Positions 1 through 60,965 of a stretch of DNA of 60,965 bases are shown here, piece after piece. A program made the position numbers and the translations under genes. Source of the DNA: Candidatus Egerieousia equi (lineage in GTDB: Bacteria; Bacteroidota; Bacteroidia; Bacteroidales; UBA932); contig JAGHUC010000020.1 in the NCBI GenBank assembly GCA_018065035.1, positions 1 through 60,965 on the forward strand, read 5' to 3'. Below the pieces are notes generated by a model. The model worked only from the letters and a program-made list of their open reading frames with translations. It was not told the origin of the DNA and made no database searches. How positions within the stretch are numbered: position 1 is the first letter of the stretch; every line of letters starts with the position of its first letter.

Positions 1-53
1 AGTGACTCCTTCTGCTCCTTTTTATTATTTGAGAACAATCCGAAAAAAGCCAT
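1..53 (-). CDS. ftsY: FtsY, signal recognition particle receptor (5' end only)
   Basis: Only the first 17 codons are inside the window, reading MAFFGLFSNNKKEQKES. A short hydrophobic start followed by a lysine/glutamate-rich stretch is the usual FtsY N-terminus. The gene lies directly after L28, L33 and DUF4295 on the same strand, which is the conserved Bacteroidetes order, and this context carries most of the call. FtsY is the membrane-docking GTPase for SRP-bound ribosomes; its GTPase domain would lie beyond the left edge. Confidence 0.7.
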   Translation of the reverse strand, partial: MAFFGLFSNNKKEQKES

Positions 54-96
54 AATAATTCATTTTAATCCGCAAAAATACAAAACTCCGATGGAC

Positions 97-133
97 AAAA
101 AAAGAAAGCCGGTCAATTTCTTGACCGGCTTTC
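97..133 (-). terminator. Rho-independent terminator after DUF4295
   Basis: A perfect 13-bp inverted repeat (104-116 with 121-133, four-base loop) is followed on the minus strand by a run of seven T. It lies between the DUF4295 stop and the ftsY start, so it should end or attenuate the rpmB-rpmG-DUF4295 transcript before ftsY. Confidence 0.85.
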
Positions 134-153
134 TCAATATTTATGCTACTGAA

Positions 154-315
154 TTATTTCTTATTGAAAAAATCCTTGATCTCTGCGTTCGGAACCATTT
201 CCTCTTCAAAAACGTATGCACCAGTCTTTGGAGACTTTACCATACGGATACATTTGGTAATGTTCTTTGATTGTGATTTGTCACCACTAAATGTAGCAAC
301 CGCTTTTTTAGCCAT
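154..315 (-). CDS. DUF4295 small basic protein
   Basis: This 53-residue protein starts MAKKAVATFSGDK and ends DFFNKK. It matches the DUF4295 family, small lysine-rich proteins encoded in Bacteroidetes just after ribosomal proteins L28 and L33. Function is unknown; position and charge suggest an association with the ribosome, which is inference. It follows rpmG by 19 bases and precedes a strong terminator. Confidence 0.85.
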   Translation of the reverse strand: MAKKAVATFSGDKSQSKNITKCIRMVKSPKTGAYVFEEEMVPNAEIKDFFNKK

Positions 316-334
316 CTCGCTCTACTTTTAATTG

Positions 335-520
335 TTATTTAATCTCACGGTGTACAGTCACTTTCTTAAGGAAAGGATTATACTTTTTACGCTCCAACCT
401 CTGGGTTGTGTTCTTTTTGTTCTTAGTGGTAATATACCTAGACATTCCTGGTACACCACTCTCTCTTTGCTCTGTGCATTCGAGTATCACCTGTACTCTG
501 TTACCTTTCTTTGCTGCCAT
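335..520 (-). CDS. rpmG: 50S ribosomal protein L33
   Basis: The 61-residue basic protein begins [17 protein letters not shown] and contains the L33 signature region [14 protein letters not shown] followed by [12 protein letters not shown]. The family is normally 50-62 residues, so it is full length. It lacks the CxxC zinc pairs seen in some L33 forms; only a single Cys is present. It sits 12 bases after rpmB in the rpmB-rpmG-DUF4295 unit. Confidence 0.96.
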
Positions 521-532
521 ATCTAAATATAT

Positions 533-775
533 TTACACCAATTTGATGAAACCATTGTTCTCGGCTCTCCTGATAGATTCTGCGAGACCATTCTTGTTAA
601 TATTGCGGATTCCAGCTGCTGTAACTTTAAGTGTTACGAATCTGCCTTCCTCCTCCAACCAGAACTTCTTTGTTCTGAGGTTCAAAGCGAACTCCCTCTT
701 GGTTCTGCGTTTAGAATGGGAAACATTGTTTCCTTTCATTCCTTTCTTGCCGGTAATTTGACAAATCTTTGCCAT
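533..775 (-). CDS. rpmB: 50S ribosomal protein L28
   Basis: The 80-residue protein starts MAKICQITGKKGMKGNNVSHSKRRTK, the typical L28 N-terminus, and ends in the conserved rRNA-binding segment around VTAAGIRNINKNGL. Length is normal. It is first in the rpmB-rpmG-DUF4295 unit, separated from lepB by about 70 bases of AT-rich DNA. A weak TAnnTTTG-like box (GATATTTG) lies upstream and may be its promoter. Confidence 0.96.
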   Translation of the reverse strand: MAKICQITGKKGMKGNNVSHSKRRTKREFALNLRTKKFWLEEEGRFVTLKVTAAGIRNINKNGLAESIRRAENNGFIKLV

Positions 776-848
776 TATTATTGTATTTTATTATTATTCA
801 AAACTATCGAGCTGCAAATATCACTCTTTTTTTTAAGAATTACAAATT

Positions 849-2192
849 TTATATGAAGCTGAACAACCTCTTCCATCGTATGTTAGAAGGGAAAGTCCTT
901 GTAGGGTCTGAAGAGAACCATATCATCCAAGGCTTGCCTACTATATGGTCTTCAGGAACGAATCCCCAGTATCTGGAGTCAAGTGAATTGTGACGGTTGT
1001 CACCCATCATGAAGTAATAGTCCTGCTGGAAAGTATAGCTGGAAGTTTCCTCACCATTGATGAAGATTGCGCCATCCTTCACTTCAAGTCTGTTCCCTTC
1101 ATAGGATTCTATTATTCTCCTGTACAGAGGAAGGTTTTCCAAATCAAGCTTCACGGTGGATCCTGCTGCCGGAATCCAAACAGGTCCGAAATTGTCAACT
1201 GTCCAGTTGAAATTCCTGGAGAACGGGAAAATATCCTCAGGGCCTTCGCCCAAACTTTCAAATACCAGTTCCTGAATATCAGTGACAGCATCCAGACGGG
1301 AAACTGCTTCAATCTCCTCGTTGGACATGGTCACTGCCGAATAGCCAGGAAGGCTGCTGTCAAAGAACCAGTTCTTGAAATCTATACCCAGTTCATCCAT
1401 CTTGACCGGATTGATTGCTCCACCTTTTGTATAAACGTTACAGATTTTCTGAACTCCAGGGAAATCGGCCGATTTCTCTCCGTTCACGTAAACCTGCCCG
1501 TTGACTACTGCCAGTGTGTCTGATGCTACGGCCACGCACCTCTTCACATAATTGTCCAACTTGTCAAGAGGTCTGACTACTATTGGCCCGTATTGCCTTA
1601 TTACAAAATTCCTGTCACCGTTATTGTCCCTTACTACCCTGTAGTAGTCATCTGCAGGAATGCGCTTGAGGACAGTATCACCGTGAGGGAAGCCGAAAAC
1701 CACAATGTCATTCCTTCTGACCTTTGAGAATCCTTTCAACCTCCTGTACTTGTTCTGTATGACAGTGGAATAGGATTCATTGCCGGAGAATGGCATTACG
1801 TTGTGCACAAGCGGAACAGAAACCGGAGTTATGGGAATCCTCGGACCGTAAGCAAGCTTGCTTACGAACAGATAGTCTCCTATCTCCAGTGATTTCTCCA
1901 TTGAACCGGTAGGAATGGTATATGCCTCAATGAAAAACATTCTGATGAATGTTGCCGCTATGACAGCGAACACTATGGCATCTATCCATTCAACCAGTGC
2001 GCTCCTCTTTTTCGGAGCCTGGGAGCCCTTCTTCACAAAAAGAGATTGTATCTTCCTTGTAATGAAAATGTCAAAGATAACTGCAAGGCCTGCAAGCCAC
2101 CAGTAATTCCCGAGCCATATCACCCAAAGGACATACAGAAGACCCCAGAATGAGAATTTGAACCACCTGTTATGTAAAAAGGCGAATTTCAA
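849..2192 (-). CDS. lepB: Signal peptidase I
   Basis: This is a 447-residue S26 peptidase that removes signal peptides at the periplasmic face of the inner membrane. Two or three hydrophobic segments lie in the first 90 residues, followed by the catalytic serine in PTGSM (Ser97), the lysine-bearing box around KRCVAVASD and the C-terminal box MMGDNRHNSLDSRYWG. The insert between boxes makes it longer than the E. coli enzyme, as in other Bacteroidetes. It begins six bases after rplT, so it is probably read as the last gene of the thrS-infC-rpmI-rplT operon. Confidence 0.95.
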   Translation of the reverse strand: MKFAFLHNRWFKFSFWGLLYVLWVIWLGNYWWLAGLAVIFDIFITRKIQSLFVKKGSQAPKKRSALVEWIDAIVFAVIAATFIRMFFIEAYTIPTGSMEKSLEIGDYLFVSKLAYGPRIPITPVSVPLVHNVMPFSGNESYSTVIQNKYRRLKGFSKVRRNDIVVFGFPHGDTVLKRIPADDYYRVVRDNNGDRNFVIRQYGPIVVRPLDKLDNYVKRCVAVASDTLAVVNGQVYVNGEKSADFPGVQKICNVYTKGGAINPVKMDELGIDFKNWFFDSSLPGYSAVTMSNEEIEAVSRLDAVTDIQELVFESLGEGPEDIFPFSRNFNWTVDNFGPVWIPAAGSTVKLDLENLPLYRRIIESYEGNRLEVKDGAIFINGEETSSYTFQQDYYFMMGDNRHNSLDSRYWGFVPEDHIVGKPWMIWFSSDPTRTFPSNIRWKRLFSFI

Positions 2193-2198
2193 AGAACA

Positions 2199-2543
2199 CT
2201 ATTTTACAGAGTTGATAATTGCCTCAAATGCCTGAGGGTTATTCATTGCAAGGTCTGCAAGGACTTTTCTGTTAAGACCTACGTTGTTCTTGGCAAGCTT
2301 GCCTATGAACTGTGAATAGTTCATACCATGAGCTCTGGCTGCTGCATTGATTCTTACAATCCACAATGCGCGGAAAGTTCTCTTCTTGTTCTTACGATCC
2401 CTGTAAGCATAGGTCAAACCTTTCTCGTAGGTGTTTTTTGCTACTGTCCAGACATTAGCTCTTGCAAGGAAATTACCCTTGGTCTGTTTTAGAATTTTTT
2501 TACGGCGTGCTCTTGATGCAACCGAATTTACGCTTCTTGGCAT
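2199..2543 (-). CDS. rplT: 50S ribosomal protein L20
   Basis: The 114-residue protein starts [19 protein letters not shown] and shows the L20 core with [24 protein letters not shown]. It is an early 23S rRNA binder needed for large-subunit assembly. In other bacteria L20 represses its own infC-rpmI-rplT operon; no regulatory fold could be proved here, although an 86-base spacer separates it from rpmI. Full length. Confidence 0.97.
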
Positions 2544-2629
2544 AATCTACTGTTTTTTGAGGGTCAGCGTTCTCCTCCTCTTGATTGAGAAACTTTGCTC
2601 TGCTGAACTCTCGGTTAATAATAATGTTG

Positions 2630-2824
2630 TTAAGCTAAAATAAGTTTCTTTACTCTTGCCTCATCAACGTCTGCAATTGTTGAGAAGTGGCAAAGATTTC
2701 TTTTCTGCTTGGTTGTCTTCTTAGTCAGGATATGACTATGATAGGCATGTTTTCTTTTGATTTTACCCGACCCGGTAAGCTCGAAACGCTTTTTGGCACC
2801 GGCATTGGACTTCATTTTAGGCAT
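2630..2824 (-). CDS. rpmI: 50S ribosomal protein L35
   Basis: The 64-residue protein [20 protein letters not shown] has the classical L35 start and the [14 protein letters not shown] segment. It lies between infC and rplT, the universal order of this operon. Spacing to infC is 55 bases and to rplT 86 bases. Confidence 0.97.
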
Positions 2825-2879
2825 CGCTAAAAATTTTTAAGTTAATAATTTGTTAAACAGTATGGATTCTGATGAAAGG

Positions 2880-3500
2880 CTATTTCTTTTTGCTGACTGG
2901 CGCAATCATCATAATCATTCTTTTTCCTTCAAGCTTAGGCATCTGCTCAGCTTTGCCGAACTCCTCAAGTTCCACTGCGAAACGGAGAAGAAGTTTCTCT
3001 CCCTGCTCCGAGAACAGAATAGAACGTCCTTTGAAGAAGACATATGCCTTTACTTTTGAACCGTCCTGAAGAAAACTTTTTGCGTGGTTCAATTTGAACT
3101 GGAAATCGTGCTCATCTGTCTGGGGCCCGAATCTTATCTCCTTGATAACCACCTTGCTGGCATTGGATTTCATCTCCTTTGCCTTTTTCTTCTGCTGGTA
3201 AAGATACTTCTGGTAATCAAGTATCTTGCATACAGGGGGATCTGCATTCGGAGAGATTTCCACCAAATCCAACTCCTGCTCAACAGCCATTCTCAATGCC
3301 TCTTGTGTGGAATATATTCCCTGTGCAGGAACATTCTCCCCTACAACCCTTACCTGAGGGCATCGGATTTCTTCATTCACTCTTGTTGAGTCGTTTTTCT
3401 TTTGCGTCTGGGCGGCATTGTTTCTGTTGCCGTTTTGCTGGGGACCGCTTGGGTTAGGTTTTCTGAATCCCCCTGGACGCGGTTTAAATGGTGTTGCTAT
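2880..3500 (-). CDS. infC: Translation initiation factor IF-3, apparent AUA start
   Basis: IF-3 binds the 30S subunit and checks start codon and initiator tRNA. The conserved body runs from [14 protein letters not shown] through [20 protein letters not shown] and [15 protein letters not shown] to KRMIMMI. A conventional start would be GTG at 3380, with no ribosome binding site. Forty codons upstream in the same frame lies ATA (3498-3500), eight bases after a perfect AGGAGG, giving [16 protein letters not shown] and a basic Pro/Gly/Asn/Gln-rich tail; an in-frame stop lies just before it. Non-AUG starts (AUU) are known for infC and allow IF-3 to repress itself. The product would be 206 residues. 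First gene after thrS in the operon. Confidence 0.88.
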
Positions 3501-3507
3501 AAAAGTA

Positions 3508-3514
3508 TCCTCCT
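3508..3514 (-). promoter_or_regulatory. Strong Shine-Dalgarno site for infC
   Basis: Minus-strand AGGAGGA lies eight bases before an ATA codon that continues in frame into IF-3. Such perfect sites are uncommon in front of Bacteroidetes genes, and here it decides the start choice. Confidence 0.75.
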
Positions 3515-3551
3515 ATATTTATATTAAACAATTATATAAACACTGTTGAGC

Positions 3552-5489
3552 CTATTTGCTCAAAAGTGAATTGATTTCATTACCGAAATAGGCCTTGAAC
3601 TCATCTATCTTCATTGAGCCCAAGTCTTCTCCGCCTTGTTTTCTGACTGATACACAGCCATTTGCCTCTTCCTTCTCTCCTACTATAAGCTGATAAGGAA
3701 GCTTCTTGATTTCATTCTCCCTTATACGTTTTCCTATAGTTTCGTTTCTATCGTCTATAAGCGTGCGAATATCGCAATTATTCAGCAAATTACAAACTTT
3801 TTTAGCATAATCGTTAAATTTTTCGCTTATAGGAAGCACTACGGCCTGGTCAGGTGCGAGCCATAATGGCAATTTTCCACCTGTATGCTCGAGCAGTACT
3901 GCAACGAAACGTTCCATTGAGCCGAAAGGAGCCCTATGTATCATGATAGGTCTGTGAGGCTTGTCATCCGCACCAGTATATACGAGGTCGAATCTTTCAG
4001 GAAGATTGTAATCCACCTGGATGGTTCCAAGCTGCCATTTCCTTCCAATGGCATCCTTTACCATGAAATCAAGCTTTGGTCCGTAGAATGCAGCTTCACC
4101 GTACTCCACAACCGTGTTCAGGCCCTTCTCCTGAGCAGCCTCAACAATGGCAGCCTCGGCTCTTGCCCAGTTCTCATCAGTACCTATATATTTCTCATGA
4201 TCTTCAGGATCTCTGAGTGAAACCTGTGCGGTATATTCCTCGAACTTCAGGGTCTTGAAGATGTAGAGCACAATGTCAATCACCTTCTCGAACTCCTCCT
4301 TGAGCTGGTCAGGCCTTACGTAGAGATGGGCGTCATCCTGTGTGAACCCGCGGACTCTTGTAAGACCGTGGAGCTCACCGCTCTGCTCATATCTGTAAAC
4401 CGTACCGAACTCGGCAAGCCTTACAGGAAGGTCCTTGTAAGATCTTGGCTTTGACCTGTATATTTCACAGTGATGAGGACAGTTCATAGGTTTGAGCAGG
4501 AATTCCTCACCTTCCTGAGGTGTATGGATAGGCTGGAAAGAATCCGCGCCATAATGAGCATAGTGACCGCTGGTTACATAAAGTTCCTTCTGACCGATAT
4601 GAGGAGTGATCACAGGCAGATAGCCGTACTCCTTCTGAACTTTCTTGAGGAACATCTCAAGCTTCTCCCTTAAAGCGGCGCCTCTAGGCAGCCACAATGG
4701 AAGACCGGCTCCCACCCTTGATGAGAAAGTGAACAGTTCAAGTTCCTTTCCGAGCTTGCGGTGATCCCTCTTCTTTGCCTCCTCCAGCAATGCAAGATAT
4801 TCATCGAGAAGGCTCTTCTTAGGGAATGTGATACCGTAGATACGTGTAAGCATCTTGTTCTTCTCATTTCCTCTCCAATAAGCGCCGGCAATCGAAGTAA
4901 GTTTGACAGCCTTGATAATTGAAGTGTTCTGGATATGAGGTCCGCGGCAAAGGTCGGTGAAATTTCCGTTTGTATAGAAAGTGATAGTTCCATCCTGAAG
5001 GTCCCTTATGAGTTCACACTTGTACTGGTCGCCTTTCTGTGTGAATTTTGCCATTGCCTCGTCCTTTGGAACATCAACCCTTACAAAAGACTCCTTCGTA
5101 CGGGCGAGTTCCATCATCTTGTCCTCTACCTTCTTGAGGTCAGCCTCGGTGATTGTCCTGTCTCCGAGATCAACGTCATAATAGAATCCATTGTCGATTG
5201 CAGGTCCTATACCGAATTTGATTCCTGGATAAAGGGCCTCCAGCGCTTCGGCCATAAGGTGTGATGAAGAGTGCCAGAAAGCTTTCTTTCCTTCTGCATC
5301 CTCCCATTTGTGAAGCACTATCGATGCATCCTCGGTAATAGGTTTAGCTATATCATCAAGTTTGCCGTTAATGGTAACGGAGAGGACGTCTGCAGCCAGA
5401 CGCGGGCTGATGCTCTGTGCAATCTGCAAAGCGGTGACTCCGCTTTCATACTGGCGTACGCCTCCGTCCTTGAAAGTAATGTTTATCAT
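3552..5489 (-). CDS. thrS: Threonyl-tRNA synthetase
   Basis: This 645-residue class II synthetase charges tRNA-Thr. In order it has an N-terminal TGS domain ([10 protein letters not shown] to about residue 60), the editing domain with [11 protein letters not shown] near residue 75, the catalytic core with the zinc-site segment [10 protein letters not shown] and motif 2 region [24 protein letters not shown], and the anticodon-binding domain from about residue 545. Length is normal. It is the first gene of the thrS-infC-rpmI-rplT-lepB run and has its own promoter upstream, divergent from the plus-strand genes. Confidence 0.98.
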
Positions 5490-5514
5490 AATTCAACTAG
5501 TATATATTAACGTG

Positions 5515-5546
5515 CAAAGTTATTAATTTTTATTATACCTTTGCAA
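5515..5546 (-). promoter_or_regulatory. thrS promoter
   Basis: Minus-strand -7 box TAACTTTG (5515-5522) and -33 TTG (5544-5546) are 21 bases apart, close to the Bacteroidetes consensus. It interleaves with a divergent promoter serving the plus-strand genes. Confidence 0.65.
5536..5543 (+). promoter_or_regulatory. Promoter -7 box for DUF4199-GT2 genes
   Basis: TACCTTTG matches the TAnnTTTG box. No good -33 TTG is at the right distance. Its position means that an upstream in-frame start at 5541 would not be transcribed, so ATG 5571 is preferred for the next gene. Confidence 0.5.
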
Positions 5547-5570
5547 GATAGTACTAAAATATTATTCGCC

Positions 5571-6074
5571 ATGAATTCAAGCAGGATCAATGCAGCAGCT
5601 TTGTACGGTCTGTATCTTTCACTTCCAACGGTAATAACTTTCCTCATTCAGGACACATATCAGCCAGGCACACTGATTTCAGTGATTCTTTGGGTGATCC
5701 GATTCGGTGCCAGCATCTGGCTGCTTCTGAGGTTCATGAAGGAATGGGCTGCGAATTTTGATGAATTCACATACGGGAATGGTGTTTCCTTCGGTTTCAT
5801 AACCTGTTCTTTCTCTTCAATGATTGTTGCGGTAGTAAGGTGGGCCAGCATAAGCTTCATCAACAAGGACACATTCCAGATGGCAATGCAGGAGGCAATG
5901 GAAAGATTCGAGGAGCAGGGGAACAGTCAGCTGATAGACACCTTCGCATCCATTTCAGAGAACATGCCTGTCATTGTTCTGTTTTCAACACTGATCTACT
6001 GCGTGATATATGGGTTGATACTTTCTTCGATACTTGCATCATTCTGCAAGAAGGAAAGTTTCACAATTGATTGA
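5571..6074 (+). CDS. DUF4199-like inner-membrane protein
   Basis: This 167-residue protein has four likely membrane helices: about residues 7-25 (LYGLYLSLPTVITFLI), 32-50, 68-90 and 138-158. The pattern and sequence resemble the Bacteroidetes DUF4199 family, whose role is unknown. ATG 5571 was chosen because an earlier in-frame start lies inside the promoter. It runs into the following glycosyltransferase with five bases between stop and ATG, an arrangement common for DUF4199 genes and suggesting a joint role in envelope glycan or lipid transfer; that last point is inference. Confidence 0.75.
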   Translation: MNSSRINAAALYGLYLSLPTVITFLIQDTYQPGTLISVILWVIRFGASIWLLLRFMKEWAANFDEFTYGNGVSFGFITCSFSSMIVAVVRWASISFINKDTFQMAMQEAMERFEEQGNSQLIDTFASISENMPVIVLFSTLIYCVIYGLILSSILASFCKKESFTID

Positions 6075-6079
6075 AAAGA

Positions 6080-7036
6080 ATGAAAGATTTAAGTGTAGTC
6101 ATTTCGCTGTTCAACGAGGCCGAGTCCCTGCCCGAACTGGTAAGTCTGATAAATACGACTGCCACGGGAATGGGCGTGGATTATGAAATCATCATGGTCA
6201 ATGATGGAAGCACGGACAATTCCTGGAACGTGATTCTTTCCCTGGCGGAGAAATACAAGGCTGTAAGGGCCATCAAGTTCAGAAGGAACTATGGAAAATC
6301 AGCCGCCCTGTTCTGCGGTTTCGAAGCGGCCGAAGGAGCCGTTGTAATAACCATGGATGCAGATCTGCAGGATGACCCCAATGAGATTCCGGCCCTTTAC
6401 AACATGATCAGGCAGCAGGGATATGATCTTGTGAGCGGATGGAAAAAGAAAAGGTTCGACAACAAGCTCACCAAGAACATCCCGTCCAAGATATACAATG
6501 CAACTGCCAGAAAGGTCACAGGATTGAAATTGCATGACATGAACTGCGGCCTGAAGGCATACAGGAACGAAGTTGTCAAGAACATTGAAGTATATGGTGA
6601 GATGCACAGATACATTCCATATCTGGCAAAGAATGCAGGTTTCACAAAAATAGGTGAAAAGGAAGTCTGCCACCATGTGAGGAAATATGGTAAAAGCAAG
6701 TTCGGGCTCGAACGTTTTGTCAACGGATACCTTGATCTTCTGAGCCTTTGGTTCCTCCAGCAGTTCGGCAAGAAGCCTATGCATTTTTTCGGAGTTCTTG
6801 GCTCCCTTACATTCATCATCGGATTCATCATAACAATCATTATCATAATCCAGAAAGTTTGCGCACAATCAGCAGGCTTGAAGTTCAGGGCTGTCACGGA
6901 CCAGCCCCTGTTCTATCTGGCGCTTGTTGCGCTTATCATTGGAATACAGTTGTTCCTTACAGGGTTCATAGCTGAACTCATCAGCAGAGGAAGGGAGGAC
7001 AGGAACAATTATCAAATCAGTCAGAGAATAAGATAA
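6080..7036 (+). CDS. GT2 glycosyltransferase, polyprenyl-phosphate type
   Basis: This 318-residue protein has an N-terminal GT-A fold with the GT2 motifs VVISLFNEAESLPEL, VNDGSTDNSW, the DAD-type metal site MDADLQDDP and the acceptor region GLKAYRNEVV. Two membrane helices follow near residues 234-262 and 280-305. This is the layout of dolichyl-phosphate-mannose/GtrB-like enzymes that load a sugar onto undecaprenyl phosphate. ATG 6080 is preferred over a TTG nine bases upstream. It lies between a DUF4199 protein and a likely barrel protein, with the next start directly abutting its stop. Confidence 0.9.
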   Translation: MKDLSVVISLFNEAESLPELVSLINTTATGMGVDYEIIMVNDGSTDNSWNVILSLAEKYKAVRAIKFRRNYGKSAALFCGFEAAEGAVVITMDADLQDDPNEIPALYNMIRQQGYDLVSGWKKKRFDNKLTKNIPSKIYNATARKVTGLKLHDMNCGLKAYRNEVVKNIEVYGEMHRYIPYLAKNAGFTKIGEKEVCHHVRKYGKSKFGLERFVNGYLDLLSLWFLQQFGKKPMHFFGVLGSLTFIIGFIITIIIIIQKVCAQSAGLKFRAVTDQPLFYLALVALIIGIQLFLTGFIAELISRGREDRNNYQISQRIR

Positions 7037-7936
7037 ATGTCATTCAATTCCATACAGAGACATTCAATTACGGTTCTTGCAGCCTTGCTGCTCTCAATAT
7101 GCGCACATGCCCAGAACCGCGAACCTTTCAAACAGTTGCTGGCCGCACCTGAATTCTTTGGCCCGTATGCATTCCAGGTACCTGACATGCTTGACGGAAG
7201 CATCTGCAGCAACTTATATGCAGAAATCGGATTTGACCATATCGTTGGCAGACTGGCCGGCCGGGATCACAAGGACTACACCAATGCTCCAACCTACTGC
7301 GTTCATGTTCCATTATGGACGGACAGAGCATCCGTCTCCATCTGGGGGGAATTTCAGGAATTCTACAACGACAATGAATATGTAAGGCAGGCCAGAGGAG
7401 TGAATCCTGAGGAACCGCTGAAATCATCCGATACCGGAACCCTGTACTTCAGCCTTGACATGCAGCTGCTCAAGGAATCGGTGTACAGACCGGCAATAGC
7501 GCTCAGAGCTGCAATACAGACCGCCACCGGTGACGATTATGAAAGAGCCAGGCATTATGACGCTCCAGGGTACTACTTTGAACTTTCAACGGGAAAGGAT
7601 TTCAAAGTGTACAGGAACTGGTCGGTAAGGCCCGCCGCTTCATTGAATTTCGTGTGCTGGCAAGTTTCGAACGGCCAGCAGAACGATGCTCTTGGCTATG
7701 GCGCCCAGCTGACTTTGAAGCATCCTGTTACCAGTTTCGTGATGGCTTATGGCCAGTATAAGGGCAAGGATGGAAGAGGTGACATGCCACGGGTCATAAA
7801 AGGACGCCTGAACTTCCACATAGGAAGATGGTCACCTTTCATATATTATCAGCATGGATTCAAGGAGTGGCCGTTCGACCAGTACAGAATAGGATTGTCA
7901 TACAGCATTGACATTCTCAGGTACATCAGGAAATAA
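7037..7936 (+). CDS. Secreted protein, likely outer-membrane beta-barrel
   Basis: The 299-residue product has a signal peptide (about residues 1-25, ending CAHAQ). The rest is rich in alternating aromatic/polar strands such as TLYFSLDMQLL, YYFELSTGKDF, WSPFIYYQHGF and the final YRIGLSYSIDILRYIRK, ending in a strand as outer-membrane barrels do. I do not recognise a named family. The start codon immediately follows the glycosyltransferase stop, so the two are co-translated or at least co-transcribed. Confidence 0.7.
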   Translation: MSFNSIQRHSITVLAALLLSICAHAQNREPFKQLLAAPEFFGPYAFQVPDMLDGSICSNLYAEIGFDHIVGRLAGRDHKDYTNAPTYCVHVPLWTDRASVSIWGEFQEFYNDNEYVRQARGVNPEEPLKSSDTGTLYFSLDMQLLKESVYRPAIALRAAIQTATGDDYERARHYDAPGYYFELSTGKDFKVYRNWSVRPAASLNFVCWQVSNGQQNDALGYGAQLTLKHPVTSFVMAYGQYKGKDGRGDMPRVIKGRLNFHIGRWSPFIYYQHGFKEWPFDQYRIGLSYSIDILRYIRK

Positions 7937-7940
7937 TCCA

Positions 7941-7969
7941 TAAAAAAATTCCTGAATCATTTCAGGGAT
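7941..7969 (-). terminator. Terminator after the M64 peptidase
   Basis: Inverted repeat 7948-7956 with 7961-7969 (one G-T pair, four-base loop) is followed on the minus strand by seven T. It overlaps the M64 stop codon and sits between convergent genes. Confidence 0.7.
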
Positions 7970-9207
7970 TTAGTATAAAACAGAATCATGTCTTCTATCG
8001 CCTTCTGACACACAGGACAGAAATCAGGAGCCTTGTTGGATTTCATACGGCAGTCCTCACATGCCCGCCATACTCCTTTGGACTGATAGCCACCGCCTTC
8101 AACCAGGCCCACGCCATTCTTGCCCATCATTTTCTCCCACTTGCTTGAAAAATCAGCCTTTGTAGTGATGTTTCTCTCCCATGGCTCCACGTTTGGATAA
8201 TAGTACTCAACGAACATGTCATCATAGTAATATTCGTCGGCAAGCGCGCCGAAACTGTGACCGAATTCATGCACCACAACTTCCTTGAACCATTTGTTGT
8301 GAGCTGTAGTGAGAGTATAGCTGTTATATATGCCTCCGCCGCCGTAATTGTCGGTATTGGCAAGAATCACTATATGTTCGTATGGAACGCCGGCAAGTTC
8401 ATCGTGAAGATCGCGCAACCTCAGAGTTGTGAGATATCTGTCCATGTAGAAGGTATCGAAATTCGAACTCAAGGCAGTATTCTTCCACAGGCCCTGCTTG
8501 GGAATGCTCACTCCGCTGTCCTTGGAAGGAAGGGCAACTGCAATGAAATTGAATTTGTCTGCATAGTCCTTGAAAGGGGAATGTGAGAGAAGTACCTCAA
8601 CAGCTGACTGCGCATCTGCGTAGAAGACATCCATTTCCTGCTCGGTATATCCTTCAGCCACAATTGCAACGTCAATCCTTTCCTCAGGAGAACCGCTTTC
8701 ACCTATATACTTATACTCCACTTTGCTGCTCGCAGGTCGGATAAGGATATCCGAAGGCTGTACCCTGTGGGTGTATGTGGCGGCTACATTGTTGAAGAAA
8801 TCGTAAAGTTCCACTGTAATGTCAACAGGCTCAGCGGGCATAGGGAAAAGGAAAACATTCTCGAAACTCTTGCGCAAACGGGTAGCCTCCTCTGTTGCCT
8901 GCCATTCCTGGAACAATGTTGAGAATGAAGTTGCATAAAGCACCTGACCGCTTGTATCGCGCATGAACGCGGCGCCATTGCCCATTACAGGAACTTCCTG
9001 CATGTTCACTCTTCTTCCGGCCCAGCCTGAAAGGGAACGGAGCTCATCAACTGAAATGTCGCAGGTCTTGTCGGTGCCTGTAAAGATATAGTCCACCCTG
9101 AGAGTGCGGCTAAGATCGAGTTTGTCCGAAGGACTTTGTGCGAACAGGGTTCCCGCAGCAAGCAACAATGATACGAGAATGCAGAATCTTTTCATAACAG
9201 AATGCAT
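7957..9207 (-). CDS. Secreted M64-family metallopeptidase (IgA peptidase-like)
   Basis: This 416-residue protein has a signal peptide (KRFCILVSLLLAAGTLFAQS), an N-terminal beta domain typical of M64 proteins, and a zinc site VVHEFGHSFGALADEYYY (HExxH type, third ligand probably in the ADEY part). A CxxC pair near the C-terminus (FCPVCQKAIEDMI) is also conserved in the family. M64 includes Clostridium ramosum IgA protease, but the substrate here is unknown. The first ATG overlaps the lpdA stop as TAATG; ATG 9195 would give a tidier signal peptide. It is cotranscribed after lpdA. Confidence 0.88.
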   Translation of the reverse strand: MHSVMKRFCILVSLLLAAGTLFAQSPSDKLDLSRTLRVDYIFTGTDKTCDISVDELRSLSGWAGRRVNMQEVPVMGNGAAFMRDTSGQVLYATSFSTLFQEWQATEEATRLRKSFENVFLFPMPAEPVDITVELYDFFNNVAATYTHRVQPSDILIRPASSKVEYKYIGESGSPEERIDVAIVAEGYTEQEMDVFYADAQSAVEVLLSHSPFKDYADKFNFIAVALPSKDSGVSIPKQGLWKNTALSSNFDTFYMDRYLTTLRLRDLHDELAGVPYEHIVILANTDNYGGGGIYNSYTLTTAHNKWFKEVVVHEFGHSFGALADEYYYDDMFVEYYYPNVEPWERNITTKADFSSKWEKMMGKNGVGLVEGGGYQSKGVWRACEDCRMKSNKAPDFCPVCQKAIEDMILFYTKSLK

Positions 9208-10607
9208 TAAATGTGAATCGCGTGACCTGAAGATGCCTCGGCGGCCTCCATTATTGCCTCACTCATGGTAGGATGAGGGAATATGGTCTTCATTACATCG
9301 GATGCCTTTGCCCCGAGATTACGAGCCAGAACTATGCCACCTATCATTTCGGTAACGTTGGCTCCAATGAGATGAGCACCGAGTATCTCATCGGTAGCCT
9401 CATCAATGATGAGTTTCACGAAACCGTCCTTCTCTCCTGCTGCAGTAGCTTTTCCGCTTGCTGTGAACGGGAATTTGCCAACCTTGTAAGCAATGCCCGC
9501 ATCCTTGACTTTCTTCTCGCTCATTCCAACAGAAGCTATCTCCGGTGTGGTATAGATTGCGCCAGGAATGTTTGCATAGTTGATTGGCTTGGGATCGAGC
9601 CCTGCAATGCTTTCGATTGCAAGAATGGCCTCTGCTGAAGCAACGTGTGCAAGAGCCTGTGTAGGGATGATGTCACCTATTGCATAAATGGTATCGACAT
9701 TAGATTTGCAGTGCTTGTCAACTACAACGCGGCCGCGCATCATTTCCACGCCAAGTTCCTCAAGTCCCAGACCCTGCGTGTTAGGAACGACACCTACAGC
9801 AGAAAGGACCTGCTCCACCTCGATGGTTTTCTCACCTTTCTTGTCCTCTATTGTAAGAACGCATTTCTCACCGGTGGTATCAACCTTCTTCACATTGGTT
9901 GAAACGTAAACCTTCATTCCTGCCTTGCGCAGACTTCTGCTCAGCTGGGCGGCAACATCAGCATCCTCGGTAGGAACTATCTGGTCCATATACTCTATAA
10001 GATGAACCTCAACACCCATTGAGAAATAGAAGAATGCAAGTTCGCTGCCTATGGCGCCGCTGCCTATCACTGCAAGGCTTGCAGGAAGCTTCTCAGGCAC
10101 CAATGCCTCTCTGTAGGAGATTATTTTTTTACCGTCGATAGGTGCGAAAGGAAGCTGGTTGGCCCTAGCTCCTGTTGCAAGGATGATATGGCCTGCCTGA
10201 TACTCAGTCTTCACTCCTTCCGAATCAGTAACCTCAACAACATCCTTTGACTTGATATAAGCGCTTCCCTTGATGAGATTGACTCCGTTCTTCTTGAAAA
10301 GGTACTCTATACCCTTGTTCATCGTTGCGCTCACACCGCGCTCCCTGGCTACTATCTTCTCTATATCGGGAGTGATTGAACTCTCTTCAGAAGCAACAAG
10401 TCCGTAATCTGCAAGATGCTTGGTGTAATTATACACCTGCGCGCTTTTCAGAAGAGCCTTGGTTGGAATGCAGCCCCAGTTAAGGCAGATTCCGCCAAGT
10501 TCGCTGCGCTCTATCACAGCAGTCTTCATACCCATCTGGCACGCCTTGATAGCTGCCACATATCCGCCGGGACCGGCGCCTATAACTATAATGTCAAAAT
10601 TTTCCAT
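9207..10607 (-). CDS. lpdA: Dihydrolipoyl dehydrogenase
   Basis: The 466-residue flavoenzyme is the E3 subunit of 2-oxoacid dehydrogenase and glycine cleavage complexes; it reoxidises lipoyl groups with NAD. Visible are the FAD site VIGAGPGGYVAAI, the redox disulfide GGICLNWGCIPTKALL, the NAD site VIGSGAIGSELAFF and the C-terminal HPTMSEAIMEAA carrying the catalytic His-Glu pair. Full length. No E1/E2 genes are nearby; it sits between secA and an M64 peptidase. Confidence 0.96.
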   Translation of the reverse strand: MENFDIIVIGAGPGGYVAAIKACQMGMKTAVIERSELGGICLNWGCIPTKALLKSAQVYNYTKHLADYGLVASEESSITPDIEKIVARERGVSATMNKGIEYLFKKNGVNLIKGSAYIKSKDVVEVTDSEGVKTEYQAGHIILATGARANQLPFAPIDGKKIISYREALVPEKLPASLAVIGSGAIGSELAFFYFSMGVEVHLIEYMDQIVPTEDADVAAQLSRSLRKAGMKVYVSTNVKKVDTTGEKCVLTIEDKKGEKTIEVEQVLSAVGVVPNTQGLGLEELGVEMMRGRVVVDKHCKSNVDTIYAIGDIIPTQALAHVASAEAILAIESIAGLDPKPINYANIPGAIYTTPEIASVGMSEKKVKDAGIAYKVGKFPFTASGKATAAGEKDGFVKLIIDEATDEILGAHLIGANVTEMIGGIVLARNLGAKASDVMKTIFPHPTMSEAIMEAAEASSGHAIHI

Positions 10608-10656
10608 CGCTGTAAAAATATATTAAAATGTATTCTATTCAGTTTCTAAAAGTCAA

Positions 10657-13600
10657 CTATGCGTCCTTTCCGCAGCAATTCTTGTATTTCTTGCCGCTTC
10701 CGCAAGGACAAGGGTCATTCCTTCCAACTTTCTTCTCCACCCTGACAGGTTCATGGGAGCGGCTCTGCTCTCCATTTGTTGAGAGTTCGCTGCGGCTGGT
10801 GCTCATCTTGCTCATATCGTTCCTTCTACGATACTCCTGACCGGCGCTCATCGGAGCCTGCTCGCTTTCCTGTCCTTCACGCTGAGGGAGCTGAGCTCTT
10901 ACAGATGCTGATATCACATCACGGTTGATGTTCTCCAGCATGGTCTTGAAGAGTTCGAATGACTCGAACTTATAGATAAGGAGCGGATCCTTCTGCTCGT
11001 ATGAAGCGTTCTGAACGGACTGCTTGAGTTCGTCCATGGCACGGATATGCTCCTTCCAGTACTCATCTATGGTATAAAGTGTAACGGATTTGATGATTGC
11101 CCTTGCAATCTCCCCGCCCTGTGTTTCCAGTGTGCGCTCAATGTTCACATAAAGAGGGAACTTAGGTTTCACGCCGTCTGTAATCTGGAAGGCAACGTTC
11201 GCGAACTTGTCTCCGAAGCGCTCCTTCACGGCTTTCACGTATGGGAATATCTGGCCTATCAGAGAATTTGTCTTCCTATCGATTGCGTCCTTCACATCCT
11301 TTACGATTGCTGCGGCCAGATCGTCATCGGAAGCCTTTGCGAAGAATGCGGCATCGAATGTAAGGTCTACTGCAATCTCCCTCATGACCTCGAACTTGAA
11401 ATCCTCGAAATCCGATCCTCTGCCTGCGGATATGGTATATGCAAAGTCCTGGATCATGTTCTTGAGGTCAACGTCTATTCTTTCACCGTAGAGCGCATTG
11501 CGGCGGCGGTTGTAAACGACCTCTCTCTGTGAGTTCATGACATCGTCATATTCAAGCAGATGCTTACGTATGCCAAAGTTGTTCTCCTCGACTTTCTTCT
11601 GAGCTCTTTCAATTGCGTTTGAAAGCATAGAATGCTGAAGTGCCTCGCCTTCCTCAAAGCCCATTCTATCAACTATTTTAGCAATTCTGTCAGAACCGAA
11701 GAGTCTCATAAGATTGTCCTCAAGGCTCACATAAAAGATTGAAGAACCCTGGTCACCCTGTCTTCCGGCACGACCGCGCAGCTGGCGGTCAACACGGCGG
11801 CTGTCATGTCTTTCCGTACCTATAATGGCAAGACCGCCCGCCTGTTCAACGCCCGGCCCCAGCTTGATATCGGTACCACGACCCGCCATGTTGGTGGCAA
11901 TGGTAACGGCACCCTCCTGACCGGCCTCGGCAACAACGAGGGCCTCACGTGCATGCTGCTTGGCATTGAGAACATTGTGTTTCACCCCACGCATTGAAAG
12001 AATCTTGGAGTATTTCTCGGATTCCTCAACCGAGGTTGTACCAACGAGTACAGGACGTCCCTGTGCCCTGAGTTCCAGAATCTTGTTTATTACAGCATTG
12101 TATTTGTCCTTCTTTGTCTTGTAAATCAGGTCATCCTCGTCCTTTCTCCTTACAGGCTTGTTGGTAGGAATTGTAACTACCTCAAGCTTGTAAATCTTCC
12201 AGAACTCACCCGCCTCAGTCTCAGCGGTACCGGTCATACCGGCCAGCTTGTGATACATCCTGAAATAGTTCTGCAATGTGATTGTTGCATGTGTCTGGGT
12301 TGCAGCCTCAACCTTGACGCCCTCCTTTGCCTCAATGGCCTGATGCAGGCCGTCGGAATAGCGGCGACCGCTGAGGATACGGCCTGTCTGCTCATCAACA
12401 ATCTTGATTTCATTGTTGTCAATCACATACTCCACATCCTTCTCGAACATGGTGTATGCCTTGAGCAGCTGGGTCATTGTATGTACTCTCTCGGATTTCA
12501 GAGCGTAGTCCGCAATGAGTTCATCCTTCTTCACGCGCTTCTCGTTCTGTCCGAGTGACGATTTCTCAATCTCGGCAACTTCCGCTCCCACATCAGGAAG
12601 TATGAAGAACTTCTCGTCGTTCACAAGCGAGGCAATGTAATCGTTACCTTTATCGGTGAACTCCACGCTCTTGTGCTTTTCCTCTATCACGAAGAGAAGA
12701 TCATCCGTGATGATATGCATGTACTTGTTGTTCTCACGCATGTACAGACCTTCGGTATCAAGAAGGAGCTGCTTGATTCCCGGCTCGGAAAGATACTTGA
12801 TCAAAGGAGTGTATTTAGGGAGTCCCTTGTATGCTCTGAGCAGCTTCACTCCGCCTTCATCCTTCTTGCCGTCTGCAATAAGTTTCTTGGCCTCGTTCAG
12901 GATTGCACCAACCTCTCCCCTCTGCTTAAGGTAAAGCTTCTCAACGAATGGTTTGAAATCAACGAACTGCTGCTGGTCATCCGATTTCTGCACGGCGCCG
13001 GATATGATCAGAGGTGTACGGGCATCATCAATGAGGACTGAGTCAACCTCATCCACAATTGCATAATGATGCTTCTTCTGAACAAGTTCGTTTATTTCGG
13101 TTGTCATATTATCCCTCAGATAATCGAAACCGAATTCATTGTTGGTACCGAAAGTGATGTCGGCCCTGTAAGCAGCCTTTCTCTTTTCCTGCTCACGGTT
13201 AGGATCATATTTGTCTATACAGTCAACGCTGAGTCCGTTGAACATGTACAGAGGTCCCATCCACTCGGAGTCACGTTTTGAAAGATAGTCGTTCACGGTA
13301 ACAACGTGCACACCCTTGCCGGCAAGAGCGTTGAGGAATACTGGAAGTGTAGCTACAAGTGTCTTTCCTTCACCGGTTGCCATCTCGGCAATCTTGCCCT
13401 GGTGAAGCACGATACCACCGATGAGCTGAACGTCATAGTGGACCATGTCCCAAACTATATTGTTGCCGCCGGCAGTCCAATGATTGTGCCAGATGGCCTT
13501 GTCCCCATTGATCTCAACGAAATCGTGATTCACAGCAAGGCTTCTGTCGAATTCACTTGCTCGGACCTCTATGGTTTCGTTCTCCTTGAATCTGCGGGCG

Positions 13601-13959
13601 GTTGATTTCATGACCGCGAACGCTGTCGGAAGCACCTCGGCCAGAACCTCCTCAATCTGCTGGTCTATCTCCTTGGTGAGTTTGTCAACCTTGGTTGCAT
13701 ATTCCTCCTTGAGATCGGCTGATATAGTGAGGTCTTCAAGTTTGTGCCTGTATTCCTTCTTTTCAGATTCCTTCTTTGCTATCCTGGATGCGATTATCTC
13801 CTTCATTCTGACCGTCTCTGCTCTCAGATCGTCGTTGGAGAGACTGTCAACACGGTTGTACTCGTCAATCACTTTCTTAAGAATAGGTTGAATCACCTTG
13901 ATGTCCCGTTCTGCTTTCGTGCCAAACAACTTTGACAGCAAGCCCATAAATGATGCCAT
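10657..13959 (-). CDS. secA: Preprotein translocase ATPase SecA
   Basis: SecA drives proteins through SecYEG using ATP. The 1100-residue protein has the Walker A segment MATGEGKTLVATLP, Walker B DEVDSVLIDDARTPL, the GTDIKLGPG motif of the second helicase lobe with RQLRGRAGRQGD, the scaffold/wing region, and the C-terminal zinc finger PCPCGSGKKYKNCC. The length exceeds the roughly 900 residues of E. coli SecA because of inserts, which is normal in Bacteroidetes. lpdA follows on the same strand after 49 bases. Confidence 0.98.
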   Translation of the reverse strand: MASFMGLLSKLFGTKAERDIKVIQPILKKVIDEYNRVDSLSNDDLRAETVRMKEIIASRIAKKESEKKEYRHKLEDLTISADLKEEYATKVDKLTKEIDQQIEEVLAEVLPTAFAVMKSTARRFKENETIEVRASEFDRSLAVNHDFVEINGDKAIWHNHWTAGGNNIVWDMVHYDVQLIGGIVLHQGKIAEMATGEGKTLVATLPVFLNALAGKGVHVVTVNDYLSKRDSEWMGPLYMFNGLSVDCIDKYDPNREQEKRKAAYRADITFGTNNEFGFDYLRDNMTTEINELVQKKHHYAIVDEVDSVLIDDARTPLIISGAVQKSDDQQQFVDFKPFVEKLYLKQRGEVGAILNEAKKLIADGKKDEGGVKLLRAYKGLPKYTPLIKYLSEPGIKQLLLDTEGLYMRENNKYMHIITDDLLFVIEEKHKSVEFTDKGNDYIASLVNDEKFFILPDVGAEVAEIEKSSLGQNEKRVKKDELIADYALKSERVHTMTQLLKAYTMFEKDVEYVIDNNEIKIVDEQTGRILSGRRYSDGLHQAIEAKEGVKVEAATQTHATITLQNYFRMYHKLAGMTGTAETEAGEFWKIYKLEVVTIPTNKPVRRKDEDDLIYKTKKDKYNAVINKILELRAQGRPVLVGTTSVEESEKYSKILSMRGVKHNVLNAKQHAREALVVAEAGQEGAVTIATNMAGRGTDIKLGPGVEQAGGLAIIGTERHDSRRVDRQLRGRAGRQGDQGSSIFYVSLEDNLMRLFGSDRIAKIVDRMGFEEGEALQHSMLSNAIERAQKKVEENNFGIRKHLLEYDDVMNSQREVVYNRRRNALYGERIDVDLKNMIQDFAYTISAGRGSDFEDFKFEVMREIAVDLTFDAAFFAKASDDDLAAAIVKDVKDAIDRKTNSLIGQIFPYVKAVKERFGDKFANVAFQITDGVKPKFPLYVNIERTLETQGGEIARAIIKSVTLYTIDEYWKEHIRAMDELKQSVQNASYEQKDPLLIYKFESFELFKTMLENINRDVISASVRAQLPQREGQESEQAPMSAGQEYRRRNDMSKMSTSRSELSTNGEQSRSHEPVRVEKKVGRNDPCPCGSGKKYKNCCGKDA

Positions 13960-14052
13960 ATTAAAAAAATCTCTAACTAATTAATATTCAATTGAATAAT
14001 AAAATAACACAGCCTATGTGTGCATTTTAACGCATATTAAGACACAAATATA

Positions 14053-14086
14053 CAAAAAAAGAACGGATTCTTTTATGAACCCGTTC
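14053..14086 (-). terminator. Terminator of the ferredoxin gene
   Basis: A 10-bp stem (14061-14070 with 14077-14086, one G-U pair, six-base loop) is followed on the minus strand by seven T, just after the ferredoxin stop. Confidence 0.85.
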
Positions 14087-14111
14087 CCTTTTATCTCTGC
14101 GTGTGGAAAAA

Positions 14112-14279
14112 CTACTCGAGAGAGATAGCGCCCATAGGGCATGCGTTAGCACATGTACCGCACTCTGTGCACATAGCTGGATCAATTTTGTAGATATCGC
14201 CCTCAGAAATAGCACCAACAGGACACTCGTTCTTGCAAGTTCCGCAAGCAGCGCAATCGTTAGAAATTTTGTAAGCCAT
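14112..14279 (-). CDS. 2[4Fe-4S] ferredoxin
   Basis: This 55-residue protein begins MAYKISNDCAACGTCKNECP and has a second cluster motif CTECGTCANACP. Both are CxxCxxCxxxCP, the pattern of clostridial-type ferredoxins carrying two [4Fe-4S] clusters. It would carry low-potential electrons in anaerobic metabolism, for example with pyruvate:ferredoxin oxidoreductase, which is not in this window. It is a monocistronic gene with its own -7 box upstream and a clear terminator. Confidence 0.95.
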   Translation of the reverse strand: MAYKISNDCAACGTCKNECPVGAISEGDIYKIDPAMCTECGTCANACPMGAISLE

Positions 14280-14325
14280 AATTTTGAATTTTTATTTGTT
14301 ATTAATAACGTTCTCTAAACGGATG

Positions 14326-14333
14326 CAAATATA
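14326..14333 (-). promoter_or_regulatory. Ferredoxin promoter -7 box
   Basis: Minus-strand TATATTTG fits the TAnnTTTG box and lies 47 bases before the ferredoxin ATG. A possible TTG lies 18 bases upstream. Confidence 0.55.
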
Positions 14334-14375
14334 GCAAAACTTATCAATAGGCAAAAATATAAAGGATATTTAGGT

Positions 14376-14383
14376 TATCTTTG
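14376..14383 (+). promoter_or_regulatory. Promoter -7 box for the CPA2 antiporter
   Basis: TATCTTTG matches the TAnnTTTG box, 18 bases before ATG 14402. The -33 region is weak. It argues against an in-frame start at 14381, which would lie inside the promoter. Confidence 0.5.
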
Positions 14384-14401
14384 TATGCAAATACAAAGTT
14401 T

Positions 14402-16648
14402 ATGTCTGAAGAACTCAATCTGGTAACACAGCTTGCTACAATCCTGATTGCAGCCGGAATATTCACCATCATTTCAAAAGCGCTCAAGCAGCCTCTCATC
14501 CTCGGATACATAATCGCGGGGTTCATAGTAGGCCCCAATCTCGGACTGATTCCGCAGTTCTCCCCCGAGTCCGTTCACGAATGGTCAGAACTAGGTATCA
14601 TATTCCTGCTGTTCGGTCTTGGTCTGGAGTTCAGCTACAAGAAACTGCTGAGTGTCGGGAAGCCAGCCTTCCTGTCTGCAGGAACCATCTGCATAGGTAT
14701 GCTGCTCACTGGATTCATGCTCGGCTCGGTGCTTGGGTGGAGCGAGATGGAATCCATATTCCTTGGCGGAATGATGTCAATGAGTTCAACAACAATAATA
14801 ATCAAGGCATACGATGATCTGGGAATAAAGGACAAACCTTACGCCGCAACGGTGTTCGGTCTGCTTGTCGTAGAGGACCTCATAGCCGTTCTCATGATGG
14901 TCATGTTCTCAACAATGGCCCTTACGCACAAGGTTTCCGGAACAGACATGGCCTATTCACTGGCCAAGCTTCTGTTCTTCCTCATACTTTGCTTTGTGAT
15001 TGGAATCTACCTGCTTCCTTCATTGCTCAAGAGGTCCAGGAAGTATCTCTCCGATGAAATTCTGCTCATAGCAAGTGTAGGTCTGTGCTTCCTCATGGTG
15101 CTGCTGGCTAACAAATCAGGTTTCTCCTCCGCATTGGGAGCATTCATAATGGGCTCAATACTTTCCTCCACCTTGGAAGGAGAACAGATAAGTCATACCA
15201 TAACCAATATAAAGAACCTTTTCGGTGCCATATTCTTCGTATCCGTTGGAATGATGGTAGACCCTTCTGTCATTATTGACTACTGGCCTGTTATTCTTGC
15301 CATTACATTAGTTGCAATGGCAGGCATCCTAGTGTTCTCAACCTGCGGTGTACTTCTTTCCGGCAAATCCCTCGACACTGCGGTTCATATAGGATTCAGT
15401 CTTCCTCAGCTTGGAGAGTTCTCATTCATCATCGCCGGTCTGGGATGCAGTCTGGGAGTGCTCAGCGATTTCATTTACCCGGTAATCATTTCGGTATCCG
15501 TGATAACCACTTTCACTACACCGTATATGATAAAGGCAGCCGATCCTGCTCTTGCATTCCTAAACAGAAAGCTTCCGGAGAAATGGCTCAAGCGCCTGAA
15601 CAGCAAGGAAAACACATCCACGAATGAACAGGAAAAGAGTCTGTGGCGCAAGGCAATAAAAAGTTATTTGATAAGAATCGGTTTGTATGCTGTAATTCTC
15701 ACCGCCCTTTCGCTGGCCATAACGGAATTTCTCCCTATGATTTCCAAAGTTCTCCTTCCAGACCTGTCAGTCAAGGCCCAGCATATGATAGAAGTGACCG
15801 CAGCTCTTGTAATAATGGCTCCTTTCGTTATAGGTATGGCCATCAACGGTGAAGAAATAAGGAATCTGGGAGCAGCCCTGATTATCAGGAACAGGCGGAA
15901 CAGGATTCCTATATTCGCCCTCATATTCCTGAGGCTGTTCTTTGCCGCATATTTCGTCATTTCCATCATAATGTGGCGATATGAAATGGCCAGATGGAAT
16001 ATTCTGGTAATTCTGGGAGCGCTGTTCATAATATTCCTGCTGGCCAGAAGAAACGCCAGACAGGTTACAAGGATTGAAAGAAGGTTCCTGGAAAACCTCA
16101 AGGAGAAGGAAGAAATGGCCAGAAAAGCAACGCCTGTGCAAAGTCTCATCAAGGACAAACTCGCCCACTACGACGTGCACATTCAGGGAATACAGATACA
16201 TTCGGACTTTGCATACACAGGCGTGAGCCTTTCCGATATGGACTTCTTCAAGATCACAGGCGTAAACATAATCAAGATACAAAGAGGTTCCAGATCCATT
16301 GTAATTCCATCAGGGAACGAGTCTCTCTATCCGGGTGACTTCGTTCTTGCAGTTGGAACAAGCTGGCAGCTGAGCAATTTCATCGAGCTTATGAGCGAAC
16401 AGAACGAACAGCAGGACAATGAAACACCTAACGAGGAATTCACAGTTGAGAATCACACTCTGGGCAATCTTTCGTATATGAGCGGCAAGAAACTGAGCGA
16501 TCTTCCTATGAGAAGCGAAGGATGTATGGTCATAAGCATCATGCGTGGCGGTGATCTGATCACCAACCCTTCAGCAGACTTCGTGTTCAGGGAAGGAGAT
16601 TCCGTATGGTTCGCCGGCCTGCGCAGTGTAATATCATGGTATAAGTAA
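14402..16648 (+). CDS. CPA2-family cation:proton antiporter with TrkA_C domains
   Basis: The 748-residue membrane protein starts with the CPA2 antiporter domain (about residues 1-385, some 12 helices, with ILGYIIAGFIVGPNLG and GLGLEFSYKKLL). Instead of the cytosolic NAD-binding RCK_N domain typical of KefB/KefC, it has about four further membrane helices (roughly residues 420-555). Two TrkA_C-type ligand domains follow (around GVNIIKIQRG...LYPGDFVLAVG and GCMVISIMRGGDLI...FREGDSVWFAG). Likely role is K+ or Na+ efflux coupled to protons, gated by a small ligand; the ion is not determined. Confidence 0.88.
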   Translation: MSEELNLVTQLATILIAAGIFTIISKALKQPLILGYIIAGFIVGPNLGLIPQFSPESVHEWSELGIIFLLFGLGLEFSYKKLLSVGKPAFLSAGTICIGMLLTGFMLGSVLGWSEMESIFLGGMMSMSSTTIIIKAYDDLGIKDKPYAATVFGLLVVEDLIAVLMMVMFSTMALTHKVSGTDMAYSLAKLLFFLILCFVIGIYLLPSLLKRSRKYLSDEILLIASVGLCFLMVLLANKSGFSSALGAFIMGSILSSTLEGEQISHTITNIKNLFGAIFFVSVGMMVDPSVIIDYWPVILAITLVAMAGILVFSTCGVLLSGKSLDTAVHIGFSLPQLGEFSFIIAGLGCSLGVLSDFIYPVIISVSVITTFTTPYMIKAADPALAFLNRKLPEKWLKRLNSKENTSTNEQEKSLWRKAIKSYLIRIGLYAVILTALSLAITEFLPMISKVLLPDLSVKAQHMIEVTAALVIMAPFVIGMAINGEEIRNLGAALIIRNRRNRIPIFALIFLRLFFAAYFVISIIMWRYEMARWNILVILGALFIIFLLARRNARQVTRIERRFLENLKEKEEMARKATPVQSLIKDKLAHYDVHIQGIQIHSDFAYTGVSLSDMDFFKITGVNIIKIQRGSRSIVIPSGNESLYPGDFVLAVGTSWQLSNFIELMSEQNEQQDNETPNEEFTVENHTLGNLSYMSGKKLSDLPMRSEGCMVISIMRGGDLITNPSADFVFREGDSVWFAGLRSVISWYK

Positions 16649-16667
16649 ACACATTAATATAAACACT

Positions 16668-17927
16668 ATGAAAAAGATTTTCGGTATCGTTGCTTTGGCA
16701 ATATCGGTCATTGCGGCATCCTGCGCAGGCAGCAAACCTGAGCACATCAAAGTCCATGCCTGGATGGGCATAAGGGGAGCATCATCTGACTCTTTGCTGG
16801 AGTCATATTTCCAACATGCCTCGGACTGCGGCATTGACGCCATCTTTCTTGAATGCCATTCCGGCATCCCTTCATACCTTGGCGACAGTTCATTACTCAT
16901 AAAGAGCGCAGCTCTGGCATCAGGCCTCACCACAGCCAAGGAGATGGCAGCTCCAGGAGAGGACACCAGCTGGATACACAATCCTGCCATTTTCCGCGAC
17001 AGCGCAGCCATTGACATCATGACACGCGCAGCCGTGTTTGCAAAGAAATATGGCATTGAGCTCCACGCATGGATGTGGACAGCCAACCGCGGAGAAATGC
17101 TCCTGCGCAACCTCCACAAGGACTGGTACGCCATTAACGCTCTTGGTGAAAGCACGGCCGACATCAAATTATACAACAGGGAGCACTACCGTTTCCTCTG
17201 CCCTAACCACGACGGCGTCACTGAATATCTCAAGGCCCGGGCGAGGGAGATTGCAGAGATTGACGGCGTAGCCGGAGTTCACATGGATTTCATACGGTAT
17301 CCGGACGCAATACTCCCTTACGGACTTCATGAAAGCAGAGGCGTGGTTCAGGACAAGGTATATCCAACCTGGGACTTCTGCTACTGCGATGTATGCAGGA
17401 ACAAGTTCAAGGAGCAGACAGGCATCGATCCCCTTGAGCTGGAAGACCCCACAGCCAATGAAGAGTGGATGGAATTCAGATGGAGTTCGCTTGCAAACAT
17501 GGCCAGTGAAGTTGCCGCTGAAATAAAGGCCTGCGGCAAGATTTCCTCTGCAGCTGTATTCGCTTCTCCGGAGGAATCAAAGAAGCTTGTCCGCCAGGAC
17601 TGGGTGAACTTCAGAAACGTTGACATACTCATGCCAATGATATACAATCGTGCATACGCTTTCCCTGATGAATGGATTGAAACGGCAACACGCGAGGGCG
17701 TTGAAGGCTTGAAAGCCAACAACAATCCTGCTGTTCTCCGTTCAGGCATGGCATTGAACCCGAGAATGGGAATCGATACTTTATACAATTGCGCCGAGTG
17801 CGCTCTCAAGGGAGGTTCGGACGGAATCTGCATTTTCTCACTTGACGCTTTCGCACGCCGTGAAGAAGGTTGGGATATGCTTAAAGAACTTGTTACAAAA
17901 GTTAGAAGCAGTGAAAATTTTGATTAA
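16668..17927 (+). CDS. Lipoprotein with glycosyl-hydrolase-like GHL10 domain
   Basis: The 419-residue protein has a lipoprotein signal (IAASC, Cys near residue 19), so it should be anchored to a membrane. The body is a TIM-barrel of the DUF187/GHL10 type: KVHAWMGIRG at the first strand, LHAWMWTANRGE, GVAGVHMDFIRYPD with the likely catalytic acid region, and VDILMPMIYNRAYAF near the end. Relatives act on glycans, but no substrate can be given. It lies 19 bases after the antiporter stop and before guaA's promoter. Confidence 0.82.
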   Translation: MKKIFGIVALAISVIAASCAGSKPEHIKVHAWMGIRGASSDSLLESYFQHASDCGIDAIFLECHSGIPSYLGDSSLLIKSAALASGLTTAKEMAAPGEDTSWIHNPAIFRDSAAIDIMTRAAVFAKKYGIELHAWMWTANRGEMLLRNLHKDWYAINALGESTADIKLYNREHYRFLCPNHDGVTEYLKARAREIAEIDGVAGVHMDFIRYPDAILPYGLHESRGVVQDKVYPTWDFCYCDVCRNKFKEQTGIDPLELEDPTANEEWMEFRWSSLANMASEVAAEIKACGKISSAAVFASPEESKKLVRQDWVNFRNVDILMPMIYNRAYAFPDEWIETATREGVEGLKANNNPAVLRSGMALNPRMGIDTLYNCAECALKGGSDGICIFSLDAFARREEGWDMLKELVTKVRSSENFD

Positions 17928-17932
17928 TTTTG
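17925..17932 (+). promoter_or_regulatory. Promoter -7 box for guaA
   Basis: TAATTTTG overlaps the stop codon of the preceding lipoprotein gene and lies 49 bases before ATG 17982. No good -33 element was found. Confidence 0.45.
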
Positions 17933-17981
17933 CGGCTTGAATTCCAAACGGAAACAACCAATTAATTTAATATTTACATAT

Positions 17982-18941
17982 ATGTACGACAATTCCAAAC
18001 TCAATCCAAAATCATTCGTTGCAGAACAAGTGGCTGCAATCAAGGAGCAGGTAGGTTCAGACGTTGTTATCCTCGGCCTCTCAGGTGGAGTTGACTCAAC
18101 CGTTACAGCTGTTCTTGTCAACAAGGCAATCGGGAGCAATCTCCAATGCATTTTCGTTGACCACGGTTTGCTCAGGAAGAATGAATTCGAGGATGTGCTT
18201 GAGCAATATAAAGGTATGGGCCTGAACGTGAAGGGTGTTCGCGCAGCAGACCGTTTCTTTGCAGCTTGCAAAGGTATCACCGACCCTGAACTCAAAAGAA
18301 AAGCCATTGGCAAGACTTTCATCGATGTGTTCAACGAAGAGGCAATGCAGGTGAAGGATGCAAAATGGCTTGCACAGGGAACAATCTGGCCCGACATTGC
18401 AGAATCACATTCTGCAAAAGGCACAATCAAGAGCCATCACAATGTAGGCGGTCTTCCTGAAGAGATGCACCTCGGACTGGTTGAACCTTTGAAGTATCTT
18501 TACAAATACGAAGTACGTGAAGTGGGCGCCGAGCTCGGAATCGACGGCAAACTTCTCGGACGCCATCCTTTCCCGGGGCCTGGTCTTGGTGTAAGATGTC
18601 TTGGCGAGCTCACACCTGAGAAGATTCACATTCTCCAGGAGGCTGATGCTATCTGGATCAAGGCATTGCGCGATGCAGGCTGGTATGACAAGATCTGGCA
18701 GGCAGCAGCCATTTTCGTTCCTGTAAAGACCACCGGTGTCACAGATGGACGCAGGACATACGACAATGTCATTGCGCTCAGGGCAATAAACAGCAAGGAT
18801 GCCGTTACAGCTCAGATAGTTCACCTTCCTTGGGAACTTCTCGATCAGGTACAGCATGATATCATTGCTAACGTTGACGGTGTGAACCGCGTTGTATTTG
18901 ACATCTCATCCAAGCCGCAGGCTACAATAGAGTGGGAATAA
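17982..18941 (+). CDS. guaA: GMP synthase, ATP pyrophosphatase subunit only
   Basis: The 319-residue protein turns XMP into GMP using ATP and ammonia. It has the PP-loop [13 protein letters not shown], the [19 protein letters not shown] region, [16 protein letters not shown], and the C-terminal dimerisation domain ending PQATIEWE. The glutaminase (GATase) domain of about 190 residues that most bacterial GuaA proteins carry at the N-terminus is absent, and upstream DNA codes for another protein. It therefore resembles the two-subunit archaeal form and needs free ammonia or a separate glutaminase. ATG 17982 was chosen because it follows the -7 box and starts the conserved domain. Confidence 0.9.
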
Positions 18942-18943
18942 CT

Positions 18944-20029
18944 ATGAAAAACATAGTGCCAATTTTATTATTCATGCTGCTTGCCATAGAGGCAGGAGCC
19001 CAGCATCCGGTGACATCGGTGCAGTCATGCCCCGATAATATCAAGATCAAATACGTTCTCCAGGGAGAGAATTCAACCTTTGTATTCGCCACATACACAA
19101 AGCAATCCGAAGATCAGTCCGAAATCTGTCTGTCAAGAAAGACCGTGGCCTGCAATGAGGATGAAAATTTCAAGTTTCTTGAAGCATACAGCATGCCTAT
19201 TTCCGATGAAGCGGACCAGGCATTCATTCTTCTGGACCAGATTGGACAGAAATTGAATTTTGTCCTCGAATTCGAAAAGATTCCGCTTGGTGAGAGTTTT
19301 GACATAAGGTCCCTTGATTATGAAGACAGGAGTTTCGTTGTTACCGGAATAAAAGCGGATACAAGCGTTGTGAAGAAAGTTGACGGGAAGCGCTTCATTG
19401 AATCCACTCCGTATGTCAAGAGAGGCAAATACTTCAAGGACGGAAAGACCTGCATTTACTATACAAAGGAAGGAGTATGGGTTACCATTGACGCAACTCT
19501 GGGCAGCGAATACCTCACCTTGAATGTCTCCATTGTGAACGACTCCGACCACGGGATACTGCTTGATCTTAAGAAAATGACTGCAATCAGCAAGAAGATC
19601 AAGAGCGACAAGGAAATAGAAGAACCAATGCACATACTCAGCAAGTCCGAATATAACGACATCTGGGCCAGAAGCGATGCCAACGATGAATATTATATGA
19701 AGAGTAACTCCGCCCTAGGCAAAGCCGGCTCCTTAGTGAACCACGAAAGCTGGCAGCATGATGTCTGGTCATGGGAAAGGACCGGGCTGGAAGTTCTTGG
19801 GGCCATCATGGAAGAGGAGAATGAAAGAAGCATACAACCATACAAGGATCGTCTTGATGCTGCCAGAAAAGCAGGGCTGAAAGACTATCTGCAGAGCCAG
19901 TCCATTGCAGCCGGTGATTCCTACAGTGGTTATATCAAACTCAAGAGAATAAAGAAGCAGAAATTGGCCATTGTGAACATAGTTGTTGATGGCATGAACT
20001 GCATGACTGACTGGAACATCTCAAAATAA
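18944..20029 (+). CDS. Secreted protein of unknown function
   Basis: The 361-residue product has a signal peptide (MKNIVPILLFMLLAIEAGAQ). The mature part has beta-rich segments (FVFATYTKQ, YLTLNVSIVND) and a helical, charged C-terminal region (YKDRLDAARKAGLKDYLQSQ). I recognise no family. It starts two bases after guaA's stop and precedes an acyltransferase of the polyene cluster by 16 bases, so it could be linked to either. Confidence 0.6.
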   Translation: MKNIVPILLFMLLAIEAGAQHPVTSVQSCPDNIKIKYVLQGENSTFVFATYTKQSEDQSEICLSRKTVACNEDENFKFLEAYSMPISDEADQAFILLDQIGQKLNFVLEFEKIPLGESFDIRSLDYEDRSFVVTGIKADTSVVKKVDGKRFIESTPYVKRGKYFKDGKTCIYYTKEGVWVTIDATLGSEYLTLNVSIVNDSDHGILLDLKKMTAISKKIKSDKEIEEPMHILSKSEYNDIWARSDANDEYYMKSNSALGKAGSLVNHESWQHDVWSWERTGLEVLGAIMEEENERSIQPYKDRLDAARKAGLKDYLQSQSIAAGDSYSGYIKLKRIKKQKLAIVNIVVDGMNCMTDWNISK

Positions 20030-20045
20030 ACGGCAGTGCACCGGT

Positions 20046-20939
20046 ATGCCAAAGGATCTGAGTGACAGAGCATGGTCAGGGAAGACTGGAGGATTTGAAT
20101 GGCAACAGAGATTCCTTATCAGTTTCTTCAAACGAATAAATCCTGCAATTACATACCCTTTCATCTGGATCTGGGTGCTGGCATACATATTCTTTCGCCC
20201 GAAAACCAGGAAAGGCATTCTTCATTACTGGCAGCTGCAAGGCAGATCAGGCTTTTCGGCCTGGCTGAACATGTATTTGAATTATGTGGAATTCGGCAAG
20301 GCAATCATGGACCGTTTTGCCGCTTATGGAGGCAGGGAGATACAGATAGATTTTGAAGGGATAGAGATTTTTGACAAACTGCAATCATCGGAATCAGGCT
20401 TCATTCTTTTCAACAGCCACATAGGTAATCCCGAGCTGGCAGGCTATCATCTTATGCCGCAAAAGCCAATGTTTGTACTCTCTTTTGACGGAGACACACA
20501 AACTGTTAACAAAAGCAGAAGTGCCTCCCTGCAGAAAATGGGAATAGATGTCATTACCCTCAAACAGGACGGAAGCCACATCATTGAAATGCACAACGCC
20601 ATATCAAACGGCTCAATACTTTCCATTCATGCAGACAGACTGTTTGCGGCGGACAGGAAAATCAGAGCATCCCTTCTGAACCACGAAGCATCATTCCCTG
20701 CGGGTCCTTTCAGATTCGCAGCCAGCGAAATGGTCCCTGTTGTATGCTTGTTCATGATAAGGACAGGAAACGACAAATATCAACTGAGCGTAAGGAACCT
20801 GTCGGATGGTGTTGACTGGAAAGCAGGCAGGAAAGAGGTCTGCATTCAATTGCTCGCCCGATATAAAACTGCAATGGAAGAAACTCTTCAACGCTTTCCT
20901 CGTCAATGGTTCCATTTCTATGATTTCTGGGAACTGTAA
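20046..20939 (+). CDS. LpxL/HtrB-like lipid acyltransferase
   Basis: This 297-residue protein has one hydrophobic segment (about residues 36-50) and a lysophospholipid-acyltransferase-type core. The catalytic motif appears as HIGNPE (His125, Glu130), an Hx4E variant of the usual Hx4D, followed by a long basic tail. Such LpxL-like enzymes are regular members of aryl-polyene and flexirubin clusters, where they may attach the polyene to a lipid. It precedes the ketosynthase operon and is separated from it by a strong promoter. Confidence 0.8.
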   Translation: MPKDLSDRAWSGKTGGFEWQQRFLISFFKRINPAITYPFIWIWVLAYIFFRPKTRKGILHYWQLQGRSGFSAWLNMYLNYVEFGKAIMDRFAAYGGREIQIDFEGIEIFDKLQSSESGFILFNSHIGNPELAGYHLMPQKPMFVLSFDGDTQTVNKSRSASLQKMGIDVITLKQDGSHIIEMHNAISNGSILSIHADRLFAADRKIRASLLNHEASFPAGPFRFAASEMVPVVCLFMIRTGNDKYQLSVRNLSDGVDWKAGRKEVCIQLLARYKTAMEETLQRFPRQWFHFYDFWEL

Positions 20940-20954
20940 AGGCCGGGGCTCGCA

Positions 20955-20985
20955 TTGCAATCGTCCTATAATTTCATTATATTTG
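20955..20985 (+). promoter_or_regulatory. Promoter of the polyene-type operon
   Basis: TTG (20955-20957) and TATATTTG (20978-20985) are separated by exactly 20 bases, a near-perfect Bacteroidetes promoter, 17 bases before the first ketosynthase ATG. Confidence 0.7.
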
Positions 20986-21002
20986 CTGAATAATCAAATA
21001 CA

Positions 21003-22223
21003 ATGACAAGACGGGTTGTAATAAGCGGAATGGGTATTTATTCCTGTATTGGTGAAAACAGGACACAGGTTCTGGACTCCCTCTTCAACGGGAGGTCCGG
21101 AATAGGCACGGACCCTGAGAGAAAAGAATTCGGTTACAGATCGTCACTTGTAGGAATACTGAGAAAGCCCGAACTCAAGAGTCTTCTCACAAGACACCAG
21201 AGGCTTTACCTGCCTGAAGAAGGGCAATATGCCTATATGGCCAGCCGTGAAGCGCTGGAACAGGCACTGATTGATGCCGATTACCTTAAAGAACATGAAA
21301 CAGGAATAATATATGGGAATGACAGCAGTGCCAGACCCATCATAGAAGGCATTGATATTGCAAGAACCCAAAAAAGCACTGCAATGGTTGGATCCGGAAA
21401 CGTTTTCCAGGTCATGAATTCAACCATTACAATGAATCTTTCAACCATATTCAATCTAAGAGGAATCAATTTCACTATATCGAGTGCATGTTCAAGCGGA
21501 ACTAACAGCGTTGGAATGGCGTACCTGTTGATCAAGAACGGTTATCAGGAGAGAATAATATGCGGAGGAGCCGAGGAAGTGAACCTATACTCCGCAATAA
21601 GTTTTGATGCCATAAACGCTTTCTCCACCAGAGAGAATGAACCCCAGAAAGCATCAAGGCCATTTGACAGGAACAGGGACGGTCTTGTTCCAAGCGGCGG
21701 TGCCGCAACACTTGTCCTTGAAACATACGAATCTGCGCTGAAGCGTGGTGCTCCCATACTTGCGGAAATAATCGGATATGGATTTTCATCCGACGGGAAC
21801 ATAATCTACTCCCCTAACGTTGACGGGCCGGCGCAATCCATAATGAACGCCATCAAGGATGCCGGTTTGAACCCGGGTGACATTGAATATATAAATGCAC
21901 ACGCAACCTCAACACAGGCAGGTGATGCCATTGAAGCCAAGGCCATACACAGAGTCTTCTCGGATTCCAAGCCATACGTAAGTTCAACAAAGTCACAGAC
22001 AGGCCACGAAATGTGGATGTCTGGTGCAAGTGAGATCATATATTCCACCTTGATGATGCACAATGGTTTCATAGCGCCGAACCTGAACTTTGAAGAACCA
22101 GATGAGGATTCCGCCGGATTGAATATCTCAGGCAGCAGGGTGGACCGAAAATTCAAATGTTTCCTGAGCAATTCATTCGGATTCGGTGGCACCAACGCAA
22201 GCATAGTGATAAAGGAAATTTAA
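21003..22223 (+). CDS. Beta-ketoacyl-ACP synthase (KAS II type)
   Basis: The 406-residue thiolase-fold enzyme condenses malonyl-ACP with an acyl chain. The triad is visible: the nucleophile Cys163 in SSACSSGTNS, the first His in YINAHATSTQAGD and the second in SQTGHEMWMSGAS. The end FGFGGTNASIVIKEI is typical. All residues are present, so it is likely active. It is the first gene after the cluster's main promoter and probably one of the chain-building synthases of the aryl-polyene-like pathway. Confidence 0.92.
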   Translation: MTRRVVISGMGIYSCIGENRTQVLDSLFNGRSGIGTDPERKEFGYRSSLVGILRKPELKSLLTRHQRLYLPEEGQYAYMASREALEQALIDADYLKEHETGIIYGNDSSARPIIEGIDIARTQKSTAMVGSGNVFQVMNSTITMNLSTIFNLRGINFTISSACSSGTNSVGMAYLLIKNGYQERIICGGAEEVNLYSAISFDAINAFSTRENEPQKASRPFDRNRDGLVPSGGAATLVLETYESALKRGAPILAEIIGYGFSSDGNIIYSPNVDGPAQSIMNAIKDAGLNPGDIEYINAHATSTQAGDAIEAKAIHRVFSDSKPYVSSTKSQTGHEMWMSGASEIIYSTLMMHNGFIAPNLNFEEPDEDSAGLNISGSRVDRKFKCFLSNSFGFGGTNASIVIKEI

Positions 22224-22241
22224 CCATAACATCATAAAATC

Positions 22242-22856
22242 ATGAAGCATTCCAGAAAGACAAGACTCCTTACGGTTTTCGCATTGTTTCTATCTCTGAT
22301 ATTCTGCAACAACGCCTCAGCGCAGAATCTCAAAGTCGGACAGATAAAGTCCTTCGCGGATGGAACCAGAGGAATAATATTTTACGTTGACAAGAACGGA
22401 CATGGTCTGGTTGTTTCAATGATGCAGGCTGAACTGCCCTGGATCAGGAATTCAAAAGGCAAAGTATCAGTGAATCCAATTACTGATGAAGACAAGCTGA
22501 TTGTTGGAATCTCCGAAAAAAAGGCCAGCGGAATGGAAGGCACAAAGAAAATCGTGAAAGCGCTTGGTTCTGATATGGCAGTTGCCGCCCAGTGGTGTCT
22601 TGATCTGGGTGAAGGCTGGTATCTGCCAAGTGCAAGCGAACTGAACTACCTTATTGTAACAGCAAATGAAGAGGGCAAGAAAACAGGTCCTATAAGTCTT
22701 GCCTTGATGGAAGCGGGCTACAAGCCTATCAAAGGCTGGTACTGGTGCTGTGAGGATTACAGTGCACGTCAAGCGTGGAATATTGCCAGCGGCGGAGGCA
22801 TAGCCTCAGAATCCAAAACGTCCAAAGCAATGGTCAGGGCAGTCAGGAAATTCTAA
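22242..22856 (+). CDS. Secreted DUF1566-like protein within the polyene cluster
   Basis: The 204-residue product has a signal peptide (about 1-27, ending NNASAQ). The mature part, with GIIFYVDKNGHGLVVSM, WCLDLGEGWYLPSASEL, WYWCCEDYSARQAWNI and a final AMVRAVRKF, resembles the DUF1566 / Fibrobacter-type domain of extracellular proteins. Function is unknown. It sits between the first ketosynthase and the first carrier protein with gaps of 18 and 10 bases, so it is in the operon although it is not a standard cluster member. Confidence 0.65.
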   Translation: MKHSRKTRLLTVFALFLSLIFCNNASAQNLKVGQIKSFADGTRGIIFYVDKNGHGLVVSMMQAELPWIRNSKGKVSVNPITDEDKLIVGISEKKASGMEGTKKIVKALGSDMAVAAQWCLDLGEGWYLPSASELNYLIVTANEEGKKTGPISLALMEAGYKPIKGWYWCCEDYSARQAWNIASGGGIASESKTSKAMVRAVRKF

Positions 22857-22866
22857 ATTTCAGGCT

Positions 22867-23118
22867 ATGACAATAGAAGAAATACAGGAAATAGCCAGAA
22901 AAGTTCTGGCAGAAGAATTTGAAGTTGAGGAGCAGACCATAATACCGGATGCCTCTATCAGGGAGACTCTCAATCTTGACAGCCTTGATATGGTTGACAT
23001 TGTGGTTCTTGCAGACAAATATTTCAATGTCAAGATCACAGCCAAGGAGCTGGAAGTGATGAACACGTTCAATGATTTCTACTTAATGCTGCTGCAAAGG
23101 CAGAATCAGAGACAATAG
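22867..23118 (+). CDS. Acyl carrier protein 1 of the polyene cluster
   Basis: The 83-residue acidic four-helix protein has the phosphopantetheine site LNLDSLDMVD, with Ser39 as attachment point. It would hold the growing chain or the starter. It is followed one base later by the methyltransferase, consistent with translational coupling. Confidence 0.9.
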   Translation: MTIEEIQEIARKVLAEEFEVEEQTIIPDASIRETLNLDSLDMVDIVVLADKYFNVKITAKELEVMNTFNDFYLMLLQRQNQRQ

Positions 23119-23119
23119 G

Positions 23120-24214
23120 ATGAGACTTAGCCCCGAATTGCTGAAAGTTTACTCGAACGAAAGCAGAACCGCCGCACAGGCTCAACGTGCTGCGCAGGAA
23201 ATTGCATTCGCTCCTGTAGTTTTCCAGGTTTCCAGAATCATGATGAAATCCGGTCTGCTGGAATTCATCCGCAACAGTGAGAACGGAGCTGACATTGAAG
23301 AAATAAAAGGGAACTTCAATTTTTCAGACTATGCCATAAAATGCCTGCTGGAAGCATCGCTTTCAATAGGCACTGTAAAGATTGAAGGAGAAAGATTCAA
23401 GCTTACGAAAACAGGCTGGTTCCTGCTGGAGGATGAGAGCATACGCTCCAACATGGATTTCAACCATGACGTGAATTATCTTGGCATGTTCCATCTTGAA
23501 GAATCTCTCATAAATGGCAAGCCGGAAGGCCTGAAGGTTTTTGGCGAATGGCCTACCATATATGAAGGGCTTTCATCGCTCCCTCCTCAAGTTCAGAAGA
23601 GCTGGTTCGGCTTTGATCATCTGTACTCCGACAAGGCCTTCAAGAATGCGCTGGAAACTATATTTTCCAGGCCATCGCAGGTGGAAAAAATACTTGATGT
23701 GGGAGGGAACACCGGCAGATGGGCTCTGGAATGCGTGAAATTCAACAGGGAGGTTGAGGTTACCGTCATGGACCTTCCTCAGCAGATTGAGATGATGAGG
23801 GATAATGTTGCGGGAAAGGACGGCGCAGAGAGAATTCATGGATACGCCTGCAATCTCCTTGACAAGGATGCCCGCTTCCCGTCCGAGCACTTTGACATAA
23901 TATGGATGAGCCAGTTCCTTGATTGCTTTTCTCCCAAGCAGATCTCAGATATATGCTCGCGTGCAGCTCTTTCCATGGACGATGCGTGCAGGCTGTACAT
24001 TATGGAACCATTCTGGGACAGGCAGAAATATGAAACCTCGGCATACTGTCTCACCCTCACAAGCCCGTATTTCACAGCGATGGCGAACGGCAACAGCAAG
24101 ATGTATCATTCAGAAGAATTCAAAGGCTTCATTGAAAATTCAGGCCTGATAGTGGAAAAAATCGTAGATGGTCTCGGACTAGGCCATTCAATAATGATTT
24201 GCAGAAAGAAATGA
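23120..24214 (+). CDS. SAM-dependent O-methyltransferase
   Basis: The 364-residue protein has an N-terminal winged-helix dimerisation domain (about residues 20-100) and a class I methyltransferase domain with the SAM loop ILDVGGNTGRWALE near residue 192 and a C-terminal HSIMICRKK strand. This is the layout of acetylserotonin/hydroxyneurosporene O-methyltransferases. In aryl-polyene clusters a methyltransferase decorates the aryl head group, the likely task here. Its stop overlaps the dehydratase start as ATGA. Confidence 0.85.
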   Translation: MRLSPELLKVYSNESRTAAQAQRAAQEIAFAPVVFQVSRIMMKSGLLEFIRNSENGADIEEIKGNFNFSDYAIKCLLEASLSIGTVKIEGERFKLTKTGWFLLEDESIRSNMDFNHDVNYLGMFHLEESLINGKPEGLKVFGEWPTIYEGLSSLPPQVQKSWFGFDHLYSDKAFKNALETIFSRPSQVEKILDVGGNTGRWALECVKFNREVEVTVMDLPQQIEMMRDNVAGKDGAERIHGYACNLLDKDARFPSEHFDIIWMSQFLDCFSPKQISDICSRAALSMDDACRLYIMEPFWDRQKYETSAYCLTLTSPYFTAMANGNSKMYHSEEFKGFIENSGLIVEKIVDGLGLGHSIMICRKK

Positions 24215-24621
24215 CAGACATCATTGATCACATACCGCAAAAGAAGCCTATACTCCTGGTTGACGGATTTCTAGGCATATCTGATGATGGCATTTCCAGG
24301 ACCCGCCTCACAATTGAAGCCAGCAATATCTTTCTCGATGGACGTAAGTTCTCTGCATGCGGTATGATCGAGCATATGGCACAATCCGCGGCGGCAAGGA
24401 AATCCTGGATGAACAGACTGGAGGGCAAGCCCGACAAAGAAGGCTACATAGGTTCCATAAGCGGATTCGAAATGATTTCTGATGTCTGCTTGAATGACAC
24501 TGTTGAAACTGAGTTGGAAATATTGCAGGAGCTGGGCAATATGTCAATGGTTGAAGCCAGGTCCTTTGTAAACGGAGTTCTTGTTGCCAAGGGAAGGCTG
24601 GGTATTGTCATTGCAGAATAA
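24211..24621 (+). CDS. ApeP-type 3-hydroxyacyl-ACP dehydratase
   Basis: The 136-residue hotdog-fold protein starts around DHIPQKKPILLVDGF and carries SACGMIEHMAQSAAA, the helix segment with the likely catalytic Glu. The GHFP box of FabZ is missing, as in the ApeP branch of dehydratases from aryl-polyene clusters. It would make the double bonds of the polyene. ATG 24211 overlaps the methyltransferase stop; a TTG at 24199 is less likely. It is the only dehydratase seen in the cluster. Confidence 0.8.
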   Translation: MTDIIDHIPQKKPILLVDGFLGISDDGISRTRLTIEASNIFLDGRKFSACGMIEHMAQSAAARKSWMNRLEGKPDKEGYIGSISGFEMISDVCLNDTVETELEILQELGNMSMVEARSFVNGVLVAKGRLGIVIAE

Positions 24622-24634
24622 ATAATGGTCACGA

Positions 24635-26284
24635 GTGGAATCAAGAAAAGTTTACATAGGCGGATACTCAATAATCAGTGCTCTTGGCAGCACAGGTTCC
24701 ACCATATCGGCGCTTGAGGAAGGGCGTAGCGGTTTACGCAAGGAGCATAACTCTGACGTATGCGCCAGAGTGGATGATTCGCAGTTCATTGCCACGCAGC
24801 ACAGATCCCGCTTTGACAAGCTCCTTTCATCATGCATGCACAATCTGCTGGATGAATGCAAGCTGCCAGCCGGCACAAGATTCATCCTTGCCAGCACAAA
24901 AGGGGCCGTTGACCTGATTGCAGGAAGCAATTTCCCACCCGAAGCATTTCTGTGCTCAAGTGCGGAAAGAATATGCCGGGATTACAATCTTGCACCTGAA
25001 CCGCTTATCATTTCAAATGCGTGCATTTCAGGACTTTCAGCCCTAATAACTGCAAAAAGGATGATTGAATGCGGACAATGCAGCCACATTGTGGTTGCCG
25101 GCTGCGACATTCTTTCTGATTTCGTTCTGGAAGGATTCAAATCGCTTCAGTCGGTCAGTTCAAGCAACTGCAGGCCCTACGATATTGAGCGTAACGGACT
25201 CAACCTGGGCGAAGCCTGCGCAGCTATATTTCTCACCTGCAGCAGTGGGGCTGCCATCAAACCTTTGATAAGCATTGAAGGAGGAGCCATAAGCAATGAT
25301 GCCTATCACATTTCAAGTCCTTCCAGGACTGGCGACGGGCTGGCGCAGGCCATTGATGATGCCATAGAGGATGCGGGCATTGACAAGGATGAGATTGACC
25401 TGATAAACGCACATGGAACAGCCACGATTTTCAACGATGAAATGGAAAGCCGGGCATTCGCGCTGGCCGGCCTTTCACAGAAACCCACAAACAGTCTGAA
25501 ACCATATTTCGGGCACACACTGGGCGCATCAGGAATTCTTGAAACGGCCATCTGCGTGCATTCGCTGCAGAATGACATAATCCTTGCCACACCCGGCTTC
25601 AGTCTGCAGGGCACAAGCCGCAAGCTGAACATAGTCACGGAGAATATTTCCAGAAAGCTGCAATGCTGCCTTAAGACCGCCTCCGGTTTTGGCGGATGCA
25701 ATGCTGCCATTGTTCTATGCAAGGAATCCAGGCACATGAAGACCAGCAAGGTCAATCATGAAATACATACTGCAGCGGAATGCACAATGGTTCATGAAGG
25801 GCCTGATTTCAAGGAGTTCATAAAAAAAGAATACCAGAAGCTCGGTGAAACGAATCTGAAATTCCACCAGATGAGCGCTCTTTGCCAGGCTGCATACGTG
25901 GCAGCCGGCAAACTGCTTTCAACGGATGTTCTCGAAGGCATTGATTCAAAAGATACAGCCATTGTTCTTGCCAACAGCACGTCCACAATGGAAACGGACA
26001 TGGAGCACCAGTTGAACATTGAAAGCGGAGAAACAAACAGAATATCCCCAGCCGTCTTTGTTTACACACTTCCCAACATTGCCATTGGCCAATTATGCAT
26101 CAAATACGGCATAAAAGGCGACAACAGCTTTTTCTTACGCGAAAAAAATGACAATTTTGCAGAAGATTATTCAAGGATGCTCATTGAGCAAGGCTATGCA
26201 AAGGCCGTCATTTGCGGATGGTGCAACAAGGCCGGAGAAGAATTGAACGTCAATCTCAAACTTTTGAAAAGAAAAACTGAATGA
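24635..26284 (+). CDS. Ketosynthase fused to a second ketosynthase-like domain
   Basis: The 549-residue protein starts at GTG (VESRKVYIGGYSII). Residues 1 to about 375 form a KAS domain with Cys130 in SNACISGLSA, His in INAHGTATIFND and His in YFGHTLGASG, so it should be active. Residues about 385-549 form a partial second domain (SALCQAAYVAAGKLL, DTAIVLANSTSTMETD, SPAVFVYTLPNIAIGQLCIKYGIKG) that looks like the N-terminal half of the ketoacyl-synt_2 family and has no catalytic Cys. The fused part may act as a chain-length or docking partner; this is inference. One spare base separates it from the next carrier protein gene. Confidence 0.85.
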   Translation: MESRKVYIGGYSIISALGSTGSTISALEEGRSGLRKEHNSDVCARVDDSQFIATQHRSRFDKLLSSCMHNLLDECKLPAGTRFILASTKGAVDLIAGSNFPPEAFLCSSAERICRDYNLAPEPLIISNACISGLSALITAKRMIECGQCSHIVVAGCDILSDFVLEGFKSLQSVSSSNCRPYDIERNGLNLGEACAAIFLTCSSGAAIKPLISIEGGAISNDAYHISSPSRTGDGLAQAIDDAIEDAGIDKDEIDLINAHGTATIFNDEMESRAFALAGLSQKPTNSLKPYFGHTLGASGILETAICVHSLQNDIILATPGFSLQGTSRKLNIVTENISRKLQCCLKTASGFGGCNAAIVLCKESRHMKTSKVNHEIHTAAECTMVHEGPDFKEFIKKEYQKLGETNLKFHQMSALCQAAYVAAGKLLSTDVLEGIDSKDTAIVLANSTSTMETDMEHQLNIESGETNRISPAVFVYTLPNIAIGQLCIKYGIKGDNSFFLREKNDNFAEDYSRMLIEQGYAKAVICGWCNKAGEELNVNLKLLKRKTE

Positions 26285-26285
26285 T

Positions 26286-26543
26286 ATGGAAGAACTGATA
26301 CTTGAATTCAAGAAGCACCTGATTGAGGAACTCAACCTTGAGGACCTTAATCCTGAAAATATAGACAATGACGCTCCTCTTTTCGGGGAAGGCCTTGGTC
26401 TTGACTCCATCGATGCACTTGAGATCCTGCTTATACTTGAGAGGAAGTACGGAATAAAGCTGCGCAATTCCGCCGATGCGAAAGCAATATTCAAATCAGT
26501 AAGGACAATTGCCGAATACATCAGGGACAACAGACAGAAATAA
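26286..26543 (+). CDS. Acyl carrier protein 2 of the polyene cluster
   Basis: The 85-residue acidic protein has GEGLGLDSIDALEILL with Ser41 as the phosphopantetheine site. It is distinct from the carrier encoded at 22.9 kb. Its stop overlaps the next ketosynthase start (TAATG), so carrier and synthase are probably made in step. Confidence 0.9.
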   Translation: MEELILEFKKHLIEELNLEDLNPENIDNDAPLFGEGLGLDSIDALEILLILERKYGIKLRNSADAKAIFKSVRTIAEYIRDNRQK

Positions 26544-27721
26544 TGCGGATAGCCATAAGCGGCATAGGGATTATCAGTGCATTGGGCGCCGGTGCTTCAA
26601 GAACCATTGAGGCTCTCTCAGCCGCCCGCTCAGGCATATCTTCATCCACAGCGATAGTCAGTTCACATCTTGAACTACCTGCCGGGGAGATTCCCCTTAC
26701 AAATGAGCAGCTGGCATTGAAGCTTGGAATTGACGGGAAGCGAATCATTTCAAGGACAGCCCTGCTAGGAGCTATTGCGGCCAGCGAGGCGCTTGATAAT
26801 GCACGATGCGGAAAGGACAGAAGAATTGCACTCATCTCAGGCACCAGCATTGGAGGAATGGATCTGACCGAACTGTTCGAGAAAGATTCGGGCAAGGGCC
26901 CATTTTCCAGACTCAGATATGTAAGGATGCACGATTGTGCATCAAGCACGCGATTCATAGCGGATCATTGCGGAATCACCGGCTACACAAGCACTATTAG
27001 CACAGCCTGCTCCTCTGCAATGAATGCCATAATTGCAGGCGCACGCCTCATCAGGCACAATATAGCGGACACTGTCATTGCCGGAGGAACTGATGCCTTG
27101 AGTCTTTTCACCTTGAACGGCTTCAACTCTCTTGGAATACTTGATTGCAATGTTTGCAGGCCTTTTGACAGGAACAGGAATGGATTGAACCTAGGTGAAG
27201 CGGCGGCATATCTTGTTCTCCAAAGGGAGGATGTTCTTGATTCAGACCCGTACTGCTATCTGGAAGGCTGGGGAAACGCCAACGACGCTTACCATCAGAC
27301 TGCTTCATCACCGAACGGCGATGGTGCATACATGGCCATGAAGAAGGCATTGGAAACATCGGGGCTGGAAACCGGGCGGATTGATGCAATCATTGCACAC
27401 GGAACAGGCACCCCGAACAACGACGCCGCTGAAACACAGGCTTTTGTCAACTTGTTCGGAAGCAACATACCACCTTTCATTTCAACCAAGGCATACACTG
27501 GACATACGCTGGCCGCATCAGGAAGTCTTAATGCCGTCATAGCCTGCCTTTGCATCAAGCATGGTTTCCTTCCTGCTTCGCTGAATTTCAACAATCCAAT
27601 GGACGAAGGCCTTCCGGTTCCACAAAGCACCTTCAACAATAAAATACGGATCAGGAATATGCTGACCAATGCTTTCGGATTCGGAGGCAATTGTTCATCA
27701 ATAATACTCTCTGCGCAATGA
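26543..27721 (+). CDS. Beta-ketoacyl-ACP synthase
   Basis: The 392-residue KAS has Cys156 in ISTACSSAMNAI, His in IIAHGTGTPNND and His in AYTGHTLAASG, followed by FGFGGNCSSIIL. It is full length and likely active. Its stop overlaps the start of the chain-length-factor-like protein (ATGA), the usual arrangement of KS/CLF pairs, so the two may form a heterodimer. Confidence 0.92.
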   Translation: MRIAISGIGIISALGAGASRTIEALSAARSGISSSTAIVSSHLELPAGEIPLTNEQLALKLGIDGKRIISRTALLGAIAASEALDNARCGKDRRIALISGTSIGGMDLTELFEKDSGKGPFSRLRYVRMHDCASSTRFIADHCGITGYTSTISTACSSAMNAIIAGARLIRHNIADTVIAGGTDALSLFTLNGFNSLGILDCNVCRPFDRNRNGLNLGEAAAYLVLQREDVLDSDPYCYLEGWGNANDAYHQTASSPNGDGAYMAMKKALETSGLETGRIDAIIAHGTGTPNNDAAETQAFVNLFGSNIPPFISTKAYTGHTLAASGSLNAVIACLCIKHGFLPASLNFNNPMDEGLPVPQSTFNNKIRIRNMLTNAFGFGGNCSSIILSAQ

Positions 27722-28521
27722 TTGAACTGAATTGCTACATAAGAGGAAGCCTGAGCTCAGTACAGGCAAGCGCGGATATCAAGAAACTCATTCCTGATGC
27801 AATGCTGCGCCGTCGCATTTCCGGGATCACCAGGGAGGCGGTATCAACAGGGCTTGAGTGTGCCGCACGAGCAGGTCTTCCTCTTGATGCCATAATCACC
27901 GCCACCGGTTGGGGCTGCCTTGCAGAGAGTGAGAAATTCCTCAATGGATTCAAGGAATCTGATGAAATGTCCGCAAGTCCTTCAGCATTCATGCAATCAA
28001 CATTCAACTCCGTTGGTTCATATCTTGCTCAGGTTCTTCACTGCCACGAATACAACATGACATACGTGAACAGAGGACACAGTTTCGAGGACGCTGTTCT
28101 GGATGCCGCAATGCTCATTGAAGACAATGAAGCCGCCAACGTTCTGCTGGGTTCATACGATGAGTTGACACCATCGCAGTACGGAATAATGGAAAGGATG
28201 GGCTTCTGGAGGAAATATCAAAGTGGTGCCGGTGCTGCCTTCATGGTGCTCTCGAAGGAGAAAGGGAGCAACTGCCTGGCCAGGCTCTCCGGAATGGAGT
28301 TCAACTGTGAAAACATGTCTGAAGCCGGGGTTGCCGGAAGGTTCAATTGCAACATGGATAATGGAGAGCTGATTTACATCAATAATCAGATGTTTCCTGT
28401 GGCATCATCCATAGGGTTCGTCCAAGCCGCTGACAGAATTTCATCAGGCACAGGGAAAGTTGTGATTTATAATGAATTCCCAGGAGAAAGACCGGTAATA
28501 AGCATACTTGAATGTATCTGA
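27718..28521 (+). CDS. Chain-length-factor-like ketoacyl-synt_2 protein
   Basis: The 267-residue protein resembles the N-terminal ketosynthase-like family (ketoacyl-synt_2) found in aryl-polyene clusters as the partner of the active synthase. Seen are MLRRRISGITREAVSTGLEC, SPSAFMQSTFNSVGSYLAQVLHC and VLLGSYDELTPSQYGIMERMG. The catalytic Cys-His-His set is absent. ATG 27718 overlaps the preceding KAS stop. It probably shapes chain length rather than condensing units itself. Confidence 0.8.
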   Translation: MIELNCYIRGSLSSVQASADIKKLIPDAMLRRRISGITREAVSTGLECAARAGLPLDAIITATGWGCLAESEKFLNGFKESDEMSASPSAFMQSTFNSVGSYLAQVLHCHEYNMTYVNRGHSFEDAVLDAAMLIEDNEAANVLLGSYDELTPSQYGIMERMGFWRKYQSGAGAAFMVLSKEKGSNCLARLSGMEFNCENMSEAGVAGRFNCNMDNGELIYINNQMFPVASSIGFVQAADRISSGTGKVVIYNEFPGERPVISILECI

Positions 28522-29168
28522 CAATTATCATAGTGCCTGTTCTTGCCCTGCTTTCATATTTCGTATGGGCATCCGCTTGTATAGGAAGCGGACGATATGT
28601 CAGATGTATATGCAGATTCAATGAATCCGAACGTATTTTCCTGAGTTTTGACGACGGCCCCCACCCTGAACGCACTTCGCAGATTCTCGACATACTTGCA
28701 CAGCACCATATACAGGCAACATTCTTCCTTATCGGGGCCAATGCACAGAAACATCAGGAAATCGTAAGGAGGATAGCACGCGAGGGGCACAATATAGGCA
28801 ACCACAGTTACACGCACAGCGGATTCCTGCCGCTGAAACGTTCCAGCAGGCTCATAGAGGAAATTGATGCAACCAGCAACTTGCTTGAAACCATTACCGG
28901 CAGACCTGTCGAATGGTACCGCCCACCTTTCGGCGTCACCAATCCAATGACAGGAAAAGCCCTTCGCTGCACAGGGCTGAAAGCTATTGGCTGGAGCATA
29001 CGCACCTTTGACACAGTTTCTCTGATTCCAAGGAAATGGATAGCAAGGTCGGTGGAGAGGCAGTTGAAACCGGGTGCAATAATTCTGCTTCACGACCGTT
29101 GCAGGGATTCGGATATTCTTCTGGAAATGATAATAAAGAAAATCAAGGACAAAGGCTGGTCGATTTAG
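28512..29168 (+). CDS. Polysaccharide deacetylase (NodB domain) protein
   Basis: The 218-residue protein has an N-terminal membrane helix (about residues 2-18) and a NodB-type CE4 domain with FLSFDDGPHP, the metal motif NIGNHSYTH, WYRPPFG and the late IILLHD. These keep the Asp-Asp, His and Arg residues of active deacetylases. It overlaps the preceding gene by 10 bases. Deacetylases of this type occur in some Bacteroidetes polyene clusters, perhaps acting on a glycan- or lipid-linked head group; the target is unknown. Confidence 0.88.
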   Translation: MYLTIIIVPVLALLSYFVWASACIGSGRYVRCICRFNESERIFLSFDDGPHPERTSQILDILAQHHIQATFFLIGANAQKHQEIVRRIAREGHNIGNHSYTHSGFLPLKRSSRLIEEIDATSNLLETITGRPVEWYRPPFGVTNPMTGKALRCTGLKAIGWSIRTFDTVSLIPRKWIARSVERQLKPGAIILLHDRCRDSDILLEMIIKKIKDKGWSI

Positions 29169-29195
29169 AAGCAAATTTATTATTTTTGCCATATT

Positions 29196-29813
29196 ATGAG
29201 AGCACATTCAAACAAAACATATCTTGTATATTTCTTCATTGTTCTTCTGTGTATGCTTTTCAGTTCAGATGCAAATGCTCAGGACGAACTTCCGGACTTC
29301 ATAAAAAGGCTCAAGCTTGAAATAGTGTCAGTCAACACTATCACGAGTGAAGTAGGCATGCAGCAATATGTATCCTCCCTTTCAAAAGTCTGCTCCAATA
29401 AAGGGAATTTCAGATATGAAAGGCCGGACATGATTCGGCTGGACTTTGAAAATGGAGATTATATAAGAATGAGTTCAGACAAGTTCACAATGAAAAACGG
29501 TGGCCGTGTAAGCTGCCTGAAACCTGCCTCCACTCCTGTAATCAAGGAAATGAGTCTGCTGTTCAATGCTTGCATGAGCGGAGATTTCGAGCAGCTCACT
29601 TCATTCTTCCATATGGATTATAATGCGAATCTCACTGAATGCATACTTGTGCTCAAGCCGCTTGACAAGAAATCCAACAGATACATAAAGGACATTACCA
29701 TTGAATTCAACAGACAGGACCTTACGATAAATACCATACATATAAACGACAATTCCGGTGACTGGTCCGAATACCGCTTCTTTAACAAGCATCTGATAAA
29801 TGCAGGGAACTGA
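29196..29813 (+). CDS. LolA-like outer-membrane lipid carrier
   Basis: The 205-residue protein has a signal peptide (about 1-28, ending DANAQ) and an all-beta body like LolA/LolB-type carriers (FRYERPDMIRLDFENGDYIRM, KNGGRVSCLKPA, DITIEFNRQDLTINTIHI). LolA homologues are regular members of aryl-polyene clusters and would carry the product across the periplasm. A TATTTTTG box at 29181-29188 just before the start could give a very short leader. The end overlaps the next gene by 14 bases. Confidence 0.8.
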   Translation: MRAHSNKTYLVYFFIVLLCMLFSSDANAQDELPDFIKRLKLEIVSVNTITSEVGMQQYVSSLSKVCSNKGNFRYERPDMIRLDFENGDYIRMSSDKFTMKNGGRVSCLKPASTPVIKEMSLLFNACMSGDFEQLTSFFHMDYNANLTECILVLKPLDKKSNRYIKDITIEFNRQDLTINTIHINDNSGDWSEYRFFNKHLINAGN

Positions 29814-30990
29814 TTATAGGGCACGTATCACCGGCTTGAAATGCGCGGTGGCCATCCCCACATATAACAATGCCGGGACCATTGCAGGCGTGATTGAGGC
29901 TGTCAGGCTATTCTTTCCATTCATCATTGTTGTAAACGACGGCTCAACGGATGCCACAGCGGACATTCTCTCAGGCATTGAAGGCATCAACGTTGTAACC
30001 CATCCTGTTAACAGAGGAAAGGGAGCCGCCATCAAGTCCGCAATCGCAGCCGCTTCCAATGCCGGAATGAATTACCTGATAAGCATTGATTCAGATGGCC
30101 AGCACAGTGCCCGCAACATTCCGTCATTCATCGAGGCCATTGAGAACAATCCCGATTGCTTCATCATTGGTGCCAGGAATCTCAGAAGCGCGAACATGCC
30201 CGGAAAGAACACTTTCGCCAACAAGTTCTCCAATTTCTGGTTCAAGATTGAAACCGGCATAAGTCTGTCAGACACCCAATGTGGCTTCAGGGCATATCCC
30301 TTGAACAGATTGAAAGGTATGAAATTCCTTACGAACGGGTATGAGTTCGAAGTGGAATCCATAGTAAGGGCCGCCTGGAAAGGCATAGGAGTAATGAACA
30401 TTCCCATCGATGTGAAATACGAGCCCGCTGGAAAGAGAGTTTCACATTTCAAGCCTTTCAGAGATTTTACAAGAATAAGCATTCTGAATGCGGTTCTCAC
30501 TATCTGCGCCCTCATATATTTCTATCCCAAGCGGCTCATTCAACGCTGCATGAGAGCTGATTTGAAGGAAACAATGAAGGTCCACGTTCTTGGCAGCAGG
30601 GACAGCAATCTGAAAATGTCTGCATCCATTGCCGTTGGCATATTCTGCAGCATAATTCCTGTTTGGGGGTATCAGCTTGTTACCGCAGTGGCAATAGCCT
30701 GGCTTCTGAAACTGAACAAAGTTGTTGCCGGCATCTTCTCAGCCGCCAGCATTCCGCCTGCAATCCCGTTCATAGTATATGGCTGCGTTCTTGTTGGTGC
30801 GGCAGTTACAGGGGAGCCGTTGCCTGAATCCGTTGCCAGCATCAGGCTTGAAAACATAGGCAGCGGTATATTGCAGTATATCATTGGAAGTTTCATTGTG
30901 GCATCGGCCGCCGCATTGCTGGCTTTCGGAATTTCATACTGTCTGATGTATGTTTGTAAAAGGAACCCTGGAGGGTCACAAGATATCTGA
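29800..30990 (+). CDS. GT2 glycosyltransferase fused to DUF2062
   Basis: The 396-residue protein has a GT2 domain (residues about 14-245) with VAIPTYNNAGTI, VVNDGSTDAT, SIDSDGQHSA and the QCGFRAYP acceptor site. A C-terminal membrane DUF2062 domain follows (about 260-390) with IAVGIFCSIIPVWGYQ and SIPPAIPFIVYG. This fusion is typical of Bacteroidetes polyene/flexirubin clusters and suggests glycosylation of a lipid at the inner membrane. It is followed five bases later by the exporter. Confidence 0.88.
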   Translation: MQGTDYRARITGLKCAVAIPTYNNAGTIAGVIEAVRLFFPFIIVVNDGSTDATADILSGIEGINVVTHPVNRGKGAAIKSAIAAASNAGMNYLISIDSDGQHSARNIPSFIEAIENNPDCFIIGARNLRSANMPGKNTFANKFSNFWFKIETGISLSDTQCGFRAYPLNRLKGMKFLTNGYEFEVESIVRAAWKGIGVMNIPIDVKYEPAGKRVSHFKPFRDFTRISILNAVLTICALIYFYPKRLIQRCMRADLKETMKVHVLGSRDSNLKMSASIAVGIFCSIIPVWGYQLVTAVAIAWLLKLNKVVAGIFSAASIPPAIPFIVYGCVLVGAAVTGEPLPESVASIRLENIGSGILQYIIGSFIVASAAALLAFGISYCLMYVCKRNPGGSQDI

Positions 30991-30995
30991 TTCAG

Positions 30996-33900
30996 ATGAC
31001 AGAAGCGCTCCTGAAAATATACGACTGGGTTGAAAGGCATAAGAAAATCTTTTATGCTTCTTTGTGCATTTTGATTTGCATAATGGGCATAATGGCCGTC
31101 AATGTAGATTACGAGGAGGACATATCCAGATTCTTCGGCAAGGACAAGGATGATTCTTCCATCCTGAAGAGTATGAAACTCTCCGACAAAATAGTGATAG
31201 CCATCCAGGCTGGAAGTCCTGATGCCATGATTGAAGCAGGTGAACGCTTTGCAGACAGCATCAGCGGCGTTGAAGGTCTCTCACCGGAAATTGAACGCGG
31301 TTTTGACGAAGAATCGGTTTTCAGAAACATAGATTTCATTTACAGGCACCTGCCGGTCTTTCTCAATGACAAGGATTTCACAAGGCTTGAAAGGATATTG
31401 AACAGCAGAGACAGCATAGATGCCGCCCTGGAAAGCTGCTATGACCAGCTCTGTTCATTTTCAGGAATGGTGCTCAAGGATTTCATTACAAAAGATCCTT
31501 TTGGAACAGGAAGCGGAATGCTTGGCCGGCTCAATGCCCTGAACACAGACAATGGATTCGAAATTTACGATTCCCACATTTTCACAAAGGATATGGGAAT
31601 GATGCTCATGTTCGCATCGTCTGAATATGGCATAGGGCAGACCGGTGACAACGCAAGGCTTTTGAAGACTCTTGAGGAAAAGGCGGAGGCGGTGGGAACG
31701 CAGATAAGTTTCCTCGGAGCTCCGGTGGTTGCCGTCCGCAATGCAGAAAAGATCAAGGCTGACACCGGGATTACTGCAACCATCGCCATGTTGGTGATAA
31801 TAATTGTGATTTTCTTCTCCTTCAGCAGCAGGAAGTCCATTCCTCTGATTGTACTTCCTCCCGCATTCGGCGCACTTTTCGCGCTGGCGGTCATCTATCT
31901 TGTCAAGGGAAGCATTTCCGCCATTGCCATCGGAGCGGGAACTGTTGTAATGGGAATTGCCATGAGTTACTCCATTCACGTGATAGCCCATAGCAATCAC
32001 CGGACCGACCCCCGCAGGATTATCAGGGAGCTGGCATATCCGCTTACCATTGGAAGCCTCACCACCATAGGAGCCTTCTTTGCCCTGCTTTTCACAAAGT
32101 CCGCACTGCTTCAGGACATGGGACTCTTTGCTTTCCTGTCCCTGATTGGAACAACCTTATGCTGTCTGACCATACTTCCGCACTTCATAAAGGCCAGTCA
32201 CGCGGATTCCAGACCATGGCTGAGATTCATTCAGCGAATGAATTCCTACTCTTTTGAAAGAAACCGCACGCTTCTGATTCTGATAGCCGCACTCACTGTG
32301 GCATGCCTGTTCTTCTACAACGATGTTGAGTTCGACAATGACATGTCGCACATAAACTATATTCCACCGGAGATAGCGCAGCTTGAAGAAAAGATTGCCA
32401 GGACAGAAGACTCCGGGAAGGAGGATATCTTCCTCATAGCAGGCGGAAAAAACCTTGATGAGGCCTGCAAGGCATATTCTTCACTGGCGATGGTCTCAGA
32501 CAGTCTGACCCAGTCAGGCATTCCGCTTGAACTCAGCGGACCGGGAGACTTTGTAGTACCGCTGGATGAGCAGGCAAGAAGGATACGGAAGTGGAATTCC
32601 TTGTGGGAATCAGAGAACTTCATGAGCACTTTCAATGAACTGGCAAAACGCAGAGGCTTCAGCGAACATGCTTTTGACAGTTTCAAGGAATTGATTTCGG
32701 CGCATTATGAACCTGTAGCCTATACCGCTTCCGAGCTTGAGGAGGCGCCGCTGATTTCAGAGTTCGTGAGTGTGACCGCGGAAGGGGTCTCCATTGTATC
32801 AATGCTGCACACAGGCCAGGCCAACAAGGAAAAGGCATATGATGTATTGGATGACATTCCTGGCGCATCCATCATTGACAGAACTTTCTTCTCAAAGAAA
32901 ATGATTGATGTGATCAGAAGCGATTTCGACTTCATTCTCTGGGTTTCCTCAATAATCGTTTTCATTGCGCTTCTATGCTCCTACAGGAACATTGAAATAA
33001 CACTCCTCACCTTCCTGCCCATGTGTGTGAGCTGGGTGATCATTCTAGGAATAATGGCCGTATCCGGAATCAGGTTCAACATTGTGAACATAATCCTGGC
33101 AACCTTCATATTCGGCATAGGAGATGATTTCAGCATCTTTGTAATGGACGGTCTGCTAAGTGAACATAACAATGGAGAGAAACTTCTCAACAGCCATAAG
33201 ACAGCTATCTTCTTCTCAGCCTTCACAGTGATAGTTGGAATGGGGGCCATGTTCTTTGCCGGTCATCCTTCACTGAAGTCCATTGCATTCATTTCTGTCC
33301 TTGGCATAAGCGTTGTGGTTCTGGTGGCCTTCACTTTGGAACCGTTCCTGTTCAGGCTCATGATTTCGGGCCCCGCCTCCAAAGGACTCGAACCTGTAAG
33401 AATCAAGAATCTACTGTTTTCACTGTACGCCTTCACAATGTTTGCCATATTCTGTCTGGCAATACATATCCTGCTGCTTTTCATAATCCTGCTGCCATGC
33501 GGCAAGGAAAGCAAAAGGAAAATGCTTCACAAGGCGATTCACAAATCAATAGGACTTTATTTTCTCATAACTGCAAAAAGACGCATATCCATAGAGAATC
33601 TCTGCCATGAAACGTTTGACAAGCCGGCCATAATCATATGCAACCATCAGTCGTTCCTTGACATACTCATTCTGCTTTCAATAAGCCCGAAACTTGTGAT
33701 TGTAACAAAAAGCTGGGTCTGGAATTCACCGGTATTCGGACTTTTCATAAGGTATGCAGGATTCATCCACAGCACTGATGGATTCGATTCAATTCTGGAG
33801 CAAAGCAGGGAAACAATAAGGCAGGGCTGCTCGATAGTCATATTCCCTGAAGGCACCCGTTCCGCAGACGGCAGTACAGGCCGTTTCCATCATGGTGCAT

Positions 33901-34127
33901 TCTCGTTGGCCCAGGAGCTTGATGTTGATATCGTTCTGGCTGTCATCCACGGTGCAGGAAAGATTCTGCCTAAACACAGAAGCTGGCTGATCAACAATGG
34001 CAGGGCAGTATGCAGGATTTGCCGGAGATACAGACGTGGCTCACAGATTCTCGAAACGGAAACCAGGGAGCAGCCGAAACTGTTCAAAAAACTCTGCGAA
34101 GAACAACTTGAATCCTTTAAGAATTAA
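30996..34127 (+). CDS. MMPL-family lipid exporter fused to PlsC acyltransferase
   Basis: The 1043-residue protein has an RND/MMPL exporter part of about 800 residues: a first helix near 18-35, a periplasmic loop, helices around 265-400, a second loop and helices around 640-800 with IFGIGDDFSIFVMDG. The C-terminal 200 residues are a PlsC-type acyltransferase with NHQSFLD (His884, Asp889) and FPEGTRS near residue 950. Joining export and acyl transfer in one chain suggests that the polyene lipid is acylated as it is flipped; this is inference. It ends convergently with the AMP ligase. Confidence 0.9.
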   Translation: MTEALLKIYDWVERHKKIFYASLCILICIMGIMAVNVDYEEDISRFFGKDKDDSSILKSMKLSDKIVIAIQAGSPDAMIEAGERFADSISGVEGLSPEIERGFDEESVFRNIDFIYRHLPVFLNDKDFTRLERILNSRDSIDAALESCYDQLCSFSGMVLKDFITKDPFGTGSGMLGRLNALNTDNGFEIYDSHIFTKDMGMMLMFASSEYGIGQTGDNARLLKTLEEKAEAVGTQISFLGAPVVAVRNAEKIKADTGITATIAMLVIIIVIFFSFSSRKSIPLIVLPPAFGALFALAVIYLVKGSISAIAIGAGTVVMGIAMSYSIHVIAHSNHRTDPRRIIRELAYPLTIGSLTTIGAFFALLFTKSALLQDMGLFAFLSLIGTTLCCLTILPHFIKASHADSRPWLRFIQRMNSYSFERNRTLLILIAALTVACLFFYNDVEFDNDMSHINYIPPEIAQLEEKIARTEDSGKEDIFLIAGGKNLDEACKAYSSLAMVSDSLTQSGIPLELSGPGDFVVPLDEQARRIRKWNSLWESENFMSTFNELAKRRGFSEHAFDSFKELISAHYEPVAYTASELEEAPLISEFVSVTAEGVSIVSMLHTGQANKEKAYDVLDDIPGASIIDRTFFSKKMIDVIRSDFDFILWVSSIIVFIALLCSYRNIEITLLTFLPMCVSWVIILGIMAVSGIRFNIVNIILATFIFGIGDDFSIFVMDGLLSEHNNGEKLLNSHKTAIFFSAFTVIVGMGAMFFAGHPSLKSIAFISVLGISVVVLVAFTLEPFLFRLMISGPASKGLEPVRIKNLLFSLYAFTMFAIFCLAIHILLLFIILLPCGKESKRKMLHKAIHKSIGLYFLITAKRRISIENLCHETFDKPAIIICNHQSFLDILILLSISPKLVIVTKSWVWNSPVFGLFIRYAGFIHSTDGFDSILEQSRETIRQGCSIVIFPEGTRSADGSTGRFHHGAFSLAQELDVDIVLAVIHGAGKILPKHRSWLINNGRAVCRICRRYRRGSQILETETREQPKLFKKLCEEQLESFKN

Positions 34128-35443
34128 ATCTCTTTATAGAAAGTCCTGTTCAGTTTTCCGTTGAAGGTTCTCTCTATTTTATCGACCTGTGCATATTTCA
34201 AAGGAACCTTGTATGGCTCCAGCCTTGTCTTCAGGAATGCGGCCAGCTTTCTTGGAGAGAATTCAAAGCCTTTTTCAACCACAACAAACAGTTTCAAGGC
34301 ACTGCCTGCAATTACATCAGGAACTTCAGTGCAGATGCAGTCAATGATTCCCGGAGCGGAAAGAGCAGCATTCTCTATTTCCACCGGCGATAGTTTGAAA
34401 CCGCCCAGATTTATCAGATCATCCTTGCGGCCTATGATATGAAGCCTGCCCCGGGAATCGCAACGCCCGAGATCGGCGGTATGGATCTCATTGCCGGACA
34501 TTACCGAAGCGCTGAGTTCATCATCACCGAAGTAGCCGCTCATCATAGTCTTTCCAAAGCAGGAAATGGTTGAATCATCACAGATTCTGAAGCCGGAGTT
34601 CTTCATTCGCGTTCCAAGGCAGGAGGCAATGCATTCACCGGCATTGTAATTGAAAGTGCTTATTATTCCGGTTTCAGTTGATGCGTATGTGTTATACAGC
34701 CTTGTGTGTGGAAGAATGCGGCACAGTTCTTCCATATCCGATTGATACATTGGTGCTGCACCTGTTTCAACGAACTCCAGTTTGTCTGCAATTTTCATCA
34801 GGCTTGCGGAACAGAACCTGAGAAGCATTCTTATGCTTGCAGGAACAAGAAAAGTGGCGAATCTGTCATACGGCAGTTCAAACGTCCTGAAGAATGCATC
34901 CATATCCTTCAGCCCCTCAAGAATGCACAGAGTGGCCCCCTGCATTATTACAGGATAAACTTTTGAAAGAGAACCTATGTGATTGAGCGGGCCGCAGATT
35001 ACAAAGGCAAGATTATGTGAGAATCCTTGAGATTCAACCAGATTCTCTCCATTTGCAACAATGGCACCATGGCTTATCATTACACCCTTTGGCTTTCCCG
35101 TTGTGCCTGTTGTAAAAAGAATATCCGCAATCTCCGATCCAGGGATGGAACGGGTGGAAAGGAATGAAGACAGCTCTTCATATCTCTCAGAAGGCATATC
35201 CTTCTCCAGAGGAGCCGCAACCGCTCCGGCCAGATGAGTTGCGAAATACTCTACAAGAAAGTCTATTGATTGTGAAGTCCTGAAAGGAACAACATGATTT
35301 CTGAATTGCCGTAATTCTTCCGCCCGCCTTACAACACGTGCCAGTAATTCACTGTAGCTAACTGATTCCCCGCTGCAGATGATTGCAGTCCTGTCCGGAA
35401 AAAGCTCGGCATCCTTGAACAGATATTCCTCAATACGGTTCAT
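34124..35443 (-). CDS. AMP-dependent acyl/aryl ligase
   Basis: The 439-residue ANL enzyme activates a carboxylic acid with ATP and would load it on a carrier protein. The P-loop LFTTGTTGKPKGVMISHG, YNTYASTETGIIS, the DLGRCDSRGRLHIIGRKDDLINLGG hinge and the C-terminal Lys in NGKLNRTFYKEI are present. It is short for the family. ATG 35443 is preferred, one base after the carrier protein stop; an alternative lies at 35458. In aryl-polyene clusters such a ligase activates the aryl starter. Confidence 0.87.
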   Translation of the reverse strand: MNRIEEYLFKDAELFPDRTAIICSGESVSYSELLARVVRRAEELRQFRNHVVPFRTSQSIDFLVEYFATHLAGAVAAPLEKDMPSERYEELSSFLSTRSIPGSEIADILFTTGTTGKPKGVMISHGAIVANGENLVESQGFSHNLAFVICGPLNHIGSLSKVYPVIMQGATLCILEGLKDMDAFFRTFELPYDRFATFLVPASIRMLLRFCSASLMKIADKLEFVETGAAPMYQSDMEELCRILPHTRLYNTYASTETGIISTFNYNAGECIASCLGTRMKNSGFRICDDSTISCFGKTMMSGYFGDDELSASVMSGNEIHTADLGRCDSRGRLHIIGRKDDLINLGGFKLSPVEIENAALSAPGIIDCICTEVPDVIAGSALKLFVVVEKGFEFSPRKLAAFLKTRLEPYKVPLKYAQVDKIERTFNGKLNRTFYKEI

Positions 35444-35444
35444 T

Positions 35445-35669
35445 TCACTTGTTGGCAAGCTTGGATTGAACCATTGAAACTATGCTGTCAAGATTCTTCA
35501 GATTGCGTGGAGTTGCATCCTGGGAATCCAACTCTATGCCGTACTCATTGGAAAGCACCATCAGTATGGAGGTTATTCCAAGAGAATCCAGTTCGGCAAA
35601 AAGGAAATCGGAGTCCAGGTCAACGATTGGAAGCACTCCTTCCAGTAAAGTTCTTATATGTTCTTTCAT
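35445..35669 (-). CDS. Acyl carrier protein 3 of the polyene cluster
   Basis: The 74-residue acidic protein has the site AELDSLGITS with Ser29 as the phosphopantetheine attachment point. It lies directly before the AMP ligase on the minus strand, so it is likely the ligase's partner that receives the starter acid. Its start overlaps the Dabb stop (ATGA). Confidence 0.88.
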   Translation of the reverse strand: MKEHIRTLLEGVLPIVDLDSDFLFAELDSLGITSILMVLSNEYGIELDSQDATPRNLKNLDSIVSMVQSKLANK

Positions 35670-35971
35670 ATTTCAAAATCCAGACAGGCGCGTGCTGCAG
35701 TGAAAGGACGTACCTTCCCGTTTGCAACGGCAAGATGAGCGGGATGAGTTGCATAAATCTTGAGTGCCTCCTCGTTCTCCAGTGTGCAGTCAAGCATAAG
35801 GTCCGCATTGGAACTTGCTATGCGGCCGCTTGCGTTGACTTTAATATCAATCAGTCCCGGAACCTTTCCCTTGAGTCCCTCAAGTCCTTCCTTGATTTCC
35901 TTCTTTACCTGTTCCTTCTCATTCTCAGGAAGTTCGCTCTTGAGCGTCCAGAGTATAATATGCTTTACCAT
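35666..35971 (-). CDS. Dabb (stress-responsive A/B barrel) protein
   Basis: The 101-residue protein starts MVKHIILWTLKSEL and has the dimeric alpha/beta barrel pattern of Dabb proteins, including YATHPAHLAVANGKVRPF. Related folds include polyketide cyclases and small detoxifying enzymes. Being translationally coupled to a carrier protein and a ligase, it might act on the polyene precursor. ATG 35971 is chosen over an upstream ATG 12 bases away because it starts the conserved strand. Confidence 0.82.
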   Translation of the reverse strand: MVKHIILWTLKSELPENEKEQVKKEIKEGLEGLKGKVPGLIDIKVNASGRIASSNADLMLDCTLENEEALKIYATHPAHLAVANGKVRPFTAARACLDFEI

Positions 35972-35992
35972 AGTCACACACATTTATTTTCA

Positions 35993-36000
35993 CAAAGATA
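35993..36000 (-). promoter_or_regulatory. Promoter -7 box for the Dabb-ACP-ligase operon
   Basis: Minus-strand TATCTTTG lies 21 bases before the Dabb ATG. The -33 element is unclear. Confidence 0.5.
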
Positions 36001-36010
36001 CCATTAATTT

Positions 36011-36041
36011 TTGTTGACAGGAAAATAGTTTCTTAACTTTA
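36011..36041 (+). promoter_or_regulatory. Promoter of the GH18 gene
   Basis: TTG (36011-36013) and TAACTTTA (36034-36041, one mismatch to TAnnTTTG) are 20 bases apart. Transcription would begin close to 36048, which favours ATG 36066 as start. Confidence 0.45.
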
Positions 36042-36065
36042 AAAATGAAATATTTTGACAGAGTA

Positions 36066-37079
36066 ATGAAAAGAGCTTTTGAATGGATTACCATCGCCAT
36101 GTTGGCGGGAATCATACAGATTCTTTCGCCTGCAGCGCTGATGGCTCAGAAAGTGGTGGCCTCATATGTCACAGCCTGGACAGATGTGATGCCGGACCCC
36201 ACACTGCTCACTCACATCAACTACGCCTTTGGCAATGTAAAACCCAGCTTCAACGGAGTTGAACTGAGGAACGAGCAGAGACTCAGGGACATAGTGACCC
36301 TGAAAGAAATCAATCCTGAGCTGAAGGTACTTCTTTCCATAGGCGGCTGGGGCAGCGGAAACTTCAGTGAAATGGCAGCCAGCACGGAGTTCAGGGAGAG
36401 TTTCTGCCAGGACTGCGCAAGAATAGTTTCCAGCTTCCACCTCGATGGCATTGACATAGACTGGGAGTACCCCGGCAACGGCGAGGGAGCGCATATCTCC
36501 TGGTCACCGGATGACAAATCCAATTTCACACTGCTGATGGCGGATCTTCGGAAATTCCTGGGTCCCGACAGACTTCTCACACTTGCCAGCTGCTGTGACC
36601 CCAAATACATTGATTTTCCATCTATAATGGAATATGTTGATTATGTGAACATAATGTCCTACGATATGGAGTTCGGCGCTGTTTTCCACTGCGCCCTCTA
36701 CCCTTCCGAGCATACAGGGGAATGGTCCGTTGACAGATCGGTCCAGGACCACATCAAGGCCGGCGTTCCTGCCGATAAAGTGGTGATGGGTGTTCCTTTC
36801 TACGGACGTGGAGTGGAAAGTTTCAGGAAAAGCATGGACTTCAGGAACATCTACCCGATTCCAGAAGGCTATACCGAGCAATGGGACAAGTCAGCCCATG
36901 CTCCATACATATCGGACAGCAACGGTGAGTTCGTATTCGGCTTTGAAAACGCCCGCTCCCTGCGAATCAAATGTGACTATATCAAGGAACACGGTCTTCT
37001 GGGCATAATGAACTGGGACTACAGTCTCGATGACGAAAACCTCACCCTCACCCGCATAATGCATTCGCTGGTGGAATAA
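36066..37079 (+). CDS. Secreted GH18-family glycosidase
   Basis: The 337-residue protein has a signal peptide (MKRAFEWITIAMLAGIIQ... ending LMAQ) and a GH18 TIM barrel. The catalytic motif DxxDxDxE is seen as LDGIDIDWEYPG, with YVNIMSYDMEF and MNWDYSLD on later strands. GH18 enzymes cut chitin or N-glycan cores (endo-beta-N-acetylglucosaminidases). No carbohydrate-binding module is present. ATG 36066 follows from the promoter; an in-frame ATG at 36045 exists. It is not clearly tied to the polyene cluster. Confidence 0.9.
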   Translation: MKRAFEWITIAMLAGIIQILSPAALMAQKVVASYVTAWTDVMPDPTLLTHINYAFGNVKPSFNGVELRNEQRLRDIVTLKEINPELKVLLSIGGWGSGNFSEMAASTEFRESFCQDCARIVSSFHLDGIDIDWEYPGNGEGAHISWSPDDKSNFTLLMADLRKFLGPDRLLTLASCCDPKYIDFPSIMEYVDYVNIMSYDMEFGAVFHCALYPSEHTGEWSVDRSVQDHIKAGVPADKVVMGVPFYGRGVESFRKSMDFRNIYPIPEGYTEQWDKSAHAPYISDSNGEFVFGFENARSLRIKCDYIKEHGLLGIMNWDYSLDDENLTLTRIMHSLVE

Positions 37080-37099
37080 GACACTTTGATAATCATTGG

Positions 37100-38530
37100 T
37101 CAATCTATTTGTCGATCTCCCTCAGTTTTGAAAATGAATTGGTAATCCTCCTTTACACGATGATATGTATCAGCGGAAACAAGCATGGCCGCTGGAATGG
37201 CGAATCCATAAGTTTTGCCTTTTTCAAGCGGTTTCAATAAAGGAATAATGATTGTTCTATTGTCTGGGGAATGCTGTACACCTTGAAAGACAACATTTTC
37301 ATAGCCATTAAGTTTTCTCTTTCCGAAAGCATCTATCATAGGATGGGAGAATGTTACTCTCAATTCCTTGATATCGGCAGAAACTGTGCTGTTTTTTGCC
37401 GGATAGGTACTTTCAACATACGGTGTTCTTGCTGCGAATTTCTTCATTAATGAATCCCATCGTCCTGGCAGTTCATTATAATACGCAATCAATTGGGGCA
37501 TGAATTCATTTATTGATGGGTATTCGTCTCTATTCTCTGTGAAGTTTTGCATAAATCGAATTGCGTCCGACATCCATATATAGCCTCGGTTTTCATCCTC
37601 AGCTATTTTGTATCCGACAAATTGATAACCAATGTATGTCAGATACATATCAGCGAATAACTCTGCAAATGATTCCGAAGCAGCTGTTTTTGGAGATTTG
37701 TCTCCATAGCCGTATAATTTGGTCTGCTGGCAAATATCCGGATAAATGATTTTAAAAGAATCAATGCATTTTGACAAATATGACTTGCTGAGATGTTTTC
37801 CGTAACTATGACATAATTCATGAGGGACCACATTCATAATTGATTGATTTATTGCTGGTGCTCTATCCGCTTCGCAATTGCATCCAATAACGATCACAAA
37901 TTTATTATCCGGGAATATGTTGAGACTGCCCAAACTATAATTACTGAGACCGTTTGCCATGGCTAAATAAATATTGACTGTTTCTGGAGTGCAACTGAAA
38001 AATTCATCAAACCAATTCATATTTGTCATATTTGTTCTTATCACCTTTTCGGATTCTTCTTTTGTCCTATCCCTGAATTCAACGGACTTGTTCCAGAATC
38101 GTTCGAATTTTGTATCAACATAAAAACTGTCAAGCAATTTCAAATATTTTAACATACACTCTTCTGGCCAGTAATGATACACAATGGACAGGTCTTTCCT
38201 CTCATCAAGATTCGGTTTTATATGACCATGCTTGATATCAAACAAGAATGCGCTGGAGGCAACAAGCCCATATCCGACATTGAACTGTTCATTATCCCTC
38301 AACTCCTTGATATATTTGATTAATGGATGGTTCTTATACTTTGAAAAGTAATCATCCACTTCCTTCAAGTATGTTGGGGCACAATCAGTCACATACTCCT
38401 GTGCATCAGCCAGTCTGAAAGCTATAGAAGTAAGCTCTATCCTCTCATCAATGAGAATTCTCAATTCAGAAGAGCGAGCTGTAATGCTGAAATTCAGGAT
38501 GACGCAGATTAATATCAGTAATCTTTTCAT
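37100..38530 (-). CDS. DUF4932-like secreted protein with HExxH motif (copy A)
   Basis: The 476-residue product has a signal peptide (about 1-20) and a zinc-peptidase-like site VVPHELCHSYGKHL (His237, Glu238, His241), with TAASESFAELFADMYL downstream supplying a possible third ligand. A C-terminal Ig-like/bacterial-type domain (STYPAKNSTVSADIKELRVTFSHPM) follows. The family appears to match DUF4932, whose role is unknown; metallopeptidase activity is inferred from the motif. It lies three bases after its paralogue and ends converging with the GH18 gene. Confidence 0.75.
   Translation of the reverse strand: MKRLLILICVILNFSITARSSELRILIDERIELTSIAFRLADAQEYVTDCAPTYLKEVDDYFSKYKNHPLIKYIKELRDNEQFNVGYGLVASSAFLFDIKHGHIKPNLDERKDLSIVYHYWPEECMLKYLKLLDSFYVDTKFERFWNKSVEFRDRTKEESEKVIRTNMTNMNWFDEFFSCTPETVNIYLAMANGLSNYSLGSLNIFPDNKFVIVIGCNCEADRAPAINQSIMNVVPHELCHSYGKHLSKSYLSKCIDSFKIIYPDICQQTKLYGYGDKSPKTAASESFAELFADMYLTYIGYQFVGYKIAEDENRGYIWMSDAIRFMQNFTENRDEYPSINEFMPQLIAYYNELPGRWDSLMKKFAARTPYVESTYPAKNSTVSADIKELRVTFSHPMIDAFGKRKLNGYENVVFQGVQHSPDNRTIIIPLLKPLEKGKTYGFAIPAAMLVSADTYHRVKEDYQFIFKTEGDRQID
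38287..38455. repeat. Near-identical tract shared with 39696-39864
   Basis: The first 76 bases (38287-38362) are identical to 39696-39771; the next roughly 90 show about eight differences. It encodes the N-terminal part of both DUF4932-like proteins, while the rest of the two genes has drifted far more. This fits recent gene conversion between the copies. Confidence 0.8.
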
Positions 38531-38533
38531 ATT

Positions 38534-39949
38534 CTATTCAACGTTAAAATACAATTCATAATTATTTGACACCCTATGGAAATTATCTTCCGATACAAGC
38601 ATCGGTGCATCTATCAATAATCCGTATTGTTTCCCAGGTTCAAGTGGTTTATCCAATTTCAAAATGAATGTCCTATGGTCTTCGGATAGTCGATATTCCA
38701 TTGTTTTCACCTGTTCATATCCATCAATCAAGCCGCAGCCGAAAGCGTTGATCATGGGTTGTGATAATGTAATCTTTATTTCACGCAAATTGCTTGAAAC
38801 CGTACTGCCATTGGCAGGATATGTGCTTTCTACATAAGGCCTGCAAGCCAAAAACTTGTTCATTAAAAATTCAAAGCGGTCAGGCAGTTCATTATAATAT
38901 GCTACCAATTGAGGCAAAAACTCAACAATTGAAGGATACTGTTCTCTATTTTCTAAAAAATTTTTCATAAAGCGAAGAGCATCAGCCATCCACAGATAGC
39001 CTCTGAAATCATCCCTTGCAATTACGTATCCTATGTATTTATAGCCTATATGTGACAAATAAACATTTGCAAACAACTCTGTCAGAGATTCTAAAGCGGC
39101 GACCTCAGGATTATTATCTCCGTACCCAAATGATTTTGTCTGTTGGCATATATAGGGATATATCATATTAAATGAACTAATTATTTGGGGAATAATCGTT
39201 CTTGCTACACTGTCTCCGCAGCTATGACAAAGTTCATGCGGAATGACATCCATCATTGCTCGATTTATTGTAGGAGCGCCATCAATTTCGCAATTGCAGC
39301 CTATGATAAGTTCAATTCTCTCAGGATTAGTGTCATTGATTCCCCCATAATTATGTTGCCCGTTAGCCAATGCAAGGTACATATATATTTGCTTTGGTGA
39401 TTGAGCGAAGAACTCTTCGAACCAATGAAGATCCAACATGTTATTATTAATAACTTCTTCTGCCTCCTTCTTTGATGTATTTCTTGATTCTTCGTGTTTG
39501 TTCCAAAACCATTCAAATTTTGTATAAACATAGAACTCATCAAGTAGTTTAAGATATTTCAGAAAAGAATCTTTCGGCCAATATTTATACTTTGGAAGTT
39601 CGGAATCTTTGTTAAAATTTGGTTTGACGTGTCCTTCTCTTATGTCAAAAAGAAGAGCACTGTATGCTACATTCGAATACCCTATGTTGAGTTGTTCATT
39701 ATCCCTCAACTCCTTGATATATTTGATTAATGGATGGTTCTTATACTTTGAAAAGTAATCATCCACTTCTTTCAAATATGTTGGGGCACAATCAGTCACA
39801 TACTCCTTTGCACCAGCCAGTCTGAAAGCTATGGAAGTAAGCTCAATCCTCTCGTCGATAATCACCTCTATGTTTGCAGCTTCACATAGGTCAAACGAAA
39901 GAATAAAAAATAGAGTGAATAAAAGAAAATATTTGCAGTTAAATTTCAT
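38534..39949 (-). CDS. DUF4932-like secreted protein with HExxH motif (copy B)
   Basis: The 471-residue paralogue of the next gene downstream has the same order: signal peptide (about 1-24), a nearly identical segment at residues 30-85, the site VIPHELCHSCGDSV (His238, Glu239, His242), EVAALESLTELFANVYLS, and an Ig-like C-terminal domain (STYPANGSTVSSNLREIKITLSQPM). Outside the shared tract, identity is only moderate. The pair probably arose by tandem duplication. Function unknown; secretion and the motif suggest an extracytoplasmic metallopeptidase. Confidence 0.75.
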   Translation of the reverse strand: MKFNCKYFLLFTLFFILSFDLCEAANIEVIIDERIELTSIAFRLAGAKEYVTDCAPTYLKEVDDYFSKYKNHPLIKYIKELRDNEQLNIGYSNVAYSALLFDIREGHVKPNFNKDSELPKYKYWPKDSFLKYLKLLDEFYVYTKFEWFWNKHEESRNTSKKEAEEVINNNMLDLHWFEEFFAQSPKQIYMYLALANGQHNYGGINDTNPERIELIIGCNCEIDGAPTINRAMMDVIPHELCHSCGDSVARTIIPQIISSFNMIYPYICQQTKSFGYGDNNPEVAALESLTELFANVYLSHIGYKYIGYVIARDDFRGYLWMADALRFMKNFLENREQYPSIVEFLPQLVAYYNELPDRFEFLMNKFLACRPYVESTYPANGSTVSSNLREIKITLSQPMINAFGCGLIDGYEQVKTMEYRLSEDHRTFILKLDKPLEPGKQYGLLIDAPMLVSEDNFHRVSNNYELYFNVE

Positions 39950-40015
39950 TCTGGGTATTAAAATTTGTTAATAATTCCTGTTCTGTAAATTTCAGTGAAC
40001 TAACTACAGGTCAAA

Positions 40016-41482
40016 TTATAGTTCTTTATCACTTGAAATATTCCACAATAACTGAAATAACATAGCGTCATCTCCAGTGCTATATTGTTTGGCGATGTAA
40101 GGTATATAGATATCTGGTTTCAGAATACCATCTTCTGCCAAAGAATATAATTCCGAAATAGTCGTTGATATTGCATCAGGTTTCAATAAACACGAACGCA
40201 AAACATTTATCTTATAACCGTCAATAATGTCTCCATACAAATACGCATTACGTCGCAATGGCTCTCCTACCAATGTTGCTCCGTTATTATACTGAACTAT
40301 ATTGCAAAACGCTGCAGCCGTTGAAGCTGTACCCTGGTCCATCATTATATAAAACTTGATACTATCAATGAAATATTTATGATTCAACTTGAACGGTATG
40401 CTGGATTGAGAATTAGGAATTTCTACAAGTTGACCAATTACTTCATTGCGTAAGTACTTATTATCGTTTAATGTATATTTTGATACTTTTACTTTCTCGC
40501 TTTTTGAAATGACGATTTCCGGTTTATTGATAAAAATAGAAAGAAAGTTTTCTATGAAATGCCCGCTTCCTCCAGGGTTATCTCTAAGATCGATTATTAC
40601 AGATTTATAACCGGCATCTTTGAATTTTAATATTTCTTTATATACGTATTTAAACAATCTGGAATTGTTTGGATAAAACTTTGGCAACTTGATATACCCG
40701 GCACCGTATTCATGGAAACAGCGGGATGATTCTGTACTCTCTTCGGAATCCAACCTTGACATGCATAGATATGTATTTACATTTGAAGTAGCTTCCATAT
40801 TTATTGGTTTACCATTGCGAATAAGGTCCAACCTATATTTTGGATTTACTCCTTTAAAGTAAAAAAAATTCATCAGTGCCATAAAGGTTATGTGCCGGTC
40901 CGAAAAGTTATATTTCAATATAGAATCGATAGGAATTCCATCGACTTTTGATATAATATCACCTTTCTTCAAATTCTCTACTAATGATGTTTGAATAAGA
41001 ATAGTATCGTTGATATTAAGCAATGATACAGGCAACGTCGTGGCCAGATTAATTAATTCATCTTTCCTTTCTTTAATTTCCTTATGATCTTTGGATATAT
41101 GATGGTATTTTGAAGGAACAATCAATGACACTGAATAATGTGGGTCAATATTGGATAACCACTCAAAATAGGGCTTCCAGCAATATACTATATCAGATGT
41201 ACATAAAGTGTCACCGATAGAATGTTTTCTTTTATTAATTTCATTTAAAATTTTCTTCGAAATGGTGTCGTTCATCTCAGAATCAAATGAAGGATGCTCA
41301 GGAATGCTGAAAAGGCTATCCCAATCAGTATGTTTTACTAATAAAACATCATTCATAATAATAGATGAGGATACGTCTTTATATAGTATCGTATCTTTGA
41401 TACTATTGAATTTTTCTTGTGCTTGCACCCCTTTGCAAACGAACATATTTAGAGCAAGGATTAGATAGATTATCTGCTTCAT
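40016..41482 (-). CDS. Secreted S41-family peptidase
   Basis: The 488-residue protein has a signal peptide (about 1-21, ending GVQAQ), a PDZ-like stretch (LKKGDIISKVDGIPIDSIL) and the S41 core with YKSVIIDLRDNPGGSGHFIENFL and the serine region MMDQGTASTAAAFCNIV, then GATLVGEPLRRNAYLYG. These correspond to C-terminal-processing-type peptidases. It is full length but AT-richer than core genes nearby. It belongs to the accessory block of secreted proteins; the substrate is unknown. Confidence 0.85.
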   Translation of the reverse strand: MKQIIYLILALNMFVCKGVQAQEKFNSIKDTILYKDVSSSIIMNDVLLVKHTDWDSLFSIPEHPSFDSEMNDTISKKILNEINKRKHSIGDTLCTSDIVYCWKPYFEWLSNIDPHYSVSLIVPSKYHHISKDHKEIKERKDELINLATTLPVSLLNINDTILIQTSLVENLKKGDIISKVDGIPIDSILKYNFSDRHITFMALMNFFYFKGVNPKYRLDLIRNGKPINMEATSNVNTYLCMSRLDSEESTESSRCFHEYGAGYIKLPKFYPNNSRLFKYVYKEILKFKDAGYKSVIIDLRDNPGGSGHFIENFLSIFINKPEIVISKSEKVKVSKYTLNDNKYLRNEVIGQLVEIPNSQSSIPFKLNHKYFIDSIKFYIMMDQGTASTAAAFCNIVQYNNGATLVGEPLRRNAYLYGDIIDGYKINVLRSCLLKPDAISTTISELYSLAEDGILKPDIYIPYIAKQYSTGDDAMLFQLLWNISSDKEL

Positions 41483-41911
41483 TACCGCATAAGTTGTAAA
41501 AGGAAAAATGATAAATATATTGAGATTTTCACCATTTCGTCTTCTTATCCTTCAGCAGCAAAAAATGTGCCATCCAGATTATCATTCGCTCTTTTTATTG
41601 GTTCCAGGCGAAGCAGCTAGGGTCACAAATAGGTAAATAGACCTTCGATTACAGTCTTACGTAGAAATAAGCCAAGAATTGTTTTTTCTACATCTCTTGA
41701 TTAGATAATCATTGATCAAACTATTTGTCAACCTCCTTTAGTTTCTCCTTGTATTTCTTGTCATACGCTACGCCTCTCGGGACAAGGTAATTGAAGAACG
41801 CCCGAACATGCGATTTAATAACACTGATTTCAGAGAACTTTTATTCAACGGCATCCGCGTTGTGGCATAACTTTTATAAAATTAACGAACTATTGTATGT
41901 GAACATTAGTA
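41483..41911. other. Non-coding stretch with gene remnants
   Basis: About 430 bases hold no intact gene. Two short minus-strand open stretches look like gene ends: one near 41528-41590 ending KDKKTKW and one at 41721-41838 described separately. No transposase or terminal inverted repeats were recognised. The region appears to be decayed DNA inside the accessory block. Confidence 0.5.
41721..41838 (-). pseudogene. C-terminal remnant of an unidentified gene
   Basis: Minus-strand reading gives about 38 codons, with SHVRAFFNYLVPRGVAYDKK followed by a lysine-rich end KEKLKEVDK and a stop; an in-frame stop lies just upstream. It reads like the tail of a once longer protein. The last bases and the following sequence resemble the 3' end of DUF4932 copy A (37088-37113), where a second frame spells KLREIDK. 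Confidence 0.4.
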
Positions 41912-42005
41912 CTATAGAATTGGCAATCCTGTAAGCATATCATATAAAGCCTGCTGTCTATATTTGTAAATAATCGAATATAAGTTTCTAATTTTGTTAA
42001 TATTA

Positions 42006-42254
42006 TCAATTTGTTTCTGAATTGAGCATAGATACGATAACGCTGTATAACGGTGATGTGTTTTCCTGAACCATAGATTGGACCTTGTAAAGTGGAACCA
42101 TTATAATCTGTATCTCCTTCCCATCCTCATAGATAGTATCGGTATGAAAGCGGCTGGTATTTTCGGTAAGTACAAGAAAATCGATATCTGAATACTCGGT
42201 CTGTAGGCCTCTGGCGTAACTGCCGGTTAAGATGATGATATCGTTAGTATACAT
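42006..42254 (-). CDS. Small nucleotidyltransferase-fold protein, possibly frameshifted
   Basis: The 82-residue product has the polymerase-beta-type site ILTGSYARGLQTEYSDIDFLV (Gly11-Ser12 and Asp23/Asp25), as in minimal nucleotidyltransferases of toxin-antitoxin or antibiotic-modifying systems. The third acidic residue is not evident (EIQIIMV). Reading continues in the +1 frame for about 40 codons without a stop to 41912 (QIDNINKIRNLYSIIYKYRQ), so a frameshift may have cut off the C-terminal helices. Its start overlaps the stop of the preceding gene (TGATG). No HEPN partner was seen. Confidence 0.65.
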   Translation of the reverse strand: MYTNDIIILTGSYARGLQTEYSDIDFLVLTENTSRFHTDTIYEDGKEIQIIMVPLYKVQSMVQENTSPLYSVIVSMLNSETN

Positions 42255-44071
42255 CAGTAATGGAAGGTTGATAACAATCTATCTGCATCTACCATAATAT
42301 TTTTATTGTATTCTCTGTCTTTATTAATTTGTGTTGAAAAGCGTATGGTCCGCGTATCGTTGTCCCAAGGCGCAAACAATTGCTTTTTATCCAAGGCTTC
42401 CAAAATACGTATGCATTCCGAAGCGTTATAAACAATCGGCAAAGCAGGTTTCTGGGAGTTGTCGTATTCCACCGTAATGTTAAGCATCTGAATTTGCAAG
42501 TCTTTGCCACAAGCGAACTCCACGTTGAAACCAGCTATAGAATCGACGTCATCTTTATTGAGGTTTTTAGTAAGTTCGTCCAACACCAGATTCAAATCCA
42601 AAGATTTTGCCGACTGCCGCACCGCATATACTAGGTTTATAGCCTTGGCGGCCCTAACCTCCCTGTTCCCTGTGAGGTTCCTTGTATCGTCGAACGGTTC
42701 CGCCTTAATTGAATAGCGTACGGAATGCGAATGCTTATCCGATATGGAATCAATTTTAACTGTATGCCCGCTGGCTCGTTCAACAGATATGGTACGGACT
42801 TCCTCTTTTGCCGGCAACAATAGCGAATCTCTATCAGGATTTTGGGAAACTGGATAAATATAGCTCTGGAAACACAAGCATTTCACGCCATTATTTTCCG
42901 GGTTCCAAGGCTTGAAAATATGTCTGGAGTTAATCGTATCAACTATATTCCTTAACATATCCGACTTGGGATAGCTGTCCAAATATTCAAAAGTTTCCTT
43001 TCTTTTGTTGCCAAAGTACAAACTATTATAAGCTTTCAAGTATGCAGAATCCCAAAATGCCGAACGGCCATAACGTGTCTGTTTTATCCGCAAATGAGAA
43101 TTTGCCTCCAAGGAATCCAAACTTTTCTCCAAATCAAAAAAGTAAAAATCCGGACGCATAGTGAGACTTGTTACAATACCGTCTTTATCAATAACGAATG
43201 TGGTCTGGAAAGCCAGAATATAGGATAATACCTCGGGGGATATTTCGCGTGTCATTATTTCCCATAATTCCTGCACACTTGCGTTGGACAAGGCCGCTTT
43301 TTCCGCAGCGACACTGGCATAATCAGAGACAACGCCAATAGTTCTCCATTTATCGTCATAAAAACAAAACTCATTCGAAATATCCGGTTCGATATATGAA
43401 TCCGACCGTATGGTATAAGAAAACCTCTGTTCAAGAAATGGAGAATATGTGTCTTTGGAATATATAACGATATCTTCCTGCACCTCAACTGGAGAATTAT
43501 CTATTTCGAAATTATCATTTAAATACTCCGCCTGAAATAAATGTGACGTGCTGTCTTTTACGCCTGAGTACAAATCACTTTCGTTCAACTCCGCCAAAAT
43601 ATGACACAGTTCGTCCTTTTCATAACATATTACAGGGTTAAAATGCTTATACTTGGGTGTAATAATCAAGCGTACGATTTTCCCCGTTTCCCGTTGTATT
43701 CGACAATTAACATCATATGATTCGATTGCCGTTTTCAACGAATCATCCAGTTTCCTTACAAGAGCTGACAAAATACGCTTATTTTGTATTGGATTTTTTC
43801 TGATGGTTACATTACTTTCCCTTTCATCATTCAATCCGTCAACCACAAAAGCTTCATCGCCATATGAAGGAGCGTAATTGAACCAATAGCCTTTCTCTTC
43901 GTGTGAACTCATCTCAACTATATATGTGAGGTCTCGCATATTAAAGCAGGTATACTTGGCACTTGAATCTGAAGCGGTAGCGTATTGAACTTTATTAGGT
44001 GCGATTATACATAATGCTGCATTAGTGGACAGGATCCAACTTATGGCAAAACTAAAAATATATCGTATCAT
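42254..44071 (-). CDS. Secreted repeat protein, TonB_C-like repeats (605 aa)
   Basis: The product has a signal peptide (about 1-20). Three copies of a degenerate unit occur: a strand such as TGKIVRLIITPKYKHF or DKDGIVTSLTMRPDFYFF, followed by a helix and a Phe/Pro/Trp segment (MLRNIVDTINSRHIFKPWNP; CIRILEALDKKQLFAPWDN). This resembles the fold pattern of TonB C-terminal domains, which is inference. The neighbouring 430-residue protein has two such units, so they are paralogues. Function unknown. It is AT-rich and lies in the accessory block. Confidence 0.6.
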   Translation of the reverse strand: MIRYIFSFAISWILSTNAALCIIAPNKVQYATASDSSAKYTCFNMRDLTYIVEMSSHEEKGYWFNYAPSYGDEAFVVDGLNDERESNVTIRKNPIQNKRILSALVRKLDDSLKTAIESYDVNCRIQRETGKIVRLIITPKYKHFNPVICYEKDELCHILAELNESDLYSGVKDSTSHLFQAEYLNDNFEIDNSPVEVQEDIVIYSKDTYSPFLEQRFSYTIRSDSYIEPDISNEFCFYDDKWRTIGVVSDYASVAAEKAALSNASVQELWEIMTREISPEVLSYILAFQTTFVIDKDGIVTSLTMRPDFYFFDLEKSLDSLEANSHLRIKQTRYGRSAFWDSAYLKAYNSLYFGNKRKETFEYLDSYPKSDMLRNIVDTINSRHIFKPWNPENNGVKCLCFQSYIYPVSQNPDRDSLLLPAKEEVRTISVERASGHTVKIDSISDKHSHSVRYSIKAEPFDDTRNLTGNREVRAAKAINLVYAVRQSAKSLDLNLVLDELTKNLNKDDVDSIAGFNVEFACGKDLQIQMLNITVEYDNSQKPALPIVYNASECIRILEALDKKQLFAPWDNDTRTIRFSTQINKDREYNKNIMVDADRLLSTFHY

Positions 44072-44074
44072 ATT

Positions 44075-45325
44075 TCAATCATCAGTAAACGTAAGGATTC
44101 CCAGAATTGTCCTACTAATATCTTTATTTATATAGAAAAATGTAGACACTAGTACATATTCTGGCAATCCGGCATCTTCGGACCATTTTGTGAACATTGG
44201 AATTCTGTTCAGAGTTTCTATTATATTTCGTAAAGAAGCAGATTGTGGGTAGCAGTCCAGAGAGTCAAATTTTCTATCAGGCTTTTCAGCATAAACATCG
44301 CTGTATTTTAAATACTTATGCAGATAAGAAGGTTTTAGTTCCATTTTCACTATGTGTCCATCATTTCTTATTGTCATTAGTGCATTCACTGATTCCAGAT
44401 TTTGTATGATTTCTGGCTTAATATTTTTCAACACTATATCAACAAACTGTGTCTTGTCAAAAGTTTTTCTGGTAATAGCGGCTGCACATCTATCAAGGGA
44501 ATCAGTGTTACGTTTTGAATTTCTGCTATTAATGTCACCGTCGATACTTATTGGGAAGTAAGGAACATTAGTGTCGGGGATATATGATATTTTGCGCAAA
44601 CTGTCCGAATATGCAATATCTCGTACAATATATCTGTAAACATGAGATATCCCCGTCATATAGGTACTTGTTGTATCAAGCAGATGAGCATCTTCCAACC
44701 TACAAGTGTTATCTGCCAATTTTGCATTGTAAACAAGGCAGTTAATATTCCTAATTGCGCCACCAACTTTACGCACATTTTCATCCACCAAATTATCCCA
44801 TGGCTTAAAGATCTTATATTCATTAAATTCGTTCAGTATCTTTACCAGTGTGGCATAATCATAGAATTGGCTCGGCATACCATTGAAATGTGGGACCATA
44901 CCCAAAGATATAAGCTCTCCATTGAGCTTTACAGAATAGTCTATATCTATTGATGTAATCTGACTCGCAGCTGAAGTGTCAACGTGACGCATTAATATAC
45001 CCACCATCCTGTTTTTATCACAAGAATCATTAAGAATCTTCCTAACTCTGGCGGGCCACTCAGGTGGTTTGACAGATGGATAATAGGTCCACTCATCATC
45101 TACTATTATACCTGAATTTGATATTGTGTCCGTTGGCGTTTGAATCGTATCTTTTTCCTGTAAGAATACACTATAATACCCACTTCCATATTTATAGCAT
45201 AAATATTGCTGTTTGGAAGCAGTATTATCCGTTGTATCAGATTGGAAATTGAAAGCAACGACTGGGTTTATATATAACGCATTGACCAAACAAACAAGCG
45301 TTATGAACTTGAATAGCTTTATCAT
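44075..45325 (-). CDS. Secreted repeat protein, TonB_C-like repeats (416 aa)
   Basis: ATG 45325 is chosen because it gives a clean signal peptide (MIKLFKFITLVCLVNALYIN, ending about VVAF); ATG codons further upstream add a hydrophilic lead. Two units match those of the downstream paralogue: GELISLGMVPHFNGM with LVKILNEFNEYKIFKPWDN, and GHIVKMELKPSYLHKYL with SLRNIIETLNRIPMFTKW. The gene is three bases from the paralogue and likely co-transcribed. No known family was recognised. Confidence 0.6.
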   Translation of the reverse strand: MIKLFKFITLVCLVNALYINPVVAFNFQSDTTDNTASKQQYLCYKYGSGYYSVFLQEKDTIQTPTDTISNSGIIVDDEWTYYPSVKPPEWPARVRKILNDSCDKNRMVGILMRHVDTSAASQITSIDIDYSVKLNGELISLGMVPHFNGMPSQFYDYATLVKILNEFNEYKIFKPWDNLVDENVRKVGGAIRNINCLVYNAKLADNTCRLEDAHLLDTTSTYMTGISHVYRYIVRDIAYSDSLRKISYIPDTNVPYFPISIDGDINSRNSKRNTDSLDRCAAAITRKTFDKTQFVDIVLKNIKPEIIQNLESVNALMTIRNDGHIVKMELKPSYLHKYLKYSDVYAEKPDRKFDSLDCYPQSASLRNIIETLNRIPMFTKWSEDAGLPEYVLVSTFFYINKDISRTILGILTFTDD

Positions 45326-45549
45326 ATTTTGGGTCATAAATTCAAACGTTAGTATACACCGCCACAACCACCGCCATATTGGACAAGTCTTTTTCGTACT
45401 GTGGAAAATAATGTAAACAATATGCTTCTATATGCTAAACCAAATATCACCGTCGAGGGTGATTTTCATTTTATACTGCACCTTGTGCTAAAGATTTTGT
45501 GGTCCGTCTATACACAGGGTTTTGCACCTGAGCCGTGAAACGAAGGCCG

Positions 45550-45598
45550 CATATCTCCCTTGAGGGAGAAGTTACGAAGCAACAGAGGGTGAGATATG
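45550..45598. repeat. Palindromic intergenic element
   Basis: Inverted ends CATATCTC (45550-45557) and GAGATATG (45591-45598) enclose a CTCCCTTGAGGGAG palindrome. The form is like small mobile palindromic repeats. No second copy was found in this window, so spread is unproven. Confidence 0.4.
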
Positions 45599-45600
45599 TA

Positions 45601-45642
45601 CTACAAGAAAAGCCAACCGAAAATGGCTGGCTTTTCTTGTAG
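45601..45642 (-). terminator. Hairpin at the end of the rpmF-tRNA-Arg transcript
   Basis: A perfect 15-bp stem (45601-45615 with 45628-45642) with a 12-base loop immediately follows and slightly overlaps the 3' end of tRNA-Arg. It has T-rich sequence within the stem rather than a long T run after it. It could terminate from either direction. Confidence 0.65.
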
Positions 45643-45711
45643 TCCCGGGCGGAATCGAACCGCCATCTAAGGTTTAGGAAACCTCCATTCTATCCGTTGA
45701 ACTACGGGACC
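45640..45711 (-). tRNA. tRNA-Arg (anticodon CCT)
   Basis: The cloverleaf has acceptor GGTCCCG/CGGGACT (G-U first pair), anticodon arm GAGGT-TTCCTAA-ACCTT giving anticodon CCT, and T arm GGCGG-TTCGATT-CCGCC, then discriminator A. CCA is not encoded. It reads the rare AGG codon. It lies just after rpmF on the same strand and next to the accessory block, a common integration target, although no att repeat was found. Confidence 0.9.
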
Positions 45712-45729
45712 CTCACCAAGGGAGATTAC

Positions 45730-45918
45730 TTATTTTGCGCTCTCTTCCTTGTTAATTATAAGGCGGCCACGATAGTAACCACACTCAGGGCAAACGTGAT
45801 GATACATTACAGTTGCACCACAGTTTGAGCAGGTAGCCAATGTAGGAACTACTGCTTTATCATGAGTTCTACGTTTATCTCTACGCTGTTTTGAAAGTTT
45901 GTGTTTCGGATGTGCCAT
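45730..45918 (-). CDS. rpmF: 50S ribosomal protein L32
   Basis: The 62-residue protein starts MAHPKHKLSKQRRDKRRTHDK and has two Cys pairs (CSNCG and CPECG) that bind zinc, as in zinc-containing L32. It follows yceD by 19 bases, the conserved yceD-rpmF order, and precedes tRNA-Arg. Confidence 0.97.
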   Translation of the reverse strand: MAHPKHKLSKQRRDKRRTHDKAVVPTLATCSNCGATVMYHHVCPECGYYRGRLIINKEESAK

Positions 45919-45937
45919 CTCTAAATATTTTTAATTG

Positions 45938-46492
45938 TTATTTTTCCTTATTGTTGAGCAGGTCCTTCAAGGCTGCAAATGGAGAATCCACGGAATCAAT
46001 CATCTCCACGGCATCCTCAGGCCGCCCGCTGTTTTTCTTGTTACCACAAAGCTGATTCAGTTTCTCAATCATCTGCTCATTGCACCCGCCATCAGGATGA
46101 ACTCTTACCAATGGTATGTTTATGCAAACATAATCATAGAACAACTGGCTCAAGTCCACGTCCTCGGCTCCCGGTTCAATGGCCACGATATCGGTATTGA
46201 AAGCATCACTCTCGCTTCTGATTTCCCTTAAAGGAAGGGAATCGCTGCAGGAAACCGGCAATGTTACAGGATCAAGACATCTGTCACAGGGTACATCAAC
46301 CGTACCGTTTATGCTGAATGACAGGTTCATCCAATCCTTGCTCTTTTCCAGTTCAACAGTTGAGAGCAACTGTGCCTTCAGAATCAGGCTGTTGTCAAAT
46401 GTTTCAAAAAACTTCTCATCAAGCGGAAAGGTGAAATCGTGTTTCCCGTCTTTCAATCCCTTAATCTGAATCTTGCAATCTTCCATAATCAA
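45938..46492 (-). CDS. yceD: YceD/DUF177 family protein
   Basis: The protein (182-184 residues; ATG 46486 is a likely alternative start) has the DUF177 core VDVPCDRCLDPVTLPVSCSDSLPL with a CxxC pair and a later GGCNEQMIEKLNQL. In other bacteria DUF177 proteins help accumulation of 23S rRNA. It directly precedes rpmF, as in most bacteria, and has a near-consensus promoter upstream. Confidence 0.88.
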   Translation of the reverse strand: MIMEDCKIQIKGLKDGKHDFTFPLDEKFFETFDNSLILKAQLLSTVELEKSKDWMNLSFSINGTVDVPCDRCLDPVTLPVSCSDSLPLREIRSESDAFNTDIVAIEPGAEDVDLSQLFYDYVCINIPLVRVHPDGGCNEQMIEKLNQLCGNKKNSGRPEDAVEMIDSVDSPFAALKDLLNNKEK

Positions 46493-46518
46493 AATCCAGC
46501 ACCTCTATAATGAGCGTG

Positions 46519-46548
46519 CAAAGGTAACATTTTTAGTTTTAATTACAA
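46519..46548 (-). promoter_or_regulatory. Promoter of yceD-rpmF-tRNA-Arg
   Basis: Minus-strand TACCTTTG (46519-46526) and TTG (46546-46548) are 19 bases apart. The TTG lies within the 3' end of typA. Confidence 0.65.
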
Positions 46549-48351
46549 AGAAAGTTTCCTTCTCTTTCTTTCTGTTTCATCGAGAATGACTTTCCTGATG
46601 CGCAAATGCTTAGGTGTGACCTCAACAAGCTCGTCTTCCTGAATGTACTCAAGCATTTCCTCAAGTGAGAACTGCAAAGGTGGAGGAAGCATCACTTTTT
46701 CATCGGAACCGGCTGCACGCACGTTTGTAAGCTTCTTTGTCTTGCATATATTGACGCACAGATCCCCGCTTCTTGTATGCTCGCCAACAACCTCGCCGGC
46801 ATATATCTCCTCACCAGGGAAAATGATGAATCTTCCTCTGTCCTGAAGCTTGTCCATTGAATAGGCTATTGACAGACCTGTTTCAATGGCAACCAGTGAT
46901 CCGTTGGTTCTCATTTCAATCTCGCCCTTGTAAGGTTCGTATGCCTTGAAACGATGCGCAACAATGGCTTCACCCTGTGTTGCTGTAAGCAGATTGCTTC
47001 TCAGGCCCATGATACCACGTGAAGGAATGTCAAAGTCAAGGTGTGTTCTGTCATCACCCCTGTGCTCCATGTGCAGGAGGGCGCCTTTGCGGCGTGTTGT
47101 GATTTCAATCACCTTGCCTGCCATTTCATCAGGAACATCTACTGTAAGATGCTCAATAGGCTCGCATCTCACACCATCTATGTTCTTGTCAATTACCTTA
47201 GGCTGTCCGACCTGAAGCTCGAAGCCCTCACGTCTCATTGTCTCAATGAGTACTGAAAGATGGAGCACTCCTCGTCCGGAAACCACAAAGGAATCGGCAC
47301 CTGCACCCGGTTTGACGCGCAGTGCGAGGTTCTTCTCAAGCTCCTTCTCAAGACGCTCCTTCAAATGCCTTGATGTAACATATTTTCCGTCCTGTCCGAA
47401 GAAAGGTGAATCGTTGATACAGAAAAGCATGCTCATTGTAGGCTCATCAACGCTGATTGGAGGCAAAGCCTCAGGATTCTCGAAATCAGCTATAGTATCA
47501 CCTATTTCAAATCCTTCAATACCAACAACGGCGCAGATGTCTCCGCTGAACACTTCTTCAACCTTCTTCTTGCCAAGGCCGTCGAAAATCATCAGTTCCT
47601 TTACCTTTGATTTCTCCATTGAGCCATCCCTCTTGCACAGAGTGATCTGCTGACCAGCCTTAATGGAGCCTCTCTTAACTCTGCCCACGGCAATACGGCC
47701 AACGTAAGGGGAATACTCAAGAGATGAAATAAGCATCTGTGTTGTTCCCTCTTCCTGAACTGGAGCAGGAATCTGTTCCAGAATACAGTCAAGCAATGGC
47801 GTGATATCGGTGGTTGGCTGCTTCCAGTCCTCCGACATCCAGCCCTGCTTTGCGCTTCCGAACATGGTCTTGAAATCAAGCTGCTCCTCTGTTGCGTTCA
47901 GAGCGAACATAAGGTCGAAGACCTGCTCGTTCACTTCATCAGGACGGCAGTTAGGCTTATCAACCTTGTTCACAACAACAACCGGCTTCTTGCCAAGTTC
48001 TATTGCCTTCTGAAGAACGAACCTGGTCTGAGGCATGGTGCCTTCGAATGCATCAACAAGCAGAAGCACACCGTCAACCATGTTGAGCACGCGCTCAACC
48101 TCACCGCCGAAATCGGCATGGCCCGGAGTATCAATGATGTTGATCTTGTTTCCTTTATAAGGGACGCTCACGTTCTTTGCAAGGATGGTGATTCCACGCT
48201 CCCTTTCAAGATCGTTGTTGTCCAGAATCAGACCTCCAAGTTTCTCGGCATTACGCATGAGCTGCGCATGGAGAATCATTTTGTCAACCAATGTGGTCTT
48301 GCCATGGTCAACGTGAGCTATAATAGCAATATTTCTAATGTTTTGCTGCAT
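46543..48351 (-). CDS. typA: GTPase TypA/BipA
   Basis: This 602-residue translational GTPase is involved in ribosome assembly under stress. It starts [20 protein letters not shown], has the [16 protein letters not shown]3 motif and VNKVDK G4 motif, EF-Tu-like domain II (about residues 200-290), and the BipA C-terminal domain ending RKRRKLSL. Full length. Its start overlaps the preceding dehydrogenase gene by 17 bases. Confidence 0.97.
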
Positions 48352-49273
48352 ACTCTTCTATATTGCGGGCTATTTTTTCAACCAGAATCACCCTAGCCTC
48401 TGCACTTGCCCATCCTATATGCGGAGTGAAAATAATCTTGGATTTGTCTTCAATATTGAAATATGGTGATGTTTCAGGGAGAGGCTCGCAAGTGTAAACA
48501 TCAACGCCTGCACCGGCTATCAAATTGTCATTCAGAGCCTTTACCAGATCCGCTTCATTAATGATACCGCCGCGTCCCATGTTCAGTATATAGGCGGATT
48601 TCTTCATGAGCTGCAACTTTTCGTATGTGACAAGATTCTTTGTCCTGTCATTCAGAGGTGCGTGAACGGACACCACATCACAGGTTGAGAGAAGCTCCTC
48701 CAGGCTGAGAGCCGGGAATTCGCTGCTGTGTGCCTTGCCGCTTGTAGGATAGTAATATACTTCCATACCGAAAGCCCTGGCAATACGGGCCACATTGCTG
48801 CCTATGTTACCAAGTCCTATGACTCCGTATCTCTTTCCCTTAAGCTCCCAGAAAACCTTTGAGAGATGTGTGAAAGAATTCGAATTGCTGTATGAACCGC
48901 TCTTGACCCAGTTGTCAAAGTGAGGAATCTGTCCTGCCAGCGACAGCAGAATGCTGAATGTCACCTGGGTGACGCTGTTGGTTGAATAATCAACTGCATT
49001 CTTCACAGGAATGCCTTTCAAAGCGGCATAATCAAGATCAATGTTGTTCACACCTGTGGCAGCCACACAGATAAGTTTGAGTTTAGGGGCTGCATCAATC
49101 TGCGCTTTCCTTATCTGAATCTTGTTCACTATAAGGACTTCGCAATCCGTGATACGCTCGAATACCTGCTCATCGGATGTATGGTCATAACATACGAATT
49201 CTCCGCAAGCTGCAATAGGTGCAAGACTTATGTCCGAACCAAGAGTATGAGCGTCAAGAAAAACTATTTTCAT
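48335..49273 (-). CDS. D-2-hydroxyacid dehydrogenase
   Basis: The 312-residue NAD-dependent enzyme has the Rossmann motif YGVIGLGNIGSNVARIARAFG, the Arg in ICVAATGVNNIDLD context, NMGRGGIINEADLVKAL and the catalytic His in TPHIGWAS. It resembles glycerate/lactate-type dehydrogenases; the true substrate is not fixed by sequence. It follows the SDR gene by 12 bases and overlaps typA. Confidence 0.88.
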   Translation of the reverse strand: MKIVFLDAHTLGSDISLAPIAACGEFVCYDHTSDEQVFERITDCEVLIVNKIQIRKAQIDAAPKLKLICVAATGVNNIDLDYAALKGIPVKNAVDYSTNSVTQVTFSILLSLAGQIPHFDNWVKSGSYSNSNSFTHLSKVFWELKGKRYGVIGLGNIGSNVARIARAFGMEVYYYPTSGKAHSSEFPALSLEELLSTCDVVSVHAPLNDRTKNLVTYEKLQLMKKSAYILNMGRGGIINEADLVKALNDNLIAGAGVDVYTCEPLPETSPYFNIEDKSKIIFTPHIGWASAEARVILVEKIARNIEEYAAKH

Positions 49274-49285
49274 TTATTGACAGTA

Positions 49286-50122
49286 TTATTTCAAAGGAGA
49301 ATCAGGCTCCTTCTTCATATAGTTGTACTCCAAACGGTCAAGCAGTCTGGGGCATATTTTATTCAGCAGAACGGTTGCCTTGCCTACAGGAGTCAGAATG
49401 ATCTGCGCCTTGCGTTTCATTATTCCAAGAGCCATCTTGTGGGCAACGGTTTCCGCACTCATCATTTCACCTTCCTCCCTCGGGGTTCTTCCCTGCTGGC
49501 TTCCGTCGGCAACCAATGCAGTGAACCTTATGTTGGATGCTGTGAAACCCGGAGCGAAAATCATCACATGGAGGCCATCGTGAAGATGCTCTACCCGCAA
49601 AGTATCAAGGAAGCCATAGATTGCGAACTTGGATGCACTATATCCGGTACGTGCAGGAAGTCCCTTGAAGCCGGCAATTGAGATGACGCCCACAACGGAA
49701 CCTCTTGTTTCAAGAAGGTAAGGAAGAGCGTATTTCGTGCAATAGACAGTTCCCCAGAAGTTCGTGTCCATAAGTCTGCGGATTACGGAGAGGTCAAGAT
49801 CCTTGAACATTGCACGCATCGATATGCCCGCATTGTTAACCAGGATGTCTATTCTTCCGAAATGCTCAACGGCACGCTCCATAAGATTACGGCAGTCATC
49901 CTCAATGGTGACATCTGTCTTTACAGCAATGAAGCCCTCCTTGCCGTTGGCCATAGGGCCGTACGCCTTGCGCAGAGTGTCAACCGTTTCCTCAAGCTTG
50001 TCAACATTGCGGGCAGCAAGGACAACGTATGCGCCCTGTGCGGCGAACTCCTTGACTGTTGCCAGACCGATGCCTGAAGAGGCACCGGTAACAACAGCAA
50101 TCTTTCCTTTCATACTTTGCAT
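49286..50122 (-). CDS. Short-chain dehydrogenase, likely 3-ketosphinganine reductase
   Basis: The 278-residue SDR has TGASSGIGLATV, NNAGIS, the catalytic Ser in ISIAGFKG and YSASK. The length and C-terminal helix (MALGIMKRKAQIILTP, LLNKICPRLLDRLEYNYMKK) are like the DHRS7/ketosphinganine-reductase type. It starts seven bases after serine palmitoyltransferase, so reduction of 3-ketosphinganine to sphinganine is the likely step. A keto-lipid or other substrate cannot be ruled out. Confidence 0.8.
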   Translation of the reverse strand: MQSMKGKIAVVTGASSGIGLATVKEFAAQGAYVVLAARNVDKLEETVDTLRKAYGPMANGKEGFIAVKTDVTIEDDCRNLMERAVEHFGRIDILVNNAGISMRAMFKDLDLSVIRRLMDTNFWGTVYCTKYALPYLLETRGSVVGVISIAGFKGLPARTGYSASKFAIYGFLDTLRVEHLHDGLHVMIFAPGFTASNIRFTALVADGSQQGRTPREEGEMMSAETVAHKMALGIMKRKAQIILTPVGKATVLLNKICPRLLDRLEYNYMKKEPDSPLK

Positions 50123-50129
50123 GGCGGAA

Positions 50130-51398
50130 CTATTCTATAGACATGTTCCTTACTTCCTTTGCGCCCTTGTAAGCGCCGGCTGTAATCTTCTTCTGAAGTT
50201 CCTCGAATGCATTGAGCGTGTATTCAACCTGCTCGAGATTATGCATTGCGGTAGGAATGAGTCTGAACATTATCACATCCTTTGGAACTACAGGATAAAC
50301 CACTGCCGAGCAGAAGATATGATAGTTCTCGCGAAGGTCAATCAGAACCTCTGTTGCCTCTGCAACCTCACCCTTCATGAATACAGGTGTGACGCAAGCC
50401 TCAGCGGCACCGATATCAAAGCCTCTCTTCCTCAAACCGTCCTGAAGAGCACGGGTCACCTTCCACAGCTGAGCACGGCGCTCATCACCCTTGCGGATCA
50501 TGTCAAGTCTCTTGAGACCGCCCTCAACCAATGCCATAGGAAGTGACTTTGCGTAAATCTGAGAACGGAGGTTGTATCTCAAATAATCAATGATATACTT
50601 GTGAGAAGCAACGAAACCGCCGATCTGGGCCATTGCCTTTGCAAATGCTCCGAAATACAGATCAATGCCGTCCATTACTCCGAAGTGCTCCGAGGTACCT
50701 CTTCCGTGAGGGCCCATTACACCGAAACCGTGAGCGTCATCAATGAGAATTCTGAAATTGTATTTCTTCTTGAGTTCAACAATCTTGTCAAGTTTGCCAA
50801 GAGCTCCGGTCATACCATAAACGCCCTCTGTGATGAGAAGGACTCCGCCACCTTCCTCTTCAGCTATCTTGGTTGCTCTTGCAAGGGCCTTGTCGCAACG
50901 CTCTATGTCATTGTGAGGATAAACTATTCTCTTGCCCATGTGAAGCCTTACGCCATCCATGATGCAGGCGTGAGCCTCGGAGTCATAAACTATTACATCG
51001 TGACGAGTCACCAGAGCGTCAATCAGCGAAATCATTCCCTGATAACCGAAATTGAAAAGATATGCATCCTCCTTGCACTCGAACTCTGCAAGCTCCCTCT
51101 CGAACTGCTCGTGAAGAGAAGTGTGACCGCTCATAGGACGTGCGCCCATTGGATAGGCAAGACCCCATTTTGCAGCTGCCATGGCATCTATTCTTCTAAC
51201 CTCAGGTTCATTTGCCAGACCGAGATAGTTGTTGAATGTCCAGGCCAGAACCTTCTGTCCGTTGAACATCATATAAGGGCCTATCTCACCTTCGTTCAAA
51301 CCCTCGAGCTTTGGGAATGCAAAATATCCGTGAGCCTGTTTGCGGTACTGACCAAGGGGACCGCCGTCATCCTTTAATATTCTTTCAAAAATATCCAT
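50130..51398 (-). CDS. spt: Serine palmitoyltransferase
   Basis: The 422-residue PLP enzyme joins serine and an acyl-CoA (or acyl-ACP) to start sphingolipid synthesis. It has the alpha-oxoamine synthase layout: TFNNYLGLANEPEV, YLFNFGYQGMISLIDAL, DDAHGFGVMGPHGRG and the PLP lysine in YFGAFAKAMAQIGGF. The last segment is the pattern of Bacteroides SPT rather than of glycine C-acetyltransferase. Its neighbour is the likely next enzyme. Confidence 0.88.
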   Translation of the reverse strand: MDIFERILKDDGGPLGQYRKQAHGYFAFPKLEGLNEGEIGPYMMFNGQKVLAWTFNNYLGLANEPEVRRIDAMAAAKWGLAYPMGARPMSGHTSLHEQFERELAEFECKEDAYLFNFGYQGMISLIDALVTRHDVIVYDSEAHACIMDGVRLHMGKRIVYPHNDIERCDKALARATKIAEEEGGGVLLITEGVYGMTGALGKLDKIVELKKKYNFRILIDDAHGFGVMGPHGRGTSEHFGVMDGIDLYFGAFAKAMAQIGGFVASHKYIIDYLRYNLRSQIYAKSLPMALVEGGLKRLDMIRKGDERRAQLWKVTRALQDGLRKRGFDIGAAEACVTPVFMKGEVAEATEVLIDLRENYHIFCSAVVYPVVPKDVIMFRLIPTAMHNLEQVEYTLNAFEELQKKITAGAYKGAKEVRNMSIE

Positions 51399-51427
51399 AG
51401 TATAATATTTAAATTTGTAATAATCAA

Positions 51428-52768
51428 CTAATTATATCTCAATCTCCTGCCAACACGGAGAACTGTTTTCCTGCTTATTCTGTTCAACTTGCAAAGTCTG
51501 CTTATTGAAACTCCGGTACGTTTGGAGATTCTTCCAAGAGTATCGCCTTTCCTTACAGTCCAGTACTTGATCTTTGACAGTTCCTTCTTGTACTTGAAGT
51601 TGGATGCTGTGAGCACCAGAGTGCTGTTCTTTATGGCATAAGTTGAATCGAAATCAACAATGTCTCTCGGATTTATAGGGTTTCCAAGATACCTGAACTC
51701 CAGGTGAAGATGCGGACCGGTTGAACGTCCCGTTGAACCTCCAAGTCCTATAGGGGATCCGGCTTTCACCTCATCGCCGAGCTGAACAAGGAATTTCGAG
51801 AAATGGCCGTAAACCGTTTCAAGACCGTTGGTATGCCTTACAACAACGAAATAGCCATAGCCTCTCCTGTCATAACGGCGGATTCTCACAACTCCGTCGA
51901 AAGCGCTGTAAATGGTATCGCCTCTCTGCACCTTGAGGTCTATTCCATTGTGATGTCTCCATCTGCGGAAACCGAACTCCGAGGTTACACGTCCGTGGGT
52001 AGGAGTATAGAAAGTATGTACATCTATCTTGAAAGTGTCTCTGGTATCGGCCAGTGGAACCTTGAACGGATCCAGGGCGGAATCAAGTTCATCATAGCCA
52101 TCAGGCAGTGGTGTGAAATCAAGATTGCGTTCATCCTCGAGAGACATTGCCTCCACTTCATCCATGATGAGAAATTCGAACGAGTTGCCGCAACGTTCAA
52201 TATATGAAGGCATCTTCACGTTCATAGGAAGCATATGCGGAACATATGCGGACAGATCCTCCGTCCCCCTGTTCCTCCTCGAGCGTCTTCTTTCGGCCGC
52301 CTGCTGGTTCCTGCGCTCGCGCTCCTGCTGCTGGGCCAGTTTGCGCTGATACTCGGCTTTCATTCGCTTCTGCTGAGCTGCCTGCGCTGCGGCCTCATCA
52401 GCCTTTTCCTGAGCCTGTCTGCGAGCCTGTTCCTCGGCCTGCTCCTTGAGCTTTCTCTGCTGTTCCTGCAATTTCTGCTGTTCCTGCTCCTTAGCCTTCT
52501 GAGCCCTCTCCTGCGCTCTTTGCGCCTGCTGCTGCTCCCTTTGCCTGCGGGCTTCCTCCCTCTGAATTCTCTTCTGCTCCGACTGCTCCTGCTGCTGAGC
52601 GTTGTTCAATTTTTCGTCGGAAGGTGTACGGGAGGAGAAGATACGTGAAAGGACGCTTCCGCCATTGGTGTTGTTCTGAGCGAACAAGCAAGGCGAAGCC
52701 AGGGCTATTGCCATGAACATCAGAACTGACACAAAACCTCTGAAATATGTAGTTGAATGCATTTTCAT
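51428..52768 (-). CDS. M23 peptidase with coiled coil and LysM (murein hydrolase/activator)
   Basis: The 446-residue protein has a signal peptide (ending CLFAQ), a long Gln/Arg/Glu coiled coil (about residues 45-165), an M23 LytM domain with HHNGIDLKV and GPHLHLEFR metal motifs, and a C-terminal LysM (WTVRKGDTLGRISKRTGVSISRL). It keeps the catalytic His residues, so it may cut peptidoglycan or activate amidases like NlpD/EnvC. It starts three bases after gyrB. Confidence 0.9.
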   Translation of the reverse strand: MKMHSTTYFRGFVSVLMFMAIALASPCLFAQNNTNGGSVLSRIFSSRTPSDEKLNNAQQQEQSEQKRIQREEARRQREQQQAQRAQERAQKAKEQEQQKLQEQQRKLKEQAEEQARRQAQEKADEAAAQAAQQKRMKAEYQRKLAQQQERERRNQQAAERRRSRRNRGTEDLSAYVPHMLPMNVKMPSYIERCGNSFEFLIMDEVEAMSLEDERNLDFTPLPDGYDELDSALDPFKVPLADTRDTFKIDVHTFYTPTHGRVTSEFGFRRWRHHNGIDLKVQRGDTIYSAFDGVVRIRRYDRRGYGYFVVVRHTNGLETVYGHFSKFLVQLGDEVKAGSPIGLGGSTGRSTGPHLHLEFRYLGNPINPRDIVDFDSTYAIKNSTLVLTASNFKYKKELSKIKYWTVRKGDTLGRISKRTGVSISRLCKLNRISRKTVLRVGRRLRYN

Positions 52769-52771
52769 TGG

Positions 52772-54909
<2,138 letters not shown>

Positions 54910-54918
54910 CATCTGCGA

Positions 54919-54949
54919 TTGCAAATATTCACTCATTTGGCTATCTTTG
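54919..54949 (+). promoter_or_regulatory. ftsE promoter
   Basis: TTG (54919-54921) and TATCTTTG (54942-54949) are 20 bases apart, upstream of ATG 54986. Confidence 0.75.
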
Positions 54950-54985
54950 CTATACATAAAAACACTGTTTCAAAGCACTGGGCAA

Positions 54986-55711
54986 ATGGAAGAGAAGCAC
55001 CTGATACGCATAAGCAACGCAGACATCCGCAACGGCAGCGGAGTAATACTTCATAATGTTGAACTTACGGTTGACAAAGGCGAGTTCATATATCTTGTAG
55101 GCAAGGTAGGCAGCGGCAAAAGTTCCCTTATAAGGACCCTTATCTGCGAATTTCCTTTTGAAAACGGAGAAATTGAAATATGCGGCTACAATCTGGGGAA
55201 AATCCGCAGGAAGGACATCCCCTACCTGAGGAGGCAGATTGGAGTGGTATTCCAGGATTTCCAGCTGCTCATGGACAGGACAGTTGAGGAGAACCTCATG
55301 TTCGTTCTCGGAGCCACAGGCTGGAAGGAGAAGAAACTCATGAAGGAAAGAGTCAATGAGGTACTGACGATGGTTGGAATGGAAGGGAAGTCGGCGAACA
55401 TGCCGCACCAGCTGTCAGGCGGTGAGAAACAGAGAGTTGTAATTGCCAGGGCACTGCTCAACAACCCTCCTGTGATACTTGCAGATGAGCCTACCGGCAA
55501 CCTTGACCCGGATACGACCAATGAAATAATGCAGCTGCTCATGAAGATACACCAGCAGAGGCAGCCGGCAGTGATCATGGTCACCCACAACACAGAAATA
55601 ACCAGCAGATATCCGCATCAGCTCTACATCTGCGAGCAGGGAAAGCTCAAGGCAGTGGAGAACCCACATACCATTGAACTGGACGATTCAATTCTTGAGG
55701 AGATTTTCTAA
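54986..55711 (+). CDS. ftsE: ABC ATPase FtsE
   Basis: The 241-residue ATPase has Walker A VGKVGSGKSSLIRT, the Q-loop FQDFQLLMDRTV, signature LSGGEKQRVVIARAL and Walker B VILADEPTGNLD. With FtsX it controls periplasmic peptidoglycan hydrolysis at division; FtsX is not next to it here. ATG 54986 is chosen because an earlier in-frame start lies inside the promoter. nth follows after three bases. Confidence 0.9.
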   Translation: MEEKHLIRISNADIRNGSGVILHNVELTVDKGEFIYLVGKVGSGKSSLIRTLICEFPFENGEIEICGYNLGKIRRKDIPYLRRQIGVVFQDFQLLMDRTVEENLMFVLGATGWKEKKLMKERVNEVLTMVGMEGKSANMPHQLSGGEKQRVVIARALLNNPPVILADEPTGNLDPDTTNEIMQLLMKIHQQRQPAVIMVTHNTEITSRYPHQLYICEQGKLKAVENPHTIELDDSILEEIF

Positions 55712-55714
55712 GTC

Positions 55715-56368
55715 ATGACAAACTCAAGGCAAAATATAGAGAACATTCTTGACTGGCTGGAAAGCAGAATGCAGGGAGCTAAAAGCGAACTTGATTTTGA
55801 GAATCCATACCAGCTGATTGTTGCAGTGATTCTTTCGGCCCAGTGCACCGACAAGCGCGTGAATATGGTAACCCCTGCCCTGTTCAAGGCTTTTCCAACG
55901 GCAGCGGCGCTTTCGCACGCAAGTTTCGAGCAAGTATATGAACTCATAAAATCAGTTTCATTTCCAAACAACAAGGCAAAGCACCTGATAGGAATGGCGC
56001 AGAAGCTCTGCAGCGAGTTCAATGGAGAAATGCCATCGGCAGTGGAAGATCTTGAAAAACTTCCGGGTGTGGGAAGGAAAACGGCCAATGTGGTTGCCTC
56101 AATCATCTTCAGGGCTCCGGTGATAGCTGTTGACACCCATGTGTTCAGGGTGTCGCACAGGCTGGGCTTGAGTGAAGGCAGAAATCCTCTTGAAGTGGAG
56201 CAAGACCTCAACCGGATAATTCCGGAAGGAAAACGTGCCGATGCCCACCACTGGCTCATTCTTCACGGCCGCTATGTCTGCAAGGCCCTCAAGCCTGACT
56301 GCGGCAACTGCGGTCTGAGCAGCTGGTGTCCTGAATTTGCAAAGTCTTCAACGCCATGCAGGAAATAG
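55715..56368 (+). CDS. nth: Endonuclease III
   Basis: The 217-residue DNA glycosylase/AP lyase removes oxidised pyrimidines. It has the helix-hairpin-helix LPGVGRKTANVVAS with the catalytic Lys, the Asp in VDTHVFRVSHRLG, and a [4Fe-4S] site Cx6Cx2Cx5C (VCKALKPDCGNCGLSSWC). Full length. It overlaps xerD by 13 bases. Confidence 0.96.
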   Translation: MTNSRQNIENILDWLESRMQGAKSELDFENPYQLIVAVILSAQCTDKRVNMVTPALFKAFPTAAALSHASFEQVYELIKSVSFPNNKAKHLIGMAQKLCSEFNGEMPSAVEDLEKLPGVGRKTANVVASIIFRAPVIAVDTHVFRVSHRLGLSEGRNPLEVEQDLNRIIPEGKRADAHHWLILHGRYVCKALKPDCGNCGLSSWCPEFAKSSTPCRK

Positions 56369-57276
56369 ATCCCAACTACGCCATAACTGATTTCTGCACC
56401 TACCTCAAGCTCGAAAGGTCACTCTCACCCAATACGATAAGCGCCTACAGGAGTGACCTCAACGAATTTTTCACTTTCATAAACGAAAAGCACGGGCAGG
56501 GAACGGGCAAGTTTTCAGTTGAATCCGAACATATCAGGGAATTTCTTGAAGAAAAGGCAGGACGGAACATTTCCAAAAGGACACAGGCCAGGCAGCTGAG
56601 CGCCATAAGAATGTTCTTCAAGTGGCTGGAACTCACCGACAATCCCTGCGACAAAGTTGACTCTCCAAAGATAGGCCGCCACCTTCCGCAGGTGCTTTCT
56701 GTAGAAGAGATTGAAAGGACTCTGAACAGTTTCGACCTCAGCACGGAGAACGGCCAGAGGAACCGCACAATCATAGAACTGCTCTACTCCTGCGGGCTGC
56801 GCGTAAGCGAGCTGGTGAGCCTGCGTCTGGGGGATCTCTTCCTTCAGGAAGGCTTCATCCGCGTCATAGGCAAAGGCAACAAGCAGCGTCTTGTACCGAT
56901 TGGAGAGGCGGCCATCCGCGCCATAAACAATTATATTCCACAGCGATGGCAGATTATCTGCTCCTGCAGGCAGAGCAAGCGCAGGACCAGGATTGATGAA
57001 GACATCCTGATTCTTGGCAGACGAGGCAGGGCTCTCACCCGCGTCATGGTATTCCTGATAATAAAGGAAGCGGCGGAGAAGGCCGGAATATCAAAGGAGA
57101 TATCGCCGCACACCTTCCGCCACTCTTTTGCAACTCACCTTATAGAAAACGGCGCGGACTTGCGCGCCGTTCAGGAAATGCTGGGTCACAGCAGTATTCT
57201 TACTACAGAAATCTACACCCACGTGAGCACTGCGCAGTGGCACAGGAATATTCTTGAGCACCATCCTCTGCTTTAA
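56356..57276 (+). CDS. xerD: Tyrosine recombinase XerD
   Basis: The 306-residue recombinase resolves chromosome dimers at dif. It has an N-terminal SAM-like core-binding domain (to about residue 100) and the catalytic residues R149 (CGLRVSEL), H252 and R255 (HTFRHSFATHL), the LGHSSILTTEIYTHV motif and the nucleophile Tyr near residue 287. Position after nth and ftsE in a core region points to Xer rather than a phage integrase. Confidence 0.9.
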   Translation: MQEIDPNYAITDFCTYLKLERSLSPNTISAYRSDLNEFFTFINEKHGQGTGKFSVESEHIREFLEEKAGRNISKRTQARQLSAIRMFFKWLELTDNPCDKVDSPKIGRHLPQVLSVEEIERTLNSFDLSTENGQRNRTIIELLYSCGLRVSELVSLRLGDLFLQEGFIRVIGKGNKQRLVPIGEAAIRAINNYIPQRWQIICSCRQSKRRTRIDEDILILGRRGRALTRVMVFLIIKEAAEKAGISKEISPHTFRHSFATHLIENGADLRAVQEMLGHSSILTTEIYTHVSTAQWHRNILEHHPLL

Positions 57277-57300
57277 TTATTCCCGCTCCCGGGCTATACC

Positions 57301-57342
57301 AAACTCGCTGTTTTTCGCTAATTCCTGCATTACAGCGAGTTT
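57301..57342. repeat. Inverted repeat after xerD
   Basis: An 11-bp perfect inverted repeat, AAACTCGCTGT (57301-57311) with ACAGCGAGTTT (57332-57342), 20-base spacer. There is no T run after it on the plus strand, so termination is possible but unproven. The rest of the 170-base gap holds no gene. Confidence 0.45.
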
Positions 57343-57448
57343 GCGCCCTCCGCTAGGCAGCTGATGCTGCCTTATTATTCAGCAGTTGCAGAAAACGGCA
57401 GTGCGTAAGGGATACGGAGAAGTCAGCCAAACGCAAATCGTAGACAAT

Positions 57449-58417
57449 CTACCAGGCTAAAGCGCTGGCGCCGAGAATTGCCGCATCGCTCTCAGGGAGG
57501 GTTGAATGAATCAACCTCACCTTGTTCTTCCACAGGAAGACCACATTGCTGTTCATGGCATCGAGGATAGGCTTCTCAATATACTTCCAGGCCCTTGCCA
57601 GACCACCGAAAAGAACGATAGCCTCAGGCGCGCTGAAAGGAATGAAATTGGCGAAAGACTCGCCAAGAAGCCTTCCGGTGTATTCAAAAATTTTCACAGC
57701 AAGCTTGTCACCATTCTCCGCAGCAACAAAGATATCCTTTGAAGTGATTTCTGAAAGATTCCTCAACTGCGACGGTTCATCGCTCATTTCAAGCCACTCC
57801 CTTGCAGTACGTGCAATGCCTATGGCGGAAGTGTACGCCTCAAGGCATCCGCACTGTCCGCAACCGCACTGTCTTCCGCCGTTCCTGATAATCTTGGTGT
57901 GGCCGAGCTCGCCTGCAAAGCCATCGTGGCCGTAAACCAGCGAGCCGTTCACAACTATACCGCTACCAACGCCGGTTCCAAGTGTTATCATGATGAAGTC
58001 CTTCATACCGCGAGCGGCGCCGTAGGTCATTTCACCTATTGCGGCGGCATTGGCGTCATTGGTAACTGTTACCGGAATATTGATACGTTTCTCTATATCT
58101 GAAGCAATAGGCACGGTTATACCCTTGGCCCATGCAAGATTCACTGCGTCATGAATCGTACCCTCATAGTAATTGGCATCAGGAGCGCCCATTCCAATGC
58201 CCTGGATCTGCTCGGCCGAAAGACCTGCCTGAGCAAGCAGTGACTTTATTGCCTCGCATACCGCATCCTCGAAAAGGCCTGCCTCGCCGGTGCCGAACAT
58301 TGAGCTTATCACGCTCTGTTTTACTATTTCGCCTCTTCTGTTAACGATTCCTATCTTTGTGGTCTGACCTCCAACGTCAATGCCAACCACATACTCTTTT
58401 GTCTTGATATCTTCCAT
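57449..58417 (-). CDS. ROK-family sugar kinase (glucokinase type)
   Basis: The 322-residue kinase has VGIDVGGQTTKIGIV, the NDANAAAIGEM motif, LGTGVGSGIVVNG and the zinc site GGRQCGCGQCGCLEAY. The nearby sugar transporter suggests it phosphorylates glucose or a related hexose on entry. Full length. It follows the transporter by 28 bases on the same strand. Confidence 0.9.
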   Translation of the reverse strand: MEDIKTKEYVVGIDVGGQTTKIGIVNRRGEIVKQSVISSMFGTGEAGLFEDAVCEAIKSLLAQAGLSAEQIQGIGMGAPDANYYEGTIHDAVNLAWAKGITVPIASDIEKRINIPVTVTNDANAAAIGEMTYGAARGMKDFIMITLGTGVGSGIVVNGSLVYGHDGFAGELGHTKIIRNGGRQCGCGQCGCLEAYTSAIGIARTAREWLEMSDEPSQLRNLSEITSKDIFVAAENGDKLAVKIFEYTGRLLGESFANFIPFSAPEAIVLFGGLARAWKYIEKPILDAMNSNVVFLWKNKVRLIHSTLPESDAAILGASALAW

Positions 58418-58445
58418 AGTTCAATTTACTATCGCAAGTGAAAAA

Positions 58446-59738
58446 TCAGTCAACCTTAATGTCCTTGTTAACGTTCCTTGAGCCTGCAACTGCATACCAG
58501 AAGAGGAATGCGAGCATTGCAATTACCAGATAGTAGCTGCAGAGGTATGAGGTCCAGTCTGCAATCTGAGCCTGGATCAGAGGCATTACGCCACCGCCGC
58601 AGACCATCATCATGAAAATACCGGAAGCCGCTGCAGTATATTTGCCAAGTCCCTCAACTGCAAGGTTGAAGATGCCGCCCCACATTACTGAAGTGCAAAG
58701 GCCGCAGAGAGTGAGGAACATCACGCAGATAGGAACGTTCTCCATTCCGAATGAAATGTTGGACTGGAACACAGGCATTGAAACGTTCACGTTTGCAGGT
58801 ATGAAGATTGCCAGGAGCAGGAACACTATTGCTATAAGTGAAGCAGTGCTCAGCATAGCCTTGCTGCTTACCTTGGAAGCTATAACACCGCCCACCAGTC
58901 GGCCGATGAGCATGCAGAACCAGTAAGTACCGGCAATACTGCCTGCTATTGTTGCCTCCATTCCAAGGCTGTTTGTCATGAACAGGTTACCGATGTTAGG
59001 AATACCTACCTCAATTCCAACATAGAAGAAAATTGCAACAGCACCGAAAACGAAATGACGGAAGCTCCATGCACTGTGCTTGTCGTTGACGTCCTTCTTT
59101 TCATCCTTAACAATGAAAGGCTCAGGAATGCTCATTGTTGAAAGCACTATGAATGCCAGTGCAAAGATGCCCATTGCAATGAACATTGCAGGTGTAGCTG
59201 AAGAAATCTGAGCGTTTGCAATGTCGCCGATGAGATAACCGCCAAGTACAGGAACTATTGTTGCGCCTACTGAATTGCAGCAACCGCCGAACTGGATGAG
59301 CTGGTTGCCCTTGTTTCCGCCACCGCCCAGAGTGTTGAGCATTGGATTCACAACAGTGTTGAGCATACACATTGAGAAGCCTGAAACCAGAGCGCCAATG
59401 AGATATACTGCAAAGATCATTGATGTGTTCTCAGGGCTTGCGTTACCTATGAGACCTGAGCAATAAGTGATTGCCACGCCAATGAATCCAACGGCTATTG
59501 CAACCAGAGCTGTCTTCTTGTACCCGATCTTAGTAAGAAGCATTCCGGCAGGAATACCCATGAACGCGTATGCAATGAAGTTTGCGAAGTTACCGAGCTG
59601 GGAAACCAGATTGCTCGCATGGAACTGCGCCTTGATAATGATACCCATAGGGTTCTGAAGGCCTGTCACGAAAGAAATCATGAAGAACAGGCAGAACATC
59701 ATTGCTATTGGCAATGCATAATTTTTTTTGTTTTCCAT
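58446..59738 (-). CDS. MFS sugar transporter (FucP/GlcP type)
   Basis: The 430-residue protein has 12 predicted helices, starting MENKKNYALPIAMMFCLFFMISFVTG, and the conserved QNPMGIIIK segment and MCMLNTVVNPMLNTLGG. It belongs to the FHS family that imports glucose, galactose or fucose with protons. ATG 59738 is chosen; a longer reading frame upstream overlaps the promoter leader. It forms an operon with the ROK kinase. Confidence 0.9.
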   Translation of the reverse strand: MENKKNYALPIAMMFCLFFMISFVTGLQNPMGIIIKAQFHASNLVSQLGNFANFIAYAFMGIPAGMLLTKIGYKKTALVAIAVGFIGVAITYCSGLIGNASPENTSMIFAVYLIGALVSGFSMCMLNTVVNPMLNTLGGGGNKGNQLIQFGGCCNSVGATIVPVLGGYLIGDIANAQISSATPAMFIAMGIFALAFIVLSTMSIPEPFIVKDEKKDVNDKHSAWSFRHFVFGAVAIFFYVGIEVGIPNIGNLFMTNSLGMEATIAGSIAGTYWFCMLIGRLVGGVIASKVSSKAMLSTASLIAIVFLLLAIFIPANVNVSMPVFQSNISFGMENVPICVMFLTLCGLCTSVMWGGIFNLAVEGLGKYTAAASGIFMMMVCGGGVMPLIQAQIADWTSYLCSYYLVIAMLAFLFWYAVAGSRNVNKDIKVD

Positions 59739-59807
59739 ATTTGTTACGTTATTATTTGATTTCAAGTATACTGCAGGACTGATATTCATTCAGTTCCGCA
59801 AATCTTT

Positions 59808-59838
59808 CAAAATTACGAAACCGGAGCCAAAATTGCAA
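59808..59838 (-). promoter_or_regulatory. Promoter of the sugar transporter-kinase operon
   Basis: Minus-strand TAATTTTG (59808-59815) and TTG (59836-59838) are 20 bases apart, leaving a leader of about 60 bases before the transporter ATG. Confidence 0.7.
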
Positions 59839-59883
59839 AAAATGTTTTCTGATGCATTTCAACAAAAGTTTTTGAAAAATAAT

Positions 59884-59913
59884 TTGCATTTCTTAAAAAT
59901 GTCACTACCTTTG
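59884..59913 (+). promoter_or_regulatory. tRNA-Leu promoter
   Basis: TTG (59884-59886) and TACCTTTG (59906-59913) are 19 bases apart, directly before the tRNA. Confidence 0.75.
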
Positions 59914-59925
59914 CACTCGCTTTTC

Positions 59926-60013
59926 GCCCAGATGGTGGAATTGGTAGACACGCTACTTTGAGGGGGTAGTGCTCGTTTAGGGCATGCAAGTTCGAGTCTT
60001 GTTCTGGGCACCA
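59926..60013 (+). tRNA. tRNA-Leu (anticodon GAG)
   Basis: Acceptor GCCCAGA/TCTGGGC, anticodon arm CTACT-TTGAGGG-GGTAG with anticodon GAG, a long variable arm as in class II tRNAs, T arm GCAAG-TTCGAGT-CTTGT, and an encoded ACCA end. It has its own promoter and terminator. Confidence 0.95.
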
Positions 60014-60020
60014 AAATAGA

Positions 60021-60045
60021 GGACAGCACAACGCTGTCCTTTTTT
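60021..60045 (+). terminator. Terminator after tRNA-Leu
   Basis: Stem GGACAGC (60021-60027) with GCTGTCC (60033-60039), five-base loop, then six T. Confidence 0.85.
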
Positions 60046-60066
60046 CAGTTAAAGGCTTATTCACCG

Positions 60067-60510
60067 ATGAAGAAATTTCTCAGCATTCTTTTCCTGTTTG
60101 CAATCCTTGCAACGAACGCCTCCGCACAGAACTACATACGCCAGGGCGGCAGCAAATACGGGAAAATCCTCTACAACTGGGACGGAAGCAACCTCAGGAA
60201 GGGCCAGAGCAAATACAACAAGGTCATATACAACTTCGACGGTGAATTCATACGCCAGGGAGACTCACAGTACGGAACCATACTCTGCAACTGGGACGGC
60301 AAGTTCCTCCGTCAGGGTGGAAGCAAGTACAGCACAGTACTGTTCAACTGGGATGGAACCAACATACGCAGCGGAGAGAGCAGGTACGGCAAGATTCTCT
60401 TCAACCGCGATGGTGATAAAATAATCTCCGGTGACAGCAAGTACGGCAACGTGATCTGGACCATTTCCGGCAGCATCCCCACCCCGCTCCTCATCTTCCT
60501 CCTCTACTAA
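60067..60510 (+). CDS. Secreted protein of six 19-residue repeats
   Basis: The 147-residue protein has a signal peptide (MKKFLSILFLFAILATNASA). Residues 22-135 are six consecutive units of exactly 19 residues with consensus xxIRxGxSKYGKILYNWDG, the last degenerate. Each unit looks like two beta strands with a WDG turn, suggesting a solenoid or barrel of strands. It ends in a hydrophobic tail (PTPLLIFLLY). I do not know the family. It begins 22 bases after the tRNA-Leu terminator and may have its own promoter nearby, not seen. Confidence 0.75.
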   Translation: MKKFLSILFLFAILATNASAQNYIRQGGSKYGKILYNWDGSNLRKGQSKYNKVIYNFDGEFIRQGDSQYGTILCNWDGKFLRQGGSKYSTVLFNWDGTNIRSGESRYGKILFNRDGDKIISGDSKYGNVIWTISGSIPTPLLIFLLY

Positions 60511-60557
60511 GGTGTACGGCACTCAGTTGCCCCTGCCAGACAGGTGTTCAGAGTGGT

Positions 60558-60686
60558 TCACTTAGAACCACCCGCAGTAAAAAGGCGTCCGGTTCTCATC
60601 CGCCCACTTCCAACTATCCTATAACACATGCCCTTGAGTACCGCAAATAACTGTTTCTGCACCAGGGACACCTCTTCCGGCTCCAT
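60558..60686 (-). CDS. Possible 42-residue small protein
   Basis: The minus-strand frame starts MEPEEVSLVQKQLFAVLKGM and ends in a hairpin region (60553-60559 with 60565-60571). A TATTTTTG box (60694-60701) lies just before the ATG, so the message would be nearly leaderless. It is basic at its C-terminus and has no known domain. It is the only coding signal seen in the gap between the repeat protein and the last gene; it may be spurious. Confidence 0.3.
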   Translation of the reverse strand: MEPEEVSLVQKQLFAVLKGMCYRIVGSGRMRTGRLFTAGGSK

Positions 60687-60768
60687 CGTGGTGCAAAAAT
60701 ATGTCCGAACAGATAGGATTTGTGATCAGTAAATCTTAAATTTGAAACATAAAGCAAACAACATATTT

Positions 60769-60965
60769 ATGAATCATATCAAGACTTCACTCATCTGCTT
60801 ATTCGTATTGGTTTGCGTGCAGGCCTTTGCATTGCAGAACAATCAGACGGACACCAAAGCTACAGATCAGGCAATTGCCAGGGACTCCATTGTAAGAACA
60901 ATGCAGGAGGAAATAAAGGCGAGCATGGAACAACTGGCGGCCAAGGAAGTGCCCGCATATTATAT
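60769..60965 (+). CDS. Start of a secreted protein, probably TldD/PmbA-like (partial)
   Basis: The first 65 codons are in the window. A signal peptide (MNHIKTSLICLFVLVCVQAFA) is followed by RDSIVRTMQEEIKASMEQLA and PAYYI. That pattern resembles the N-terminus of secreted TldD-like putative metallopeptidases of Bacteroidetes. A TAAATTTG box at 60737-60744 may be its promoter. The call rests on a short stretch and is tentative. Confidence 0.5.
   Translation, partial: MNHIKTSLICLFVLVCVQAFALQNNQTDTKATDQAIARDSIVRTMQEEIKASMEQLAAKEVPAYY

Follow-up and report, generated by a model that had tools for sequence, protein, structure and literature searches.

A lyase-free aryl-polyene/flexirubin-like cluster in Candidatus Egerieousia equi and its probable partner genes at other loci

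A gene cluster of Candidatus Egerieousia equi has the look of an aryl-polyene (APE) or flexirubin pathway from which several expected parts are missing. Does such a cluster make an unusual product, no product at all, or a product of the familiar type with help from genes elsewhere? The window analysed here, 60,965 nucleotides, is one entire contig (C27) of an assembly of 150 contigs that is 95.7% complete. We think it likely that the cluster forms the central part of a flexirubin/aryl-polyene-type pathway in this gut bacterium of the Bacteroidales, working with genes at other loci and started by a ligase and its carrier protein instead of a lyase.

Composition and integrity of the cluster

The cluster occupies positions 20046-35983 and is not cut, because 20 and 25 kb separate it from the contig ends. 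An earlier note, made from the sequence of this stretch, had described 16 genes, most of them overlapping or nearly touching. The tight packing was confirmed, with a maximum gap between neighbours of 63 bases and a second largest of 27, while the count rose to 17: 14 genes on the plus strand and three on the minus strand (ligase, third carrier protein and Dabb-domain protein). Every activity that had been named, from ketosynthases, three carriers, dehydratase, methyltransferase and ligase to LolA, glycosyltransferase, exporter-acyltransferase and deacetylase, was found. No internal stops interrupt any of the 17 ORFs, and the motifs sought (ketosynthase triads, carrier-protein serines, ligase P-loop, deacetylase motifs) are present. 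The genome also has an ACPS/PPTase-family gene.

The proposed likeness to aryl-polyene and flexirubin clusters held up. The methyltransferase (MT, 23120..24214, plus strand) scores 570.6 bits with the FlxJ model NF053543, exceeding the cut-off of 560 by just 10.6 bits, and the top PDB matches of the ApeO-like ketosynthase KS_O (26543..27721, plus) are 9s5h, 6qsp and 7f28, the latter two of which we take to be APE ketosynthases. The adjacent ApeC-like chain length factor CLF_C (27691..28521, plus; PF13723, Ketoacyl-synt_2) has a single PDB match, 7f28_A (E=0.0011), and together these two proteins represent the ApeO:ApeC-type KS-CLF pair of APE clusters. KS_O is one of three ketosynthases that the cluster encodes besides this one chain-length-factor-like protein. 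KS_R (21003..22223, plus), FabB/FabF-like and ApeR-like, has its Cys-His-His residues and lies on a long branch of the ketosynthase tree, its exact placement weakly supported (86/59); it had no PDB match at 1e-90. In KS_549 (24635..26284, plus), a ketosynthase is followed by a C-terminal half that has no Pfam match. A predicted model of this half (mean pLDDT 68) matches KS and CLF chains with a TMq of about 0.5-0.6 and an rmsd of 6-9 Å, and profile comparison links it to CLF_C weakly (probability 27.6%, E=6.5e-4). Judged by the fold search, it is a putative half thiolase fold of KS/CLF type. Three carrier proteins carry DSL/DSI serine motifs: ACP1 (22867..23118, plus; LDSL), ACP2 (26286..26543, plus; LDSI) and ACP3 (35445..35669, minus; LDSLG, PF00550 at 26.2 bits).

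A deacetylase, acyltransferase, LolA, glycosyltransferase and exporter block of the flexirubin type is also present. It comprises the polysaccharide deacetylase (28512..29168, plus; FDDG and HSYTH motifs), a LolA-like carrier (29196..29813, plus) that scores 100.6 bits with the flexirubin LolA2 model NF053544, under its cut-off of 125, the GT2-DUF2062 glycosyltransferase (29800..30990, plus), an MMPL exporter fused to an acyltransferase (30996..34127, plus) and, at the other end of the cluster, the lipid A acyltransferase-like LPLAT (20046..20939, plus; PF03279). The glycosyltransferase and deacetylase had been read as pointing to a glycolipid-like product. We dropped this pointer because a block of the same kind, flxP-flxU, occurs in the Chitinophaga pinensis flexirubin cluster, for which the excerpted report proposes a role in export (PMC3992019).

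The secreted-looking Lcl_C-like protein (22242..22856, plus), under the Pfam cut-off, has no counterpart among the annotated ORFs of relatives. The Dabb-domain protein (35666..35983, minus; PF07876 at 67.2 bits) opens the minus-strand operon. The Dabb fold is that of plant olivetolic acid cyclase, but a role as polyketide cyclase was set aside here and survives as no more than an idea: no Dabb match occurs at the nine other annotated loci of the ligase, and in the PDB the protein matches a single entry, whose function is unknown.

Relative to the operon of the nearest relatives, this one appears to have lost four pathway genes, those for the lyase, the ketoreductase (KR), the thioesterase and the ApeI-type dehydratase partner. 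The cluster might therefore be decaying, with no polyene made now and its remaining genes weakly constrained. The unusual divergence of three proteins would also be expected under decay: the hotdog protein DH_P is 39% identical to its kin, which share 59% among themselves; LPLAT is 27% identical to outgroups against 51% for the relatives' copies, and is apparently a replacement and not an ortholog of LPLAT in their clusters; and KS_R has its long branch. FlxJ and the ligase, moreover, are not seen in the nearest congener (G035, 78% complete). Against decay, all frames are open with motifs in place, the tight, overlapping operon is retained, the pairing of ligase and ACP3 fits the pattern in relatives, and the other 11 core genes lie just 1-10 points under their kin when measured against outgroups. 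We regard decay as unlikely.

The starter module: ammonia lyase or ligase and carrier

Profile scans of the cluster bore out that it holds no KR, ammonia lyase, 4HBT thioesterase or ApeI-type dehydratase. For the lyase this extends to the assembly, 95.7% complete, in which PF00221 had no match of any kind; the FlxA-type aromatic amino-acid ammonia-lyase of flexirubin clusters is absent from it. Because the lyase is missing, the starter may differ from that of flexirubin. Contrary to what the earlier note had implied, the absence is not unusual in itself: the gene table of the E. coli APE cluster lists no lyase, the pathway starting from 4-hydroxybenzoate via ApeH (PMC8253772), and no lyase occurs in the fetched stretch of 31 of 53 loci, namely those among the best 80 of at least 579 confirmed loci whose stretch reaches beyond 7 kb upstream and 9 kb downstream of MT.

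What the cluster has instead is LIG (34124..35458, minus), an AMP-forming acid ligase of 444 aa whose PDB neighbours point to no single substrate, paired with ACP3. The carrier gene adjoins LIG in all nine of the relatives' annotated LIG loci (of 20 fetched). Across 100 genomes, LIG is found in 21 and a TAL-type lyase in 29, and no genome has both (p=3e-4, kinship ignored). TAL-type here means a PF00221 match below 545 bits, matches above 590 bits being taken as histidine ammonia-lyase, and one genome with two partial PF00221 matches (G075) was scored as neither. Exactly one of the two starter genes is present in 31 of 33 genomes with FlxJ (a match better than 1e-50), compared with 19 of 67 without it. 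LIG is in none of the 53 flanking stretches, a zero that says little since it often lies more than 10 kb away, and none was found in the seven nearest relatives (L145-L151). From these patterns of gene content, LIG-ACP3 appears to have replaced the lyase starter module, and the starter is probably not lyase-derived cinnamate or coumarate.

An ordinary flexirubin pathway that starts from coumarate, its lyase and thioesterase lying in an unassembled part of the genome, would be compatible with 150 contigs at 95.7% completeness. It would have to accommodate the lack of any PF00221 match and the mutual exclusion of LIG and TAL-type lyases, as well as the missing DarB: the best genome score with NF053539 is 20.5 bits against a cut-off of 550 (control genomes likewise have none over it), in agreement with the earlier note. 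We consider this explanation very improbable.

Ketoreductase and dehydratase partner at other loci

A KR and a second dehydratase are absent from the cluster, yet the genome has both. A KR next to yidC (C15:21-758) passes the FlxB model NF053542 at 380.3 bits (cut-off 340), between the genome's FabG at 225 and a congener's in-cluster KR at 410. In the KR tree it groups with the KRs of two LIG-carrying genomes (G014 and G083), not with that of a third (G013), which falls in a different part. A short-chain dehydrogenase (SDR) in the window (49286-50122) was rejected for the role of the missing KR because it fits models of other SDRs best. An ApeI-type dehydratase lies at C150:16120-16491 (E=3.2e-28; PF07977 at 27.8 bits, cut-off 23; PF22818 at 20.2, under its cut-off of 28.5), in a seven-gene mini-locus encoding a KS, an ACP, two hotdog proteins, an MMPL protein, a FAD enzyme and LolA. 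A FabA/FabZ-like protein on C24 was rejected for this role, since its match to alignment A1 spans only 23 positions and its gene adjoins LpxC. The five-row thioesterase alignment A2, searched without a positive control, found no relative in the genome.

The genome search that had been proposed for the missing KR and lyase thus recovered the first, and the lyase is not in the assembly. The missing genes turning up clustered elsewhere, within a standard APE set, had been named as what would count against the original interpretation; with KR and second dehydratase both in the genome, this is in part what was found. An APE/flexirubin-like, lyase-free cluster whose starter may differ survives from that interpretation; the glycolipid pointer does not, nor does the idea that KR and second dehydratase are truly lacking.

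Why would the ApeI-type protein matter to the cluster? DH_P (24199..24621, plus), FabZ/ApeP-like by alignment and by FabZ models under cut-off, retains its glutamate and lacks the GHFP histidine; with the catalytic histidine missing, it would be idle alone. Its relatives show the same complementarity: none of 64 DH_P matches has the HFP motif and 47 of them have the glutamate motif, while of 44 DH_I (ApeI-type) matches 43 have HFP and none has the glutamate motif. Among 45 core-complete loci of the best 80 of at least 579 (KS_549, ACP2, KS_O and GT2 all in the fetched stretch), 41 have both proteins, four have neither and none has one alone (p=6.7e-6, kinship ignored). The longer GT2s of the four were considered as hidden DH_I fusions and rejected, as none of their N-termini matches DH_I; scans of two of them (L181, L195) showed a C-terminal acyltransferase to account for the added length. 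L151 was likewise rejected as a second cluster without DH_I, because its GT2 bears a fused ApeI-like N-terminus. Three loci (L212, L219, L220) have DH_P without DH_I in the stretch, a point against our reading, and fall outside the 45 because no GT2 lies there. They carry a mini-locus-type KS with a FAD enzyme and KR some 2.4-3.5 kb from the main genes, which suggests joint work. PMC12141560 makes no mention of ApeI, ApeP or aryl polyene.

These same loci bear on another explanation, in which the cluster alone makes something else, such as a lipid or glycolipid bearing an acyl chain that is short or partly unreduced, and a second product comes from the mini-locus and the orphan KR. The mini-locus resembles a self-contained lipid pathway and is found in two of four annotated congener regions, one of which (G011) includes its own FlxB-like KR. 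The other, G035, keeps the mini-locus and a yidC-linked KR without FlxJ or LIG, so these genes have an independent life, which counts against the multi-locus reading. The long branch of KS_R would also fit. However, DH_P could hardly act by itself, KS_O:CLF_C resemble an APE pair, and mini-locus-type genes stand close to the main genes in L212, L219 and L220. We judge a separate product quite unlikely.

A multi-locus pathway and its known counterparts

The best reading is a pathway whose genes are distributed among three or more loci (C27, C15 and C150). LIG would adenylate a carboxylic acid, probably aromatic, and load it onto its own carrier ACP3. KS_549 and KS_R may carry out the first extensions, and KS_O:CLF_C would finish the chain on ACP1/ACP2. 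The C15 reductase, of the FlxB family, would reduce each beta-keto group. Complementary residues and co-occurrence suggest a two-part dehydratase in which DH_P supplies the glutamate and the C150 partner the histidine. FlxJ could then methylate the head group, and the acyltransferase, GT2, deacetylase, LolA and MMPL proteins would build the polyene lipid and move it to the outer membrane.

A more specific version is possible, and we put it forward tentatively: a lyase-free, DarB-free polyene pathway over at least three loci, in which the ligase-ACP pair loads an acid that no lyase of the cell itself has made, such as an aromatic acid from the diet or from neighbours or an arylacetate produced by fermenting amino acids. 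The product would be a polyene lipid whose head group is new, and the lyase/ligase interchange would act as a diversification switch in gut Bacteroidales. Cluster-based genome mining would label this cluster an incomplete or odd aryl-polyene. Comparison points to a multi-locus pathway with two interchangeable starter modules, never together in 100 genomes, and leads to predictions on head-group chemistry and an obligate two-part dehydratase. Chemistry should not be read from what a single contig lacks.

As far as the excerpted description of the Chitinophaga pinensis flexirubin cluster (flxA-flxY; PMC3992019) goes, the two share a FlxJ-type methyltransferase, several ketosynthases and an AMP-ligase, together with deacetylase, acyltransferase, LolA, glycosyltransferase and exporter; FlxB is common to both, here outside the cluster. 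Our cluster differs in having no FlxA-type ammonia-lyase, no thioesterase and no DarB over cut-off, in its off-cluster KR and ApeI-type dehydratase, and in a ligase with its own ACP. The E. coli APE cluster (apeA-apeR), in the excerpts of PMC8253772, shares the KS-CLF pair plus FabB-like KS, KR, LolA, RND-type exporter, acyltransferase and glycosyltransferase; its dehydratase pair and lyase-free acyl-ACP ligase start have putative counterparts here. There, the genes form a single cluster and the starter 4-hydroxybenzoate comes from the chorismate lyase UbiC; the methyltransferase here is of the FlxJ family.

Among Bacteroidales FlxJ clusters, such as those of Alistipes sp. MAG RGIG7479 (L145), Bacteroides oleiciplenus (L173), B. 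acidifaciens (L188) and Phocaeicola vulgatus ATCC 8482 (L160), genes and order match bar a few exceptions: TAL, KR, TE (thioesterase) and DH_I lie inside their operons, and the order here is that of L145 minus these four, apart from LPLAT and the Lcl-like gene. The congener G009 shares the gene order and has a C-terminal methyltransferase domain after MMPL-LPLAT that is absent here. Finally, the LIG-carrying clusters of the same order (G014, G013 and G083) differ in a KS_R on another branch, and G014 in holding KR, TE and DH_I within the cluster, but all three resemble ours in having ACP3-LIG near the cluster and no TAL-type lyase.

Cluster on contig C27 and its relatives

The window is the whole of contig C27 (60,965 bases, in a 1.92-Mb assembly of 150 contigs, 95.7% complete) and carries 17 genes at 20046-35983, one more than the 16 counted in the earlier note, all open and free of internal stops, the majority overlapping or almost touching their neighbours. 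Fourteen lie on the + strand and encode, in order, a lipid A acyltransferase-like protein (LPLAT), ketosynthase KS_R, an Lcl-like protein, carrier protein ACP1, a methyltransferase (MT), a FabZ/ApeP-like hotdog protein (DH_P), ketosynthase KS_549, ACP2, ketosynthase KS_O, an ApeC-like chain length factor (CLF_C), a deacetylase, a LolA-like protein, a GT2-DUF2062 glycosyltransferase (GT2) and an exporter-acyltransferase (MMPL). These are followed on the - strand, in transcription order, by a Dabb-domain gene, ACP3 and an AMP-forming acid ligase (LIG). The parts list proposed earlier is borne out, including the third carrier protein, whose gene overlaps that of the ligase. The Dabb gene (35666-35983) heads the ACP3-LIG operon; the nine other annotated LIG loci have no Dabb match. 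Beyond the cluster, two adjoining - strand genes (37100-39949) encode secreted-looking products of 476 and 471 aa, closely similar by eye, and are apparently a tandem duplication.

MT passes the NCBI FlxJ model (570.6 bits; cut-off 560). The three best PDB matches of KS_O are 9s5h_B, 6qsp_A and 7f28_B, and the sole match of CLF_C with E < 0.01 is 7f28_A (E=0.0011); we take 6qsp and 7f28 to be aryl polyene (APE) KS-CLF pairs from Xenorhabdus and Acinetobacter. The C-terminal 185 residues of KS_549 matched no Pfam family. Since their structure model (mean pLDDT 68) matches type II PKS ketosynthases and chain-length factors in Foldseek (6kxf_B, 6smo_G; E about 2-3e-5, TMq 0.5-0.6, rmsd 7-8 A), KS_549 looks, on this model, like a ketosynthase fused to a CLF-like half. 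Some relatives have two ORFs matching KS_549, as though it had been divided.

Nine aligned FlxJ proteins, used to search a species-genome collection, identified at least 579 confirmed relatives. The best 80 of these, which were kept, are labelled as 78 Bacteroidota, including Phocaeicola vulgatus ATCC 8482, Bacteroides oleiciplenus and B. acidifaciens, and two Neisseria. The latter, outside Bacteroidota (N. dentiae and N. wadsworthii; L199, L208), have proteins 59% identical to the window's MT, with no other cluster genes within 10 kb. Among the matches listed, the eight closest (63-66% identity) belong to Alistipes, Rikenellaceae or Bacteroidales, and four are labelled from ruminants; from the sources of the nearest relatives we infer a gut habitat for the bacterium.

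The nearest loci among the matches listed (L145-L150) and Bacteroides clusters (e.g. L173, L188), the latter with an extra LolB-like gene, share the order TAL-KR-KS_R-ACP1-LPLAT-MT-DH_P-TE-KS_549-ACP2-KS_O-CLF_C-deacetylase-LolA-DH_I-GT2-MMPL. Relative to L145-L150, the window has lost the ammonia-lyase (TAL), ketoreductase (KR), thioesterase (TE, as reported earlier) and ApeI-type dehydratase (DH_I) genes and gained the Lcl-like gene, and its LPLAT has apparently been replaced and shifted to the cluster front. In many other relatives MT precedes ACP1 and an SMR-like gene takes the place of the deacetylase, which is found in 12 of 53 full-flank loci (from the best 80 of at least 579). Single absences are common among relatives, since these 53 loci include TAL in 22, KR in 39, TE in 35 and DH_I in 32. 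Another reduced form occurs in Bacteroidaceae (L195, L176, L221), with KS, ACP, GT2-acyltransferase and MMPL present and KR, DH_P, DH_I and TE not detected in the fetched stretch. Three relatives (G009, L043:7830-11669, 1279 aa; G079; G044) have a C-terminal methyltransferase domain on the MMPL-acyltransferase, short of which the window's protein stops. Gene content, order and family membership at curated cut-offs are observed. The cluster is genuine and intact and belongs to the Bacteroidales FlxJ/aryl-polyene cluster family as a reduced member, some of whose parts have been relocated.

Ketoreductase and second dehydratase on other contigs

The earlier note saw no ketoreductase, which is correct for the operon and incorrect for the genome. 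Of six KR-domain matches in the genome, one at C15:21-758, at a contig end and adjoining yidC (PF02096), is 58-71% identical to in-cluster or cluster-adjacent KRs of seven relatives and passes the FlxB model (380.3 bits; cut-off 340). On that model the genome's FabG (over the TIGR01830 cut-off) scores 225 and a congener's in-cluster KR 410; FlxB is not among the best 25 models for two further SDRs. An assembly artefact is an unlikely cause of this location: in G035, the nearest congener seen, a single gene separates the same KR (87% identity) from a YidC-like gene. The genes after the orphan FlxB gene in the nearest congener (L112:2674-7718) encode pyruvate/indolepyruvate oxidoreductase-family proteins, a class I/II aminotransferase and PaaK-like AMP ligases, a possible arylacetate source.

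In a tree of 63 sequences, a supported clade (100/99) unites both orphan KRs with those of G014, G083, L192 and L206; G014 and G083 carry LIG, and G013, also LIG-carrying, is placed elsewhere. The window's KS_R, which is long-branched, belongs to the same half of its tree as the nearest TAL-type relatives and the C150 mini-locus (100/99; nearest placement only 86/59), away from G013, G014 and G083. Because the two trees place parts differently, the pathway may be of mixed ancestry, its parts coming from two sources.

The second, ApeI-type dehydratase is likewise absent from the cluster, as claimed, and present in the genome: an alignment of five such proteins from relatives matches C150:16126-16470 (E=3.2e-28). 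The mini-locus around it comprises KS, ACP, DH_P-like, DH_I, MMPL, FAD oxidoreductase and LolA-like genes; similarity and inspection are the basis for naming the final two. The mini-locus is kept in two of four annotated congener regions, G035 (KS 92%, MMPL 76%) and G011, where it includes an FlxB-like KR; G037 and G032 have other arrangements. In L212, L219 and L220 a mini-locus-type KS, FAD enzyme and KR lie about 2.4-3.5 kb from the main gene set.

In FabZ, the GHFP histidine and a glutamate have catalytic roles. DH_P lacks the histidine motif and mostly keeps the glutamate, and DH_I shows the reverse (HFP in 0/64 DH_P versus 43/44 DH_I matches; the glutamate motif in 47/64 versus 0/44). 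Both proteins are encoded in 41 of 45 core-complete loci (from the best 80 of at least 579), in two of them with DH_I as a DH_I-GT2 fusion; the other four lack both, and no locus has just one of them (Fisher 6.7e-6). Given these complementary residues and the lack of solitary occurrences, the window's DH_P probably needs a partner from elsewhere in the genome, which C150 could supply. Against this partnership, the window's DH_P is just 27% identical to the C150 DH_P and has diverged unusually far from its orthologs (39% versus 59% among kin). ApeI-type dehydratases fused to the N-terminus of GT2 occur at L113:4552-5658, L151:16647-18140 and L218:16755-18608.

Lyase and ligase as proposed alternative starter supplies

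The lack of an ammonia lyase extends from the cluster to the assembly, with no PF00221 match (control positive in 5/14 known genomes). Across 100 genomes, PF00221 matches split into groups above 590 and below 545 bits, the lower holding eight within a few kb of FlxJ (G009, G011, G043, G044, G057, G060, G079, G092). LIG relatives occur in 21 of the 100, the window's own included, and TAL-type lyases in 29, never together (p=3e-4, kinship ignored); within the genus the figures are 18/39, 8/39 and 0 (p=0.004, kinship ignored). Exactly one of the two is found in 31 of 33 genomes with FlxJ (13 lyase, 18 LIG) and in 19 of 67 without it, kinship again ignored. The two remaining FlxJ genomes are G033 (78% complete) and G054 (90% complete, with a partial FlxJ), each in more than 200 contigs. 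LIG is absent from the seven nearest named relatives. In all nine annotated LIG loci of relatives (of 20 fetched) ACP3 adjoins LIG, and five also have a KS_549-like gene nearby. As lyase and LIG never share a genome and 31/33 FlxJ genomes carry exactly one, TAL and ACP3-LIG are most simply read as alternative means of supplying the starter. The closest solved relatives of LIG are scattered over aryl-, malonyl- and amino-acid-activating enzymes.

Dispersal of the pathway seems to be frequent in this genus, since ten congeners have FlxJ without other cluster genes across the 24-40 kb fetched (G003, G004, G018, G020, G026, G027, G028, G029, G032, G037; loci L047/L048, L051-L054, L057-L060, L063-L070, L073/L074), and in the three examined (G004, G020, G026) LIG and the core cluster lie elsewhere. 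The lone FlxJ site is conserved, with a sodium-symporter-like gene downstream and, in six of the ten, an apparent tripartite-efflux operon upstream (both named by inspection).

The locations of the orphan KR and ApeI-type genes, the co-occurrence and exclusion counts and the residue patterns are observed. In the pathway that we propose, the C15 and C150 genes would serve the C27 cluster, LIG would load an aromatic acid onto ACP3, and the predicted product is an aryl-polyene lipid. Against this reading, the nearest congener (78% complete) retains the KR and mini-locus with FlxJ and LIG absent, KS_R is long-branched and DH_P fast-evolving, and a five-row thioesterase alignment, run without a positive control, found no match in the genome.

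Comparison with flexirubin and aryl polyene systems

GT2 and the deacetylase had been taken to point to a glycolipid, a pointer that loses its force: the deacetylase, acyltransferase, LolA, glycosyltransferase and exporter correspond to flxP-flxU of the Chitinophaga pinensis flexirubin cluster, for which an export role was proposed (PMC3992019). By this analogy, the block would fit a pigment anchored in the envelope as much as a special glycolipid. An arylpolyene-type cluster with flexirubin-like synteny is described for Bacteroides xylanisolvens, in persistent gut strains (PMC12940132). In line with the earlier note, no DarB match in the genome reaches the cut-off (best score 20.5 bits, against 550). 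Because searches found neither lyase nor DarB, the cluster does not count as a flexirubin cluster strictly defined, but it probably functions in the same way from a different starter. Among the titles and abstract beginnings listed by searches of open-licence papers on aryl polyenes and flexirubins, none described a ligase-for-lyase exchange inside a genus. APE clusters of different genera are described as varying in how biosynthesis starts (PMC8253772), and we liken the TAL and ACP3-LIG alternatives to the TAL/4CL start of flexirubin (PMC3992019) versus the APE start through ApeH, which loads 4-hydroxybenzoate straight onto an ACP (PMC8253772; PMC8358021).
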